Assembly (NCBI RefSeq): GCF_006965445.1
Contig: NZ_CP041356.1
Span: forward strand, 1,612,001 to 1,676,000
Source: Lactococcus protaetiae
GTDB taxonomy: Bacteria > Bacillota > Bacilli > Lactobacillales > Streptococcaceae
Length of the DNA stretch: 64,000 nt
Reading direction: 5' to 3'
Made by a program: the position numbers and the translations under genes. A model generated the notes under the pieces. The model saw nothing but the letters and a program-made list of their open reading frames with translations. It searched no databases and was not told the DNA's origin. Within the stretch, counting starts at the first letter, position 1, and every line of letters starts with the position of its first letter. Positions 1 through 64,000 of this stretch are shown here, piece by piece.

Positions 1-1
1 T

Positions 2-1818
2 TCGGTGGTCACGATTGTGCTTTCTGTTGGAACGAACAAAATGGCAAAGCAACACGCGATTATGAGAAATTTGCCTGCGGTGGAAACTTTAGGCTCGACA
101 TCGGTCATTTGCACGGATAAAACAGGAACACTGACACAAAATAAGATGACAGTCGTTGAAACTTTCTTACCGACGAGGGCTGTCAGCGATTTGTCAGTAT
201 CTAGCTTTTCTGTCAGTACGCTGACAGACTTGTCAGTACAGTCGCAACAACTTTTGCTTAATGCAATGGTGCTTTGCAATGATTCGAGTTTTACTGCCCA
301 AGGACAGGGACTTGGTGATCCGACAGAGCTTGCTTTGATTGCTTATAGTAATCAATTGAATCAACCTTATCAGTCATTGAGAAATAGCTCTCCTCGAATT
401 TCAGAGCTTCCATTTGATTCGGAGCGTAAATTGATGAGTACTTTAAATCGTTTTGAAGATCGTCAAATACTTTTTGTCAAAGGGGACCAGATGTTTTGTT
501 TTCACGCTGTAGTCATATTTTTGTTGATGGGAAGCAAGAAGTATTTACCGACGAATGGAAAAAGGTACTCCAAGAACAAAATGAAGCCTTTAGCCAGAAA
601 GCATTGCGAGTGCTTGCTTATGCTTATAAAACTGTCAGTACTGACAAAAATGAGCTGGACTTGTCAGATGAGAATGAATTGGTCTTGATTGGTCTGTCAG
701 CAATGATTGACCCACCACGTGAAGCTGTTTATGAGTCAATTGCTGAAGCGAAAAAAGCAGGGATTCGCACTATCATGATTACTGGAGATCATAAGACGAC
801 TGCGCGTGCGATTGCACAAGATATTGGACTGATGGAAGCGCAGGAGAGAGCTGTAACGGGTCAGGAGCTGGATGCAATGAGTGAAGAGGAGTTAGCAGAT
901 GAGCTTGAGCATATTTCAGTTTATGCACGTGTTTCACCTGAAAACAAAATACGAATTGTACGAGCATGGCAGGAGAAACATCAGGTCACTGCAATGACAG
1001 GTGATGGGGTTAATGATGCACCAGCACTTAAACAAGCAAATATAGGAATTGCGATGGGTTCTGGAACAGACGTAGCAAAAGATGCCTCAAGCATGATTTT
1101 GACAGATGATAATTTTGTATCAATTGTAAAAGCGGTTTCTATCGGTCGTGTTGTTTATGATAATATCAAGAAGTCGATTGCTTATTTATTTTCAGGTAAT
1201 TTGGGAGCAATCATTGCAATTGTGTTTGCGCTTATTGTTGGTTGGGCAAATCCGTTTACAGCGTTGCAGCTTTTATTTATCAACTTGGTAAATGACTCTG
1301 TTCCTGCCATTGCCTTAGGGATGGAAAAAGCAGAACCTGATGTGATGGCAAAGCCACCAAGGCGTTTGCAAGAGGGAATATTTGCAAATGGGTTGATGAG
1401 AATTATTGTGATTCGTGGAAGTTTGATTGGACTTGCAACGATTGTCTCACAAGCACTTGGACTTTTGGACTCGCCTGAAATGGGTGTTGCAATGGCATTT
1501 ACGACACTTATTTTGGCTAGGACGTTGCAAACTTTCTCTGCACGTTCAAATTCACAATCTATCATCAAGCAGGGCTTTGCTTCAAATAAATATGTTTTTG
1601 GTGCAGTGGCTTTCTGTTTGGCGTTATATACAATCACCACTTTACCAGTATTGCGCGATGTTTTCTCGATTCCAGCGAATTTTGGTTGGAAAGAATGGCT
1701 GATTTCTGCTGGACTTGCCCTTTTGGCAGTCATCTTGATGGAAGTTTTGAAAGCGGTCAATGGTAGTTTTGAACGTTTTCGTTTAAGAATGATTTTGAAG
1801 AAAAAATATCAAAAATAA
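2..1818 (+). pseudogene. Cation (Ca2+-type) P-type ATPase, 5'-partial with frame break
   Basis: C-terminal two thirds of a P2-type ATPase that pumps cations, probably Ca2+, across the membrane using ATP. The gene enters from outside the window, already inside the membrane segment that precedes the phosphorylation loop. The phosphorylated aspartate lies in DKTGTLT (nt 116-136), the hinge motif GDGVNDAP at about nt 1000-1023, and the last membrane segments start near nt 1180 and include NLVNDSVPAIALG, typical of the Ca2+-ATPase branch. The frame breaks at the GGGG run at nt 482-485. Adding one G restores FVKGGPDVLFSRC and one continuous protein. The nucleotide-binding domain carries several TGTCAGT repeats (nt 190-240 and 632-646) that encode Ser/Val/Thr-rich stretches. 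A sequencing undercall is more likely than true inactivation. Family is sure, the exact ion less so. Confidence 0.88.
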
Positions 1819-1947
1819 ACCACCTTCAGGCGTTTCAGACTGTAGACAAAGTCCAAAATTGAGAAATTTCAGCTCAGAATCTTGATTTTTGAAAAGCAAG
1901 AATCGCTTAACTGCAAGTTTTCCAGAACACAATAAAATTACAAAAAG

Positions 1948-1975
1948 CCCCATTTTGGAACCAAAATGGGGTTTG
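1948..1975 (-). terminator. Convergent hairpin between ATPase and wall hydrolase
   Basis: An 11-bp perfect stem (CCCCATTTTGG / CCAAAATGGGG) with a 2-nt loop. Read on the minus strand it is followed by CTTTTTG, so it is a good intrinsic terminator for the hydrolase. On the plus strand the T-run is weak (GTTTG), but it could also stop ATPase transcripts. A second short dyad (core ACCTTCAGG) lies on each side, near 1821-1836 and 1989-2006. Confidence 0.7.
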
Positions 1976-2003
1976 TCTTCAATCTGAAACACCTTCAGGC
2001 GTT

Positions 2004-2629
2004 TTATTTCTGGTCATAATTGTCCAAATGGTAAGTTTGAATCATCTGAATTAATTTATCAGCATAGCTGGGGTCAGTGGCATAGCCAGATGTTTGAACG
2101 GCTTTTGCGGCTGTTGTGTAATCTTTTGCGGCAAGGACACTCGCATATTGTTTGGGGTTCCAAGTTGTTCCCTCAAGGAAAAGCTTAGTGTGACCAAGGA
2201 CAGATTTTTCAAAACTTGGATAAACACGAAACTCTCCCTGGATGGTTATCCATTGTCCATTTTCGTATTCTTGTGTATCAAGTTTGACGGTTGGGACATT
2301 ACCATAAGCCTTGACTCCAAAGAGATTATGATATTTACTGGCGAGGGTGCTTTGTCCAAAGTCAGACTCAAGACAGGCTTGAGCAAGAGTGATAGAAGCA
2401 AGGACCTTGTCTTCTTTGTAGGCTTTTTGAGCAAGAGGAGCAATCTCCCTGATAAAATTATACTGAATCATTTTTTGCAACTGAGCTGAGAGTTTAGCAC
2501 TACTTACAGAATTATTAGTAGTAATGGTTTTATAAAAAAGCGTTGAAAAAATGATGAGAATGAGTAAAATAAGTTTTGAGAAAAAAGGGCGAGTCGATAT
2601 TTATTTTTTCGCCGAGTCTGAGTTTTCAT
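2004..2629 (-). pseudogene. GH73 N-acetylglucosaminidase (peptidoglycan hydrolase), frame break in signal region
   Basis: Cell-wall hydrolase of the glucosaminidase/flagellar-muramidase family (GH73), which cuts glycan strands of peptidoglycan. The intact 158-residue part carries the family signatures SITLAQACLESDFGQS, with the catalytic Glu, and YHNLFGVKAYGN. A start at that point would leave no export signal. Reading further upstream, the same frame stays open through a strongly hydrophobic stretch (LILLILIIFSTLFY) but has no start codon, while an ATG at 2629 opens MKTQTRRKNKYRLALF in the next frame. One extra base in the A6 run at 2581-2586 joins the two into a normal 208-residue protein with a basic N-terminus and membrane anchor. 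No clear ribosome site precedes the ATG. The break is probably a homopolymer error. Confidence 0.8.
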
Positions 2630-2659
2630 ACTATATAGTTTAACATAAAAATCAACTTA

Positions 2660-2688
2660 TTGGCTAAAAATTGGGGATTTGATATACT
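2660..2688 (+). promoter_or_regulatory. Predicted sigma-70-type promoter for HAD-gpo
   Basis: A -35 like TTGGCT and a -10 TATACT separated by 17 bp, about 80 nt upstream of the HAD-like gene. It is the only good promoter pair I see before the HAD/gpo pair. Confidence 0.5.
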
Positions 2689-2769
2689 ATAGTTATTCCA
2701 AAGAATTTTCTGACTGGACTTCATAAAAAATTTTTGAGAAGTTGGGTGTGAAAGGAGGTCAAAGCTACA

Positions 2770-3243
2770 ATGGAGACAGTGATATTGTTGGATGTTGATG
2801 GTGTTTTGGTGCCATTTGGTCCGTATTCCCAACACAAAATGATTGCAGTTGGTCCTGTTTTTGTACGTAAAAAATTGCGGAAATGGTTACAAGATTTGAG
2901 CGAAAAATCTGAAATTTATTGGGCAACATCTTGGCAAGCTAATGCCAAAATTTTTGAACATGAGTTAGAATTCCATTGTCAAGGATTCTTAGATTTTTCT
3001 AAATATCACACCAAAAATTATTTATGGGGGAAATTAGAAACCATTGAGATTTTCTGTCAGCAAAATATAGGTAAAAAATTTGTTCTTATTGATGACAACG
3101 CGAATGACTGGCTGTTGACAGCTTCGTCAGTACTGACAGAATTAATGAAGGAAGGAAAGTTACTTGTCATTAAACCTGATGCCTATGTAGGAATTTCTGA
3201 TAAAGAAATGAAAAAAGTATCAGAATATGTGAAAAATAAATAA
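2770..3243 (+). CDS. Small HAD-like phosphatase-fold protein
   Basis: A 157-residue protein with an N-terminal LLDVDGVL motif, in which both HAD aspartates (DxD) are present, and a later FVLIDDNANDW that matches the acidic loop (motif IV) binding Mg2+. The middle part WATSWQANA resembles the motif II region of HAD domains found in small uncharacterised Firmicutes proteins. Hydrolysis of a phosphate ester is therefore likely, but I cannot name the substrate. The start is well fixed by AAAGGAGG nine bases upstream of the ATG. Glutathione peroxidase follows 21 bp later, so the two are probably co-transcribed. A TCAGTACTGACAG palindrome sits in frame at 3126-3139 and encodes SVLTE. Confidence 0.8.
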   Translation: METVILLDVDGVLVPFGPYSQHKMIAVGPVFVRKKLRKWLQDLSEKSEIYWATSWQANAKIFEHELEFHCQGFLDFSKYHTKNYLWGKLETIEIFCQQNIGKKFVLIDDNANDWLLTASSVLTELMKEGKLLVIKPDAYVGISDKEMKKVSEYVKNK

Positions 3244-3264
3244 GATAAATCATGGAGGTAAAAA

Positions 3265-3738
3265 ATGAAATTTTATGATTTTAGTGCCATTAAGATGAAT
3301 GGTGAAAACGAATCAATGACCGACTATAAAGGAAAAGTTGTCATTGTTGTCAATACAGCAAGCAAGTGTGGATTTACACCACAATTTGAAGGATTAGAAG
3401 ATTTGTATGAAACTTACAAAGATCAAGGACTTGAGATTTTAGGATTTCCATGTAATCAATTTGCTGGACAAGATCCTGCTGAAAATAATGCAATTAACGA
3501 GTTTTGTCAGTTGAATTATGGCGTAAAATTCACGATGTTTCAAAAAATTAAAGTCAATGGTAAAGAAGCACATCCACTTTATCAATTTTTGAAAAATGAA
3601 GCTAAAGGAACAGTTGGAAGCACAATCAAATGGAATTTTACAAAATTTTTGATTGACCGAGAAGGCAATGTCATTGAACGCTTTGCACCAGCAACCGAGC
3701 CTAAAGATATGGTTGCTGCTATTGAAAAATTGCTCTGA
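3265..3738 (+). CDS. gpo: Glutathione peroxidase family thiol peroxidase
   Basis: A 157-residue cytoplasmic peroxidase that reduces hydroperoxides using thiols (glutathione or thioredoxin). The catalytic Cys is in [11 protein letters not shown] (about residue 36), the Gln in GFPCNQF, and the Trp and Asn of the tetrad in [11 protein letters not shown], so the active site is complete. It is the Cys rather than selenocysteine form usual in bacteria. Length matches lactococcal and streptococcal homologues. GGAGG lies seven bases before the ATG. It follows the HAD-like gene closely and is followed by a repeat tract rather than a classic terminator. Confidence 0.93.
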
Positions 3739-3774
3739 TACTTTAATACAAAAGTCTTTTTATACTAGTTCACC

Positions 3775-4205
3775 TTTAACCAAGCAAGTGCGTGCTATCT
3801 TCGCCCTTTGGGCTACGCTGTCCATCCTCGCTACGGTGCTATGTGCTTCGCACGCCGTTCTGCGAACGGTCTCCGCAACTTCGTTGCTACGCTGTCCATT
3901 CGCTCTATCTCCATTTCACTGCGCTGTCGATTCTCGCTACGGCACGAACGTGCCTAGTCAAAGTCGCAACTCGCTAAAGCGATAAGGCGAAATGGCAAGC
4001 TTTGTTTTCGTTCTACTGCCCTAGGGTCTTAGCGCTTTAGCGCTTAGACTTCAGGGACAAGACCACTTCGTCTTGCGACTTTAGTCGCTTAGAGCGAATG
4101 GATAACGAAGCAAAGCGGAGGTGTGACCACATATCTTTGATGTGAGGTTGTGCCCTAACGTGAGTGGGAGAGAAAGAATCTCCCACTGATGAGGTAATCA
4201 CTTCA
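3775..4205 (-). repeat. Modular palindromic element, complete copy (reverse orientation)
   Basis: A member of the repeat family that fills most gaps here. Reading on the minus strand it begins with TGAAGTGATTACCTCA (4205-4190), goes through a hairpin of CCCAC/GTGGG type, and ends with AGCACGCACTTGCT plus GGTTAAA (3797-3775). The interior is a string of short perfect palindromes, such as GTGCTTCGCAC, CCGTTCTGCGAACGG, GCAACTTCGTTGC and GCACGAACGTGC, joined by the spacer CGCTGTCCAT. Length is 431 bp. TATACTAGTT directly before the right end (3761-3770) recurs near other copies. Confidence 0.85.
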
Positions 4206-4560
4206 ATTTTACGCAGTAAAATTATTAGATGACTACGCTGTCCATTGGCTGTATCTCCGCTTTGCTCTGCTTCCGATTTCACTAAGCCACTAGGTGAAAC
4301 AACCAGCATATCCGTAAGCGCCGATGAATATTTGTTCTATCTCTAGGTCACTAAAGTGACAAGAATAGAGGCAACACCAAATGGCGATTAAACGAACAGC
4401 AGAGCAACGAAGTTGCATAGAACGTTCGCAGAACGGTATGCGAAGCATGTAGCACCGTAGCGAACCATTTCGCCTTGCTGCTTTAGCAGCTTAGAGCGAA
4501 TGGATACCCGTGGTGCATTGACAACGTAGCGCAGCGAAGTAACTTTTAAACAGTATTAGA
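4206..4560. repeat. Interior modules of the palindromic repeat without clear ends
   Basis: The tract continues from the complete copy with the same module vocabulary: GTTGCATAGAACGTTCGCAG (inverse of the three-palindrome string), GCTGCTTTAGCAGC, and blocks such as AGCGAATGGA. No left or right terminus is recognisable, so this is a decayed or internally expanded portion. No coding sense; the open frames across it are only by-products of repeats lacking stops. Confidence 0.7.
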
Positions 4561-4630
4561 AATTCCGCATTACATTATAATTATTCTGTCAGAATGAATA
4601 TTTACTGACAGAGTTTTTGTCAGTAAATAC

Positions 4631-4659
4631 TTGAAATCTAAAAGAAATTTTGCTAAACT
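4631..4659 (+). promoter_or_regulatory. carB promoter
   Basis: TTGAAA and TAAACT with a 17-bp spacer and a TGC extension just before the -10. Transcription would begin near 4666, about 20 nt before the PyrR binding loop, which is the expected geometry for an attenuator leader. Confidence 0.75.
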
Positions 4660-4674
4660 ATTAAACAATAAAAC

Positions 4675-4811
4675 TTTTAATCTAGTCCAGAGAGGCTAGC
4701 AAGGTTGTGAACGAGAAAAATATCATTCTGTAAGCTACTGACAGCCTTCTGTCAGTAAATTATTGAAGCATTTTGGTACACATCTGCTAGATTTCTGGCA
4801 GATGTTTTTTT
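4675..4811 (+). promoter_or_regulatory. PyrR-dependent attenuator of carB
   Basis: The loop sequence AGTCCAGAGAGGCT at 4684-4697, closed by CTAG/CTAG, matches the PyrR RNA-binding consensus. Downstream, ACATCTGC (4780-4787) pairs with GCAGATGT (4798-4805) and runs into seven Ts: an intrinsic terminator. Between them lie TGTCAG/CTGACAG arms (about 4735-4760) that can form part of the antiterminator. Known mechanism: with high UMP/UTP, PyrR binds the loop, the antiterminator is lost and carB transcription stops; when pyrimidines are low, RNA polymerase reads through. The promoter, loop and terminator are all visible. The antiterminator pairing is inferred. Confidence 0.9.
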
Positions 4812-4940
4812 ATAAAAATGCGCTGTTCAGCACATATCTCATGCTATCTTCTTTAAGGTGGATTTTATACCTTACGTAGATGCAAAATAACAGAGTTACA
4901 ATTCATCTTATTTAGAGCTGAATAATTATAAGGAGAACAA

Positions 4941-7900
4941 ATGCCAAAACGTACTGATATTAAGAAAATTATGATTATAGGCTCTGGACCAATTATTATT
5001 GGACAGGCTGCTGAATTTGATTATGCTGGAACTCAAGCTTGTCTTGCTTTAAAAGAGGAGGGCTATAAAGTCGTTCTTGTCAATTCAAATCCAGCAACGA
5101 TTATGACAGACCGTGAAATTGCAGATACAGTGTATATTGAGCCGATTACCGTTGAGTTTGTTAGCAAAATTCTTCGCAAAGAACGTCCAGATGCTCTGTT
5201 GCCAACACTTGGTGGACAAACGGGATTGAATATGGCGATGGAACTAGCAAATACAGGGATTTTGGAAGAGCTAAATATTGAGCTTTTAGGAACAAAACTC
5301 AGTGCGATTGACCAAGCAGAAGACCGAGAACTTTTCAAAAAACTCATGGAAGAATTAAACGAACCTATTCCAGAATCAGAAATTGTGCACACTGTTGAGG
5401 AAGCAGTGACTTTTGCCGATACAATCGGGTATCCAGTTATTGTACGACCGGCTTTCACAATGGGTGGAACAGGTGGCGGAATCTGTGCCAACGAAGAAGA
5501 ACTTCGCGAAATTTCCGCAAATGGATTGAAACTTAGCCCAGTGACGCAATGTCTGATTGAACGCTCTATTGCAGGCTTCAAGGAAATTGAGTATGAAGTA
5601 ATGCGTGACTCAAGAGATAACGCCATTGTGGTTTGTAATATGGAAAACTTTGACCCAGTAGGTGTTCACACAGGAGATTCTATTGTATTTGCACCTAGTC
5701 AAACACTTTCTGATAACGAATACCAAATGTTGCGTGATGCCAGCCTAAAAATTATTCGTGCGCTTAAAATCGAAGGTGGCTGTAACGTCCAACTTGCACT
5801 TGACTCCGAAAGTTATAAATATTATGTGATTGAAGTCAATCCGCGGGTCAGTCGTAGTTCAGCGCTCGCTTCAAAAGCAACAGGATATCCTATTGCGAAG
5901 ATGTCAGCAAAAATCGCTGTTGGTATGACACTTGATGAAATTATCAATCCAGTAACTAATAAAACTTATGCCATGTTTGAGCCAGCACTTGACTATGTTG
6001 TCGCCAAAATTGCGCGTTTTCCTTTTGATAAATTTGAAAATGGAGACCGACATTTAGGAACTCAAATGAAGGCAACAGGCGAAGTGATGGCGATTGGACG
6101 CAATATTGAAGAGTCACTTCTCAAAGCTGTCAGGTCATTAGAAATTGGCGTGTTTCACAATGACCTTGCAGAAGCACGAGAGGCGACAGATGAAATCCTC
6201 TATGAAAAAATGGTTCGTGTCCAAGATGACAGGCTCTTCTATGTAGCAGAAGCCATTCGCCGTGGAATTCCAATAGAAGAAATCGCTGAATTAACAAAAA
6301 TCGACCTCTTTTTCCTTGATAAATTGCTTCACATTGTTGAAATTGAACAAGCGCTCAAAGTTAATGTTTTCGACCCAGAACTTTTAAAAACAGCTAAAAG
6401 AAATGGATTTTCAGACCAAGAAATCGCTAAACTTTGGAATGTAAATGCTGCCGAAATTCGCCGTAGAAGACAAGATAATCAGATCATTCCTGTCTATAAG
6501 ATGGTTGATACCTGTGCTGCCGAATTTGAAAGTTCAACACCATACTTTTATTCAACATACGAGTGGGAGAACGAATCTGTAAAATCTAATAAAGAAAAAA
6601 TTATTGTTTTAGGTTCAGGGCCGATTCGGATTGGGCAAGGGGTTGAGTTTGACTATGCAACAGTTCACTGTGTCAAAGCGATTCAAGCAGAAGGGCGTGA
6701 AGCCATTGTTATCAACTCTAATCCTGAAACAGTATCAACAGATTTCTCAATTTCAGACAAACTTTACTTTGAACCCTTGACTTTTGAAGATGTCATGAAT
6801 GTCATTGACCTTGAGCAACCGCTTGGCGTTATTGTGCAGTTTGGAGGACAGACGGCGATTAATCTGGCAGAACCTTTATCAAAATCGGGTGTAAAAATCT
6901 TAGGAACACAAGTTGAAGATTTGGATAGGGCAGAAGACCGCGATCTTTTTGAAAAAGCACTTCAAGCATTATCTATCCCACAGCCGCCAGGAAGCACAGC
7001 AACAAACGAAGAAGAAGCGGTTATTGCCGCGGGTAAGATTGGATATCCTGTCCTTATTCGTCCATCTTTCGTACTTGGTGGACGTGCTATGGAGATTATT
7101 AATAACGAGAAAGACCTGCGAGATTATATGAATCGTGCAGTAAAAGCGAGTCCTGAACATCCCGTTTTAGTTGATAGCTATTTGCAAGGGCGCGAATGTG
7201 AAGTGGATGCGATTTGCGATGGAAAAGAGGTATTGTTACCAGGTATTATGGAGCATATCGAACGTGCGGGAGTCCATTCGGGAGACTCGATGGCAGTTTA
7301 TCCTCCTCAAACCTTCTCACAAGAAATCATTGATACCATTGTTGACTATACAAAACGCCTTGCACTTGGTCTAAATTGTATTGGTATGATGAATATTCAA
7401 TTTGTCATTCATAATCATCAAGTTTACGTGATTGAAGTCAATCCACGGGCTTCACGTACAGTTCCGTTTTTATCAAAGGTTACCAATATTCCAATGGCAC
7501 AGTTGGCAACAAAGATGATTTTAGGTAAAACTTTGAGTGAATTAGGCTATAAAGAAGGTTTAGCAGCGACTCCTGATATGGTACACGTCAAAGCACCAGT
7601 ATTTAGCTTTACAAAATTAGCAAAAGTGGATAGCTTGCTTGGTCCTGAGATGAAATCAACAGGTGAGGCGATGGGATCTGATACAACACTCGAAAAAGCG
7701 TTGTATAAATCTTTTGAAGCTGCAAAACTTCATATGGCAGACCATGGGTCAGTCTTGTTTACCGTTGCAGATGAGGATAAAGAAGAAACCTTGGAGCTTG
7801 CAAAAGCTTTCGCAGAAATCGGATATTCCCTTGTAGCAACAACAGGTACAGCACAATTCTTCAAGAACCATGGACTTTATGTTCGAGAAGTTGAGAAATT

Positions 7901-8132
7901 GTCTGGCGATGAAGAAGATGGAACCTTGATTGAAGAAATCAGACGTGGACGCGTGCAAGCTGTCGTTAATACAATGGGAAATAACCGTGCATCATTGCAA
8001 ACGGAAACAGATGGCTTCAGGATTCGTCAAGAAGCCATAAGTCGTGGAATTCCACTGTTTACCGCACTTGATACGGTTGCGGCTATTCTTAAAGTAATGG
8101 AAAGTCGTAGTTTTTCAACACGCATGATTTGA
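4941..8132 (+). CDS. carB: Carbamoyl-phosphate synthase, large subunit
   Basis: A 1063-residue ATP-dependent enzyme making carbamoyl phosphate from bicarbonate, glutamine-derived ammonia (delivered by CarA, not in this window) and two ATP, for pyrimidine and arginine synthesis. The duplicated synthetase halves are evident: each opens with a similar glycine-rich segment ([20 protein letters not shown] at residue about 10 and [20 protein letters not shown] at about 552) and has an ATP-grasp domain with EVNPR ([26 protein letters not shown]). The C-terminal MGS-like allosteric domain starts near residue 930. Length is normal. The ribosome site AAGGAG is at 4931-4936. It stands alone behind its own PyrR attenuator, as in Lactococcus lactis. 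Confidence 0.98.
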
Positions 8133-8225
8133 GTGTTCATGATTTGCTTTTTATACTAGTTTATCCTTAGCTATGGAGCATATAAGCTGGTGTTCGTAAG
8201 TTTTATAGAAAATTTTAGCTAACAT

Positions 8226-8297
8226 TGAAGTGATTACTTCATTGGTGGGGACCCCCACCGATGTTAGTTGAACGAAAGCAGCACTTGCTAAGTTAAA
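8226..8297 (+). repeat. Modular palindromic element, minimal 72-bp copy
   Basis: The shortest complete copy: left end TGAAGTGATTACTTCA, hairpin TTGGTGGGG/CCCCACCGA, a GAACGAAAGC joint, then right end AGCACTTGCT plus AAGTTAAA. It has no interior modules, so it shows what the fixed parts of the family are. TATACTAGTT occurs upstream at 8152-8161. The rest of the 8133-8570 gap holds AT-rich DNA with nothing I can name. Confidence 0.8.
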
Positions 8298-8598
8298 AAC
8301 TTTGGAGTAACTCGTTTACTTTGAAGTTTTTTTATTTATGAATTGTCATGTAAAAAGAGTTGCACAATCTTTTTTGTACTGGAAAAGTTTTTCTCAGAAG
8401 ATAATGTCATATATAAATTATGAGTCTATTTTTGACTAAAAATCTGATGTTAAAGCCTGCCCTGTTTTTTAGAAATTAAATAAAATTGATGTTCAAAATT
8501 TACACTGTGTCGTTAAAGTCAGAATTATTTGTGAACTTTGTGCGATTTGTAACCGAATGTTAACTTTCGCAAAGTCTGAAAAAATCTAAAAATTTTAG

Positions 8599-8630
8599 TA
8601 TAATAAAATCGTTGTAAAAATTCTTTTACA
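8599..8630 (+). promoter_or_regulatory. Upstream hemH promoter -10 with adjacent 18-bp operator-like dyad
   Basis: TATAAT at 8599-8604, with no good -35 (a weak match near 8576-8581). Nine bases further on is the perfect inverted repeat TGTAAAAATTCTTTTACA (8613-8630), placed across the probable transcript start. This position suits a repressor site. I cannot assign the regulator; heme- or metal-responsive control is only an inference from the gene it precedes. Confidence 0.5.
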
Positions 8631-8653
8631 TTCTTTAGAGAAAGAAGGACTGT

Positions 8654-8676
8654 AAAACCGTGCTATAATCGGTTTT
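8654..8676 (+). promoter_or_regulatory. Second hemH promoter: extended -10 inside an inverted repeat
   Basis: TGCTATAAT (8661-8669) is an extended -10. It is bracketed by AAAACCG (8654-8660) and CGGTTTT (8670-8676), a 7-bp inverted repeat followed by one more T. From this promoter the mRNA would have only about 14 nt before the hemH ATG and no Shine-Dalgarno sequence. Transcribed from the upstream promoter, the same repeat would form a hairpin with a short T-run, i.e. a possible attenuator. Confidence 0.45.
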
Positions 8677-8689
8677 TCATACGTTAAAC

Positions 8690-9619
8690 ATGACTAAAAA
8701 AGTAGGATTATTAGTGATGGCTTTTGGAACGCCATCAAGTTATGAGGGCATTGAGGATTATTATACTCGAATCCGTCACGGACACAAACCATCGACTGAA
8801 CAGCTTCAAGAATTAACTAATCGTTTTAAAATGATTGGTTTGTCACCGTTGATAGAATTGACGATTGCTCAGGCAGATGAACTTTACAAGCAAGTCAATG
8901 AAGTTCAGTCTGAAGTAGAATTTGAACTTTATTTAGGCTTTCAACATGTTGCTCCATTTATTGGTGATAAGGTTCGTGAAATGCATGAAAATGGAATTCA
9001 TGAAGTTGTTGCTGTTGCGATGGCGCCACATTATTCTGCTTTTAGTGTGAAAGGATACCATGATGCAGCTTATGAAGTTGCAAAAGAATATCCTGATATG
9101 CACTTTACTGATATTATGGAATGGTGGAAGGAAGAGAAGTTCTCTGATTTCTGGGCAAATAATATCAAAGAGGAGTTTGCTAAAATTCCTGAGGAAGAGC
9201 ATGATAAAACAGTGGTTATCTTATCAGCGCACTCGCTTCCTGAAAAATTAATGGCGATTGAAGATACTTATCAGCACCAAGTAGCAGATTCTGCCGCTGA
9301 AATTATCAGAAAAGCAAATCTTAAGCATGCGGTACAAGCATGGCAGTCAGAGGGCGCAACGGCGGATACATGGCTTGGGCCTGATGTTCAAGATGTCACA
9401 CGTGATTTGTATCAAGCTCATGGTTACACACATTTTGTCTATTGTCCTTTTGGTTTTGTTACGGAACATTTAGAAGTGTTCTTTGATAATGATTATGAAT
9501 GTAAAATAGTTTGTGATGAATTAGGAGTGAATTACCACCGTCCAGGAATGCCAAACGCAAATCCCACTTTTGTCGGAAGCATTACAGATTTAATCATGAA
9601 AAAATTGGAGTTGAACTAA
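8690..9619 (+). CDS. hemH: Ferrochelatase (coproporphyrin/protoporphyrin)
   Basis: A 309-residue enzyme that inserts Fe2+ into a porphyrin. In Gram-positive bacteria the substrate is usually coproporphyrin III (CpfC type). Signatures are [22 protein letters not shown] at the N-terminus, the His of [11 protein letters not shown] (about residue 110), SAHSLPEK (about 181), and the C-terminal [15 protein letters not shown] with the metal-site Glu. Length is normal for the Firmicutes enzyme. The ATG is fixed by homology, but no ribosome site precedes it, which is unusual in this window. The stop overlaps the hemE start by one base (TAATG), indicating translational coupling. Lactococci that lack heme synthesis also keep a hemH, so this gene alone does not prove a pathway; its neighbours do. 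Confidence 0.95.
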
Positions 9620-10689
9620 TGAGTTTCAATGACAATTTTTTAAAGGCAGCAAGAGGTGAGGCAGTAGACCACGTGCCTGTCTGGTATATGCGACAGGCAG
9701 GGCGCTCACAGCCTGAGTACCGCGAGATTAAAAAGACACATACTTTATTTGAGATTACACATGACCCTGAACTTTGTGCTTATGTGACGAAACTTCCTGT
9801 GGAAAATTATGGCGTTGACGCAGCAGTGTTGTATAAAGATATCATGACACCGATGGGGGCGATTGGTGTAGATGTGGAGATTAAGTCGGGCATTGGTCCT
9901 GTCATTGCAAATCCGATAAGGACATTGTCCGATGTTGAGCGCTTAGGCGAGATTCATCCTGAAGAGGATGTTCCTTATGTGCTTGAGACGATTCGCTTGC
10001 TTTCGGAGGACTTGCTTGAGGTGCCACTGATTGGATTTTCTGGTGCGCCATTCACTTTGGCGAGCTATTTGCTTGAGGGCGGTCCTTCAAAAAATTATCA
10101 GAAGACCAAGGCTTTCATGCATACGAATCCTGTGGCTTGGTTTGCACTTATGGATAAGCTGGGCGATATGGTGATTCGCTATGTTCAAGCACAAATTCGA
10201 GCTGGGGCATCTGCGATTCAGATTTTTGACTCGTGGGTTGGCTGTTTAAATGTGGCAGATTATCGTCGATTTATTAAGCCGATAATGAGGCGGATTTTCT
10301 CAATTTTACGTGAAGAAAAAGTGCCGTTGATTTTGTTTGGGGTGGGGGCGTCACATTTGCTTTTGGAATGGAATGATTTACCCTGTGATGTGATTGGACT
10401 AGATTGGCGCGTGACGATTGCTGAAGCAGAGCGGTTTGGCGTGACGAAAGCGATTCAGGGAAATTTAGATCCTTCGTTACTTTTGGCGCCTTGGGATGTG
10501 CTTGAGCAAGCGACACGGGAAGTTTTAGACATGGGAATGGCTCATCGGGCTGGATTTATTTTTAATTTAGGACATGGGGTTTTTCCAGAGGTTAATCCTG
10601 AGGTTTTGAATCGTTTGACTGCTTTTGTTCATGATTATTCAAGGCAAAAAATTGCTGACAGAAATGCTATCAGTACTGACACTGTTTAA
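9619..10689 (+). CDS. hemE: Uroporphyrinogen III decarboxylase
   Basis: A 356-residue enzyme removing the four acetate carboxyls of uroporphyrinogen III to give coproporphyrinogen III. The hallmark [10 protein letters not shown] near residue 21 and [16 protein letters not shown] (active-site Asp region near residue 75) are intact, as is the C-terminal [10 protein letters not shown]. The last residues (NAISTDTV) are encoded by a copy of the TCAGTACTGACA palindrome, so the C-terminal tail may have been extended by that repeat. It is coupled to hemH by a 1-nt overlap. Downstream, a strong AACTTTCAA/TTGAAAGTT dyad starts a 320-bp repeat tract before the next gene. Confidence 0.96.
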
Positions 10690-11012
10690 CTTTCAAACGT
10701 ACCGCTTGAAAGTTAAAGTTTGCGTTTCACGCAAACCACTTCTTGCGCGTAAAACATTTGTCCATTTGCTTAGCCGCTGAAGTGCCAAGAGCAAAAGGCA
10801 AGCGCAAGGCACGCACTTTGTGCGCCGTTCTGCGAACGGTCTACGTTCGTTTCACTCACTACGCTGTCCGTTTGCTTAGCAAGCAAAGCTTGCAAGAGCA
10901 AAAGGCAGTATATCTGCAGTTGCCACTTGGCATTACTGCTTTAGCAGCTTACAGCCAATGGACAGCGTAGCCATCTAACAATTCTACTGCGTAGAATTGA
11001 AGGTGAACTAGT
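10690..11012. repeat. Palindromic repeat tract inside the hem operon
   Basis: Begins directly after hemE with two strong dyads (AACTTTCAA...TTGAAAGTT and GTTTGCGTTTCACGCAAAC), then the shared interior modules (GTGCGCCGTTCTGCGAACGG, TGCTTTAGCAGC, CGCTGTCC). It closes with GTAGAATTGAAG and AACTAGTAT, the inverse of the TATACTAGTT boundary seen at 3761, 8152 and about 51075. Neither canonical terminus is present. It separates hemE from the PAS gene and may act as an RNA-processing or partial terminator region. Confidence 0.7.
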
Positions 11013-11045
11013 ATGACAAAGATAAAAAATAGAAAAGAGGTCGTT

Positions 11046-11528
11046 ATGACTGAAGAAAAATTAAGCGAAGTTGTTGGTCCAGAAGCTATTATCAAATTTG
11101 AAACTGGCACGATTAAGGCAAGCACTTTGGATACAATTATCAAAATGTTGCCTTTTGAAATGGGATTTTGTGATGCTGATGATAAATTCCGTTGGTTCTC
11201 AAATAATCCTGACCGTGTCCACAAACGTCGTGTAGAAGCATTTGGAAAATCTGTTTTAGAGCTTCACCCTGGAGTTGCTCATCATGTGAAAAAAGTGCTT
11301 GATGATTTTCGTGAAGGAAAAGCAGATGAATTTGAATTTTGGTTCCCTAAACGTAACGGTCAACCAGGACAAATTTATCAAAAATTTATGGCTGTTCGTG
11401 ATGAAAACGGCAAATATCTTGGTAGCATGGATGTAACAATTAACCTTGATATCTTGAAAGATAAAGAAGGAAAACATGCTCCTGAAACAATCAAAGAGTT
11501 CCAAGAGTTGAAACCCCTTGACAAATAA
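11046..11528 (+). CDS. Stand-alone PAS-domain protein in the heme operon
   Basis: A 160-residue cytoplasmic protein made almost only of one PAS-type fold (about residues 25-145: LPFEMGFCDADDKFRWFSNNP ... GKYLGSMDVTIN), similar to the PAS region at the C-terminus of DUF438 proteins. There is no output domain (no kinase, HTH or GGDEF). Three histidines (LHPGVAHHV) lie in the central helix region. I chose the ATG at 11046, preceded by AGAGG; the in-frame ATG at 11013 lies in the end of the repeat tract. Lying between hemE and hemY on the same strand, it may sense or bind heme or a porphyrin, but that is inference from position only; PAS domains bind many ligands. Confidence 0.8.
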   Translation: MTEEKLSEVVGPEAIIKFETGTIKASTLDTIIKMLPFEMGFCDADDKFRWFSNNPDRVHKRRVEAFGKSVLELHPGVAHHVKKVLDDFREGKADEFEFWFPKRNGQPGQIYQKFMAVRDENGKYLGSMDVTINLDILKDKEGKHAPETIKEFQELKPLDK

Positions 11529-11539
11529 GAGCTAGGAGT

Positions 11540-11584
11540 CTCTGTCAGTGCTGATATATTTTTCGTCAGTGCTGACAGAGCTTT
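11540..11584 (+). terminator. Hairpin of TGTCAG repeats between PAS gene and hemY
   Basis: CTCTGTCAGTGCTGA (11540-11554) faces TCAGTGCTGACAGAG (11566-11580) with two mismatches, followed by CTTTT. It is either a weak terminator or a processing hairpin lowering read-through into hemY. Confidence 0.45.
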
Positions 11585-11616
11585 TAATGTATTTTATAAA
11601 AAACAAAGAGAAATAA

Positions 11617-13035
11617 ATGATGAATAAAAAGAAAATTGTCATTGTCGGCGGCGGAATTACAGGACTGTCAGCAATGATGGAAATGCAAAAACGAGTTTTG
11701 GATGAAAATTTGCCTGTTGAGCTCTTGCTTGTCGAGGCTGAACCACGCTTGGGCGGGAAAATAGAAACGGTCAAGCATGATGGCTACATTATTGAGCGCG
11801 GACCTGATTCATTTTTGGAGCGGAAAACGGCGATGGCGGAGCTTGCCGCAGAAGTTGGAGTCGCAGATAAGCTTGTAAATAATGCGACAGGTCAAGCTTA
11901 TATCGCAATGAACGGCAGCTTATATCCGATTCCAGCGGGGTCAATCATGGGTGTGCCCACCAATGAAGAAAGTTTTTTGGCATCAGAATTATTCTCTGAC
12001 GAAGCGAAAAAACGAGCGATGGATGATTTTAAAATAGAAAAATCACCAGCTGGAATTGACCAATCAATGGGGAAATTTTTCCGTCGCAGACTTGGTGATG
12101 AAGTCGTAGAAAATCTGATTGAGCCTTTATTATCAGGTGTTTATGGTGGAAATCTGGATGAAATGAGCCTGCTTTCAACCTATCCTCAATTTTACGAAGT
12201 TGAGCAAAAGTATGGCAGTTTGATTGGTGGACTTCGTGAACAAGCCAAAGAAAATGTCAAAAAAATGCCTTATCGTGGGGCTGCCAAAGGAATGTTTCAA
12301 AATTTTTCAACAGGTTTGCAAACTTTAGTCGATGCGATTGAAGCCCATATTCCTAAAGAAAATGTGCGTCTGAGTAGCCCTGTGACAAAAATTTCGGCTG
12401 ACAGTGGCAGTTATCAGTTAGAATTTGCTGATAGAAATTCTGTCAGTGCTGACAGTATTATTTTGACTAGTCCGCATGAGATTTCGGTGCAACTTTTGGA
12501 AGCTTATGGTGTGATGGACGGCTTCGCAGATGTTCCGTCAACCTCTGTGGTTACGATCGCAATGGGATTTCCTGCTGAAGCACTCAAAAAAGACTTTGAC
12601 GGCACTGGATTTTTGGTGTCCAGAAATTCTGATTTTTCGATTACAGCTTGCACTTGGCTTCACAAAAAATGGCCGCACACGACACCAGCAGGCAAGATTA
12701 CGCTCCGTGTTTTCATGGGAAAGCCTGGCGATGAGCGTTATGTAACGCTTTCAGACGAAGAACTGATTTCACTTGCACTCAAAGATTTACGGCAAATTAT
12801 GGATTTAGATGGAGCGCCAGAATTTGCTGAAATTTCGCGCTTGACCGACTCAATGGCGCAATATACAGTAGGTCACAAGGCACGGCTTGAAGCAGCACGA
12901 GAAGCCCTTGCCGAAAAGTTACCAGGTGTTTTCATTGCAGGAATGTCCTATGACGCGATTGGCCTGCCTGATAATGTTGTTGCAGGGCGCAAATATGGCA
13001 ATGAAGCGCTGAATTTTGTGATGAAGCAGAGATAA
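11617..13035 (+). CDS. hemY: Coproporphyrinogen/protoporphyrinogen III oxidase (HemY type)
   Basis: A 472-residue FAD enzyme that oxidises coproporphyrinogen III to coproporphyrin III (CgoX activity in Gram-positives) or protoporphyrinogen to protoporphyrin. The N-terminal dinucleotide-binding motif IVGGGITGLSA is followed by VEAEPRLGGKIET. The substrate-domain hallmark ERGPDSFL and the C-terminal IAGMSYDAIGLPDNVVAG, part of the FAD site, are present. Length matches the Firmicutes family. A CTGTCAGTGCTGACAG palindrome lies inside the gene at 12440-12455. hemA begins 3 bp after the stop. Classic lactococci lack this gene as far as I know, so it supports a functional pathway. Confidence 0.94.
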   Translation: MMNKKKIVIVGGGITGLSAMMEMQKRVLDENLPVELLLVEAEPRLGGKIETVKHDGYIIERGPDSFLERKTAMAELAAEVGVADKLVNNATGQAYIAMNGSLYPIPAGSIMGVPTNEESFLASELFSDEAKKRAMDDFKIEKSPAGIDQSMGKFFRRRLGDEVVENLIEPLLSGVYGGNLDEMSLLSTYPQFYEVEQKYGSLIGGLREQAKENVKKMPYRGAAKGMFQNFSTGLQTLVDAIEAHIPKENVRLSSPVTKISADSGSYQLEFADRNSVSADSIILTSPHEISVQLLEAYGVMDGFADVPSTSVVTIAMGFPAEALKKDFDGTGFLVSRNSDFSITACTWLHKKWPHTTPAGKITLRVFMGKPGDERYVTLSDEELISLALKDLRQIMDLDGAPEFAEISRLTDSMAQYTVGHKARLEAAREALAEKLPGVFIAGMSYDAIGLPDNVVAGRKYGNEALNFVMKQR

Positions 13036-13038
13036 AAA

Positions 13039-14316
13039 ATGCATTTATTAGCACTAAGTTTAAATTATAAAAAAGTTCCAATCGAGTTCCGCGAAAAACT
13101 GGCTTTTGCAGAATCAGAATTGGCAGCAGCGATGGCAACTTTGAAAGAATCGCAATCTGTCTTTGAAAATGTGATTTTGTCCACCTGTAATCGGACAGAG
13201 ATTTATGCTGTGGTTGACCAAAAAAAGCGTGGTGAAGATTACCTTAAACGCTTCTTGGCAAGCTGGTTTCATCTTTCGATTACGACTTTTTCTGGATTTT
13301 TGGATATTTATCAAGAGTTAGAGGTCGCAAACTACCTTTTTCGAGTGACTTGCGGTCTGGAATCGCTGATTGTTGGAGAAGAGCAGATTCTCTCGCAGGT
13401 CAAGTCCAGCTTTCTCTTTGCTCAGGAAAATCAAGCGACAGGAAGCGTTCTCAATACACTGTTTAAATCAGCCATTACGCTGTCCAAAAAGGCACATACG
13501 GAAACCCTTCTGTCGCGAAATTCTGTGTCTGTAGGCTCTGCTGCAGTGCAATTAACCAAAAACATCTGGTCAGATTTATCTGACAAAAAAGCAGCTGTCA
13601 TTGGTGCAGGGCAAATGTCGGAACTTTCGGCGAAATATATTGCCGCCCAGAAGATTGCAGGCTTGAGCATTGCTAACCGCACTTATGAGAAAGCGCAGAA
13701 ACTCGCCGAGCGCTATCATGCGCAGGCTGTCAAACTGACAGAGCTTGAGCAGTCACTGACAGAAGTCGATTTCGTCTTTTCATCAACTTCCAGCAAATCT
13801 TTTATTTTAGATGAAAGTCTCATTCGCATTGTTCAGGCAAAGCGGGGCGATAAGCCGCTGATTCTTTTTGATTTGGCGGTGCCAAGAGATATCGAGCCAA
13901 CGGTAAGAAGCATCCGAGGAGTGAAACTTTACGATATTGACGACTTGGAAAGCTTAGTCAAATTTAACAAATCAGAGCGTCAGAAAGCTGAAAAAGAAGT
14001 AGAAAATATGATTCTAAAAGCGACTGACGAATTTGAAAACTGGCTGTCAGCGCAACAAGTTACGCCAATCATTGCCGAACTTCAAGAAAAATCAATGCAG
14101 ATTCAAGAGAAAGTCATGGAAACCATTGACCATAAACTGACAGATTTATCCACTCATGACCGAAAAGTCATCAATAAACTGACCAAGTCTATTGTCAATC
14201 AACTCCTGCGTGACCCGATTTTGACTGTCAAATCACTCACTACTGATGAAAATTCACCAGAAAAACTGACACTTTTCAAAGAAATTTTTAAGCTGTCAGA
14301 AGACAAAAAACACTGA
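13039..14316 (+). CDS. hemA: Glutamyl-tRNA reductase
   Basis: A 425-residue NADPH enzyme that reduces glutamyl-tRNA(Glu) to glutamate-1-semialdehyde, the first committed step of the C5 heme route. The catalytic Cys sits in ILSTCNRTEIYAV (about residue 50). GLESLIVGEEQILSQVK and the NADPH-binding AAVIGAGQMSELSAKY follow, then the C-terminal dimerisation helix region ending in KSLT. Length is normal. Spacing of 3 bp from hemY shows one operon. The product is the substrate of HemL, encoded 26 kb further on. Confidence 0.96.
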   Translation: MHLLALSLNYKKVPIEFREKLAFAESELAAAMATLKESQSVFENVILSTCNRTEIYAVVDQKKRGEDYLKRFLASWFHLSITTFSGFLDIYQELEVANYLFRVTCGLESLIVGEEQILSQVKSSFLFAQENQATGSVLNTLFKSAITLSKKAHTETLLSRNSVSVGSAAVQLTKNIWSDLSDKKAAVIGAGQMSELSAKYIAAQKIAGLSIANRTYEKAQKLAERYHAQAVKLTELEQSLTEVDFVFSSTSSKSFILDESLIRIVQAKRGDKPLILFDLAVPRDIEPTVRSIRGVKLYDIDDLESLVKFNKSERQKAEKEVENMILKATDEFENWLSAQQVTPIIAELQEKSMQIQEKVMETIDHKLTDLSTHDRKVINKLTKSIVNQLLRDPILTVKSLTTDENSPEKLTLFKEIFKLSEDKKH

Positions 14317-14367
14317 CAGAAAACGCTCAGGACTGTCAAATTTGACACAAAAGAAAGAAATGAAAAA

Positions 14368-15351
14368 ATGAACTTACAATTTAACCGTCATCGCCGTCTG
14401 CGCTCATCTGAGACCATGCGCAGTATGGTACGCGAAAATTTTATTCGCAAAGAAGACCTGATTTATCCTTTATTTATTGTCGAAGGAGAAAACATCAAAA
14501 AAGAGATTTCTTCAATGCCAGGTCAGTACCAATTTAGCCTTGACATGCTTGAAATCGAAATGCAAACTATTATTCAGTTGAAGATTCCAGCAGTGATTCT
14601 GTTTGGCATTCCTGACCACAAAGACGCGCTAGGTAGCGAGGCTTACAATGATAATGGCATTTTGCAAAAAGCCATTCGCCAAATCAAAGCAAGTCATCCA
14701 GACCTTCTTGTCATTGCTGACACCTGTCTCTGCGAATACACAGACCACGGGCATTGTGGCATGATTGAGCATGATTGTGTCATTAATGACGAAAGTCTTG
14801 AACTTCTCGTGAAAACAGCAGTCTCGCAGGCAAAAGCAGGAGCAGACATCATCGCACCGTCAAATATGATGGACGGTTTTGTAGCTGCAATCCGTGCTGG
14901 GCTTGACGAAAACGGCTTTGAAAATATTCCCATCATGAGCTACGCCGTCAAATACGCCTCAGCATTCTACGGTCCGTTTCGTGATGCGGCAGACTCAGCG
15001 CCACGCACAGGTCCCTCTGACCGTAAGACCTATCAAATGGACCCAGCCAATCGTCTTGAAGCCCTGCGTGAAATGCAATCTGATATTGAAGAAGGCGCAG
15101 ACTTTCTCATCGTAAAACCTGCCCTCTCATATCTAGACATCACACGAGATGTGCGCAATAACTGCAATCTGCCTGTCGTGACTTACAATGTCTCTGGCGA
15201 ATACGCCATGGTCAAAGCCGCAGCACAGAAAGGCTGGATTGACGAAAAACGCATCGTCATGGAACAGCTGACCAGCATGAAACGTGCTGGAGCAGATATG
15301 ATTATTACTTATTTTGCAAAAGATGTTGCGAAATGGCTCAATGAAGATTGA
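14368..15351 (+). CDS. hemB: Delta-aminolevulinic acid dehydratase (porphobilinogen synthase)
   Basis: A 327-residue enzyme condensing two 5-aminolevulinates into porphobilinogen. It is the Zn2+ type: the metal-binding cysteines are in [14 protein letters not shown] (about residues 116-129). The Schiff-base lysines are in [22 protein letters not shown] (about 195) and [12 protein letters not shown] (about 248). Full length. It follows hemA after 51 bp holding TGTCAG/CTGACAG dyads. The gene ends 3 bp before a complete modular repeat copy. Confidence 0.97.
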
Positions 15352-15353
15352 AT

Positions 15354-15483
15354 TTTATCAAAGCAAGTGCATGCTAATACCCCTACCTCTTTGGGTAGGG
15401 GATAAAGCAGCACTAAGCCTTGAATTTCGTCCGACTAAATTCAGTGGTGAGTCGAAACTCCCACTGAATAAGTCTTGACTTCA
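15354..15483 (-). repeat. Modular palindromic element, 130-bp copy at the hemB 3' end
   Basis: Read on the minus strand: left end TGAAGTCAAGACTT (15483-15470), hairpin ATTCAGTGG/CCACTGAAT with inner GTGAGT/ACTCCC, a second perfect hairpin CCCCTACC/GGGTAGGGG (about 15380-15402), and right end AGCATGCACTTGCT plus TTGATAAA (15376-15354). It starts 3 bp after the hemB stop, so its hairpins probably form the 3' end of the hem transcript together with the terminator that follows. Confidence 0.82.
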
Positions 15484-15489
15484 TTATCT

Positions 15490-15525
15490 AAAAAACACAA
15501 TCAAGATTTCGATTGTGTTTTATTT
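15490..15525 (+). terminator. Intrinsic terminator after the first heme block
   Basis: AAACACAATC and GATTGTGTTT form a 10-bp stem with an 8-nt loop, followed by TTTATTTAT. It is the likely end of the hemH-hemB transcript. Confidence 0.8.
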
Positions 15526-15576
15526 ATCACGAATGATGTACTAAGCAAATAAGAACACCATATTATTAATAATATT

Positions 15577-15605
15577 TTGACAATTCTATAAAATTTATTT
15601 ATACT
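15577..15605 (+). promoter_or_regulatory. Promoter of the epimerase-like gene
   Basis: Consensus TTGACA and TATACT with an exact 17-bp spacer, 64 bp before the start codon. One of the best promoter matches in the window. Confidence 0.8.
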
Positions 15606-15669
15606 AAATAAATAACATTTCAAAAGATGAAAAGAGCAGTTCATCTTACCTAGAAAGAAAGGAGAGTTT

Positions 15670-17004
15670 ATGAAGGATAACCACAGCATTTTAGCCGAAG
15701 AAGCAGAAAGTATCCCAGAAAGTTCACGCGTCAAATACTTTGATATTGTGCTTGAACGTGGGAGCGGTGCATTGTTATATGATGTGGAGGGACGAGAATA
15801 TATTGATTTCCTTTCTAGTGCATCGTCTGCAAACGTAGGTCATTGTCACCCTAAAGTTGTCAAGGCAATTCAAGAGCAGGCAGAGCGGCTCATTCATTTC
15901 ACTCCTGCCTATTATGCAAATGAAATGACCGCTTCACTGTTGACCAAACTAGCACAACTCGCTCCAGGAAATTTTTCTAAGAAAGTTGCATTAGGAACGT
16001 CAGGTTCAGATGCTAATGATGCAATAATAAAATTTTCTCGCGCCTATACAGGACGACCATATATTATTAGTTTCACCGGAGCTTATCACGGTTCAACCTA
16101 TGGCTCATTAAGCTTGTCCTCAGTCAGTCTAAATATGTCAAGAAAAATAGGACCACTTTTACCCAACATTATAAAGCTCCCTTACCCTGACATACATCTA
16201 AGAATGAAAAATGAAACAGACGACCAATTTATAGATAGAATGTGGCAGATGTTTACACTCCCTTTTGAAACATGGTTACCTGTTGAAGAAGTAGCAGCGA
16301 TTATTATTGAACCTATTCAGGGAGATGGAGGTATCATCGCGGCACCACAAAGTTATCTCAAGCGTCTTTACGATTTTACAAGAAAACACGGAATTATTTT
16401 TGCAGTTGATGAAATCAATCAAGGACTTGGACGTTCAGGGAAGATGTGGTCCGTTGAACATTTTAACATTGAACCAGATCTAATCAGTGTTGGGAAATCA
16501 TTGGCATCAGGACTCCCATTGTCTGCTCTCATAGGACGTACAGAAATTATGGACAGTTTAGCTGCACCAGCTCACGTATTTACCACGGCAGGAAACCCGA
16601 TATGTGCAGCAGCAGCCCATGCAACTCTAGAAGTCATTGAAGAAGAAAAACTTGTCAAGCGCTCAGAACAACTCGGAAAACAATCTTTCGAATTTTTTCA
16701 AACAATGAAAGAAAAGTATGACTTTATCGGAGATACAAGAATGTATGGACTTGATGGAGGAATTGATATTGTTGATAGTAAGGGTAGTCCAGATATAGAT
16801 GGAACGACTAAAATCATCTACAAATTATTTCAACTTGGTGTCATTATGATTAGTTTACGAGGAAATATCCTCCGCTTTCAACCACCACTAGTCATTACCG
16901 AAGCACAACTCAGCAAAGGGTTCAAACAAATTGAAATTGCTTTTGAAGCCTATAAAAATAATGAGCTAACCCTACCAGAACATTCAGAAAAAATCGGCTG
17001 GTAA
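15670..17004 (+). CDS. PLP-dependent class III aminotransferase fold, isoleucine 2-epimerase-like
   Basis: A 444-residue fold-type I PLP enzyme. The PLP lysine is in SVGKSLASGLPLSA (about residue 279), the cofactor Asp in FAVDEINQGLG (about 250), and the phosphate loop in GTSGSDANDA. From memory it resembles the Lactobacillus buchneri isoleucine 2-epimerase along its whole length, including NILRFQPPLVI and the C-terminal KIGW, much more than GABA or ornithine aminotransferases. It would then interconvert L-isoleucine and D-allo-isoleucine. Substrate is inferred; a plain 4-aminobutyrate-type aminotransferase is the alternative. The start has AAAGGAGAG seven bases upstream. It has its own promoter, and a permease follows after a repeat element. 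Confidence 0.8.
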   Translation: MKDNHSILAEEAESIPESSRVKYFDIVLERGSGALLYDVEGREYIDFLSSASSANVGHCHPKVVKAIQEQAERLIHFTPAYYANEMTASLLTKLAQLAPGNFSKKVALGTSGSDANDAIIKFSRAYTGRPYIISFTGAYHGSTYGSLSLSSVSLNMSRKIGPLLPNIIKLPYPDIHLRMKNETDDQFIDRMWQMFTLPFETWLPVEEVAAIIIEPIQGDGGIIAAPQSYLKRLYDFTRKHGIIFAVDEINQGLGRSGKMWSVEHFNIEPDLISVGKSLASGLPLSALIGRTEIMDSLAAPAHVFTTAGNPICAAAAHATLEVIEEEKLVKRSEQLGKQSFEFFQTMKEKYDFIGDTRMYGLDGGIDIVDSKGSPDIDGTTKIIYKLFQLGVIMISLRGNILRFQPPLVITEAQLSKGFKQIEIAFEAYKNNELTLPEHSEKIGW

Positions 17005-17034
17005 CAAAAGAGACTACCATGCAGTAAAGTCGAT

Positions 17035-17362
17035 TGAAGTGATTACTTCATTGGTGGGGATTCTTTCTCCCCACCGATGTTAGGGCACAACCTCACATCA
17101 AAGATATGAGGTCACCCTGTCCCTGAAGTCTAAGCGCTATCTCCGTTTCACTGCGCTGTCCACTCTCGCTAAGTGGCTAAAGCCACAAGTCGAGTCGCAA
17201 AGCGCTAAGACCCTAGGCAGTAGAACGAAAGCAGAGCTTGCCATTGCGCCTTATCGCTTTAGCGATTTAGAGCGAATGGACAGCGAAGCGAAGCGGAGAT
17301 AGTGCTGCTTATCCCCCACCTTTAAGAGGTGGGGGGGGTTAGCACGCACTTGCTAAGTTAAA
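17035..17362 (+). repeat. Modular palindromic element, 328-bp copy
   Basis: Left end TGAAGTGATTACTTCA (17035-17050), hairpin GGTGGGGA/TCCCCACC, then the blocks CACAACCTCACATC, CCCTGAAGTCTAAGCGCT and CTAGGCAGTAGAACGAAAGC, and a final perfect CCCCCACCT/AGGTGGGGG stem. It ends in AGCACGCACTTGCT plus AAGTTAAA (to 17362). It fills almost the whole gap between the epimerase-like gene and the permease. Confidence 0.88.
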
Positions 17363-17394
17363 GAAGAAATAATATAAAGCACTAGGAGAAAAAT

Positions 17395-18801
17395 ATGGGA
17401 TTCACAAAACGTGCAAGTTTTAGCACATACTATCAAAAAGATAAAAAATTAGAACAAGTTTTAGGAGTGCGAGATTTCCTTGCTCTTGGTGTTGGAACAA
17501 TCATCTCCACTTCGATTTTCACCTTACCTGGTATTGTAGCAGCCGAATATGCAGGACCCGCAGTCGTATTTTCATTTTTGTTAGCCGCTATTGTAGCTGG
17601 CTTGGTAGCTTTCGCCTATGCAGAGATGTCAACGGTTATGCCATTTGCAGGCTCTGCTTATTCATGGATTTCGGTCTTATTTGGAGAAGGTTTCGGATGG
17701 ATTGCAGGTTGGGCGCTTCTTGCTGAATACTTCATTGCAGTCGCCTTTGTAGGTTCAGGATTCTCAGCAACTTTCCAGAGTTTGCTTGGGCAGCTCAACT
17801 TTCATATGCCAGCAGCTTTAGCAAGCCCTTTTGGTACAAATGGTGGTATTGTTGATTTGATTTCTTTATTAGTTATTGCCGTATCCTCTTTTGTTGTCTG
17901 GCGAGGAGCATCAGACGCAGGACGTGTTGGACAAATTCTTGTCGTCCTAAAAGTTGCTGCTATTCTAGCTTTTATATTTGTTGGTTTAACAGTGATTAAA
18001 GCACACAATTATGTTCCCTTTATCCCAGCTCATAACCCAAAAACAGGCTTTGGTGGAATTTCTGGTATTTTATCAGGTGTATCAATGATTTTCCTTGCAT
18101 ATATCGGTTTTGATTCCATTGCAGCCAATTCAGCAGAAGCTAAAAATCCAAAACGTACAATGCCAATTGGTATTCTTGGCTCATTACTTATCGCAGTCGT
18201 TCTATTTTCAGCGGTAACTCTAGTTCTAGTTGGTATGCATCCTTATTCTTCGTATGCAGGAAATGCAGCACCAGTCTCTTGGGCTCTGGAAAAAGCTGGT
18301 TTTGGTACACTTTCTGAAGTTGTGTCAGTAGTCGCGGATGCAGGGATGTTTGTTGCTTTACTGGGGATGGTACTCGCGGGCTCTCGTCTACTTTATGCCT
18401 TTGGACGTGATGGAATGCTTCCAGCAAAAGTAGGAAGTTTAGATAAAAGAGGCCTTCCATCAAACGGCCTATTAGTTTTAACTGTTGTCGCTATTGTCAT
18501 TGGCGCATTCTTCCCATTTGCTTTTTTGGCACAACTTATCTCTGCAGGAACCTTGGTAGCATTTATTTTCGTCTCTTTAGGAATGTTTGCTCTTCGTCCG
18601 AGAGAAGGAAAGGATTTACCTGAAGCAAGTTATAAAATGCCATTTTACCCTATATTGCCAGCACTTGGAGCGATTGGTTCAGTCATCGTCTTTGAGATGC
18701 TTGACCCAGCAGCAAAATTAGGAGCATTTATTTGGTTTATTCTTGGGATTATTGTCTATACACTTTACGGAAGTAAACATAGCAAAATAAAGAAACAGTA
18801 A
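17395..18801 (+). CDS. APC-family amino acid permease
   Basis: A 468-residue polytopic membrane protein (about 12 hydrophobic segments) of the amino acid-polyamine-organocation superfamily. Segment 1 carries the helix-breaking GVGTIISTSIFTLPG that forms part of the substrate site, and segment 6 carries FLAYIGFDSIAANSAEAKNP, typical of the YfnA/cationic amino acid transporter branch. It probably takes up an amino acid by proton symport. Its position after the isoleucine-epimerase-like gene suggests a branched-chain or related substrate, which I cannot prove. GGAG lies eight bases before the ATG. Length is normal. Confidence 0.88.
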   Translation: MGFTKRASFSTYYQKDKKLEQVLGVRDFLALGVGTIISTSIFTLPGIVAAEYAGPAVVFSFLLAAIVAGLVAFAYAEMSTVMPFAGSAYSWISVLFGEGFGWIAGWALLAEYFIAVAFVGSGFSATFQSLLGQLNFHMPAALASPFGTNGGIVDLISLLVIAVSSFVVWRGASDAGRVGQILVVLKVAAILAFIFVGLTVIKAHNYVPFIPAHNPKTGFGGISGILSGVSMIFLAYIGFDSIAANSAEAKNPKRTMPIGILGSLLIAVVLFSAVTLVLVGMHPYSSYAGNAAPVSWALEKAGFGTLSEVVSVVADAGMFVALLGMVLAGSRLLYAFGRDGMLPAKVGSLDKRGLPSNGLLVLTVVAIVIGAFFPFAFLAQLISAGTLVAFIFVSLGMFALRPREGKDLPEASYKMPFYPILPALGAIGSVIVFEMLDPAAKLGAFIWFILGIIVYTLYGSKHSKIKKQ

Positions 18802-18831
18802 GAGATAATAATAATTGAAAATGTAAAAAAT

Positions 18832-18885
18832 AACCTCTTAAAATAGATAATGCGAAGAAGCAGTATCTATTTTAGGAGGTTTTGC
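18832..18885 (+). terminator. Long hairpin after the permease
   Basis: An 18-bp stem with one G-U pair (arms 18832-18849 and 18864-18881, ending AACCTC.../...GAGGTT), loop of 14 nt, and a short T-run. Intrinsic terminator of the permease transcript. Confidence 0.75.
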
Positions 18886-18922
18886 TATATCAAATATAGT
18901 ACAAAACAAGATAGGAGAATTG

Positions 18923-19094
18923 ATGCTTAATCAACTGAAATGAAATTTTATAGCTCATTATCCTAATCAAAAATTTATTACAGATGAATGAACAAGCACT
19001 TATCCAGCAGATTGAAGATTGGTATGACTATAGAGTAAAAAAAGCAGGACTTCTAGAAGTTAAAAGTACATCTCTTATTAACTGTTATAACTGA
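18923..19094 (+). pseudogene. Possible gene remnant with ribosome site
   Basis: AGGAG nine bases before an ATG at 18923 opens MLNQLK and then hits a stop. The same region continues in other frames as NFIAHYPNQKFITDE and, from an ATG at 18984, as MNEQALIQQIEDWYDYRVKK to a stop at 19092-19094. The codons look protein-like but the frame is broken more than once. I do not recognise the parent protein. It could also be a genuine 36-residue peptide. Weak call. Confidence 0.25.
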
Positions 19095-19126
19095 ATACAT
19101 TTTTTAATTTTTGATAGACTTGTTTT

Positions 19127-19663
19127 TTAATTGTGAAATGTTTTTTTATGAAGTCTTAGCTTTTTCAAAGCCCAATCATAATGGGAAGGTAAAGAAGATT
19201 GAAAATATTGTCCTAGACTAGTTGTTCCAGTCCAGTTGAAATACTTTTTTACATATAATTCATCATTAGAAAAAGTACCAATGAGAGCAATTAATTCTTG
19301 ATGTGTTTGAAAAATTTGTTGTTTCAAATCTTCAAAAGAAATTTTTTGATTTTTTTCCCAGAATTTTTCATTCATATCTCCATAATTTTTCCACGAATAA
19401 GGAATGGGCAGAAATGAGATATGTTCTCCCTGTCTATTTTTCATAACAAAATTGAGTAGGAGTTTATGCCACTCATATAAATGTGCCAAAACATCTCTAA
19501 TATTCTTATCCCTTGACCAATGTTGCTCTTTTTTCCCTTCAGAGTTAAATCTAAAGGTTCCATTTTTCGTTTCTTCATCCATATCATCAATTAATTTCCA
19601 AAGTTTCTCCCAGTTCTTTTGAGAATAGGAAATAAGTTCTGATTTATTTGTAGCTTTTACCAT
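19127..19663 (-). CDS. ClbS/DfsB-family protein (DUF1706)
   Basis: A 178-residue soluble protein of the DinB-like four-helix family. Typical features are the N-terminal LISYSQKNWEKLW, the conserved RDKNIRDVLAHLYEWHKLLL, with the His that contributes to the putative metal/active site, PIPYSWKNYGDMN, and the C-terminal LPSHYDWALKKLR. Characterised relatives (ClbS) hydrolyse a reactive cyclopropane toxin; most members are uncharacterised, so no substrate is assigned. Full length. It stands alone on the minus strand between the permease terminator and the xylose cluster. Confidence 0.85.
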   Translation of the reverse strand: MVKATNKSELISYSQKNWEKLWKLIDDMDEETKNGTFRFNSEGKKEQHWSRDKNIRDVLAHLYEWHKLLLNFVMKNRQGEHISFLPIPYSWKNYGDMNEKFWEKNQKISFEDLKQQIFQTHQELIALIGTFSNDELYVKKYFNWTGTTSLGQYFQSSLPSHYDWALKKLRLHKKTFHN

Positions 19664-19812
19664 ATTAATTTTTCCTCATTTATGTGTTACCAACATTGTA
19701 TCACGAAGCTCATATCTTCTATCAAATTCATTTTTTAACAATTTCAGGAGAGGTTTTCATTATAACCCTGTTCTTATCATAAAACACTCTGTTTTTCACT
19801 ATCTATTTTGCT

Positions 19813-19839
19813 CGATTCTTAATAAAAGAATCGTTTTTT
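19813..19839 (+). terminator. Orphan plus-strand terminator
   Basis: CGATTCTT and AAGAATCG form an 8-bp stem with a 5-nt loop and six Ts. No plus-strand gene lies before it, so it may be left over from a lost gene in the 19664-19969 gap. Confidence 0.55.
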
Positions 19840-19927
19840 ATATATTAATTTTTATAGTATAAAACGAATTATAAAAATGACAACGTTTCCACTTTAAAAT
19901 CGAAAGAATTGGTAAGACAAACATTTA

Positions 19928-19941
19928 GGAAAACGGTATCA
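19928..19941 (+). promoter_or_regulatory. cre-like box in a gene-less xylose leader copy
   Basis: GGAAAACGGTATCA matches the CcpA consensus (WGWAANCGNTNWCA type) except at the first base. The surrounding about 110 bp (19870-19970) resembles the leader of the MFS transporter gene at 32103-32220, including AACNTTTCCNNTTTAAAAT and TGCAAGNGAGA, but no plus-strand gene follows; the 3' end of the AraC regulator does. Confidence 0.5.
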
Positions 19942-19969
19942 TTGTTATTGTGCAAGGGAGAAATAAGAA

Positions 19970-20923
19970 TTAACGCTTAAAAACAAACCTTGTAAACCTC
20001 TCATCAAAATAATGCTGAAGTAAATCAAAACTTTCTTTATCACCATAACTTCGTTGATTATCAATTTCGTCTTGATTAAAAGACATCTCTACCAATGAAG
20101 GAGAGTTTAGGTTATTCGTTCGATAATCTCTTGGAGAAACACCGTAGCATTTAGAGAATGCATTATTCAATGTCCTGATGTCAGAAAAACCACAAATATA
20201 GGAAATTGTGAGCAGATTTTCATTCGTCGATGCAAGAAGAGTTCGTGCTTTTTCACAGCGTAAGTTATCCAAGTACTCTTTAAAAGTGATACCAAAATTA
20301 TTTTTAAAAAAGTGACTAAAATAAGTCCGAGAAAATCCTTCACGTGTTGCTAAATCATCTAGAGAAATCTTGCTGGTATAGTGTTCATGGATGTACGAAG
20401 AAATCCGCTGGATACGCTCTTGTAAGTCCATCAATTTATTTTGTTGGGCTGCACTGAGAATGTCGTAATTGCAGATTTCCATCAGCCCATCCAGAACCAA
20501 CGAGGTGTAACCATGCACGCGCAACGGAGAATGCGTCCCTTCTTCAAAATAACTCAGAGCTGCTTGAAGAATAAAATAAAGGACTTCAGGATTATTCTCC
20601 AAATCAAAGGGTCGGCTTTCAAAGTTTGTCCGATCCAACTGAGGAAAAATAATCTCAAGGATTGTTGTACTAAACTGCACGACCAAGACTTTCATCGCTT
20701 GTTCTGAGATAAACTCATGAATCTGGCAACTATTAAAAATAATGCCCTGCCCTGCTTGAATAGTAAATTCTTGTTCTTGAGTTCTAATTTTTCCTTTTCC
20801 CTCAAGGACAAACGATACTTCCATATCAAAGTGCAAATGGGGTTTACGATAAGCAATATCCACTAACAAAAAATTCAGATTGTTTATCTTTGAATGATAA
20901 ATATTCTCCAACTCATTTTTCAC
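19970..20923 (-). CDS. xylR: AraC-family regulator of the xylose genes
   Basis: A 317-residue transcription factor with an N-terminal cupin-like sugar-binding domain (HFDMEVSFVLEGKGKIRTQ, QIHEF) and a C-terminal double helix-turn-helix (residues about 185-285: ISLDDLATREGFSRTYFSHFFKNNFG and LTISYICGFSDIRTLNNAFSKCYGVSP). It is divergent from xylA with 98 bp between the starts, so it most likely activates the xyl genes in response to xylose, as the lactococcal XylR does. The start is fixed by CAGGAGG upstream on the minus strand. Intact. Confidence 0.88.
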   Translation of the reverse strand: MKNELENIYHSKINNLNFLLVDIAYRKPHLHFDMEVSFVLEGKGKIRTQEQEFTIQAGQGIIFNSCQIHEFISEQAMKVLVVQFSTTILEIIFPQLDRTNFESRPFDLENNPEVLYFILQAALSYFEEGTHSPLRVHGYTSLVLDGLMEICNYDILSAAQQNKLMDLQERIQRISSYIHEHYTSKISLDDLATREGFSRTYFSHFFKNNFGITFKEYLDNLRCEKARTLLASTNENLLTISYICGFSDIRTLNNAFSKCYGVSPRDYRTNNLNSPSLVEMSFNQDEIDNQRSYGDKESFDLLQHYFDERFTRFVFKR

Positions 20924-20959
20924 GTCTACAACCTCCTGTTAGTAATTGTAACATATTTT

Positions 20960-20973
20960 TGCAAGCGCTCGCA
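20960..20973 (+). promoter_or_regulatory. cre box between xylR and xylA
   Basis: TGCAAGCGCTCGCA, a near-perfect palindrome agreeing at 12 of 14 positions with the CcpA-binding consensus. Placed between the divergent starts, it should give glucose repression of the xylose genes. Confidence 0.75.
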
Positions 20974-21021
20974 GGAATTTAGAAATAATAAAAATACATC
21001 TTACTTAGGAGGAGCTATAAA

Positions 21022-22340
21022 ATGGCTTACTTTAACAACATCTCATCCATCCAATATGAAGGTACAAAAACAAAAAACATGTTTGCCTTTCGTCATTACA
21101 ATCCTGAAGAAGTGGTGCTAGGCAAGACAATGGCTGAACATCTTCACTTTGCATTGGCATTCTGGCACACAATTACGATGGATGGAACAGACCCATTTGG
21201 TGGAGCAACAATGGAGCGACCTTGGGATTTAGAAGGTGGAACAGAGCTTGAAATCGCTCACCGTCGCGTAGATGCATTCTTCGAAATTGCTGAAAAACTA
21301 GGAGTGAAATATTATTGTTTCCACGATATTGATATTGCACCAGCAGGTAGCTCTCTCAAAGAATTTTATGCAAACTTGGACGAAATCACTGACCACCTCC
21401 TTGAAAAACAAAAAGAAACAGGTATCAAACTCCTTTGGAACACAGCAAATATGTTCTCAAACCCACGTTATATGAACGGTGTTTCCACATCTAATCGTGC
21501 TGAAGTTTTTGCTTATGGAGCGGCTCAAGTTAAAAAAGGTCTTGAAATTTCTAAAAAACTTGGTGGTGAAAATTACGTCTTCTGGGCGGTCGTGAAGGTT
21601 ACGAATCACTTCTGAATACTGACATGGGTCTTGAAATGGACCATATGGCAAAATTCTTCCATATGGCAATTGACTATGCAAAATCAATCAATCATTTGCC
21701 AATCTTCTTGATTGAACCAAAACCAAAAGAACCAATGACTCACCAATACGACTTTGATGCTGCAACAGCAATGGCTTTCCTTCAAAAATATGATTTGGAT
21801 CCATACTTCAAACTCAACTTGGAAACAAACCACGCTTGGCTTGCTGGTCATACTTTCGAGCATGAATTAAATACAGCTCGTACTTTCAATGCACTTGGTT
21901 CCATTGATGCTAATCAAGGAAATTACTTACTTGGTTGGGATACTGATGAGTTCCCAACACTAGTTATTGACATTACGTTGGCTATGCACCAAATTCTCTT
22001 GAATGGTGGACTTGGCAAAGGGGGAATCAACTTTGATGCTAAAGTTCGTCGTACGTCATTCAAGGCTGAAGATTTGATTTTAGCGCATATAGCAGGTATG
22101 GATACTTATGCGCGTGCGCTTAAAGGAGCAGCAGCAATCATTGAAGATAAATTCTTATCAGATATTGTTGAACATCGCTATGAATCATATAAAACAACAG
22201 AAGTTGGTCGCTCAATTGAAGATGGTACAGCAACCTTTGAAAGTCTTGCAACCTACGCTCTTGAACATGGTGATGAAATTGAATTAGAATCTAATCATCT
22301 CGAACACATTAAATCAGTTTTGAATGACTATCTTGTTTAA
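21022..22340 (+). pseudogene. xylA: Xylose isomerase, single frame break
   Basis: Enzyme converting D-xylose to D-xylulose, with two divalent metals. Catalytic His in YYCFHDIDIAP (about residue 101), metal ligands in [15 protein letters not shown] (about 232) and the later [13 protein letters not shown] and [17 protein letters not shown]. The first 197 codons and the rest lie in different frames; adding one G to the GGG run at about 21581-21583 gives [19 protein letters not shown] and a normal 439-residue protein. An AGGAGG site precedes the ATG. The rest of the pathway is intact, so a sequencing undercall is the simplest reading. Confidence 0.93.
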
Positions 22341-22384
22341 GCAAATAAAATCAAAATAAAATGTTCATATAGGAGTGAATATTC

Positions 22385-23695
22385 ATGAAAACTTCAAAAA
22401 AAGTTATCTTAGGAACCATTGCGTTGGCTAGTGCAGGCTTGCTTGCAGCTTGTGGTTCATCAACGAGTGCTTCAAAATCATCTGCACCAAAGGCTGCAGA
22501 TAAAAACATTAATCTTTGGACTTTTGCAGATATGAAACCGCAAATCCAAGAATATGAAAAAGAGAATCCCAATGGTTTCAAAATAAAAGAGACAGTTATT
22601 CCCTATGCGGATTTCCAAACAAAACTAGACAAAGTTCTAGGTACAAATAAGGCACCTGATATGGTCGCTTTAGATGCAGGATTTGTGAGTAAATATGTAG
22701 ACTCAGGAATGCTTGCTAATCTCAAACCTTATGGTGTTAAGAGTGCTACAAAAGATAGTTTCTCATACACATTAGATATTGGTAAAGATAGCAAAGGTAA
22801 TCAAGTAGCTATTTCTTATCAAGCTGCTCCAGGAGCTGTTTACTATCGTGCATCATTATTGCAAAAATATTTGGGAATTGCACCAGATGACCAAAAAGCT
22901 GCTCAACAAGCTTTCTCAAGTTGGGAACAGGTAGAAAAAACAGCAGAGACGATTAAAGAAAAATCTGGAGGTAAAGCTTATCTCTTCTCATCTCTGCAAG
23001 ATATGTATATGCCAGCGATTGGTGGACGTACTGAAGGTTGGGTATCCAAAGATAATAAACTTCAAATTGACTCATCATTACTCACTAATCTTGATTTGAT
23101 GAAAACATTTGTTGACAAGGGATTAACACAAAATACTGTGGGGCAAAATTCTGACTGGTTTGCAGGAATGTCTTCTGATAACATTGTAGCGTATTCATTA
23201 CCATCATGGGGACTATTTTACTGGTTGAAAGACTATTCTAAAGGAACAGCAGGAGATTGGCGAGCAATTCAAGGACCTCAAGCTTACTCATGGGGTGGTA
23301 CTTGGTTTGGTGCCGTCAAAGGAACTAAAGATGAAGCGAATGCAGCAAAACTCGCAATTTACTGGTCAACGGATAAAAAATTCCAAACTTGGCAAGCATC
23401 TGCTAATACGGACTTTGTAGCAGATCAAAAAGTTGATGAAGCTGTTGCAAAAGACTATGATAATAATCCAGTTAAAGGAAGTCCAATTGGTACTCAAAAT
23501 CCATACTCATTATTCTCAGAAGCAGCTAAAAATATCAATGGTAAAATTATCACTAAATACGACCAAAATATCCAAAACCTTTGGATTAACGATGTGATTA
23601 ACCCATATGCTAATGGTAAAACAACTAAAGATAAAGCATTGGCAACTTTCAAAGCTGACGTGAAAAGTGCTTATCCTGAATTGACTACCGACTAA
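22385..23695 (+). CDS. Sugar ABC transporter substrate-binding lipoprotein
   Basis: A 436-residue extracellular solute-binding protein (family 1). Signal peptide of type II: basic start KTSKKVILG, hydrophobic ALASAGL, lipobox LLAACG with the lipidated Cys at about residue 23, then a Ser/Ala-rich linker. The mature part resembles maltodextrin/oligosaccharide binders. Located between xylA and two permease genes inside the xylose cluster, it probably binds xylose or xylo-oligosaccharides. No ATPase gene is present in the cluster; a shared MsmK-type ATPase elsewhere would be needed. Confidence 0.9.
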   Translation: MKTSKKVILGTIALASAGLLAACGSSTSASKSSAPKAADKNINLWTFADMKPQIQEYEKENPNGFKIKETVIPYADFQTKLDKVLGTNKAPDMVALDAGFVSKYVDSGMLANLKPYGVKSATKDSFSYTLDIGKDSKGNQVAISYQAAPGAVYYRASLLQKYLGIAPDDQKAAQQAFSSWEQVEKTAETIKEKSGGKAYLFSSLQDMYMPAIGGRTEGWVSKDNKLQIDSSLLTNLDLMKTFVDKGLTQNTVGQNSDWFAGMSSDNIVAYSLPSWGLFYWLKDYSKGTAGDWRAIQGPQAYSWGGTWFGAVKGTKDEANAAKLAIYWSTDKKFQTWQASANTDFVADQKVDEAVAKDYDNNPVKGSPIGTQNPYSLFSEAAKNINGKIITKYDQNIQNLWINDVINPYANGKTTKDKALATFKADVKSAYPELTTD

Positions 23696-23721
23696 ATTCA
23701 GTGGTTCAATTAGCAAATAAG

Positions 23722-23752
23722 AGAACCGAATAAACTTATTCGGTTCTTCTTT
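23722..23752 (+). terminator. Intra-operon hairpin between binding protein and permeases
   Basis: A perfect 12-bp stem (AGAACCGAATAA / TTATTCGGTTCT) with a 2-nt loop followed by TCTTTTA. It lies between the binding-protein gene and the first permease, where a partial terminator or 3' stabiliser commonly raises binding-protein levels over permease levels. Confidence 0.75.
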
Positions 23753-23765
23753 TATGGAGAATAAC

Positions 23766-24721
23766 ATGGAAAAACATAAAAAAAAATCAACGAAAAAGTT
23801 AAAGTTTGAAAAATATAATCGTTACGGTTATTATTTTCTCATTCCATTTTTCATTGGTTTTCTACTCTTTCAACTCTATCCAATTATTTATACTTTCAGA
23901 ATAGCTTTTACGAGTATGAATGGTTGGCAGACGTTATCAACAGCAACAAATGTAGGATTCGACAACTTTGTAACTTTGCTCACTAAGACACCATTATTTA
24001 TACAAAGTCTGCAAAATACATTACTTTTATGGCTGCTTAATTTTATACCACAAATACTGATGGCTTTGATTTTGGCAGCATGGTGGACAAATAGAAAACT
24101 AGCCCTGAAAGGCTCTAGTTTTTTCAAGACAGTTTTTTATCTCCCTAATATGATTATGGCGGCATCTGTCGCTGCTTTGTTCATGATTTTATTTTCATAT
24201 CCTCAGGGCCAGCAAATCAATTCTTGATGAATTTACATTTGATTAGTCATCCATTCAACTTCTTACAATCTGTCTGGGGGACACGAGGGATTACGATCTT
24301 CCTTCAGTTTTGGATGTGGTATGGACAAACTTCGATTGTATTCGTTGCAGCAATTTCATCTATTGACGAATCACTATTTGAGGCTGCACGTATTGATGGT
24401 GCATCTGATGGTCAAATCTATCGTCGTATCACGATGCCTTTAATGCGTCCAATCATCATGTACACTTTCGTAACATCATTTGTCGGAGGTTTGCAAGTCT
24501 TCGATATTCCGTATTTGTTAACACAGGGTTCAGGAGGACCTCTTAACTCGGTTTATACTTTGGCTATCTTTATCTATAATCAAGCCTTTCAATATCGTAA
24601 CTACGGCATTGCATCCGCAGCATCAATTATCTTACTAGTTATTGCTGCAATCGTATCCATTATTATGTTCCGATTCTTCCGGGAAAGAACTACAAATACT
24701 GCGATTGGAGGTAAAAAATGA
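23766..24721 (+). pseudogene. Sugar ABC transporter permease 1 (MalF/UgpA type), frame break
   Basis: Inner-membrane subunit of about 318 residues with six predicted segments. The EAA loop that docks the ATPase reads EAARIDGASDGQIYRRITMPLM. The frame breaks in the GGG of the run at about 24207-24209; adding one G restores SYPQGPANQFLMN. Start taken as the ATG at 23766 behind GGAG, not the upstream in-frame ATG at 23754. Ends with a 4-nt ATGA overlap with permease 2. Probable homopolymer error. Confidence 0.88.
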
Positions 24722-25578
24722 TGAATAAGATTAGTATGAGCAAAGCATTGAGGACAAGACGTATATTAATTTATATTGTATTTGCCATTTTGACGATAAT
24801 CAGTGTTCTACCATTAATTATGATGTTAATCAATTCAACACGCTCTGTTATCCAAATCAATACTGGTGTATCATTGATTCCGGGAAGCTCGTTGATTCAC
24901 AATATTGAAGTTTTATTCCAGTATGGATTTAATATGGCTCGAGGGGTAGGTAATTCCTTTTTTGTAGCAGCAGCTTCGACCATTATTTCAGTCTATTTTT
25001 CTGCAATGGCAGCATATGCGTTGGTAGCCTATGATTTTAAAGGAAAAAGATTGATTTATGGTGCGATTGTTGCTCTAATCATGATTCCAAGTCAAGTTTC
25101 AATGATTGGATTCTACGAATTCATGATTAAGTTAAACTTGTTGGATAATTTCTTACCCCTGATTTTACCAGGCTTAGCAGCACCAGCAACAGTATTTTTT
25201 CTTGTTGAATATATGTCAACCGTTTACAACAAAGATTATGCAGACTCAGCCCGTTTAGACGGAGCAGGAGAATTGAAGATATTCCACCGTGTCATGTTGC
25301 CAATGATGAAACCTGGCCTCGCCACAATGGCAATATTTGGCTTTGTCTTCTCGTGGAACAACTTCTTGATGCCATTGATTTTAATTTCAAAACAAAGCAT
25401 GTATACTTTGCCAATGATTGTTCAGACGATTACAGCAATGGGTGCAGGAGGACACACTGTAGAATGGGGAGCTATTTATGTCGGACTTTCTATCACAGTA
25501 GTGCCTATCATAGTTGTTTATCTCCTCTTATCAAGATTTATCGTTGGCGGCGGAAATGCTGGTGGCGTTAAAGGTTAA
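24718..25578 (+). CDS. Sugar ABC transporter permease 2 (MalG type)
   Basis: A 286-residue membrane subunit with six hydrophobic segments and an intact EAA-type loop, DSARLDGAGELKIFHRVMLPMMKPGL (about residue 180). It pairs with permease 1 to form the import channel for the sugar captured by the lipoprotein. The ATG overlaps the previous stop by 4 nt and has GGAGG at 24708-24712. No ATP-binding subunit follows. Confidence 0.92.
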   Translation: MMNKISMSKALRTRRILIYIVFAILTIISVLPLIMMLINSTRSVIQINTGVSLIPGSSLIHNIEVLFQYGFNMARGVGNSFFVAAASTIISVYFSAMAAYALVAYDFKGKRLIYGAIVALIMIPSQVSMIGFYEFMIKLNLLDNFLPLILPGLAAPATVFFLVEYMSTVYNKDYADSARLDGAGELKIFHRVMLPMMKPGLATMAIFGFVFSWNNFLMPLILISKQSMYTLPMIVQTITAMGAGGHTVEWGAIYVGLSITVVPIIVVYLLLSRFIVGGGNAGGVKG

Positions 25579-25600
25579 TGACAAAAGAAAGTATGAGCAG

Positions 25601-26220
25601 ATGACTAAAGAAATTGCCTTAACTTTTGATGATGGTCCTTGGGGCTTAACAACCCCAAGAGTACTAGATGAATTAATCGCTCAAAAAATTCCAGCAACAT
25701 TCATGATATGGGGCGAGCATGCTAATCAATATCCAGAACTTGTAAAACGAGCAGCAGCAGCCAAACTATTTTCTTTCGGTAATCATACCTTTTCCCACCG
25801 TTCTTTACTTGAAATTGATGAGAAAGAAATTAGGAAAGAACTGGAAAAGACAGATCATATTATCAGGGAACTAACTGGAGATTTTCCCAAGTTTATCCGC
25901 CCCCTTTTGGTGATATAGACTTCGACACATTAAAAATAGTCAATCGCCCTGTTATTTGTTGGTCTTTAGACACAGAGTCATGGCATCATCATGATGCCAA
26001 TCAGTGTTTAGAGCGCGCTACAAAAGCAGAAGATGGGGATATTCTTCTCATGCATGATTATCAGGAAGCGGAAGCAGAGGCCCTACCTAAAGTAATAGAT
26101 TACTTACAAAAAAACGACTTTGTTTTTAAAACGATTCCAGATTTATTGGGGCATCAACTCAAAGAAGAACCATACATCTACTACTCTAGGGATAAAAGAG
26201 ATAAAATTGGATTTAAATAA
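25601..26220 (+). pseudogene. Intracellular polysaccharide deacetylase (CE4), frame break
   Basis: NodB-homology deacetylase of about 206 residues. Motif 1 ALTFDDGPWG (catalytic and metal Asp), motif 2 GNHTFSH (two metal His), motif 3 around RPPFGDID and a late HDY are present. No signal peptide, so it acts inside the cell. The frame breaks in the C5 run at about 25901-25905; one extra C restores FIRPPFGDIDFDTL and reads to 26220. It lies between the sugar permeases and xylB, so a role in removing acetyl groups from imported acetylated xylo-oligosaccharides is likely (inference). No clear ribosome site precedes the ATG chosen. Confidence 0.82.
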
Positions 26221-26247
26221 AAAGTTATAGATTGAAAGGAAATAAAA

Positions 26248-27759
26248 ATGTCATACGTTTTAGGAATAGACCTTGGAACATCAAGTTTAAAAGGAATCCT
26301 CATGAGCCAAGAAGGCTCGGTAGTTACAACAAAAAGCGCCAATTATGATATCGACAATCCCAAGCAAGGTTTTTCTGAGCAAAAACCAGTTATTTGGGTA
26401 GAAGCGCTAGAAAAAGTTTTAACTGAAATATCGCAAGAAGTTTCAGATTTTGGTACAGCACTTTCAGGAATTAGTTTTTCAGGTCAGATGCATTCGTTAG
26501 TTGTATTAGATGAAAACAATACTCCTATTTATCCAGCTATTTTGTGGAATGACGTGAGAACAAGTAAGCAATGTCAAGAGATTATGAGTAAAATGGGTGA
26601 CAGATTACTTGAAATTACGGGTAATATCGCGCTTGAAGGCTTTACTTTACCTAAGATTTTATGGCTTCAGGAAAATGAACCAAAAGTTTGGGCACGTGTT
26701 AAAAAAATAATGTTGCCCAAAGATTATTTAGGTCTTTATTTGACAGGAAACATTCACACAGAATTTTCAGATGCGGCAGGGACTTTACTTTTAGACATTG
26801 AAAAACATGAGTGGTCCAAAGAAATAGCAGATACTTTTAATATTTCAATGGAAGTTTTACCAGAATTAGTTGAGTCTGTAGGACAGATTGGCACAGTGAC
26901 CACTGGAATCAAGGATAAATTTGGCATTCAAAATGAAGTGAAAGTTTTTGCTGGTGGAGCAGATAATGCAGCAGCAGCTCTCGGTGTTGGATTGATTGAC
27001 GAAGAAATTGGATTGATCTCAATGGGAACATCAGGAGTTGTTTCTAGTTTTGAATCCAAGTTTACTAATTATGATGGTAAACTTCACTTCTTTAATCACA
27101 CTGTACCTCAGGCTTATTATTCTATGGGTGTTACTTTAGCAGCAGGTAATTCGTTGAATTGGTACAAAGAAACCTTTGGACAGGGTAAAGGTTTTTCAGA
27201 ATTACTTTCTGATGTGAACACTGTACCTGTAGGGTCTAGTGGACTTTTATTTACACCTTATATTGTAGGAGAACGTACACCACATTTTGATTCTAAAATC
27301 CGCGGTAGTTTTATAGGAATTTCAGCAACACATGAACAAAGACATTTTTCACGTGCAGTCCTAGAAGGCATTCAATTTTCTTTACGAGATTCAAAAGATA
27401 TAATGGAATCAGCAAAAGGAAAAACATTCAAATACTTGATTTCTGTAGGTGGAGGGGCACAAAATCCAGATATTATGCAAATGCAAGCAGATATTTTTAA
27501 TACAGAAATGATTCGCTTGACCGTTGAGCAAGGACCAGGACTCGGCGCTTGTATGATTGCTGCTTTTGGTTGCGGTTTCTATCCAACACTTGAAGAAGTA
27601 ACGAAAGCTTTTGTTCACTATCAGCTAGAGACCTTTAAACCAATTGCTAAAAATGTTGCCGAATATGAAAAAATTTACCAAATCTGGAAACAAGTTTATT
27701 CAGCAACAAAAAATTTATCTCATCAATTAGTAGACTTTAATGATGGGAACTTAAAATGA
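26248..27759 (+). CDS. xylB: Xylulokinase
   Basis: A 503-residue FGGY sugar kinase phosphorylating D-xylulose to xylulose-5-phosphate. N-terminal phosphate loop GIDLGTSSLKGILM, substrate motif SGQMHSLVVLD, catalytic Asp in FAGGADNAAAALGVG (about residue 235), and C-terminal SVGGGAQNPDIMQMQADIF with the ATP adenine site. Full length, with AAAGGAAAT before the ATG. Its stop overlaps the xylM start (ATGA). Confidence 0.96.
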   Translation: MSYVLGIDLGTSSLKGILMSQEGSVVTTKSANYDIDNPKQGFSEQKPVIWVEALEKVLTEISQEVSDFGTALSGISFSGQMHSLVVLDENNTPIYPAILWNDVRTSKQCQEIMSKMGDRLLEITGNIALEGFTLPKILWLQENEPKVWARVKKIMLPKDYLGLYLTGNIHTEFSDAAGTLLLDIEKHEWSKEIADTFNISMEVLPELVESVGQIGTVTTGIKDKFGIQNEVKVFAGGADNAAAALGVGLIDEEIGLISMGTSGVVSSFESKFTNYDGKLHFFNHTVPQAYYSMGVTLAAGNSLNWYKETFGQGKGFSELLSDVNTVPVGSSGLLFTPYIVGERTPHFDSKIRGSFIGISATHEQRHFSRAVLEGIQFSLRDSKDIMESAKGKTFKYLISVGGGAQNPDIMQMQADIFNTEMIRLTVEQGPGLGACMIAAFGCGFYPTLEEVTKAFVHYQLETFKPIAKNVAEYEKIYQIWKQVYSATKNLSHQLVDFNDGNLK

Positions 27760-28775
27760 TTATGATAAGTGATATTTCTGAAAAGGAGCTCCCGCTTTTA
27801 ACAGGTAAGAGCATCCATGAAATTACTCTTTCAAATGGGCATCTAACCATTGTCATCCATGACTTTGGAGCGCGTATCCATCAGATTTTTGCGCCCGATA
27901 AGTATGGAACGTTTGAAAATATTCTCCTTTCTAAAGACAATTCCGAAACATATATACATGATGGAGGATATTATGGAGTAATTTGTGGACCAGTAGCTGG
28001 TAGGATTGCGGGAGCTAGTTATGGTGAGATTAAATTAGATGCAAATGAAGGAAAAAATACGCTTCATTCTGGCAGCAAAGGATGGGAAAGACAATTTTGG
28101 GATTATGAGGTATTCAAAGAGAAAGAAAAAATAGGAATTAAACTAACTCTGAAGGATGAACAATCAGGCTTTCCAGGAAATATTTCTGTAAGTGTCATAT
28201 ATGAGCTTGAAGGATCATGTCTAACTGTAAAAATGACAGGAATATCAGAAAAAGACACAGTTTTCAATCCAGCTTTTCACCCATATTTTAACCTTACAGC
28301 TGACAAAGAGAGTACTTTGGAACATATTTTACAAACCACAACGACAAAAGTAGTTGAAGTGGATGAAGAAAATATTCCAACGGGAAATCTAGTTCCTGTG
28401 GGAGATACGGTTTATGATTTGAGAAAACCAGTATCTATCAGGAGTATTTTAGAAAAAAATCCTCAAGGTTTTGATCACTGCTTCGTATTTCCAGAACAAG
28501 ATACGAAAAAAGCTCTAAATCTTTTCGAGAAAAAATCAGGAAGAAGGTTAACCTGTATAACGGATCGTCAGGCAGTGGTCATTTATACAGCCACCAATCC
28601 TGAACAAGAGTCAACAATATCGGGAAAGAAGATGACACCTAATCGAGGGCTTGCTATTGAATTTCAAGAATTACCTGACATAGTGCATCATCCTGAATGG
28701 GGAACGATAGAACTTAGAGCAGGTGAAGAAAAGACCTTCATTTCAACTTATACATTTTCTGTTGAATCAGAGTGA
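27756..28775 (+). CDS. xylM: Aldose 1-epimerase (mutarotase)
   Basis: A 339-residue galactose-mutarotase-like protein interconverting alpha and beta anomers of aldoses, here presumably xylose. Motif GVICGPVAGRIAGASY near residue 70, catalytic His in NPAFHPYFNL (about 172), the substrate Asp in FDHCFVFP (about 240) and catalytic Glu in AIEFQELPD (about 305) are all visible. Translationally coupled to xylB. Confidence 0.92.
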   Translation: MIMISDISEKELPLLTGKSIHEITLSNGHLTIVIHDFGARIHQIFAPDKYGTFENILLSKDNSETYIHDGGYYGVICGPVAGRIAGASYGEIKLDANEGKNTLHSGSKGWERQFWDYEVFKEKEKIGIKLTLKDEQSGFPGNISVSVIYELEGSCLTVKMTGISEKDTVFNPAFHPYFNLTADKESTLEHILQTTTTKVVEVDEENIPTGNLVPVGDTVYDLRKPVSIRSILEKNPQGFDHCFVFPEQDTKKALNLFEKKSGRRLTCITDRQAVVIYTATNPEQESTISGKKMTPNRGLAIEFQELPDIVHHPEWGTIELRAGEEKTFISTYTFSVESE

Positions 28776-28852
28776 CTATCAAGAGTGTAAAAGAAATAAT
28801 ATAAAGATATGATTATCATTGCTTTTCATGTTTATTAAGGAGAATTTTTAGA

Positions 28853-30532
28853 ATGGCACAAATTCAAAATCCGGTTTTATCAGGGTTCAATGCGGATCCT
28901 TCAATCATTCGTGTAGATGATACGTACTACATCGCAAATTCAACTTTTGAGTGGTTTCCAGGCGTGCGTTTACACGAATCAAAAGATTTAGCACATTGGA
29001 ACTTGCTTCCATCGCCTCTATCAACCACAAAATTACTGGATATGAAAGGAAATCCATCATCAGGAGGAATCTGGGCACCAGATTTATCTTATTCTGATGG
29101 AAAATTTTGGTTAGTTTATACTGATGTAAAAATTACCGAGGGAGCTTTTAAGGATATGACAAATTATCTGACAACAGCAACAGATATCCATGGCCCTTGG
29201 TCTGAACCAATCAAGCTTAACGGCGTAGGGTTTGATGCTTCACTTTTTCATGATGAAAATGGCAAAAAATATCTTGTCCAACAAACTTGGGATCACCGTG
29301 AGTATCATCATCCTTTTGATGGAATTACATTGACAGAATTTGATGTATCAACGATGAAACTTCGTCCAGAAACAGCAAGAACAATCTATAAAGGAACTCA
29401 TGTTAAGTTAGTTGAAGGTCCACACCTTTACAGAGTAAACGGTTATTATTTCCTTTTTGCTGCTCAAGGTGGAACGATATTTACCCATCAAGAAGTCGTT
29501 GCTAGATCTAAGACTTTAGAAGCAAACTCATTTGAAACAGAACCTGGGGATCCTTTTATTACCAATTTTGATACACCAGATTCCTATATTCAAAAACAAG
29601 GACATGGTGGCTTAGTTTCAACACCTGAGGGAGAATGGTACTATGCTTCTCTTTGCGCTCGACCTTGGAATAGAGAAAACGAATCCAGCACGGACCCACG
29701 TGGCTGGTCAACATTAGGGCGTGAAACTTCTATTCAAAAAGTTGAATGGGACAAAGAAGGATGGCCTCGTATTGTCGGTGGACATGGTGGTACTACTTTT
29801 GTTGAAGGACCTAAAGATGTGATTGAGACAAAGGTTCCTTTTCATCACTCACAACACGATGATTTTGAAAATAATACACTAGATATGAATTGGAATACTC
29901 TTCGTGTACCATTTAATAAAAAAATGGGTCAGGTGGGAAATGGTAAATTAACTTTAGTAGGACAAGGCTCACTAGCTAATGTCCATGACCTATCTTTAAT
30001 TGCTCGTAGATGGCAAGCTTTTTACTTTGACGCTGAAACCAAGGTTAAATTTAACCCTTTTAGTTACCAACAAATGGCCGGTTTAACCAACTATTATAAC
30101 GACCGTCATTGGAGTTTTGCTTTTGTGACATGGAATGAAATCAAAGGTCATGTCATCGAAGTTGGAGAAAATAATCGTGGCAATTATACATCGTATTTGA
30201 AAGATAATGCAATAAAAATTCCTGAAGGAACAGAGTATGTTTGGTTGCGAACAAAAGTTCGTAAAGAAACATATAGCTATGAATATTCGTTTGACGGCAA
30301 AGAATTTATAGAAATTCCAGTTTATTTGGACGCAGCTGTGTTGTCAGATGATTATGTAGTACAGTCTTATGGTGGATTCTTCACTGGTGCTTTTGTAGGA
30401 CTTGCTGCTGTTGATTATTCTGGATATGATGCTCAAGCTGAGTTTGATTATTTTGATTATCAAGAACTAGGCGACAAACTTCTTAAGGATGGTTCGTACA
30501 GCTGGGAAGCTAGTGAATCTCGTTTTGATTAA
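28853..30532 (+). CDS. xynB: GH43 beta-xylosidase
   Basis: A 559-residue glycosidase that releases xylose from the non-reducing end of xylo-oligosaccharides, with inversion. The five-bladed propeller occupies roughly residues 1-320: catalytic base Asp in FNADPSIIR (about 15), the transition-state Asp in GFDASLFHD (about 127), catalytic acid Glu in LVEGPHLYR (about 185). A C-terminal beta-sandwich (about 330-559) completes it. No signal peptide, so it is intracellular, in agreement with import of oligosaccharides by the ABC transporter. Confidence 0.95.
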   Translation: MAQIQNPVLSGFNADPSIIRVDDTYYIANSTFEWFPGVRLHESKDLAHWNLLPSPLSTTKLLDMKGNPSSGGIWAPDLSYSDGKFWLVYTDVKITEGAFKDMTNYLTTATDIHGPWSEPIKLNGVGFDASLFHDENGKKYLVQQTWDHREYHHPFDGITLTEFDVSTMKLRPETARTIYKGTHVKLVEGPHLYRVNGYYFLFAAQGGTIFTHQEVVARSKTLEANSFETEPGDPFITNFDTPDSYIQKQGHGGLVSTPEGEWYYASLCARPWNRENESSTDPRGWSTLGRETSIQKVEWDKEGWPRIVGGHGGTTFVEGPKDVIETKVPFHHSQHDDFENNTLDMNWNTLRVPFNKKMGQVGNGKLTLVGQGSLANVHDLSLIARRWQAFYFDAETKVKFNPFSYQQMAGLTNYYNDRHWSFAFVTWNEIKGHVIEVGENNRGNYTSYLKDNAIKIPEGTEYVWLRTKVRKETYSYEYSFDGKEFIEIPVYLDAAVLSDDYVVQSYGGFFTGAFVGLAAVDYSGYDAQAEFDYFDYQELGDKLLKDGSYSWEASESRFD

Positions 30533-30541
30533 TAAGAAAAT

Positions 30542-30576
30542 AACTCACTTCACCTTTAAAGGCGAAGTGAGTTTTC
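30542..30576 (+). terminator. Terminator after xynB
   Basis: 13-bp stem with one mismatch (arms 30542-30554 and 30561-30573; AACTCACTTC pairs with GAAGTGAGTT), 6-nt loop, TTTT tail. Confidence 0.8.
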
Positions 30577-30592
30577 TAAAGGTAAGGTAAAA

Positions 30593-31441
30593 ATGAACAA
30601 AAATTATGGAAAAAAGTTTGTGACATTGAACAATGGAATAAAGATGCCAGTCCTTGGGTTTGGTTCTGTTCTTGAAACAGATGTCTCTGATTTTAATGCT
30701 GTTTATAATAGCGCTTGGAATATGGGGTATCGCCTTTTTGATACGGCATCGAGTTATGGTAATCAAATTGCTCTTGGAAATTGGTTGCAAACTTTAGAAT
30801 GTAATCGTGAGGAATATTGGTTGACGAGTAAAATCGCCCAAGATGAGCAAGGTTATGAACAAACATTGTCTGCATTTCAGAAAACACTAAAGGAATTACA
30901 GACGGATTATTTAGATTTATATTTGATTCATTGGCCAAAGGAAAAAACTTTTTTTGAAACATGGAAAGCATTAGAAGAACTCTATGATGATGGTCTTGTA
31001 AGAGCGATAGGAGTGTCAAATTTTGAACCTAATCATATTGATCGTCTCTTAACCCGCGCAAGAATTATGCCTGCAGTTGACCAACTGGAAACCCATCCTT
31101 ACTTTTCTAACCATGTTACTCATAATTATTTGCAGAAGTTAGGGATTCAACTTCAAGCATGGAGTCCTTTAGGTCACGGTGGTCAAGAACTAAATGATAG
31201 TAAAATAATAGAATTAGCCCAAAAATATCATAAGTCAGCAGGGCAGATTATTTTACGTTGGCTTGTTCAAAAAGAAATTGCTGTCATTCCAAAATCAACG
31301 AATTTTGCAAGGCAGGAGCAAAATATTAGTATCTTTGACTGGTCTTTGACACCAACAGACGAACAAATCATTGACAAACTGCAAAAAGGAGAGCGGGTAA
31401 TGGGTGCGCCAGATGCAAATTATACAGAAGATAGATGGTAA
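30593..31441 (+). CDS. Aldo/keto reductase
   Basis: A 282-residue NADPH-dependent reductase of the AKR superfamily. Catalytic tetrad: Asp and Tyr in FDTASSYGN (about 47-52), Lys in WLTSKI (about 78), His in LIHWPKEK (about 106). IGVSNF and the C-terminal AVIPKSTN, the cofactor phosphate site, are present. In this cluster it may reduce xylose to xylitol or detoxify sugar-derived aldehydes; the substrate is not determined by sequence. Length is normal. Followed after 17 bp by xylX. Confidence 0.88.
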   Translation: MNKNYGKKFVTLNNGIKMPVLGFGSVLETDVSDFNAVYNSAWNMGYRLFDTASSYGNQIALGNWLQTLECNREEYWLTSKIAQDEQGYEQTLSAFQKTLKELQTDYLDLYLIHWPKEKTFFETWKALEELYDDGLVRAIGVSNFEPNHIDRLLTRARIMPAVDQLETHPYFSNHVTHNYLQKLGIQLQAWSPLGHGGQELNDSKIIELAQKYHKSAGQIILRWLVQKEIAVIPKSTNFARQEQNISIFDWSLTPTDEQIIDKLQKGERVMGAPDANYTEDRW

Positions 31442-31458
31442 GAAAAGGGAAGAATAAA

Positions 31459-32064
31459 ATGCAAAGAACACTCACTAATGAAGAAATTGAGCGATTAAAC
31501 AAGGTATCCTTATTTGAAAAAATAGAAAATGGAGATTGGTACCAATTTGGCAAAGAGCCAGAATTGCAAGAAATTGTCAAAAAGAGTAGCCAAAGAATAC
31601 AAAAAATAAATGATAAATCAAAAGAAAGTTTTGAAGAAGCAAGAGTGCTTCTCGAAGACTTTTTGCCTCATCTTTCTAAGACAGCTGAAATATATTTTCC
31701 GTTGACGAGCGTGGAATATCCTGAACATTTTTATGTGGGAGAAGAAAGTTTTATTAACTCTGGACTACAAGTGATTAGTGCTGGAAAAGTGACGATAGGA
31801 AATCACTGTTTTATTGGTCCAAATTGTCAATTATTTACCCCTAATCATCATGCTAGTAGTCCTAGCTTAAGAAGACAAGGTTGGCAGTATGATGCACCGA
31901 TTACGATTGGTGATGACTGTTGGCTTGGAGGAGGTGTGATTATCTTACCAGGGGTGTCAATCGGGGATGATGTTGTGATTGGTGCAGGGAGTGTAGTCAC
32001 TAAAGATGTTCTCAGTCATTGCATGGCTGCTGGAAATCCAGCACGTATATTAAAAAGATACTGA
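31459..32064 (+). CDS. xylX: Sugar O-acetyltransferase (XylX type)
   Basis: A 201-residue left-handed beta-helix (hexapeptide-repeat) acetyltransferase of the LacA/maltose acetyltransferase family, using acetyl-CoA. Hexapeptide repeats run from about residue 90 (VISAGKVTIGNHCFIGPNCQ) and the catalytic His is in FTPNHHASSP. The typical ending is AAGNPARILK. Start at 31459 behind AGGGAAG, not the in-frame ATG at 31435, which overlaps the reductase stop. Lactococcal xyl operons carry a comparable xylX; its substrate remains uncertain. It sits in the same cluster as a deacetylase. Confidence 0.87.
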   Translation: MQRTLTNEEIERLNKVSLFEKIENGDWYQFGKEPELQEIVKKSSQRIQKINDKSKESFEEARVLLEDFLPHLSKTAEIYFPLTSVEYPEHFYVGEESFINSGLQVISAGKVTIGNHCFIGPNCQLFTPNHHASSPSLRRQGWQYDAPITIGDDCWLGGGVIILPGVSIGDDVVIGAGSVVTKDVLSHCMAAGNPARILKRY

Positions 32065-32076
32065 TGTTAAGTTAAG

Positions 32077-32103
32077 CCGTCTAGTGCAAAAAGACGGTTT
32101 TTT
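32077..32103 (+). terminator. Terminator after xylX
   Basis: CCGTCT/AGACGG stem with a 9-nt loop followed by six Ts; ends the xylX transcript ahead of the transporter leader. Confidence 0.75.
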
Positions 32104-32165
32104 AATATGAAATAAACGCAACCTTTCCGTTTTAAAATATCAAAGTTCTCCAAGAAAATATAATT

Positions 32166-32179
32166 AGAAAGCGGTATCA
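32166..32179 (+). promoter_or_regulatory. cre box before the MFS transporter
   Basis: AGAAAGCGGTATCA, 13 of 14 positions of the CcpA consensus, about 60 bp before the transporter start. Its flanks resemble 19870-19970. Confidence 0.7.
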
Positions 32180-32240
32180 TTTAAGTGTAATAAAACAATG
32201 CAAGAGAGACTTGCGAAAATAAAATTAAGGAGTTATTGTT

Positions 32241-33611
32241 ATGAGAAAACTTTCTCCCACTTTCATCTATTTTTTTGGTGCTTTAGGTGGGCTATTATTT
32301 GGATATGATACGGGTGTTATATCTGGTGCATTACTTTTCATTGAAAAAGAGAGTTGGCATGTTAGTAGTTGGGCTTGGATGGAAGGGTGGATTACTGCAG
32401 CAGTTTTGATGGGTGCGGTAATTGGTGCTGTTGTTATTGGACCGATGAGTGATAGGTTTGGACGTAAACGACTTTTGTTACTATCAGCAATCATATTTTT
32501 TATTGGAGCTTTAGGTTCTGGACTTTCTAATAGTGCAGAGCTACTCATCATTTCTCGTGTTATTTTAGGGATGGCTGTTGGTTCAGCATCTGCATTAGTT
32601 CCTACTTATCTATCAGAACTTTCACCTGCAGAAATTCGTGGTGGAGTATCTACAATGTTTCAATTGATGATTATGACTGGAATCTTACTTGCTTACATTT
32701 CAAATTATGCTTTGCAAGGAGTGTCAGGAAACTGGCACTGGATGCTTGGGCTTGCAACAATTCCTGCGGCTTTACTTTTTATTGGTGGGTTATTTTTACC
32801 TGAATCTCCACGATTTCTTGTACGTCATGATGATGAAAAGGGAGCGCGTGAGATTTTAAGGATGATTAATGACAATCCTGATTCTATTGATGCCGAAATT
32901 TCTGATATACAACTTATGGCAAATGAGGAAAAACAAGGTGGATTGCAAGAATTATTTGGGAAAATGTCACGTCCAGTGTTGATTATGGCGATTGGACTTG
33001 CTGTTTTCCAACAAGTGATGGGCTGCAATACTGTTTTATACTTTGCTCCATCAATCTTTGTTTCTGTTGGTTTTGGGGCAAGTGCAGCATTGCTCGCTCA
33101 CATTGGTATTGGTATTTTTAACGTGATTGTCACCTATATTGCAATGAAAGTGATGGATAAGGTTAATCGTCGGTGGATGTTGAATTTTGGCGCTTGGGGA
33201 ATGGGGATTTCTCTTGTACTGATGTCTGTTGGGATGATTTTGGCTGAGAATGCACATATTGGTTTTGGTAAATATTTGGCAGTTATTGCATTAACAGTTT
33301 ATATCGCTTTCTTTTCTGCAACGTGGGGACCTGTGATGTGGGTGATGATCGGCGAAAGTTTCCCACTAAAGATTCGTGGACTTGGAAATTCTTTTGGGGC
33401 CGCGGTTAACTGGGCTGCAAATTGGGTGGTTTCATTAACTTTCTTGCCTTTGCTTTCGTTTTTTGGTACGGGTAAAATTTTCTTACTTTATGCAGCTTGT
33501 TGCTTTCTATCTATCTGGTTTACTAGTAAGAGGGTTATCGAAACTCGTGGTAAAACATTGGAACAAATCGAAGCAGAACTACTTCATCGTGTCCATCATC
33601 TTAACGGATAA
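32241..33611 (+). CDS. MFS sugar:H+ symporter, xylose transporter-like
   Basis: A 456-residue, 12-segment major-facilitator sugar porter. Signatures are GGLLFGYDTGVISGAL in segment 1, DRFGRKRLLL in loop 2-3, PESPRFLV after segment 6, FQQVMGCNTVLYFAP in segment 7 and ETRGKTLEQIE at the C-terminus. By family and position it is the best candidate for a xylose:proton symporter (XylT/XylE-like); glucose or arabinose are possible. An AAGGAG site precedes the ATG, and the leader carries a cre box. Confidence 0.9.
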   Translation: MRKLSPTFIYFFGALGGLLFGYDTGVISGALLFIEKESWHVSSWAWMEGWITAAVLMGAVIGAVVIGPMSDRFGRKRLLLLSAIIFFIGALGSGLSNSAELLIISRVILGMAVGSASALVPTYLSELSPAEIRGGVSTMFQLMIMTGILLAYISNYALQGVSGNWHWMLGLATIPAALLFIGGLFLPESPRFLVRHDDEKGAREILRMINDNPDSIDAEISDIQLMANEEKQGGLQELFGKMSRPVLIMAIGLAVFQQVMGCNTVLYFAPSIFVSVGFGASAALLAHIGIGIFNVIVTYIAMKVMDKVNRRWMLNFGAWGMGISLVLMSVGMILAENAHIGFGKYLAVIALTVYIAFFSATWGPVMWVMIGESFPLKIRGLGNSFGAAVNWAANWVVSLTFLPLLSFFGTGKIFLLYAACCFLSIWFTSKRVIETRGKTLEQIEAELLHRVHHLNG

Positions 33612-33674
33612 ATATAATAAAATTAAACTTGTTTGTGAATTTTAAATGGAGATAGAAATTAAAAGGAGAATATA

Positions 33675-36148
33675 GTGGCGAATTATAATTCATATGAATA
33701 TCTTAAAAATCTTGATAAATGGTGGAGAGCAGCAACCTATCTCGGTGCAGGAATGATTTTTTTGAAATCTAATCCACTTTTTTCAGTAACTAAAACACCG
33801 ATTCAAGCAGAAGATTTAAAAGCTAATCCAATCGGTCACTGGGGAACTGTCTCAGGACAAACCTTCCTCTATGCACATGCCAATCGGTTAATTAACAAGT
33901 ATCAACAGAAGATGTTTTATCTTGGTGGTCCTGGACATGGTGGACAGGCGATGGTTGTTCCTTCATATCTTGATGGAAGTTATACAGAAGCCTATCCTGA
34001 AATCACACAAGATCTTGAAGGGATGACGCGTTTATACAAACGGTTCTCATTTCCAGGTGGCATTGGTTCACATATGACGGCACAAACGCTAGGTTCATTA
34101 CACGAAGGAGGAGAATTAGGCTATACGCTTTCTCATGCGACGGGGGCAATCCTTGACCAACCTGACCAAATTGCTTTTGCTGTGGTAGGGGATGGGGAAG
34201 CAGAAACAGGTCCTCTGATGGCAGGTTGGCACTCGATTAAATTTATTAATCCTAAAAATGATGGTGCGCTTTTACCAATTTTGGACTTGAATGGTTTTAA
34301 AATTTCTAATCCAACGCTATTTGCTCGAACTTCTGATGTGGACATTCGTAAATTTTTTGAAGGACTAGGATATAGTCCACGCTATATCGAAAATGATGAT
34401 ATTCATGATTACATGACTTATCATAAAATTGCAGCAGAAGTATTTGATAAAGCGATAGAAGATATTCATCAGATTTGGTCAGATGCGCGTGAACATGGTC
34501 GCTACCAAAATGGAGAAATTCCAGCTTGGCCAGTTATCATTGCGCGACTCCCGAAAGGTTGGGGTGGTCCTCGCTTTAACGACTGGAGTGGTCCAAAGTT
34601 TGATGGTAAGGGAATGCCAATTGAACATAGTTTTCGTGCTCATCAAGTTCCATTGCCATTATCGAGTAGAAATATGCAGACTTTGCCAGAGTTTGAAGAG
34701 TGGATGAAGTCTTATAAACCTGAAGAATTATTCAATACTGATGGAACCCTTAAAGAAGAATTACGTGAGTTTTCTCCGAAAGGGAATATGCGCATGGCAG
34801 CTAACCCAGTGACAAACGGAGGGATTGACCGTTCAAACTTGACCTTACCAGATTGGAAGAAGTTTGCAAATGATATTACAGCGAAAAATCGAGGGAAATT
34901 ATTGCCAGTGGTCAATGACAACATGGACATGAATGTACTATCTAAGTATTTTGCTGAGATTGTGAGACTCAATCCGACAAGATTCCGCTTGTTTGGTCCC
35001 GATGAAACGATGTCTAATCGTTTTTGGGAAATGTTTAAAGTGACGAATCGCCAATGGATGCAAGTTATCAAAAATCCTAATGATGAGTCTATTGCACCAG
35101 AGGGAGAATTATTGATTCACAATTATCAGAGCATCAAGCAGAAGGATTTTTGGAAGCTTATACTTTGACTGGTCGTACAGGAGTTTTTGCTTCGTATGAA
35201 AGTTTTTTACGTGTAGTTGATTCTATGTTGACTCAGTATTTTAAATGGATTCGTCAGGCTTCTGAACAAAAATGGCGGCATGATTATCCAGCCTTAAATG
35301 TGATTTCAACCTCAACAGTTTTCCAACAAGACCATAATGGTTATACTCACCAAGATCCTGGTATGCTAACACACTTAGCGGAAAAGAAGTCTGATTTTAT
35401 TCGTCAGTATTTACCAGCTGATGGAAATACTTTGCTGGCTGTGTTTAATCGTGCTTTTCAAGATAGGAGCAAAATCAACCATATTGTTGCGTCAAAACAA
35501 CCTCGGCAACAATGGTTTACGGTTGAAGAAGCGGAAAAATTAGCAAAGGATGGGATTGCCGTTATTGACTGGGCTTCGACGGCCAAAGAAGGTGAGGATG
35601 TTGATTTGGTTTTTGCTTCTGCGGGTGCAGAGCCTACGATTGAAACCTTGGCAGCTTTGCAGCTAGTAAATGAAATTTTCCCAGAAGTGAAGTTTCGTTA
35701 TGTCAATATTGTTGAGCTTGGATGTTTGCAGAAGAAAAATGGTTTGCTTAATCAGGAACGTGAACTTTCTGACGAAGAATTTGAAAAATACTTTGGTCCG
35801 TCAGGAACACCAGTTATTTTTGGATTTCATGGCTATGAAGATTTGATAGAATCAATTTTTTATCAAAGAGGTCATTTAGGGCTGAAAGTGCATGGTTACA
35901 GAGAAGATGGTGATATTACTACGACTTATGATATGCGTGTTTATTCAGAACTGGATAGGTTTCATCAAGCGATTGATGCTGTCCAAATCCTGTATGTCGA
36001 ACGCAAAGTCAATCAGGCATTGGCAAAGGCATTTATTGACCGAATGAAGCGAACAATTGCGCATCATTTCGAAGTAACGCGTAATGAAGGAATAGATATT
36101 CCAGAATTTACAGATTGGGTATGGAAAGACTTGAATTGTAAAGAATAA
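33675..36148 (+). pseudogene. ptk: Xylulose-5-phosphate phosphoketolase, single frame break
   Basis: TPP enzyme splitting xylulose-5-P (and fructose-6-P) with phosphate into acetyl-phosphate and glyceraldehyde-3-P, the key step of the phosphoketolase pathway. TPP/Mg2+ motif GDGEAETGPL near residue 175, substrate-site HGGQAMVVPSYLDG near 97, C-terminal RGHLGLKVHGYREDGDITT. The start is GTG behind AAAGGAG. The frame breaks near 35102-35105; one extra G in GGG restores PEGRIIDSQLSEHQAEGF and an 824-residue protein of normal length. Both halves are well conserved, so an undercall is likely. Confidence 0.95.
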
Positions 36149-36163
36149 ATGATGAATAAAAAG

Positions 36164-36188
36164 GCCCTCGTGAATTGAGGGCTTTTTT
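36164..36188. terminator. Bidirectional terminator between ptk and glpF
   Basis: GCCCTC/GAGGGC stem with a 7-nt loop, T6 on the plus strand and CTTTTT on the minus strand, serving both converging genes. Confidence 0.85.
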
Positions 36189-36199
36189 GACTAACATTA

Positions 36200-36930
36200 T
36201 CAATGTAGTAATCCTAATAAACCTTGGTAGAGTAATGCTCCAAGAGCACCTCCGAGAATTGGACCAACTAGAGGAACTAAAGCATAGTCCCAACCTGATT
36301 TTCCTTTGTTTGCAATAGGGAGTATGCTGTGCATAATACGGGGGCCCCAATCACGTGCGGGATTGATGGCATATCCAGTAGTAGCCCCAATGAAAGACCA
36401 ATTGCCATGATAAGCCAGCCTACCATCATTGGTGAAACACCCGCCACAAGTTTATTTTGACTAAAAGCAAGAACTCCAATTAGGAGAATGGCTGTTCCGA
36501 CTGCTTCTCCAAAGATATTAGATGGAGTGTGTTTGATCGCAGGACCAGTAGAGAAACATCCAAGAATTGTAGCTGAATCTTTAGTTTCTGCCCAGTGAGG
36601 ATAGAAGAAAAGCCAAACAAAAAGCTGCCCTACCATTGCTCCAAGAAACTGAGCAAGGATAAACGGAAGAACAAGATTCCAACTAAATTTTCCAATCATC
36701 GCCATAGCAAGAGTTAAAGCAGGGTTAAATGATGCTGCAGGCGAGAAGACACCACCAATCATTACCGCAAATAGAACTGCAAAGCCCCAACCTAGAGCGA
36801 TTGCAAGCCAACCAGTTCCCTGAGCCTTTGTTTTGTTTAAAGAAACACTAGCAACTACACCATTGCCAAATAGGATAATGATAAAATCTCCAAGAAATTC
36901 ACCAAGACATTGGATCAAAACAGAATGCAT
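36200..36930 (-). pseudogene. glpF: Glycerol facilitator (aquaglyceroporin), frame break
   Basis: Six-segment channel of about 243 residues. The first NPA motif is in SFNPALTLAM, the second in AINPARDWGPR; the Asp after NPAR marks the glycerol-conducting branch. The frame breaks at the C4 run (plus strand, about 36386-36389): the upstream frame reads LSLGLLLDM, while one extra G gives LSLGATTGYAINPARDWGPR and continues to the stop at 36200. Last gene of the minus-strand glp set, 302 bp after glpD. Confidence 0.9.
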
Positions 36931-37232
36931 AACGCACCTCTATAAAAGGTTTATTAAATAGCTATATTTTTTTCATCAGGGCGCACGAAACACTAACACT
37001 TTTTAAAAAAGGTGTTTTTTTACAGCATGATGGGAAAAGAATATCGTTTTTTAGTAAACCTACCTTTCATTATTTTTTAATTTAACTAATCTATATTATC
37101 TCTAGATGGTATATACATTAAAATAAGAAGAAATGGACAACTCAGGCGCCTTTTTTGCGCCATGAAGTTGTGTAATAATGTTAATTCATTGCTTTTATAT
37201 CATATACCTGCTCGTTATGAGTAAATAGTGGT
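36931..37232. other. glpD-glpF intergenic region with a structured element (copy R1)
   Basis: The 302-bp gap holds no gene. At 37128-37198 is a 60-70 bp element: ACAACT ... GGCGC, seven bases, GCGCC ATGA AGTTGT, then TTAATTCATTGCTTTT. A related copy lies at 40855-40915. An A/T-rich dyad (AACACTTTTT/AAAAGGTGTT, about 36990-37015) lies closer to glpF. Confidence 0.55.
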
Positions 37233-38808
37233 CTATAAAATATATCCGTCAGCTAATTTATTATAATCTGTAACTTGTTCAAGTTCCCAATCTTTGTTGT
37301 ATCCTAGCTCTGTTGCCATAATATGAGCGACCTTTGGAGCGATTACTTTAGATTCGCGCGCATCAAGGAATAAAACACGAACACGTCTAGCAAGGACATC
37401 TTCAAGTTTTTGTGCCATTTCTTCGCGAACAGCCCAGACGACTTCTCCTCCAGTGAACTCATATTTCTCAGAGAGCGGTTGCGCAAGTTCTGGATTCTCT
37501 TTTTCAAGTTGACGAATCTTTTCACTATCAGTTCCATAGACGTAAATCCAGTCTTCACGGTCTTGAGTTGTTGTTGGTTTTGAACCATGAATAGTCAGTG
37601 TTTTTGTGATGCAGTCATGAATAGGCAGGTTTCCAATTTTTACCCCTAAATCAACGGTTTCTTCTGCCATTTGCCGATAAGTTGTCCACTTGCCACCAGT
37701 GATAGTGACGAGACCAGAATCATTGCTGAATAGTTTATGACTTCGTGAGATTTCTTTTGTTTTGGAAGGGTCTGCTCCTTCTTTCGGGCAGCAAGTGGAC
37801 GGAGTCCTGCATAAGCACAAAGTACATCATTGCGGGTTGGTGCTTGTTCAAGATATTCACCTGCTGTTTGAAGAATGAAGTCAATTTCCTCTTCAAGTGG
37901 GCGAGGCTCTAGAGTAAACTCTGTCAAAGGCGTGTCTGTTGTTCCTAAGATAACTTTATTGTGCCAAGGAACACAGAAAAGAACGCGACCATCTGAGGTT
38001 TTAGGAACCATAATCGCATCATCGCCTCCCAAAAATTTTCCATCAACAATCAAATGAACCCTTGGGATGGACGAACTGAGGGCTTGTGATTTTTGATGTC
38101 CATAGACATAATTTGGTCAACGAAGATGCCTGATGCATTGATGACAACTTTTCCATTTAACTCAAAAGACTCACCTGTAAAATTATCTTTGACGGATACT
38201 CCTGAAATTTTTCCGTTTGATTTCCTTAATCCTGTAACACCAGCATAGTTGACTAGGACGGCACCATGTTCTGTTGCAGTCTGGACGAGATTTATTGCCA
38301 TTCTGGCATCATCAAATTGTCCATCATAATACATGACACCGCCAACTAAGCCATCAAACTTGATTTTAGGGATTCCTTCTTTGACTTTTTTCTTGGAATA
38401 AATCTTTGATTTTCCAATATTGAGTTTTCCAGCTAAGGCATCATAAAATTTCATACCAACAGAGTAAAAAGGTTGTTCCCAAGTTTTGCGGTTGGCGATA
38501 ATGAATTTTTGACTTTTAACGAGATGTTGAGCATTACGTGCTAGGCGACCGCGTTCATGAAGGGCTTCTCGAACAAGAGCGATATCGCCTTGTGCAAGGT
38601 AACGAACACCTCCGTGAACGAGTTTTGTTGACCGACTTGAAGTTGATTTTGCAAAGTCATTTTGTTCAAGTAGAACAGTCTTATATCCACGAGAAGCAGC
38701 ATCAACAGCAACTCCCAGTCCTGTTGCTCCTCCACCTATGATAATGAAATCCCATCCTTCAGGATGATTTTTGAGAGTTTCTATATTTTTTTCACGAGAA
38801 ATTGGCAT
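37233..38808 (-). pseudogene. glpD: Glycerol-3-phosphate dehydrogenase/oxidase, two frame breaks
   Basis: FAD enzyme oxidising glycerol-3-phosphate to dihydroxyacetone phosphate; in lactic acid bacteria often the H2O2-forming GlpO type. FAD motif IIGGGATGLGVAVDAASRGY near the N-terminus, KLVHGGVRYL, later TGGKWTTYRQMAEE. The coding sequence is in three frames. One extra G near 38056-38058 restores VRPSQGVHLIVDGKFLGG, and one extra A near 37784-37786 restores LAARKEGADPSK; the whole is then about 525 residues, normal for the family. Two breaks in one gene make true decay possible here, but both fit homopolymer undercalls. Confidence 0.9.
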
Positions 38809-38844
38809 TTTCTCACTCCTAACTAATATATGATGAACGGATTG

Positions 38845-40383
<1,539 letters not shown>

Positions 40384-40430
40384 TTAAAATATGAGCTTAC
40401 TTTAATTTTACTGAAATAAACTCGAACGTT

Positions 40431-40458
40431 TGTAAACGTATTCTGAAAACGATTTCTA
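40431..40458 (-). promoter_or_regulatory. Two adjacent cre boxes upstream of glpK
   Basis: TGTAAACGTATTCT (40431-40444, 12 of 14) is followed without gap by TGAAAACGATTTCT (40445-40458, 13 of 14). Sixty to ninety bases before the glpK start, they would give CcpA repression of glycerol use. Confidence 0.7.
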
Positions 40459-40689
40459 TTTTACTACAAGAATAATACATTTTCAAGTTTAAAATTCACA
40501 AAGTGAACAAACTTTATAATTTGTCTAAAAATAGAAGTGCTTTATTTTGCTGTGTTTATTGATTGTTTTTGATGAAAATAAAAAAATTGGTTTGTTTTTA
40601 AGGATTATAAAATTTCACAAAGTAAAAAGAGAAAAATGTTCTCAAAGGAGCTATTGATTGTTTTTTTTGGTAAAATGGAGAGAAGAATT

Positions 40690-40981
40690 GAGATAAATTT
40701 CTGAGTATAAAAGAGTGGCTTAGACTCTTTCACTATGCTGCTAAAGTATCTAGTTGCAAGGGCAACTGACTAGATGAAACAAATCATCGCTGTTGTTGCT
40801 TATTCGGTTGATTCAGTGACTATATAAAATGGAGACGTTATGCGAAGGAGTGTCATGTGGTGCTAGTTTTGCACCATGAAGTTGTGTAGCAAGGTTAATT
40901 CGTTATTGCTTTTTGTAGCGAATTAGCTGTAATTTTATATCCTCAAAACGAGTATTCTTTATATCTTTATGGGAGAAAATC
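40690..40981 (+). promoter_or_regulatory. Long structured leader before hemL, including element copy R2
   Basis: An extended -10 (TGGTAAAAT, about 40668-40676) is followed by nearly 300 nt of leader rich in dyads: AAGAGT/ACTCTT (about 40710-40730), ATCTAGT...ACTAGAT with inner GTTGC/GCAAC (about 40749-40776), GGTGC/GCACC (40859-40880) and TAATTCG/CGAATTA (about 40898-40927). No known riboswitch signature was recognised. The GGTGC hairpin and its 3' flank match copy R1 at 37128. Confidence 0.5.
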
Positions 40982-42271
40982 ATGTTTGAAAAATCAGTAA
41001 AAGCTTTTGATGAAGCTAAAAAAGTGCTGCCTGGTGGGGTAAATAGTCCTGTACGAGCATTTAAATCTGTTGATATGAATCCTGTATTCATTGACCATGG
41101 CGCTGGAAGCAGGCTTTACGATATTGATGGCAATGAATATATTGATTATGTCTTATCTTGGGGACCGTTGGTTCTTGGACACGCAGAGCAGTCGGTTGTG
41201 AGAGCTTTAGAGGCTAGTGTGGCACGTGGGACATCTTTTGGTGCACCAACAGAAATTGAAACTGAACTGGCTGAACTTGTCATTCGTCGAGTGCCATCTG
41301 TTGAGATGGTTCGGATGGTGAATTCAGGAACGGAGGCGACAATGTCTGCTCTGCGTCTGGCACGTGGTGTGACGGGGCGCAACAAGATTGTGAAGTTTGA
41401 GGGGTCTTATCATGGACACGCGGATTCGTTGTTAATTAAGGCGGGGTCTGGTGTGGCAACGCTTGGATTACCTGACTCTCCTGGAGTGCCTGCTGGTATT
41501 GCGGAGAATACTTTGACGGTGCCTTACAATGATTTGGTAGCTTTGCGTGTTGCTTTTGAACATTTTGGTGATGATATTGCGGCAGTCATTGTTGAACCAG
41601 TGGGAGGAAACATGGGTTGTGTTCCACCTGTTGCTGGTTTTTTGGAAGGTTTACGTGAGATTACAGCGGAGTTTGGTGCGCTTTTGATTTTTGATGAAGT
41701 GATGACTGGCTTTCGTGTGGACTACAATTGTGCTCAAGGTAAATTTGGTATTGAACCTGACATTACGTGCTTTGGAAAAATTATCGGTGGCGGTTTGCCT
41801 GTTGGAGCCTATGGTGGACGTCGTGAAATAATGGAACAAATTGCACCTAGTGGACCGATTTATCAGGCTGGAACTTTATCTGGGAATCCTTTAGCGATGA
41901 CAGCTGGTTTGGAAACTTTGAAACAGTTATCAGTTGATGATTATGTTGAGTTTGAGCGTAAAGCAGCTAGATTACTGTCAGGATTTGAGTTGGCGGCTAA
42001 GAAGTATGGAATTGCTCTATCTACAAGTCATGTGGGTGGAATGATGGGTGTATTCTTCACTAATGAGACAGTTGTTAATTTTGAAACAGCAAAAACAGCT
42101 GATACTGTGATGTTTGCACGGTTTTTCAAAAAAATGCTTGAGCAGGGGATTTATTTACCTGCTTCACAATTTGAAACATGGTTCTTATCAACAGCACATA
42201 CCGATGCAGATATTGATGCAACAATCGCAGCTTGCGGGCGTGCCTTTGCAGAATTGGCAAGAGAAAAGTGA
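40982..42271 (+). CDS. hemL: Glutamate-1-semialdehyde 2,1-aminomutase
   Basis: A 429-residue PLP enzyme turning glutamate-1-semialdehyde (the HemA product) into 5-aminolevulinate. N-terminal [30 protein letters not shown], cofactor Asp in [12 protein letters not shown] (about 242) and PLP lysine in [17 protein letters not shown] (about 264). Length and motifs are those of HemL, which distinguishes it from other class III aminotransferases such as the epimerase-like gene at 15670. GGGAG precedes the ATG. First gene of the second heme block. Confidence 0.97.
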
Positions 42272-42384
42272 ACTGACGGAGGGTGAAGAGGTATAAAAAC
42301 CTTGCGGGTCGAAGCTGAATCGGCTTCTAAAAGAAACATTCTAAAGCTATGCTATATTTTTTTTGAGATGGAAATACAGAGAAC

Positions 42385-43266
42385 ATGAGAAATTTAAAAG
42401 TTGGAACGCGTAAGAGCCCGCTTGCTATGAAACAAACGGAACTGGTTGTTGAAATGCTTAAAGCCAAACATCCTGAACTTGAGATTGAAATTGTTGGAAT
42501 TTCGACATTAGGGGATAGAGACCAAAAATCTAAACTTTCAGAAATTGGTGGAAAGGGAATTTTTGCAAAAGAGGTGGAGCGAGAATTGATTGATTCGGAG
42601 ATTGATTTTGCAGTCCATTCTTTGAAAGATTTACCGGCAATTCTACCTGAAGGTCTGGTTTTGGCAGCTCACCCAAAGCGCGCAAATCCTTTGGACTGTG
42701 TGGTTTATCCTGAGTATTCTGAAAAAAGGATTTCGGATGGTGGTTTGCGATTGGGTACTGGTTCAAGCCGTCGGATTAAGCAACTTGAGCTTCATTTTAG
42801 TGAGGTGGAAACGGTTCCAATTCGTGGAAAAATCGAGACACGTTTAGAGAAAATGTTGGATGAACATTTGGATGGTGTTGTGCTGGCTTGTGCTGGTCTT
42901 GAGCGAATGGGTTATTTAGAGCATTTGTTGTATGAGCCGCTTTGTCCAGACAGTTTTGTTCCTGCAGTTGGGCAGGGAATTCTAGGGGTGGAATGTCGGA
43001 TGGATGATGAGGAAGTCTTTCAGCTGTTGAAAGAGATTTCTGATCTTGAAACAGAACAGATGGCAATTGCGGAACGCAAGTTCTTAGAATTGATGAATGG
43101 AAACTGTGATATTCCGCTTGGAGCTTTGGCACAGAAATTTGATGAGGAATGGGTGTTTAATGCTTTTCTTGCCAAAGATGATAATGATGCAGGGCGTTCT
43201 GTTCGTTTTACAGGGGAAAATCCACTTTCGCTTGCTGTGCAGGCTTATGAGGAGCTGATGAAGTGA
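42385..43266 (+). CDS. hemC: Porphobilinogen deaminase (hydroxymethylbilane synthase)
   Basis: A 293-residue enzyme linking four porphobilinogens. N-terminal VGTRKSPLAMKQTE, the catalytic Asp in DFAVHSLKDLPA (about residue 80), the LGTGSSRRIKQL substrate-binding arginines (about 128), and the dipyrromethane-cofactor Cys in LELMNGNCDIPLGA (about 238). Slightly shorter than average but complete. A GAAGC/GGCTTC dyad lies in the 113-bp gap behind hemL. The stop overlaps the hemD start by 4 nt (GTGA). Confidence 0.95.
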   Translation: MRNLKVGTRKSPLAMKQTELVVEMLKAKHPELEIEIVGISTLGDRDQKSKLSEIGGKGIFAKEVERELIDSEIDFAVHSLKDLPAILPEGLVLAAHPKRANPLDCVVYPEYSEKRISDGGLRLGTGSSRRIKQLELHFSEVETVPIRGKIETRLEKMLDEHLDGVVLACAGLERMGYLEHLLYEPLCPDSFVPAVGQGILGVECRMDDEEVFQLLKEISDLETEQMAIAERKFLELMNGNCDIPLGALAQKFDEEWVFNAFLAKDDNDAGRSVRFTGENPLSLAVQAYEELMK

Positions 43267-43943
43267 AAAGTGTTTTACGCACACATCAGCAACGGGAGCA
43301 GACGAAGAAAATTTTACTGACGAGAAAAAATTCTGCTGCTGACGAAAAATTTTTTGCTGACAGAAATTTTGTAAGTCAAATTTTGCCTCTGTCAGTGCTT
43401 GTTTTGAGAACATTAACAGCACAGGATATACTGGATTTGAATCAGTCACATTGGGTTATTTTTACGAGTCAGACACCAGTAAAAATGATTCTATCACTAC
43501 TTACAAAGCCAATAAAAATTGCTTGCATTGGCGAGCATACGGCAAGCCGAATTCGTCAGTGTGGTTATGAGCCTGATTTTGTTTCGTCAAAGGCAAATAA
43601 GGAAGAATTTGTTGCTGAATGGAAAAGTTTGTATTCTGAGGAGGTACAGATTTTTTATCCGATGTCAGACTTGGCAGAGCCGATAGTGGCGACAAATGCC
43701 GTCATTAAAAATGTGGTTTGTTATGAGAATCGGGCAAATCTGTCAGCTACTTCGGCACTTGAAAAACTTCTGTCAGCAGGAAATTTAGATGCGGTTTATC
43801 TGACAAGTCCATCAGGGTGGGCAAGATTTTATATTGTCTATAAAAATTTTGATTTCCCTTTGAAATTGATTGCAATTGGAAAAACAACACAAGCTGCAAT
43901 TGCTGCAAACGGCTTTGTTTCTATACTGAAAGATGAGTTATGA
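43263..43943 (+). CDS. hemD: Uroporphyrinogen III synthase
   Basis: A 226-residue enzyme closing hydroxymethylbilane with inversion of ring D. The family is poorly conserved; recognisable parts are KILLTRKNSA near the start, WVIFTSQTPVKMI (about 65), IACIGEHTASRIRQCGYEPDFV and the C-terminal DAVYLTSPSGWARF...LIAIGKTTQAAI. Start is GTG at 43263 behind GAGGAG. Both the overlap with hemC and the motif set make the call secure. TGTCAG half-sites are frequent in its 5' part. Confidence 0.9.
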   Translation: MKSVLRTHQQREQTKKILLTRKNSAADEKFFADRNFVSQILPLSVLVLRTLTAQDILDLNQSHWVIFTSQTPVKMILSLLTKPIKIACIGEHTASRIRQCGYEPDFVSSKANKEEFVAEWKSLYSEEVQIFYPMSDLAEPIVATNAVIKNVVCYENRANLSATSALEKLLSAGNLDAVYLTSPSGWARFYIVYKNFDFPLKLIAIGKTTQAAIAANGFVSILKDEL

Positions 43944-44473
43944 TTGTACTTTTTAATAAACCTTATAATGTATTGACAAAATTTACAGATGAGGATGGCC
44001 GTGCTAACCTTTCGGACTATATCAAAATTCCTAATGTTTATGCAGCGGGACGACTGGATAAAGACAGTGAGGGCTTACTTTTACTGACAGATGATGGTAA
44101 ACTTAATCATCAGCTGACAGACCCCAAATCGAAGTCTTATAAGACTTATGTGGTACAGGTTGAGGGAGATTTTTCAGATGAAGCAGCTCGGAAATTGCGT
44201 CTAGGAATTTTGCTCAAAGATGGGAAAACGTTACCTGCAAAGGTTAAAAAAATTGTACCACCTGATTGGATATGGGCGCGAACACCTCCGATACGTGAGA
44301 GAAAAAATATTCCAACGAGTTGGATAGAGATTTCGATTAAGGAGGGGAAAAATCGACAGGTGCGTCGAATGACAGCAGCCGTTGGTTTTCCAACTTTGCG
44401 GTTGATTCGCAGCTCTATTGGTCAGTATGATTTGGGAAGCCTCAAATCTGGTGAGTATAAGATAATAAAATGA
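43940..44473 (+). CDS. RluE/RsuA-family pseudouridine synthase
   Basis: A 177-residue RNA-modifying enzyme. Catalytic Asp in AGRLDKDSEGLLLLTDDG (about residue 35), then KTYVVQVEG and the C-terminal KEGKNRQVRRMTAAVGFPTLRLIR. No N-terminal S4 domain, as in the RluE type that modifies 23S rRNA. Overlaps hemD by 4 nt (ATGA), so it is co-translated with heme genes although its function is unrelated. Its stop codon TGA is at the same time the first three bases of a modular repeat (left end at 44471). Confidence 0.9.
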   Translation: MIVLFNKPYNVLTKFTDEDGRANLSDYIKIPNVYAAGRLDKDSEGLLLLTDDGKLNHQLTDPKSKSYKTYVVQVEGDFSDEAARKLRLGILLKDGKTLPAKVKKIVPPDWIWARTPPIRERKNIPTSWIEISIKEGKNRQVRRMTAAVGFPTLRLIRSSIGQYDLGSLKSGEYKIIK

Positions 44474-44785
44474 AGTCAAGACTTATTTAGTGGGAGTTTC
44501 GTAAAACATTTATCCATTTTCTTCAGTTGCAGAAGTGACTGATAAAAGGACAACTCACTACTGAATTTAAGGTAGAACTTCTAGGTGTAATAACTAAGCA
44601 ACTTGTACGCAGCCAAAGTTGCAACATTCTGCTTAACATCTTTGATATGAGGTCACCTTGTCCCTCTCAGAAGCCTAGGTGTTATCTCCGACCTAGAAGC
44701 TCGGAGTATTACGATTGCAACTGGGTGCGTTAGCATCAACAGCATAGTCCGAAGGTCGGAGATAGCACGCACTTGCCTTGATAAA
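44471..44785 (+). repeat. Modular palindromic element, 315-bp copy starting in a stop codon
   Basis: Left end TGAAGTCAAGACTT (44471-44484), AGTGGGAGTTTCGTAAAACA block, GCAGAAGTGAC module, CTACTGAATTTAAGG, CTTCTAGGTG, ACCTAGAAGCTCGGAG, right end TAGCACGCACTTGC plus CTTGATAAA (to 44785). The left end supplies the stop codon of the pseudouridine synthase. Confidence 0.85.
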
Positions 44786-44822
44786 TTTTACTCAAATGAT
44801 AGCGTAAATGTAGCGGTAAAAC

Positions 44823-44850
44823 AAAAAATTCATCAGTAGATGAATTTTTT
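44823..44850. terminator. Perfect palindromic terminator of the ydj-like operon
   Basis: AAAAAATTCATC and GATGAATTTTTT with a 4-nt loop, symmetrical, so active from both sides; five bases past the TPM gene stop. Confidence 0.85.
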
Positions 44851-44854
44851 ATTT

Positions 44855-45642
44855 TTAAAAACTACGACCTCCGCCGGAACCTCCACCAGAACTACCGCCA
44901 CTGTTTGAAGAGGGGCGAGGAATTCGCCGTGTTGTGATGAAAGTGTTAACGAGAACATCTTGTTGTTCATTGAGTTCAAGTTTACCATTTGCTCCATAAT
45001 CATAGCGCCAAATTGAATGGCTGCCCTTCATTTGATAACGTCGATAAATCGTCCAGACAAAACTGCCACCAACAATAAGTGCAACAATACCTGCGATTAA
45101 AATATTGAGCGGTTGAAAACTTCGATGAAAAGTGACGACACCAGTTTCAGGATTAACCGTGTATTTGCGAGAAGTAGGAATACCAGCTTGATAATAATGT
45201 TCGACTTTGTCAAAAAAGCCATTTACTGCACCAATGTTATCGTTATCTGATAAAGCAGGTTGCACGACATCAAGCGTGGCATTAATCCGAGAACTTGGCA
45301 GATAATATTTCATATTTCCTGTTGCCCAGATATAAACTTTGCGCAGATTCATATTGATGACGAGGACGACACCATTATTGCCACTACCCACTTTGTCTGC
45401 CAAATAAGTTCTTGCGTAATCGCCTGCTGATATATCGTTTTCTGTCGTGACGACAAAGACACCAGCTTTTGTTATTTGCGCGACTTCTTGAGCTTTTTGG
45501 ACAATGTTGAAATATTATTTCCCAAAATCTGTGCATTATCTTCAATATTTGAAGGAAAAGTCTGTGCTGTGGCTTGCTGAGCAAAGAATATAAAAAATAG
45601 ACTCAAAAAAGAAAGGATAAAAAGTGTTGATTTTTTTCTCAT
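44855..45642 (-). pseudogene. TPM-domain membrane protein (YdjH/YgcG-like), frame break
   Basis: Exported protein of about 262 residues: signal peptide MRKKSTLFILSFLSLFFIFFAQQATAQ split from the mature part, a TPM (YgcG) domain (NAQILGNN, VVTTENDISAGDYA, NNGVVLVINMNLRKVYIWATG), a transmembrane helix (ILIAGIVALIVGGSFVW) and a Gly/Ser-rich tail ending GGGRSF. The frame breaks at the T5 run (plus strand 45494-45498); one extra base gives TLSKKAQEVAQITKAG. It overlaps the previous gene's stop by 4 nt. Third gene of a membrane-stress module. Confidence 0.83.
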
Positions 45643-46739
45643 GAAATGAAATACCCCACTAAAATTCCTAAAATTAAAATAAGCATACATAGTCCTATTG
45701 CCCAGATCCAAAGTTTTGTTTTGTCAATGGGCAGGACACCAGCCACTTTACCTGTTTGTCCATTCATTGCATAGTAAAAAAGTTTATCATTGCCTGTTTC
45801 ACGATAGGTGACAAGCCAAATAGGAAGAAGCACATAATCTTCGTCAAGTTTTTTGATTTGCTGCTGACTACGGACATTGCTGATAGAACTGTAACCACTA
45901 ATCGTGCTTTCCATAAGTCTGTCAGCATACTGACGAAACTCTTGTTCAACATTTTCTTTCATGTCAGTGAACTCAATATCTCGTTTTTCTGTCAGAAAAC
46001 CTGATAGGTACTGATTTTTGAAGGGAATTGCTGCACTCATGTCAAAAGGTTGAACTGAGCCAACCATCTTATCAGCCAGATTTTTTTGTAAAGCGTTTTT
46101 GATTAAATCCCTGAAATTGCTGTCTCCGCTACGCGCGATAGCATACTGTGAGTGCTCGGTGTATTCAATGTCCCCAGCAATCCAAACACGTAAATTAGTC
46201 GCATCAGCAGACATTTCGCCAGACAAATCCGCATCCACAGCCCAGTAAGGAAAATAGACACCAGAAAGATTTTGAATTTGTTTTTTATTAAAAAATTCTT
46301 TAGGGACAAACAATTTTTTACCGACCCAATCCAAAAATTTTGCTTCAGCATCATCTCGTTCAATCTGAAAAGGCAAAATTTTCTCTGGCAAAAATTGACC
46401 AGAAAGTCTAGAAGTAAGCACGACGGGATTATGACAGTAATAACACCAAGTTGATGCTGTTGTTGCATCTGTCACGATTTCAGCACCGCAAGAAGGACAC
46501 AGAAAAATGCCGACTTCGTCGGTTTTATCATCATTTTCATTGCTGTCAGCACTGACAGAAGTTGTTGATAAGTTGTCAGTAATAGCTGCATCAGCCTGCT
46601 TGGCTTCAAACTCTGTCACTTCCTGTTCAGTAAAAGTAGAACCACAATATTCACAATGGAATTTTTGATTTTTAGGTTCAAATAAGAGCGGTCCACCGCA
46701 ATTGGGACATTTGTGCGTAAGCACAGCATTGTCGCTCAT
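45639..46739 (-). CDS. Zinc-ribbon membrane protein (YdjG-like)
   Basis: A 366-residue protein with two N-terminal zinc ribbons (CPNCGGPLLF...CEYCGSTF and CPSCGAEIV...CYYCHNP), a large middle domain (about 130-330) and one C-terminal membrane helix (WIWAIGLCMLILILGILVGYF). This architecture matches Bacillus subtilis YdjG, whose operon also holds TPM and SPFH proteins. Start at 46739 behind AAAGGAG; the frame upstream (VKKGDL) lies mostly in a repeat element. Function is unknown in detail; in Bacillus the set is linked to envelope-stress responses. Confidence 0.8.
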   Translation of the reverse strand: MSDNAVLTHKCPNCGGPLLFEPKNQKFHCEYCGSTFTEQEVTEFEAKQADAAITDNLSTTSVSADSNENDDKTDEVGIFLCPSCGAEIVTDATTASTWCYYCHNPVVLTSRLSGQFLPEKILPFQIERDDAEAKFLDWVGKKLFVPKEFFNKKQIQNLSGVYFPYWAVDADLSGEMSADATNLRVWIAGDIEYTEHSQYAIARSGDSNFRDLIKNALQKNLADKMVGSVQPFDMSAAIPFKNQYLSGFLTEKRDIEFTDMKENVEQEFRQYADRLMESTISGYSSISNVRSQQQIKKLDEDYVLLPIWLVTYRETGNDKLFYYAMNGQTGKVAGVLPIDKTKLWIWAIGLCMLILILGILVGYFIS

Positions 46740-46751
46740 AAGGTCTCCTTT

Positions 46752-46947
46752 TTTAACCAAGCAAGTGCGTGCTATCTTCGCCCTTTGGCTACGCTGTCCA
46801 TCCTCGCTACGGTGCTAAAGCACCTAGTCGGAGTGGCAACTCCCCCACCTCTTTTAGGTGGAGGGATAGGCAACACTAAGCTTTGTTTTCGTTCTACTAA
46901 CATCAGTAGGAGAGAAAAATTTTCCTACTGATGAAGTAATCACTTCA
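46752..46947 (-). repeat. Modular palindromic element, 196-bp copy starting in a stop codon
   Basis: Reverse orientation. Left end TGAAGTGATTACTTCA (46947-46932), hairpin CAGTAGGA/TCCTACTG, GAACGAAAAC joint, CCACCT/AGGTGG stem, and right end AGCACGCACTTGCT plus TGGTTAAA (to 46752). Its first three bases are the TGA stop of the membrane protein gene, and the right end lies a few bases from the ribosome site of the zinc-ribbon gene. Confidence 0.87.
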
Positions 46948-47319
46948 ATAATCTGCCCAGTCATTGCTAGGGTCGTCATCTTCTAAAACACCAAGAGCTT
47001 GAGAGTGTTCTTGTTCTTTTTTTCCTAAGAAACTGGCGATGAAGAGCAAAAGGGCACCAGGAAAATCAAGTAAAGAAAAAATAGCAACAATTCGCATAAG
47101 GATACGTCCAGTTTTTATTGTTTTTGCGCCTTTTCTTTTCATTAACTCACGAGAAAACCAGCCAAAAACTAGAACAATACTAAACCATAATAAGTAACCA
47201 ATCATATCTGACAGATACTGATGTGCATAAATTTGACTGATAGCACCAATCCAAAGAAAACCAAAAATTACAGAGTTGAAAATATTACCAATCAGGCTCA
47301 AAATTAGAGAGGCTTTCAT
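46945..47319 (-). CDS. Small membrane protein of the ydj-like module
   Basis: A 124-residue protein with about four hydrophobic segments (LILSLIGNIFNSVIFGFLWIG, MIGYLLWFSIVLVFGWF, ILMRIVAIFSLLDF, ALLLFIASFLG) and an acidic tail, LEDDDPSNDWADY. I do not recognise a family. I start it at the ATG at 47319, nine bases after the SPFH gene stop, because the upstream start (47361) would overlap that gene by 34 nt. The stop codon is shared with a repeat element. Confidence 0.65.
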   Translation of the reverse strand: MKASLILSLIGNIFNSVIFGFLWIGAISQIYAHQYLSDMIGYLLWFSIVLVFGWFSRELMKRKGAKTIKTGRILMRIVAIFSLLDFPGALLLFIASFLGKKEQEHSQALGVLEDDDPSNDWADY

Positions 47320-47327
47320 AAAAGACT

Positions 47328-48542
47328 TCACAAAGCCCTTGCCACAAAAGGTTTCCCACATTCAGGACAGAACTTAGGAACACCATTTGTCAAATTGACA
47401 ACAGCCCCACATTCGTTGCAAGCCATTTTGATATCAGAGCTAGCTGCAGGCTGAGGCTTACCGTGTCCACAGTTGGAGCAGAATTTTCCAGTGTTCTCAG
47501 TTGAACATTCAGGACAAGTCCAAGTTTCAGCAGATTCTTTTTGTGTTTGTTGTTGCGCCATTTGTGCTTGATTTGTACTAGAGAAACCAGCTAGGTTTTG
47601 ACCACCCATATTCATGCCCATGAAAGCATTCATTGCCCCAGAAGGATTGCTACCAGCAGCTTCAAGACCACGTGCTACGGCACCTTGTACATAACCTTCA
47701 CGCACACTTGGATCGCCTAACATTGCGCCTTGGTTGCGCATATTGATAAGCTTTTGGCTATCATCTGTATAAGAAATGCTGGCGACGGCTACAGAAACGA
47801 TTTCCATGCCACGCAGTTTTGTCCAATCTTCATCTAAGGCGTCAGCCATATATTTTGACAATTCCATTGACTTAGAAGTCAAAAATGAAACGCGTTCTCC
47901 TTGCGCGGAATATTGATTGATTGAAGTATTCAATGCAGTCAAAAATTCAGCTAAGTATTGTTCGTTAATATCATTAATTTCTACGCGCTCAGCATTTTTA
48001 GGGATTGCATTTGTATAAAAAGCCAATGGGTCTGTGATTTTGATAGAATAAGTCCCATGTGTTCGCAAAAACAATTCTGCATTGTAAAAATTATCAAAGT
48101 ATTGCAAAGGTGTTGCTGTGCCAAACTTGATACCTTTGATTTCTTGTAAATTGATAAAGAAAACTTTCTGAGCTTGTGGAGTGACACCACCAAACTTGAA
48201 ACGGAAGAAGCTTTCTTGAACAGAGGCACGCAAATCACCATTAAACATACTTGGTGCAGTGTCATTTTTGACAGTATAATAGCCAGGTTCGGCAGTATAG
48301 TCAATAATTTTTCCACCGTCAACAAGAAGCATCATCATATTTTCATAGACGTGCACGACCGAACCGTCCGTTATCACATCGCTTGTTCCTTTGCGGTTTG
48401 AACCGCGTTTATCATCTTTTCTAACTTTAATGCCATTTGTAAAAACAGTTTGTCCAGACATTTCATTTGGCTCAATCACTTCGAGCCATTGGTCAGAAAG
48501 TGCTCCACCAATACTGCTTGTTGCTGCTTTGATAATTCCCAT
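47328..48542 (-). CDS. SPFH-domain protein with C-terminal zinc ribbons (YdjI-like)
   Basis: A 404-residue cytoplasmic protein. The SPFH/virion-core-like domain spans about residues 15-280 (SDQWLEVIEPNEM ... MRNQGAMLGDPSVREGYVQGAVARGLEAAG), then a Gly/Met/Gln-rich linker and two Cys4 ribbons (WTCPECSTENTGKFCSNCG and MACNECGAVV...KFCPECGKPF). The architecture is that of B. subtilis YdjI, which helps bring a PspA-type protein to the membrane. Start at the ATG 48542 behind AAGGAAC. No pspA homologue is adjacent. Confidence 0.87.
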   Translation of the reverse strand: MGIIKAATSSIGGALSDQWLEVIEPNEMSGQTVFTNGIKVRKDDKRGSNRKGTSDVITDGSVVHVYENMMMLLVDGGKIIDYTAEPGYYTVKNDTAPSMFNGDLRASVQESFFRFKFGGVTPQAQKVFFINLQEIKGIKFGTATPLQYFDNFYNAELFLRTHGTYSIKITDPLAFYTNAIPKNAERVEINDINEQYLAEFLTALNTSINQYSAQGERVSFLTSKSMELSKYMADALDEDWTKLRGMEIVSVAVASISYTDDSQKLINMRNQGAMLGDPSVREGYVQGAVARGLEAAGSNPSGAMNAFMGMNMGGQNLAGFSSTNQAQMAQQQTQKESAETWTCPECSTENTGKFCSNCGHGKPQPAASSDIKMACNECGAVVNLTNGVPKFCPECGKPFVARAL

Positions 48543-48579
48543 AATTGTTCCTTCCAAAATAGAATATTTTATCGTTCAA

Positions 48580-48878
48580 TGAAGTGGTCTTGTCCAAGAA
48601 GCCTAGGCGCTATCTCCGCTTCGCTGCGCTATCCACACCACGGGTATCCATGATCGCTACGGTGCTGAAGCGCCGAGTCGCAATGGTTATCGCTAAGTGG
48701 CTACGTGCTTCGCACACCGTTCTGAGAACGGTCTACGCAACTTCGTTGCTCCGCTGTCCGTTTGCTTAGGGCTTAAAGCCCAAGAGCAAAAGGCAAAGCC
48801 ACAAGTCGAAATGCCCTATGGCAGTCGTTTATCCCCTTCTAAGAGATAGGGGGATAAAGTAGCACTTGCTTTGATAAA
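48580..48878 (+). repeat. Modular palindromic element, 299-bp copy with decayed left end
   Basis: Starts with TGAAGTGGTCTTGTCC, so the left-end palindrome is incomplete. The interior has CTTCGCTGCG, the string GTGCTTCGCAC/CCGTTCTGAGAACGG/GCAACTTCGTTGC and a CCCCCTATC-type stem. Right end TAGCACTTGCT plus TTGATAAA (to 48878). Confidence 0.8.
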
Positions 48879-49053
48879 CTTATTATCCGTTTTCATTATA
48901 ACAAATTTCCTGTTTAAAACCCATATTATATCAATATTTTTTAAAAAATCGGTCCAAAGTCCGAAAAAAATTGTGGCTTGAATTTTTAAAAGCAAAAGTT
49001 TAGAATTATCCGTAGTATGCAAGAGATGAAAGGATTTTTAATACTATTTAATT

Positions 49054-49622
49054 TTTAACTTAGCAAGTGCGTGCTATCTCCGCCCTTTGGGCTCCGCTGT
49101 CCATTCGCTCTATCTCCGTTTCACTGCGCTGTCGATTCTCGCTATGGCACGAACGTGCCTAGTCGAAGTCGCAACTCGCTACGTGCTCTGCATACCGTTC
49201 TACGAACGGTCTCCGCAACTTCGTTGCTCCGCTGTCCATTTGATTGCCACTTGGCGTTGGCACTTTAGTCCCTTACAGCCAATGGTCATGCGAAGCTAAC
49301 TGCTAAAGCAGTAAGAGCAAAAGGCAAAACGATAAGGCGAAATGGCAAGCTCTGCTTTCGTTCTACCGTCCTAGAGTCTTAGCGCTTTAGCGATTGAGAT
49401 TTGGCTTGTTGCTTTAGCAACTTAGCGAAATCGACAGCGGAGCAAAGCGGAGATAGAGCGAATGGATAACGAAACTTCGCTACGGTGTGACCTCATACCT
49501 TTGATGTTAAGCAGACTGTTGCAGCTTCAGCTACGTACAGGTCGCTTAGTTGTTACACCTAGAGGTTGTGCCCTAACATTGGTGGGGAGAAAGAATCCCC
49601 CACTAATGAAGTAATCACTTCA
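49054..49622 (-). repeat. Modular palindromic element, longest complete copy (569 bp)
   Basis: Reverse orientation: left end TGAAGTGATTACTTCA (49622-49607), hairpin TAGTGGGG/CCCCACCA, the block GGTTGTG, AACATCAAAGGTATGAGG, at least twelve short palindromic modules (GCACGAACGTGC, CCGTTCTACGAACGG, GCAACTTCGTTGC, CTTTAGCAACTTAG and so on), right end AGCACGCACTTGCT plus AAGTTAAA (to 49054). Between 48879 and 49053 and after 49623 there is AT-rich DNA without recognisable features. Confidence 0.88.
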
Positions 49623-49755
49623 AACATACCGATTGAAAATTTTATGCGAATTATCGCTTGCGCTTGATGCTACTTTTCAAGATTGTGAATGAGAAAAGTA
49701 TCGCCTTTTCCAAGCATCACAAGGCAATATATCTGAATAGTATAAGGAGAAACTT

Positions 49756-50898
49756 ATGAAGAAAATAATGAGTATTTTAGTTGTGGATCTTCTTTATCTT
49801 ACAGCTTTCCATTTTATCATTGATTTTTTACAGCTTGGAGAGATGATAAAACATTTTGGAGCTTATAGTATAGCTGCTCAGATTTTTCTGGAAGAAATTC
49901 CAATTATTGCTCTCATGCTTTTGCTTAATCATTTTATTTGGAAGCAAAAAGTCATTTTCAAAAAATATCCTTTAGGAAAAGGACTAGGCGTTTCTTTTTA
50001 TACGATTTTAATGTTTTGTGTAGCGATTGGTGCGGGAATATACCGTCAAGTTGGGGTAGGTGTTTTTATTGCATTATTTGTAGGAGCAATTTCCATTGGG
50101 TTAGCAGAGGAATTTGTCTTTCGTGGTCTTATTTTGGGACACTTGATTTCTAAAGGAAAGTCACTCTTATTTTCCATGATTGTATCTTCTATTCTATTTG
50201 CTTGCTTGCATTTGGTCAACATTTTTCATCAACCACTTTTAAACACATTTTTACAGGTGCTCTATGTTTTTCCTTTAGGAATGTTTTTGGCAGCAATTTA
50301 TATTAAAACAAATAATCTGATGTTTGCAATCTTTCTTCATGCTATGCAAGATTTTGCGGCATTAGTTTTTACGGGTGGAGTAAGTTCGCAAGTAACCTCA
50401 TTAAGTGCTGTCTTGATGGACTATGCCCTGTATTTAACCCTTACTTTAATTATTTTATATGCAGATAGTCAGCAAATTGCTCGTTTCAAGGCATTTTTGA
50501 AAAATATACCAGCTCAACTCGGAGAGAGGAGCTTGCCCACTTTGGCCAAAAATAAAATGTTCCGCTCAGTTTCACTTGTTGTGGTGCTGGTTTTTGGGAT
50601 TATTGCGAATTTTTGGTATGTCTTCGCCATTACTTCTAACGTACAACAGGCTTTGGCAGCAGGTGAAACTCAGCCTGGAGCCACGCCAGGAAATCTTGCC
50701 ATGGGATTTACTATATTTTTAAGTATTCTGTTTTATCTCGTTGTGATGACCTTCTTTGATTATAAAAAAAGTAATTTCTGTTGGTTGCTTATTCCAGTGG
50801 TGGGTGGTCCAGTCTTTGTTATTATTGCATTGACAAAAAACGTTCGTCCAAAATTTGAGCAAAAAATCAAACGTGGAAATCAGCAGATGATACGATAA
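49756..50898 (+). CDS. CPBP-family intramembrane metalloprotease
   Basis: A 380-residue membrane protein of the type II CAAX prenyl endopeptidase/Abi family. The catalytic motif EEFVFRGLILG (EExxxR) is near residue 123, the second motif FACLHLVN (His) near 157 and HAMQD near 195. An additional C-terminal domain of about 150 residues with two or three membrane segments (LVVVLVFGIIANFWYVF, LVVMTFFDYKK) is longer than the basic family. Substrate unknown; relatives serve in bacteriocin self-immunity or protein processing. GGAG precedes the ATG. No bacteriocin gene is next to it. Confidence 0.86.
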   Translation: MKKIMSILVVDLLYLTAFHFIIDFLQLGEMIKHFGAYSIAAQIFLEEIPIIALMLLLNHFIWKQKVIFKKYPLGKGLGVSFYTILMFCVAIGAGIYRQVGVGVFIALFVGAISIGLAEEFVFRGLILGHLISKGKSLLFSMIVSSILFACLHLVNIFHQPLLNTFLQVLYVFPLGMFLAAIYIKTNNLMFAIFLHAMQDFAALVFTGGVSSQVTSLSAVLMDYALYLTLTLIILYADSQQIARFKAFLKNIPAQLGERSLPTLAKNKMFRSVSLVVVLVFGIIANFWYVFAITSNVQQALAAGETQPGATPGNLAMGFTIFLSILFYLVVMTFFDYKKSNFCWLLIPVVGGPVFVIIALTKNVRPKFEQKIKRGNQQMIR

Positions 50899-50901
50899 TC
50901 T

Positions 50902-50930
50902 TTGACGAATCTGATAAATTTCGTTATAAT
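50902..50930 (+). promoter_or_regulatory. pyr operon promoter
   Basis: TTGACG and TATAAT with a 17-bp spacer, directly after the protease gene. The transcript would start near 50937, 13 nt before the PyrR loop. Confidence 0.85.
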
Positions 50931-50942
50931 GATTTAAAACCT

Positions 50943-51072
50943 TTAAATGAGTCCAGAGAGGCTTACAAGGATACAGAAAATAGAATGTGAAGTGCTGACA
51001 ATATTTGATATTATTTTGTCAGTGCTGACAGTTTTTAGTACACTTGTAGTCTGAGCTGCGAGTGTTTTTTGT
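50943..51072 (+). promoter_or_regulatory. PyrR-dependent attenuator of the pyr operon
   Basis: PyrR loop AGTCCAGAGAGGCT at 50950-50963. Terminator ACACTTGTAG (51040-51049) / CTGCGAGTGT (51056-51065), a 10-bp stem with two G-U pairs and six Ts. TGTCAGTGCTGACAG at 51017-51031 and GTGCTGACAA just before it can serve in the alternative fold. Same design as the carB leader. Confidence 0.9.
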
Positions 51073-51410
51073 ATTATACTAGTTTGTCTTCAATTCTACG
51101 TAGTGTGATAGCGCGGAGATAGAATTGTTAGATGAATTTTGGATATTACGTAGATTTTGCGATTCGACTAGCAAGTTTGCTTGCGGAGCGAGAGCCATTT
51201 CGTCTTGGGGCTTTAGCCCGTAGAACGAATGCCTCTATTGTTGTCAGCTCTGCTGACTTACGAATAGAGGACAAATGTTCTATGGACACCTGTGGTATGG
51301 AAAGCGGAGCGGGGAGAACTTCTAAACGGTACGGTTACAGTATTAAGTTCCACCGCTCTGCGAGATTTTGGACGAGCTTTGTGTGACTGACAACTTTTGT
51401 CAGCATACTG
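51073..51410. repeat. Repeat-derived insert between pyr attenuator and pyrK
   Basis: Begins with ATACTAGTTT and GTCTTCAATTCTACGTAG, the inverse of the tract end near the PAS gene (about 10985-11012). It continues with modules such as GCAAGTTTGCTTGC and GGGGCTTTAGCCC. No canonical end. It ends before TGTCAGCATACTGACAG (51399-51415). It lengthens the pyrK leader by about 340 nt. The open frame across it is not a gene. Confidence 0.65.
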
Positions 51411-51428
51411 ACAGAAATGGAGAAAGAA

Positions 51429-52212
51429 ATGCCGAAATTACAAGAAATGATGACAGTGGCCAGTCAGCGTGAAGTTGCACGAGATATTTTCGAAATGGTG
51501 CTGACAGGTGAAATAGTTGCTGACATGGAAGTGCCAGGACAATTCTTGCATATCAAAGTACCTAATGATGCAATGCTTCTTAGACGACCGATTTCCATTT
51601 CAAGTTGGGATTCTGAAACTAAAAATTGTACGATTTTATATAGAGCTGGGGATGAAGTGACAGGAACCAGGCTTTTATCAGTACTGACAGCAGGACAAAA
51701 AGTTGATGTTATGGACCTCTTGGACATGGTTTTCCGATTGACGAAGTCAAAGAAGGAGAACGTGTTTTGATTGTTGGTGGTGGTATTGGCGTTCCGCCAT
51801 TATATGAGTTGGCTAAACGTTTGAGTAAAGTGAGTTGTAAAATTACAGTATTACTTGGTTTTGCGAGTAAGGAGGTCAAGATTTTAGAGCAAGAATTTCG
51901 TGAGTTGCCAAATGTTGAGGTCAAAGTTGCAACTGATGATGGAAGTTATGGAACGCACGGTCATGTGGGACTCTTGATGAATGATTTATCCTTTGAAGCT
52001 GATGCTGTTTATACTTGTGGTGCTACTCCGATGCTCAAAGCAGTTGCTCAAAAATATGATACACTTGAGAGACTTTATATTTCTATGGAAAGTCGAATGG
52101 CTTGTGGAATTGGTGCTTGTTATGCCTGCGTTGAACATGATAAAAATGACGAATCAAAAGCATTAAAGGTATGCGAAGATGGTCCAGTTTTTGCTGGAAA
52201 TGAGGTTCTTTT

Positions 52213-52216
<4 letters not shown>
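51429..52216 (+). pseudogene. pyrK: Dihydroorotate dehydrogenase electron-transfer subunit, frame break
   Basis: FAD/2Fe-2S subunit (about 262 residues) that passes electrons from PyrD to NAD+. FAD-binding [13 protein letters not shown] (about 50), NAD-site [19 protein letters not shown], and the iron-sulphur cysteines in [16 protein letters not shown]...[10 protein letters not shown]. The frame breaks at about 51713-51714; one extra G gives [26 protein letters not shown]. Start taken at the ATG 51429 ([10 protein letters not shown], as in L. lactis) behind GGAGAAAG. Sequencing undercall likely. Confidence 0.93.
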
Positions 52217-54129
<1,913 letters not shown>

Positions 54130-54143
54130 ATTTGGAGCTACAA

Positions 54144-54794
54144 ATGACTTATTCAACAATTTTATTTGATTTAGACGGAACGCTCTCTAATCCAGCACAG
54201 GGCATTGTCAACGCTTTAGTTTATGCGTTGCAAAAGTCTTCTATACCTGAGATTAATCAAGAAGATTTGCTCAAATTTATTGGGCCTCCTCTTGCCGAAT
54301 CTTTCAAAACATTTTGCGGGTTTAATGATGAGCAAACTGAGCAGGCTATCATCAATTATCGGGAGTACTTCAGTAAAAATGGCTTGTTTGAAAATCAGCT
54401 TTATGCGGGTATTCCAGAACTTTTGCATACTTTGAAAGAAAGTGGCAAGCAACTAGTTGTTGCGACTTCAAAACCTGAATTTTATGCCAAGCAGATTATT
54501 GATTACTTTTCTATTTCCGAGTACTTTGATTTTATCGCTGGTGCGACAATGGATGGAAGCAGGAGCAAAAAGAGTGATGTGATTGCCTATGCTATAGAAG
54601 CTCATTGTATTACAAAGGAAAACACCGTGATGATTGGTGATCGTGCTTTTGATGTCATTGGTGCAAAAGAAAATGGATTACCCTCAATTGGTGTCCTTTA
54701 TGGCTTTGGCAACCAAAAAGAACTTGAAGAAGCAGGCGCTACTTGGATTGTTGATGATATCAAAAGTTTGCAAGAGAAGCTGATAGGAAATTGA
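54144..54794 (+). CDS. HAD-family phosphatase (phosphoglycolate phosphatase-like)
   Basis: A 216-residue hydrolase of HAD subfamily IA. Nucleophile and acid Asp in ILFDLDGTLSNPAQG, cap domain from about 15 to 85, motif II in LVVATSKPEFYAKQI, motif IV in VMIGDRAFDVIGAKENGLPSIGVLYGFG. Resembles Gph/5'-nucleotidase-like enzymes; within the pyr operon a nucleotide or sugar phosphate is possible. Start at the ATG 54144 behind TTGGAG. Confidence 0.85.
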   Translation: MTYSTILFDLDGTLSNPAQGIVNALVYALQKSSIPEINQEDLLKFIGPPLAESFKTFCGFNDEQTEQAIINYREYFSKNGLFENQLYAGIPELLHTLKESGKQLVVATSKPEFYAKQIIDYFSISEYFDFIAGATMDGSRSKKSDVIAYAIEAHCITKENTVMIGDRAFDVIGAKENGLPSIGVLYGFGNQKELEEAGATWIVDDIKSLQEKLIGN

Positions 54795-54837
54795 TGTAGA
54801 TTAAGAAAAAAAACAAAACTTGAAAGGAAGAATAAGA

Positions 54838-55419
54838 TTGACCAAAGAAAGATTTGATTCAGAAATGTTTTATGCAGGTTTCCCTGTGTTTATTACTCTT
54901 GTGAAAATAGGTACAGAACAAATCCTTGCAACGACTTATAGCTCATCTTATATGCTGGATAATTGGCTTGTCATAGGTACAGGTGCTGACGGAAATACAG
55001 CTTCACATCTAAAAGTTGGAACAAAATTGTCAGTAAATTATTTGGATGCTGAAAATGGGATTTTAGCTGACATTGCAGGTCTTGTCAGTAGTCGCACAAG
55101 GCTGTCAGTACTGACAGAAATGGGAGCAGAATTGACAGAGATTGATGAGATTCCCATCCTTGAAAATGGTTCAGTATCAATCATTGGACAGATTGAAAAA
55201 GTTGTTTCGATGGGTGGAATTAATCATCTTTTTATAAAAATCACTGACAGATTTATTGATAAAAGTCTCCTCACTGACGGAAAAATCGATTGGGGAAATA
55301 TGAGTGCACTTGAATACTTTGGCGCTCAAACGGAACGATTTTATAAAGCTGTCAGTAGTGACAAAAAGAAAAAAGGACAATTTTTAAAAGAAAGTAGAAA
55401 ATATGACACACGAAAATAG
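54838..55419 (+). CDS. Flavin reductase-like (FMN split-barrel) protein, TTG start
   Basis: A 193-residue protein whose layout ([37 protein letters not shown] ... [18 protein letters not shown]) resembles flavoredoxin/flavin reductase-like split-barrel proteins that bind FMN. Substrate unknown. I start it at TTG 54838 because AAAGGAAG lies eight bases upstream; no ATG fits. A full CTGTCAGTACTGACAG palindrome at 55102-55117 encodes LSVLTE. Overlaps pyrF by 17 nt. Confidence 0.65.
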
Positions 55420-56119
55420 ACCAGTTATTGCCTTAGACTTTCCGGAATTTGTGGATGTAAAAGACTTTTTGGAGCAATTTGACCCTTCAGAAAAACTCTA
55501 TATTAAACTAGGAATGGAGCTGTTTTATACTGCAGGTCCACAAGTTGTCTATTATGTGAAATCACTTGGACATCGTGTGTTTTTAGATTTGAAATTGCAC
55601 GATATTCCAAATACAGTGGAATCCTCAATGCGTGTTCTTGCACGCTTGGGTGTAGATATGGTTAATGTTCATGCAGCTGGCGGTGTTGAAATGATGATTG
55701 CTGCAAGACGTGGTTTAGAGGCAGGTACACCAGCCGGACGACAAAAACCGAAACTTATTGCAGTGACTCAACTGACCTCAACTTCTGAAGAAATCATGCA
55801 TAACGACCAAAAAATCATGACAAGTCTGGAAGAGTCTGTCATCAATTATGCTCAAAAAACAGCAGAAGCAGGACTTGACGGTGTGGTTTGTTCAGCACAC
55901 GAAGTAGAAAAGATAAAAGCAGCAACTCATAAAGATTTTATTTGCCTGACACCCGGTATTCGTCCAGCCGGAACAGCTTCAGGAGACCAAAAACGAGTAA
56001 TGACACCAGCGCAGGCTCATCAGATTGGTGCAGATTATATCGTGGTCGGTCGTCCGATTACCCAAGCGCAAAATCCTATTGAGGCTTACCACAATATTAA
56101 AGCAGAGTGGAATCAATAA
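55403..56119 (+). CDS. pyrF: Orotidine 5'-phosphate decarboxylase
   Basis: A 238-residue TIM-barrel enzyme making UMP, the last step of UMP synthesis. N-terminal VIALDFPEF, catalytic [14 protein letters not shown] (Asp-Lys-x-x-Asp, about residue 60), and phosphate site LTPGIRPAG...[13 protein letters not shown]. Normal length. Last gene of the operon; a repeat element and a strong terminator follow. Confidence 0.97.
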
Positions 56120-56141
56120 GTTAAATTATAAACCAATCCAA

Positions 56142-56389
56142 TGAAGTCAAAACTTGTTCAGTAGGAGTTTCGACTCACCACTGAATTTAAGGTACAACCT
56201 CTAGGTGTAACAACTAAGCGACCTGTACCTGTACGCAGCTAAAGCTACCACAATCTGCTTAACATCTTCGATATGAGGTCACCTTGTCTCAGAAGCTGCG
56301 TGCTAAAGCACTCATGCTCCGACTTTAGTAGCTAAGTAAATGGACAGCGTAGCCCTAAGGGCGGAGATGGACACACTTGCTTTGATAAA
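56142..56389 (+). repeat. Modular palindromic element, 248-bp copy
   Basis: Left end TGAAGTCAAAACTT, hairpin TTCAGTAGGAG/CACCACTGAA, then AACCTCTAGGTGTAACAACT, GCAGCTAAAGCTAC and AACATCTTCGATATGAGG blocks, CCCTAAGGGCGGAG module, right end ACACACTTGCT plus TTGATAAA (to 56389). Lies 22 bp after pyrF. Confidence 0.83.
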
Positions 56390-56393
56390 AGTT

Positions 56394-56428
56394 AAAAAAA
56401 ATGGATAAGTGAACTTATCCATTTTTTT
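56394..56428. terminator. Terminator of the pyr operon
   Basis: ATGGATAAGT/ACTTATCCAT flanked by A7 and T7, 2-nt loop; a near-perfect symmetrical terminator. Confidence 0.88.
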
Positions 56429-56471
56429 ATGGCTAGAAAACGTCATGGATAATAAAATAATCTGAAAATTA

Positions 56472-56480
56472 TGCTACAAT
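56472..56480 (+). promoter_or_regulatory. Probable serC promoter (extended -10)
   Basis: TGCTACAAT, an extended -10 with no clear -35. The leader to serC is about 100 nt and holds GGAC/GTCC-type dyads; no T-box sequence is present. Confidence 0.5.
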
Positions 56481-56589
56481 ATATAAAAATTCTAATTTTC
56501 ATACTGAGGATAGGACTGTCCATCTTATCTAAAACATTGAATTTTTACAGCAACTCAACGAACATTCGTCACAGCTTAAAGGAGAAATA

Positions 56590-57674
56590 ATGATTTATAA
56601 CTTTGCAGCAGGACCAGCAGTGCTCCCCAAGAAGTGCTTAGAAAAGCACAAAAAGAATTTTTAAACTATGCGAACTCGGGAATGAGTGTGATGGAGTTGA
56701 CACATCGGGGTAAATTGTTTGGTGAAATTATTACGCACGCAGAAGAAACTTTGCGTGAGCTGATGAACATTCCTGACCATTACAAAATTTTGTTTTTACA
56801 AGGAGGAGCATCCACACAATTTACAATGGTACCGCTAAATTTGGCACTTGGGAAAAAGGCATATTATACAATATCGGGGCTTTTCGGACAAAAAGCATAC
56901 GAAGAAGCCGTTAAATTATCTAAAACATTGGATTTACAACCAATTATCCTTTCCGAGAGTAAAAGTGACCATTTTACCAAAATCGCACAATTCGATAAAT
57001 GTCAAGTTGACCCGAAGGCTGCGTATGTTCATTTGACGATGAATAATACCATTGAAGGGAGCAGCCTCTATGAACTTCCTGAAACTAATGATGTGCCAAT
57101 TGTTGGAGATATGAGTTCAAATATTCTTGCTGTAAAATATGATATTAACAAATTTGGACTCGTCTATGCTGGAGCTCAAAAAAATATTGGACCAGCAGGA
57201 GTAACCATTGTTATCGTGCGAGAAGACCTCTTATCTCATCAAGAAATGCTGTCTTCAATGCTGGATTATCAGCTTTTAATCAAAAATCATTCGCTTTATA
57301 ATACACCACCAACTTTTGGAATATATATGGCGGGACTTGTCTTTGATTGGGTAAAAGCGCTTGGAGGTGTTGATGAGATGGAGAAGCTAAATCGAGAAAA
57401 AGCAGCGTTACTTTATGATTATCTTGACAGCACTACTTTTTATCAAACGCCCATCCAAAATAAAGCAGAACGTTCAATTTGTAATATCCCTTTTACGACT
57501 TCTGACGCAGCGCTTGACCAGCTTTTTGTCAAACAGGCTGATGAAGCAGGATTAAAGAACCTAAAAGGACACCGTTCGGTAGGTGGGATGAGAGCAAGTA
57601 TATACAATGCTTTTCCGAGAGACGGTGTGGTTGAGTTGGTCAGATTTATGAAAAAATTTGAAAAAGAACATTGA
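56590..57674 (+). pseudogene. serC: Phosphoserine aminotransferase, frame break near start
   Basis: PLP enzyme making phosphoserine from phosphohydroxypyruvate (361 residues when repaired). The N-terminus [13 protein letters not shown], behind AAAGGAG, is in one frame and everything from [13 protein letters not shown] onward in another; one extra C in the C4 run at 56624-56627 joins them. [19 protein letters not shown], the PLP lysine in [16 protein letters not shown] (about residue 193) and [12 protein letters not shown] are intact. The stop codon TGA is the first three bases of a modular repeat. Confidence 0.94.
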
Positions 57675-57804
57675 AGTGATTACTTCATCAGTGGGAGATT
57701 CTTTCTCTCCCACTGATGTTAGTAGAACGAAAGCAAAGCTTAGTGTTGCTAAATCCTCCCACCTAAAAGAGGTGGGGGATTTAGCAGACACTTGCTTGGT
57801 TAAA
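57672..57804 (+). repeat. Modular palindromic element, 133-bp copy starting in the serC stop codon
   Basis: Left end TGAAGTGATTACTTCA (57672-57687), hairpin CAGTGGGAGA/TCTCCCACTG, GAACGAAAGC joint, CCCACCT/AGGTGGG stem, and right end AGCAGACACTTGCT plus TGGTTAAA (to 57804). Compact copy. Supplies the serC stop. Confidence 0.88.
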
Positions 57805-57869
57805 CCTATTACGAAACTCAGCAGTGAGCAGCAATGCCATAACTCAAAGAGCGGAGTAGCAAGGTAAAA

Positions 57870-58267
57870 TGAAGTCAAGACTTATTCAGTGGGAGTTTCG
57901 TAAAACATTTGTCCATTTTCTCTAGTCGCTGAAGCGACTGATAAAAGGGCAACTCCCCGCTGAATTTAGTCGAACAAAATTCAAAGCTTGCTATTCCGAC
58001 TAGGTGCTTCAGCACCGTAGCGAGGATGGACAGCGTAGCAAAGCGAAGATGGTGCTGCCTTATCTCCGACCTAGAAGGTCGGAGTATTGCGATTGCGACT
58101 AGGCGCTTTGCCTTTTGCTCTTACTGCTTTAGCAGTTAAGCAAACGGACAGCGGAGCAACGAAGTTGCGTAGACCGTTCGCAGAACGGCGTGCGAAGCAC
58201 GTAGCGCCTTAGCAAGCATCGACAGCGTAGCCGCAAGGCGGAGATAGCACGCGCTTGCTTTGATAAA
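57870..58267 (+). repeat. Modular palindromic element, 398-bp copy
   Basis: Left end TGAAGTCAAGACTT (57870-57883), AGTGGGAGTTTCGTAAAACA, GTCGCTGAAGCGAC, CCCGCTGAATTTAG, ACCTAGAAGGTCGGAG, then the inverse three-palindrome string (GCAACGAAGTTGC, CCGTTCGCAGAACGG, GTGCGAAGCAC). Right end TAGCACGCGCTTGCT plus TTGATAAA (to 58267), 14 bp before serA. Only 65 bp separate it from the previous copy. Confidence 0.88.
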
Positions 58268-58281
58268 TTGGGAGAAAAGAA

Positions 58282-59475
58282 ATGGTTTATAATATCAAAA
58301 CAATTGGAAATAATATTGATCCTCTAGGTTTACAAGCATTTGGTGAAGGATTTGTCATTGATGCTGTAAAAGAAGATGAAGCAGATGCCTTTGTTTGCCG
58401 TGCTCAGAACTTTCATGATTATCAGTTTGGAAAAAACCTTCTAGCCATTGGTCGTGCAGGAGCAGGTTTCAATAATATTCCAGTTGAGCGATGTGCTAGT
58501 GAAGGAATTGTTGTTTTCAATGCACCTGGCGGAAATGCTAATGCGGTAAAAGAGCAGGTGCTTTGCATGATGATTTTTGGTTCTAGAAATCTCAAACCAG
58601 CAAATAAATGGTTGACGAGCCAAAAAGGAACCGATAGAGAAATTGATTTAGCTGTTGAAAAAGGTAAAAAAGCTTTTGCAGGAAGTGAAATCCGTGGGAA
58701 AACACTAGGTATTATTGGTTTGGGCAATATTGGCTCTCGTGTAGCAAATGATGCGGCGAATCTAGGAATGAGAGTTTTAGGCTACGATCCTTACATTTCT
58801 GTTGAGCGCGCGTGGGATATTTCTCATGATGTAAAAAGGGTAACGAATCTTGATGATATTTTTGAGGAAGCAGACTATATCACGATTCATACGCCTTTGA
58901 CTGAAGAAACAAAAGAAATGTACGGTTATGAGAATTTTTCGAAGATGAAAAAAGGTGTGATTTTGATGAATTTTGCACGAGATGAGATTACTGATAAATC
59001 GGCTGTTCTTGATTATATTGCCAATGGGACGATTCAATTTTTTGCAACGGATTTTGGCTCAGAGCAATTTTATCATCAAGAACACATTTTTGTGAGCCCA
59101 CATTTGGGAGGTTCAACTCAGGAAGCGAGTTTGAATTGCACAAGAATGGCCGCGAGGTCAATTCAGGCTTATCTTCAGACAGGTGAAATCATTAATTCTG
59201 TGAATTTTCCAAATGTACGGCAAGAGCTAAAAGTTCCTTATCGAATTACATTGATTAATAAAAATGTCCCAAATGTAGTGGCGCAAATTTCGGTGGCTGT
59301 TTCGGATAAAAATATTAATATCAGCAATATTATTAATCGTTCAAAAGGTGATTTTGCTTATACTTTGATTGATTTGGATGAACAAAATGAATCTAAAATT
59401 CAAGCTTTAGTTGAGCATTTTGAAAATAGCGAAAATATTGTGAGGGTAAGAGTGATTAAAAAATGGTCGTTGTGA
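58282..59475 (+). CDS. serA: D-3-phosphoglycerate dehydrogenase
   Basis: A 397-residue NAD enzyme oxidising 3-phosphoglycerate, first step of serine synthesis. NAD-binding KTLGIIGLGNIGSRVANDAANLG (about residue 140), substrate-binding LMNFARDEITD with the active-site Arg, catalytic His in VSPHLGGSTQEAS, and a C-terminal ACT domain from about 325 (INKNVPNVVAQISVAVSDKNINISNI) for possible serine control. GGGAG lies 9 bases before the ATG. Overlaps the DUF1015 gene by 13 nt. Confidence 0.96.
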   Translation: MVYNIKTIGNNIDPLGLQAFGEGFVIDAVKEDEADAFVCRAQNFHDYQFGKNLLAIGRAGAGFNNIPVERCASEGIVVFNAPGGNANAVKEQVLCMMIFGSRNLKPANKWLTSQKGTDREIDLAVEKGKKAFAGSEIRGKTLGIIGLGNIGSRVANDAANLGMRVLGYDPYISVERAWDISHDVKRVTNLDDIFEEADYITIHTPLTEETKEMYGYENFSKMKKGVILMNFARDEITDKSAVLDYIANGTIQFFATDFGSEQFYHQEHIFVSPHLGGSTQEASLNCTRMAARSIQAYLQTGEIINSVNFPNVRQELKVPYRITLINKNVPNVVAQISVAVSDKNINISNIINRSKGDFAYTLIDLDEQNESKIQALVEHFENSENIVRVRVIKKWSL

Positions 59476-60686
59476 AGGCTTTTAAAGCGATTAGGCCACG
59501 AGAGGATTTGGTTGAAAAAGTAGCGACTTTGCCTTATGATGTCCTATCTAGCAGTGAAGCGAGGGTGCTTTCGGCTGATAATCCTTACTCCTATTTGCAT
59601 ATTGATAAAGCTGAGGTTGATTTGCCGGTGGATATTGATTCGCACAGTGAAGCGGTTTATCAGCAGGCTGCGACTGCCTTAAAAGATTTTTTAGAGGCAG
59701 GCTGGTTGAAAAAAGAAGATGAAAATAGACTTTATTTGTATGAGTTGACGATGAATGGACGGACTCAAACGGGAATCGTTGGCTGTACTTCAATTTCAGA
59801 TTATGAAAATGGCAAAATTAAACGTCATGAGTTGACTTTACCTGAAAAAGAGCAAGATAGAATTAATCATTTCGAGGCAACAAACTGCAATACTAGTCCT
59901 ATTTTCCTTGCTTACCATGAAAAACACGAAATTCAAGCTTTGGTTTCAGGATGGAAACAGAGTCATGAGCCGATTTATGATTTTACGAGTTTTTATGGTG
60001 TTGCACATCGTGTTTATCTTGTTGATGATAACGATGTTGTGGAGCAGCTTGAGCATTATTTTTCTCAAGTTTCTGCGCTATATATTGCAGACGGCCACCA
60101 TCGGAGTGCGAGTGCATTCAAAGTAGGAGCAAAGCGTAGAGCTGCTGAAAATGATGATGAAAATGCGGAATATAACTACTTTTTATCTGTTATTTTCCCG
60201 GATAATGAATTAAAAATTTTGGATTATAATCGAGTGATTAAAACAGCTCTACCGCAAGATTTCTGGGAGAAGGTTGCTGAAAAATTTGATGTTGAAAAAA
60301 TTGAACCTTCAAGTCCGCAGAAAACACGTGAAATTCATGCATTTTCGAATCATCAATGGTTTAGGTTAACACCTAAAAATGAAATCATTCCAACGGATGA
60401 AGTAGAGGCTTTGGATGTAGCAATTTTACAAAATGAAATCTTGGCACCATTGCTAGAGATAGACAATCCAAAGACAAATCCTAATATTAAATTTGTCGGT
60501 GGTATTCGTGGACTTTCAGCACTTGAAGACGAAGTGAATGCTGGTTACGGAATTGCTTTTGCGCTCTATCCTCCGACAATGGCAGAACTTCTCGCCGTTG
60601 CAGATGCAGGAAAAATTATGCCTCCAAAATCAACATGGTTTGAGCCAAAGCTTTTATCAGGGCTATTTTTGCATGAATTAAGCTGA
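59463..60686 (+). CDS. DUF1015-family protein
   Basis: A 407-residue soluble protein of the DUF1015 family, which is regularly found behind serA/serC in Firmicutes. Conserved segments: KAFKAIRPREDLVEKVATLPYDVLSSSEAR at the start, LYLYELTMNGRTQTGIVGC, ALYIADGHHRSASA (about residue 205, a His-rich candidate active site) and the C-terminal MPPKSTWFEPKLLSGLFLH. The biochemical role is not established; a link to serine metabolism follows from gene neighbourhood. Full length. Confidence 0.92.
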   Translation: MVVVKAFKAIRPREDLVEKVATLPYDVLSSSEARVLSADNPYSYLHIDKAEVDLPVDIDSHSEAVYQQAATALKDFLEAGWLKKEDENRLYLYELTMNGRTQTGIVGCTSISDYENGKIKRHELTLPEKEQDRINHFEATNCNTSPIFLAYHEKHEIQALVSGWKQSHEPIYDFTSFYGVAHRVYLVDDNDVVEQLEHYFSQVSALYIADGHHRSASAFKVGAKRRAAENDDENAEYNYFLSVIFPDNELKILDYNRVIKTALPQDFWEKVAEKFDVEKIEPSSPQKTREIHAFSNHQWFRLTPKNEIIPTDEVEALDVAILQNEILAPLLEIDNPKTNPNIKFVGGIRGLSALEDEVNAGYGIAFALYPPTMAELLAVADAGKIMPPKSTWFEPKLLSGLFLHELS

Positions 60687-60726
60687 TGAATTCTCTGTTA
60701 GTGCTGATGGAAAGCCAAAATTGATT

Positions 60727-61019
60727 TGAAGTGATAACTTCATTTGTAGGGGATTTTCCCCCCTTTACTTATAATGTTAGGGGAGGAACAACTAAGACCT
60801 GTGCGCAGTTAAAGATTGCATCAATGATATGAAATCCGCTTCATTATCCATTCGCTCTATCTCTGCAACTTCGTTGCTCCGCTGTCGATTAAAGCAAAGC
60901 AAGCTCGAAATGAAAGCGTCATCTATCTTGTCCACACTACAGTATCCATGCTCGCTACGGAGTCGTAAAGTGTTAAGAGCCTAGGGCAGTAAAACGAAAG
61001 TAGCACTTGCTAAGTTAAA
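60727..61019 (+). repeat. Modular palindromic element, 293-bp copy
   Basis: Left end TGAAGTGATAACTTCA, degenerate hairpin GTAGGGGA/TCCCCCC, a shortened interior with GCAACTTCGTTGCTCCGCTGTC, and right end TAGCACTTGCT plus AAGTTAAA (to 61019). More diverged than other copies. Confidence 0.8.
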
Positions 61020-61020
61020 G

Positions 61021-61155
61021 TAGTTACTTCATTGGTGGGAGATTCTTTCCCCCACCAATGTTAGGTCACAACCTCTAGGTGTAACAACTAAGCGACCTGT
61101 ACGCAGCTAAAGCTGCAACAGTCTGCTTAACATCAAAGATATGAGGTTACCCTTG
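61021..61155 (+). repeat. Left half of a further repeat copy, fused to the previous one
   Basis: Begins with TAGTTACTTCA, then hairpin TTGGTGGGAGA/CCCCCACCAAT, CACAACCTCTAGGTGTAACA, GCAGCTAAAGCTGC and AACATCAAAGATATGAGG. No right end follows; the terminator comes instead. Shows tandem joining or truncation of copies. Confidence 0.75.
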
Positions 61156-61159
61156 ATAC

Positions 61160-61193
61160 AAAAAACTCTGTCAGCACGCTGACAGAGTTTTTT
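61160..61193. terminator. Bidirectional terminator built from the TGTCAG palindrome
   Basis: AAAAAACTCTGTCAG and CTGACAGAGTTTTTT with loop CACG, symmetrical. Ends both the serA-DUF1015 and the rsmG transcripts. Confidence 0.9.
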
Positions 61194-61240
61194 GTAGATC
61201 ATCATTACTTAAATTAACCATTATTATAAACTAACAGTAA

Positions 61241-61954
61241 TTAAAGTGGTTTTTTAGCTGGCAACCCAGCTTTTCTAGGATATTTTTTCGGTGTTTCTTT
61301 TTTCTTTTCAATGATAGCAATATGCCGTTCATCACCATTTGGCAATTCATAAGCGATTTCATTGATGAATTTACTTCCGAGGATGGCTATGGCATTTTTT
61401 GCTTCTGATAACTCTTCTGTAAATTGGCTTGCTTTCAGCGATAGAAGACGACCACCTTTCTTTAAAAATGGAATGGTAAATTCTGATAAGACCGAAAGTC
61501 TTGCCACAGCGCGAGCTGTAACTAAGTCAAACTGTCCACGATAGTGCGGATTTTGACCAAAATCTTCCGCCCGTCCATGAAGTAGAGTCACATCGACAAG
61601 TCCTAGCTCATCTGTCAGTACTGACAGAAAATTGATACGCTTTTGTAAGCTATCAATGATTGTTACTTTTAATGACGGAAAAATAATTTTCATCGGTAAG
61701 CTAGGGAAACCAGCTCCAGCGCCAATATCAAGAAGAGTAATCGCATCGTCAGCAATGACACCATATAAAATTGGCGCAATAGAATCATAAAAATGTTTTA
61801 AATAAACATCTGATTGCTCAGTAATTGCAGTCAGATTGATTTTCTCATTCCACTCAACAAGTAACTCAAAATAGCGTTGGAACTGCTCTTTTTGGTGTTC
61901 AGAAAGTTTAATATTAAATTCTGTAAGTAGCGACAAAAATTCATCAGGGGTCAT
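61241..61954 (-). CDS. rsmG: 16S rRNA (guanine-527-N7) methyltransferase
   Basis: A 237-residue SAM-dependent methyltransferase (GidB). SAM-binding [17 protein letters not shown] (about residue 74), [20 protein letters not shown] upstream, and [15 protein letters not shown] (about 140). The C-terminal tail is basic. A CTGTCAGTACTGACAG copy at 61612-61627 encodes LSVLTD. It overlaps the polyprenyl synthase gene by 4 nt and is thus co-transcribed with it. Confidence 0.96.
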
Positions 61955-62910
61955 AGAGTCCGCTCCAAAAGTTTTCTAGTAATTTCTTTAATCATTTCTC
62001 TATTCTCGCTTTTTGGTAACTTTTCAATAAGCTCCAGAGCAGCGGTAGTGTAAGATTTTGCAAGATTTTTTGTTTCGATTAATGCTTGTGAATTTTTGAT
62101 AAATTTATCCACAGCTTCAAAATTTTCATCTTTAATCCAGACGGATACCTGATTAAAATCTTCACGCAAAGCAAAAAGAACAGGTGCAGAATAAATGCCT
62201 TGTCTAATGTCCTCAAGCACAGGTTTACCCAAAACACCACTTGTAGAAGCATAATCAAGGTAATCATCCATAATCTGAAAGGCAATGCCGATGTTCATCC
62301 CAATCTTATAAGACAAATTAGAAAGACGATTTTTTTTGGCAATTAAAGGTGCGATAGAAGCAGACATCGCAAAGAGTTCACCTGTTTTCCCAGAAATATT
62401 TTCGATGTAATCTTCAAGCGATTGTTCAAGGTCAAAATGTTTGTTTAACTGACCTAACTCACCACCTAGTAATCGCTCAATTGAACCAAGATTTTTTGTC
62501 AAATTTGTTAATTCTAAAGAATACTCAGACATCAATTTAAAAACAGCAACAAAAAGATAGTCACCTGCATAAACGGCAACTTCAGAGCCATATTTTGCGG
62601 AAATTGTTGCAACTCCTCGTCTAGTCGTTGCTTTATCAACAACATCATCATGAACCAAAGTTGCAGTGTGCAACATCTCCACGCTTGCTGCTAAAGCTAA
62701 TTTCTCCTTTTCATCTAACTCTGTAAAGTCAGCAAAAAGCAGCAAATAAGCGGGACGAAGCATTTTACCTCCCGCATCAAAAATATCAAAAATCGCCGAC
62801 TTAATCGACTCATTTTTGATTGAAATCTGACTTTTCATCAATTTCTGCACTTTTGAAAGTTGCTTTCCAAGTACTGGATAATCTTTCCAAATTGTGTTTT
62901 TTACGTCCAT
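61951..62910 (-). CDS. Polyprenyl diphosphate synthase (quinone side chain)
   Basis: A 319-residue trans-prenyltransferase. First Asp-rich motif [15 protein letters not shown] (about residue 90), second MDDYLDYAS (about 217), [14 protein letters not shown] and GDYLFVAVF between. Acts like heptaprenyl synthase component II/IspB, making the (demethyl)menaquinone tail. In the electron-transfer loci of Listeria and Lactiplantibacillus the corresponding gene is dmkB. Overlaps the Gx transporter gene by 10 nt. Confidence 0.92.
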
Positions 62911-63431
62911 TGTTTACTTTCTTTGATAAATAATTCCTGTATTGGCTTGACTCGTGTAATTAATTGATTACCGCCAATTCCTATTGCAAAACCAGCTAAC
63001 ATCCCAAAAAAAGCCAGCCAAGGTAAATATAGCATGACAGAAGCAGCCTTTGCTAGAAAAGCCGCAACGACAAGTTGACCAAAATTATGAAAAAAGCCGC
63101 CAACAACTGATATTCCAATTAATGAAACCAACTTGGGTCCAAATTGTTTCATGAGGTACATTGCAAGAAGAGATAATATTCCTCCAGCAAAAGAATAAAG
63201 AAACACAGAAAATCCTGTGAACAGCGCAGTAATAAGTAAACGAAGAATTTCCATTACCCAAACTTTACGCCAATTCAAAGTGAAAATAGCAATAATCATC
63301 ACTAAATTGGCAAGACCAATTTTGGCTCCAGGAGCAAATGCAAAAAAAGGCGGAAACATATTTTCGATGATTCCCATGACAACAGCGACAGCTGTCAATA
63401 GGGAAACGTAGACATATTCTTTAATATTCAT
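62901..63431 (-). CDS. Gx transporter family membrane protein (EetB-like)
   Basis: A 176-residue membrane protein with five or six segments (LTAVAVVMGIIENMFPPFFAFAPGAKIGLANLVMIIAIF ... SFAGGILSLLAMYLMKQFGP ... PWLAFFGMLAGFAIGIGG). It belongs to the family once called heptaprenyl diphosphate synthase component I; in flavin-based electron-transfer loci the equivalent is EetB. Exact role unsettled. Overlaps the NusG-II gene by 4 nt. Confidence 0.83.
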   Translation of the reverse strand: MNIKEYVYVSLLTAVAVVMGIIENMFPPFFAFAPGAKIGLANLVMIIAIFTLNWRKVWVMEILRLLITALFTGFSVFLYSFAGGILSLLAMYLMKQFGPKLVSLIGISVVGGFFHNFGQLVVAAFLAKAASVMLYLPWLAFFGMLAGFAIGIGGNQLITRVKPIQELFIKESKQWT

Positions 63432-63835
63432 GCTGTGTAATCCACCTGATTATCTTTTTTACCACTCATCACTTCAATGACAAGGTTATGAGGAAGACAA
63501 ACAGCAGTTTCTCCCACATTTGAAATCCAACCTCGATGAACAGCAATTTGGTCAGGAGAATTATCGGCCTTATCTCGAATTTTTCCATCAAGGACTTGGA
63601 TTGTATTCCAATTACCATTTTTTGCCCGATAAGTCCAAGTTTGATTTTTTGTTAAATCAAAAGTTTTGATTACCTTTCCATTCACACGTACCTGTGCTTC
63701 AGCTCCAGCTTGATGACTGGTTAGGAAAAAAAGAGTAGAAAAAGAAGCGATAAACAATACGAAAATAATGACAAAATCCAGAGGTTTAATCTTTATATTT
63801 TTAAAAAACAGTATCGTATTTTTAAGGAATTTCAT
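63428..63835 (-). CDS. NusG domain II-containing protein (EetA-like)
   Basis: A 135-residue protein: one N-terminal membrane helix (FVIIFVLFIASFSTLFFLTSH) and an extracytoplasmic NusG-II domain (AEAQVRVNGKVIKTFDL ... IRDKADNSPDQIAVHRGWISNVGETAVCLPHNLVIEVMSG). EetA of electron-transfer loci has this composition. It starts the eetA-eetB-dmkB-rsmG-like unit on the minus strand. Confidence 0.85.
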   Translation of the reverse strand: MKFLKNTILFFKNIKIKPLDFVIIFVLFIASFSTLFFLTSHQAGAEAQVRVNGKVIKTFDLTKNQTWTYRAKNGNWNTIQVLDGKIRDKADNSPDQIAVHRGWISNVGETAVCLPHNLVIEVMSGKKDNQVDYTA

Positions 63836-63882
63836 TATTGGACTATTATAGCAAAATTGATGAAATTTTTCACGAAATCTGC

Positions 63883-63911
63883 AAAAAGAAAGCGCCTTGA
63901 CGGCAACTTTC
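63883..63911 (-). terminator. Terminator between the edge gene and the EetA-like gene
   Basis: Minus-strand stem GAAAGTTGCC/GGCGCTTTC (one bulge), loop GTCAA, TTTTTG tail. It separates the edge gene's transcript from the next unit. Confidence 0.7.
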
Positions 63912-64000
63912 TTATTTTTTATTGGTCAATGGAGCCTTAGCATTTGATTGTTTAGTGAGTTCTTGAGCTTTAGCAATAATATAAGCTTTCAAATCTTCGC
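63912..64000 (-). CDS. C-terminus of an unidentified protein, cut by the window edge
   Basis: The last 28 codons are visible: EDLKAYIIAKAQELTKQS then NAKAPLTNKK and stop at 63914-63912. The tail is charged and helical, with Asn/Ala/Pro residues at the end. By position it could be the FMN-binding lipoprotein (PplA) expected in an electron-transfer locus, but 28 residues are not enough to name it. Confidence 0.6.
   Translation of the reverse strand, partial: EDLKAYIIAKAQELTKQSNAKAPLTNKK

Follow-up and report, generated by a model that had tools for sequence, protein, structure and literature searches.

PMC3049150 regards BOX and comparable repeats of streptococci as mobile elements that are probably non-autonomous and, for the BOX-type repeats of S. 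suis, describes boxA-C and boxE-F end pairs that share boxB interior modules. Pneumococcal BOX elements are intergenic and have fixed ends and a variable interior. BOX is not known to have an identified mobiliser. The palindrome-associated transposable elements (PATEs) of Haloquadratum, as characterised in PMC3119063, lack terminal inverted repeats, have near-terminal palindromes, cause no target duplication, are too short for a transposase and occupy strain-specific sites. Members of the IS200/IS605 group (IS608, ISDra2) insert 3' of a fixed short sequence, which is kept at one end, and have subterminal hairpins and a distal cut site resembling the target; the cut-site logic of IS608 in PMC5934647 is the reference for the layout given below. 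The group is further marked by a Y1 transposase, by a guide tetranucleotide 5' of each hairpin that pairs with the cut site, and by a preference for the lagging-strand template. REP/RAYT systems are palindromic, intergenic and present in hundreds of copies.

The genome analysed here contains hundreds of small hairpin-filled elements inserted at precise five-base sites, with the cut-site logic of IS200/IS605-derived PATEs. Two types, I and II, share with PATEs all of the properties listed above, and with IS608 and ISDra2 the retained target, the target-like distal cut site and the subterminal hairpins. They differ from PATEs in having two linked target varieties, interiors that are modular strings of hairpins, and unlike palindromes at the two ends, and no transposon of IS605 type was found to share their ends. 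As regards the IS605-type boundaries expected of PATEs, the cut-site layout fits, but an IS605-type transposase was not found in the genomes rich in these elements (carriers). Relative to IS200/IS605 elements, no tnpA was found in the three carriers and no tnpB in this genome, and the expected lagging-strand-template bias is replaced by a slight opposite one (110 of 189 copies over 0-1.39 Mb lie the other way, p=0.03, with replication direction taken from the GC skew of sampled stretches and gene orientation a potential confounder). The resemblance to REP/RAYT systems extends to palindromes, copy number and intergenic location, but the carriers have no match to a Y1-class TnpA (PF01797), and no REP-type GTAG tag was seen by eye at the element ends.

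A preliminary description of the window, the whole 64-kb stretch of DNA analysed, reported one family of at least eleven two-ended copies with common ends. Pattern and matrix searches for the ends, themselves derived from the copies, recovered 11/11; ten were strictly paired, and 60727-61019 was recovered only in a looser pairing since an abutting partial copy disturbed the strict one. For a further copy, 48580-48878, said to have a decayed left end, the right-hand end alone was detected, as that account would have it. The ends also recur genome-wide, with hundreds of matches against few or none in controls (reversed sequences or reversed patterns). The counts for the whole genome are 375 for the left-end pattern (control 0) and 377 for the right-end pattern of type I (control 8). 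In a 495.7-kb genome sample, chosen in part for its copies, the right-end matrix marks 123 places (reversed sequence 1) and two left-end matrices at threshold 12 mark 72 (reversed 0) and 60 (reversed 1). The interior is variable, as had been claimed, but the span from no interior in a 72-bp copy to a 569-bp copy was too narrow, element lengths being 46-49 to 708 bp. A length of 46-708 nt leaves types I and II no room for a transposase gene. A median of 95% of copy sequence consists of 11-mers common to at least 3 other copies, and for 49 of 111 copies another copy matches over the full length, the closest pair being 99.2% identical.

The fixed ends stand, but the single family is in fact two varieties with linked ends. 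On the strand opposite to that used previously, type I is inserted 3' of TTTAA and has the distal end TTCAA, while type II is inserted 3' of TTTAT and has the distal end TTCAT. The full layout of both is TTTA[AT]/CNNAGCAAGTGC...ACTTCA[AT], with the slash at the point of insertion. The right end given earlier (WNGTTAAA or TTGATAAA) is a real end, but its five bases TTAAA or ATAAA are host target, and the left end (the TGAAGT-N4-ACTT palindrome) is real but one element base too short. The type of target agrees with the type of distal end in 109 of 113 pairings, or 107 of 111 when two pairings of ≤40 nt are set aside (Fisher test on the table 58/0/2/51). Flanks outside the five target bases show no conservation; as the end matrix included the target, conservation of the target itself is partly built in, and the empty sites described below are the independent evidence. 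The predicted circular junction of types I and II would join ACTTCA[AT] to CNNAGCAAG.

Table 1. Elements of the window, with targets and the state of the corresponding site in the sister genome.
Type	Position	Strand	Target	Sister genome	Remarks
I	3780..4206	+	TTTAA 3775-3779	Match not syntenic, no clean empty site	
I	8225..8292	-	TTTAA 8293-8297 (minus strand)	Absent, alignment messy	68 nt
III	10680..11013	.		Absent	Inverted-repeat-like ends, TGA both sides, same hairpin modules
II	15359..15484	+	TTTAT 15354-15358	Clean empty site	
I	17034..17357	-	TTTAA 17358-17362	Clean empty site	
II	44470..44780	-	TTTAT 44781-44785	Messy alignment, also reads ATGAAGT	TGA 44471-44473 closes upstream ORF
I	46757..46948	+	TTTAA 46752-46756	TAA at stop	TGA is stop of minus-strand ORF ending 46945
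II	48580..48873	-	TTTAT 48874-48878		Distal end decayed, orphan target-side end; start from preliminary description
I	49059..49623	+	TTTAA 49054-49058	Clean empty site, target reads TTCAA	565 nt, longest in window
II	56141..56384	-	TTTAT 56385-56389	Clean empty site	
I	57671..57799	-	TTTAA 57800-57804	Clean empty site, TAA at stop	TGA 57672-57674 is stop codon of 346-aa ORF
II	57869..58262	-	TTTAT 58263-58267	Clean empty site	
I	60726..61014	-	61015-61019	Occupied, interior different	
I, partial second copy	61020..61155	-			Abuts 60726..61014; no target-side end seen; far boundary from preliminary description

Inspection by eye of the end sequences of types I and II reveals no terminal inverted repeat. 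Hairpins lie near both ends and are unlike each other. The type I distal hairpin shows compensating pairs at three positions (GC 30/AT 18, GC 30/AT 21 and TA 30/CG 20 of 58). In type II, re-dealing the distal arms among copies barely lowers the pairing (observed 10.08, mean 9.91, maximum of 500 re-dealings 10.03), in a procedure that favours the observed value, arms being picked for best pairing and copies below 9/12 pairs excluded (51/58 and 37/49 copies kept). The bases beside the target vary by type but also within type, forming sub-lineages in which the target is unchanged. No simple guide was found, because these sub-lineages alter the neighbouring bases while the target stays constant.

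Types I and II are mobile elements. The sister genome, which is ~94% identical, lacks most of the copies and has 64 left-end pattern matches versus the 375 found here. Occupied and empty sites were compared between the two, as the preliminary description had suggested for strains. In 144 kb of syntenic sequence there are 18 complete copies, 16 with a match spanning the site, and 12 of the 16 are clean, with no duplicated base: removal of the copy with one TTTAA or TTTAT kept gives the empty site. The other four spanning matches comprise one outside the syntenic region and three with messy alignments. Two copies have no spanning match, and one of them (genome position 1573596) is occupied in both species. 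From the sister side, a stretch of 140 kb contains 5 paired copies, 4 of which sit where this genome also has element sequence.

On balance, types I and II are probably non-autonomous elements that move like IS200/IS605-derived PATEs, using a trans-acting enzyme now absent or unrecognised. Insertion takes place without target duplication and 3' of a five-base site that remains beside the element; excision would do likewise, both presumably by single-strand chemistry. Type I uses the target TTTAA, with TTCAA as the proposed distal cut site, and type II TTTAT, with TTCAT; the same last base at both cut sites would be the expected product of guide-based recognition of both. The enzyme would have acted in trans, amplifying the elements here after the split from the sister species, and may since have been lost or be of an unrecognised kind. 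Interior hairpins would be dispensable for the ends and boundaries; they are swapped among copies, those of the unrelated type III included. The family offers exact boundaries and targets, a natural pair of target varieties whose ends match, and empty sites that are still fresh, and so brings a mechanism within reach of testing.

The REP-type transposase suggested earlier did not materialise. The Y1 transposase model PF01797 (18 genus genomes, E≤1) has no match in this genome or in any of the three carriers (G000, G001 and the 85% complete G015), NF033573 matches 0/3 carriers, and the TnpB model PF07282 has no match in this genome (G000). Elsewhere in the genus two Y1 matches exceed the cut-off, in G006 (internal stops) and G009 (partial), and five are weaker; when the two loci were scanned for element ends as possible partners, fuzzy matches of chance quality alone appeared, and both were rejected. 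Also rejected were an autonomous partner at two loci with orphan target-side ends (L085 and L007), where the ORF listing read by eye includes nothing transposase-like, and the segment 1587513-1598496 specific to this genome, whose ORFs resemble by eye a degraded prophage. No gene remnants were seen by eye in four inspected copies. Viral contigs contain no exact match to two patterns, and plasmids and phages no DNA similar to one 596-base query; in S. cuniculi and Streptococcus sp. LYSM12 the 21-kb loci are free of element ends.

Hairpin modules have been exchanged between copies of types I and II and are also present in a type III family, which has inverted-repeat-like ends and 3-bp duplications, unlike the ends of types I and II. 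One hairpin repertoire occurs with different insertion chemistries, so that movement of the ends and growth of the interior are separate questions. More doubtfully, the modules may be a separate genetic layer riding in elements of unrelated chemistry. They would enter at recurrent positions by an undescribed process that leaves no duplications and involves at most 3 bp of shared sequence, and the enzyme moving types I and II would not belong to the known IS200 class. Ordinary slippage was rejected as the source of module changes, as the breakpoints of 35 distinct single-indel differences share just 0-3 bases (like-type pairs, ≥88% identical, none >480 nt); recombination between copies is a possible source. 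Free-living modules were likewise rejected, since modules are almost always close to an element end. Module sequence forms 38 clusters outside complete copies; in only 7 of them does a loose, uncontrolled match detect no end motif within 250 bases, and 5 of these lie at the edge of an examined stretch.

The two bases that close the target, AA in type I and AT in type II, are present singly where the site is empty and as a pair, one at each end, where it is filled. This overlap and its linkage to type fit the shared core of a double-strand site-specific recombinase (a serine enzyme like that of IS607, or IS110 guided by a bridge RNA) as well as they fit matched cut sites. The lack of Y1 genes in the carriers would remove the chief competitor of this explanation, which is nevertheless unlikely. 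A bridge RNA recognises its target to either side of the core, whereas conservation here is one-sided, with TTT before the core and nothing clear after it. Copies of 46-49 nt are also too small for a guide RNA, though action in trans is possible.

The position of the elements relative to genes could be read as that of host-domesticated structural repeats, 3' hairpins with a protective or terminating role for transcripts, retained by selection near gene ends, with mobility incidental. Just 3 of 109 copies break into an open frame, versus 1330 of 3000 control TTTA[AT] sites, and three copies, each folded in isolation, outperform their shuffled versions (z -3.8 to -6.9). The element TGA (on the strand used in the preliminary description) closes the upstream frame in 13 of 111 copies, versus 2 and 2 in the other frames, and stands in for TAA at the two readable sites, which shows how a repeat can settle at gene ends cheaply. 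Domestication is all the same decidedly improbable: selection against broken genes would alone explain the placement, the 12 clean lineage-specific insertions speak for spread and not retention, and the sister species is far poorer in copies (64 vs 375).

Membership of a BOX family, whether pneumococcal or that of S. suis, is suggested by the layout and by the two S. suis end families with common interior modules in PMC3049150, for S. suis a likeness of described layout. It is very improbable given that the terminal inverted repeats attributed to BOX there were not seen in types I and II, that the carriers have no BOXA1R match, and that of 335 family genomes three are rich in the left-end pattern and the 332 others have it at one place each at most. 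The BOX likeness noted in the preliminary description therefore holds for organisation (fixed ends, variable interior, end pairs sharing modules) but not for pneumococcal sequence, from which it had itself remarked that these elements differ. With the BOXA1R primer sequence and ≤3 mismatches, this genome and all 18 genus genomes have 0 matches, and 138 of the 335 family genomes have matches, with up to 86 in one genome of another genus.

Every copy that the preliminary description listed in the window, eleven with two ends and one with a single end, was recovered. In the closed 2.70-Mb chromosome of L. protaetiae that contains it, the left-end pattern gives 375 matches (control 0), and the right-end patterns of types I and II, which have matches in common at 2 mismatches, give 377 (control 8) and 293 (control 3). 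Density is about 0.12 pairings per kb (38 pairings in ten stretches, 320 kb in total), a rough figure because several of the stretches had been selected for a match known beforehand.

Read on the opposite strand, with the former left end distal, the elements have two layouts (commonest letters). Type I consists of TTTAA, the first boundary, C(T/C)(T/A)AGCAAGTGCGTGC, a hairpin, then GAAGTAATCACTTCAA and the second boundary; type II of TTTAT, the first boundary, C(A/G)AA(G/A)(C/T)AAGTGCGTGC, a hairpin, then AAGTCTTGACTTCAT and the second boundary. In both, the five bases preceding the first boundary are the host target. In 495.7 kb of this genome, partly chosen for its copies, scoring gave 123 target-side ends and 132 distal ones, from which 113 pairs were formed. 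A target ending in A is paired with a type I distal end in 58 and one ending in T with type II in 51, the exceptions being TTTAT (2) and TTTAG (2) with type I. Removal of two pairings of at most 40 nt, one per type, left 111 copies. Among the sample pairs no conservation was found outside the five target bases. As the search matrix included the target, independent evidence for it comes from empty sites.

The sister-species genome (G001) is ~94% identical across the syntenic block, and for 16 of the 18 complete copies there a match spans the site (not so at 1573596, where an element occupies the site in both species, and 1687680). The comparison of occupied and empty sites proposed in the preliminary description gave 12 clean cases, with one TTTAA or TTTAT between the flanks, point differences allowed; at 1661054 and 1703277 the G001 target is off by one base each. 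None of the 12 requires a target duplication. The other four spanning matches are non-syntenic (1615775) or messy (1575191, 1620297 and 1656785). We regard types I and II as almost certainly mobile elements with these boundaries. Five copies were paired within 140 kb of G001; at four of these places L. protaetiae carries element sequence too, at one of them as a remnant. Most simply read, the elements underwent a burst in the L. protaetiae lineage after it separated from G001. At two shared sites the interior differs in length or content, and a full-length partner was found for 49 of the 111 copies (80.9 to 99.2% identity).

PMC5934647 describes IS200/IS605 elements as inserting at a retained short site without duplication, with a target-like distal cut site and hairpins near both ends. 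Types I and II show these traits, as well as all four named for palindrome-associated transposable elements in PMC3119063. Chemistry of the IS200/IS605 kind is the reading we lean towards. A two-base-core recombinase of the IS110 or IS607 type would account equally well for the overlap at the sites, but fits a one-sided target poorly. Other results speak against the IS200/IS605 kind: no guide sequence was identified at the element ends, and the lagging-template bias was absent, 110 of 189 copies being oriented the other way. In addition, the transposase that the preliminary description suggested seeking did not appear: PF01797 and NF033573, positive in control genomes, have no match in L. protaetiae, G001 or G015, a third carrier genome, which is 85% complete. 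The mobiliser may have been lost from the carrier strains. Titles and abstract openings in the open-licence literature gave no description of the type I/II family.

On the strand of the preliminary description, insertion at [AT]TAAA replaces those bases by [AT]TGAAGT, so that a gene stopping at that TAA stops in TGA at the same codon. For 13 of the 111 copies, the element-borne codon (TGA 12, TAA 1) is the stop of an upstream frame that is at least 80 codons long, against 2 and 2 such cases in the other frames (13 of 17, one third expected; p=0.0003). A readable empty counterpart exists at two such sites, 46945 and 57672, with TAA in both. On the opposite side, the upstream frame's own TAA is retained in 5 of 52 TTTAA copies (shifted frames, 0 and 1). 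Only 3 of 109 copies interrupt an open frame, compared with 1330 of the 3000 controls sampled from 4845 sites. IS605 stem-loops tied to 3' ends of Borrelia lipoprotein genes (PMC2775950) are a partial precedent for such a position at gene ends.

The median copy consists to 95% of 11-mers common to at least three other copies, and hairpins sit in slots with interchangeable fillers. Twenty-two fillers were counted for each of two slots, slot A (TATCTCCG..GCTGTC) being present in 42 of the 111 copies and slot B (CTCGCTA..AGTCG) in 36; of fillers seen at least three times, 7/7 and 3/4, respectively, occur in both types. Homologous 78-bp modules sit at the equivalent junction of types I and II. Otherwise similar copies show 35 distinct single-indel differences at recurring positions; by eye, some of these positions are hairpin loops, and the breakpoints have 0-3 bases in common. 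Folded as single strands, three copies surpass their shuffles (z -6.5 as DNA and -5.5 as RNA for one copy; -6.9 and -3.8 in the remaining two). At three positions the type I distal hairpin has two compensating pairs, each in large numbers. Re-dealing its arms lowers pairing from 10.61 to 9.78 (maximum of 500, 10.02), and those of type II hardly, from 10.08 to 9.91 (maximum 10.03), observed values being favoured since arms were picked for pairing, with 3 and 1 short copies excluded.

A third family (type III), with the inverted-repeat-like ends TACTAGTTCA... and ...AGTTAAACAGTA, carries interior modules as in types I and II. Among eight hand-picked end pairs, a 3-bp repeat flanks seven (by eye; TTA or its complement 6, TGA 1); the eighth adjoins a type II copy. 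In the six of sufficient length, 11-mers of types I and II cover 0.88, 0.83, 0.79, 0.73 (nested type I copy included), 0.40 and 0.25 of the interior; the two lowest values are not above those of their own flanks (all flanks 0.02 to 0.40). As third-family elements carry these modules, one hairpin repertoire is common to elements whose insertion chemistry apparently differs, judging by this small sample. BOX-type repeats of S. suis, two end families around common boxB modules (PMC3049150), are a precedent for interiors held in common. Type I copies also lie inside the end of third-family elements at G000:C1:1312585-1312920 and near 2298478, the target being a TTTAA of that end.

Coordinates of third-family elements, shared sites and gene-end hairpins (G000, L. 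protaetiae)
Feature	Location	Detail
Third-family copy	window 10680-11013	missing from G001
Third-family copies, among others	G000:C1:965198-965335, 1678001-1678237, 2419228-2419604	3-bp repeats mostly TTA
More third-family ends	window 51077-51093, 3763-3779	TACTAGTT...
Shared site, differing interior	555057/1573596 (G001/G000)	397 vs 350 nt
Shared site, differing interior	639114/1673019 (G001/G000)	
CTGTCAGC..GCTGACAG hairpins	window 61160-61195; G001 near 639140	

In a search with one window protein, which may pass over records very close to the window, the closest named relatives are Streptococcus sp. LYSM12 and S. cuniculi (63% identity); this result and the BOX-bearing genomes of the family suggest Streptococcaceae for the host. 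The left end is numerous in 3 of 335 family genomes (G000 375, G001 64, G015 109); 31 others have a single match (2 mismatches) and 301 none. Exact matches of two element patterns were absent from viral contigs, and a similarity search of plasmids and phages found no similar DNA. G015 is no closer to L. protaetiae than non-carriers are, larger syntenic pieces being 67-76% identical. Its eight paired copies are all type I (TTTAA 6, TTTAG 2) and 84-97% identical to L. protaetiae copies across 48-129 bases, a figure inflated by selection of stretches matching window copies. Horizontal spread between the two lineages is possible on these comparisons.

Hairpins of the form CTGTCAGC..GCTGACAG, probably terminators, occur at several gene ends in L. 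protaetiae and G001 and sometimes adjoin elements. G000:C1:1587513-1598496, with ORFs resembling a degraded prophage (by eye), is missing from G001. PyrR binding sites (Rfam RF00515) lie at window 4670-4813 and 50936-51074, above the gathering score.
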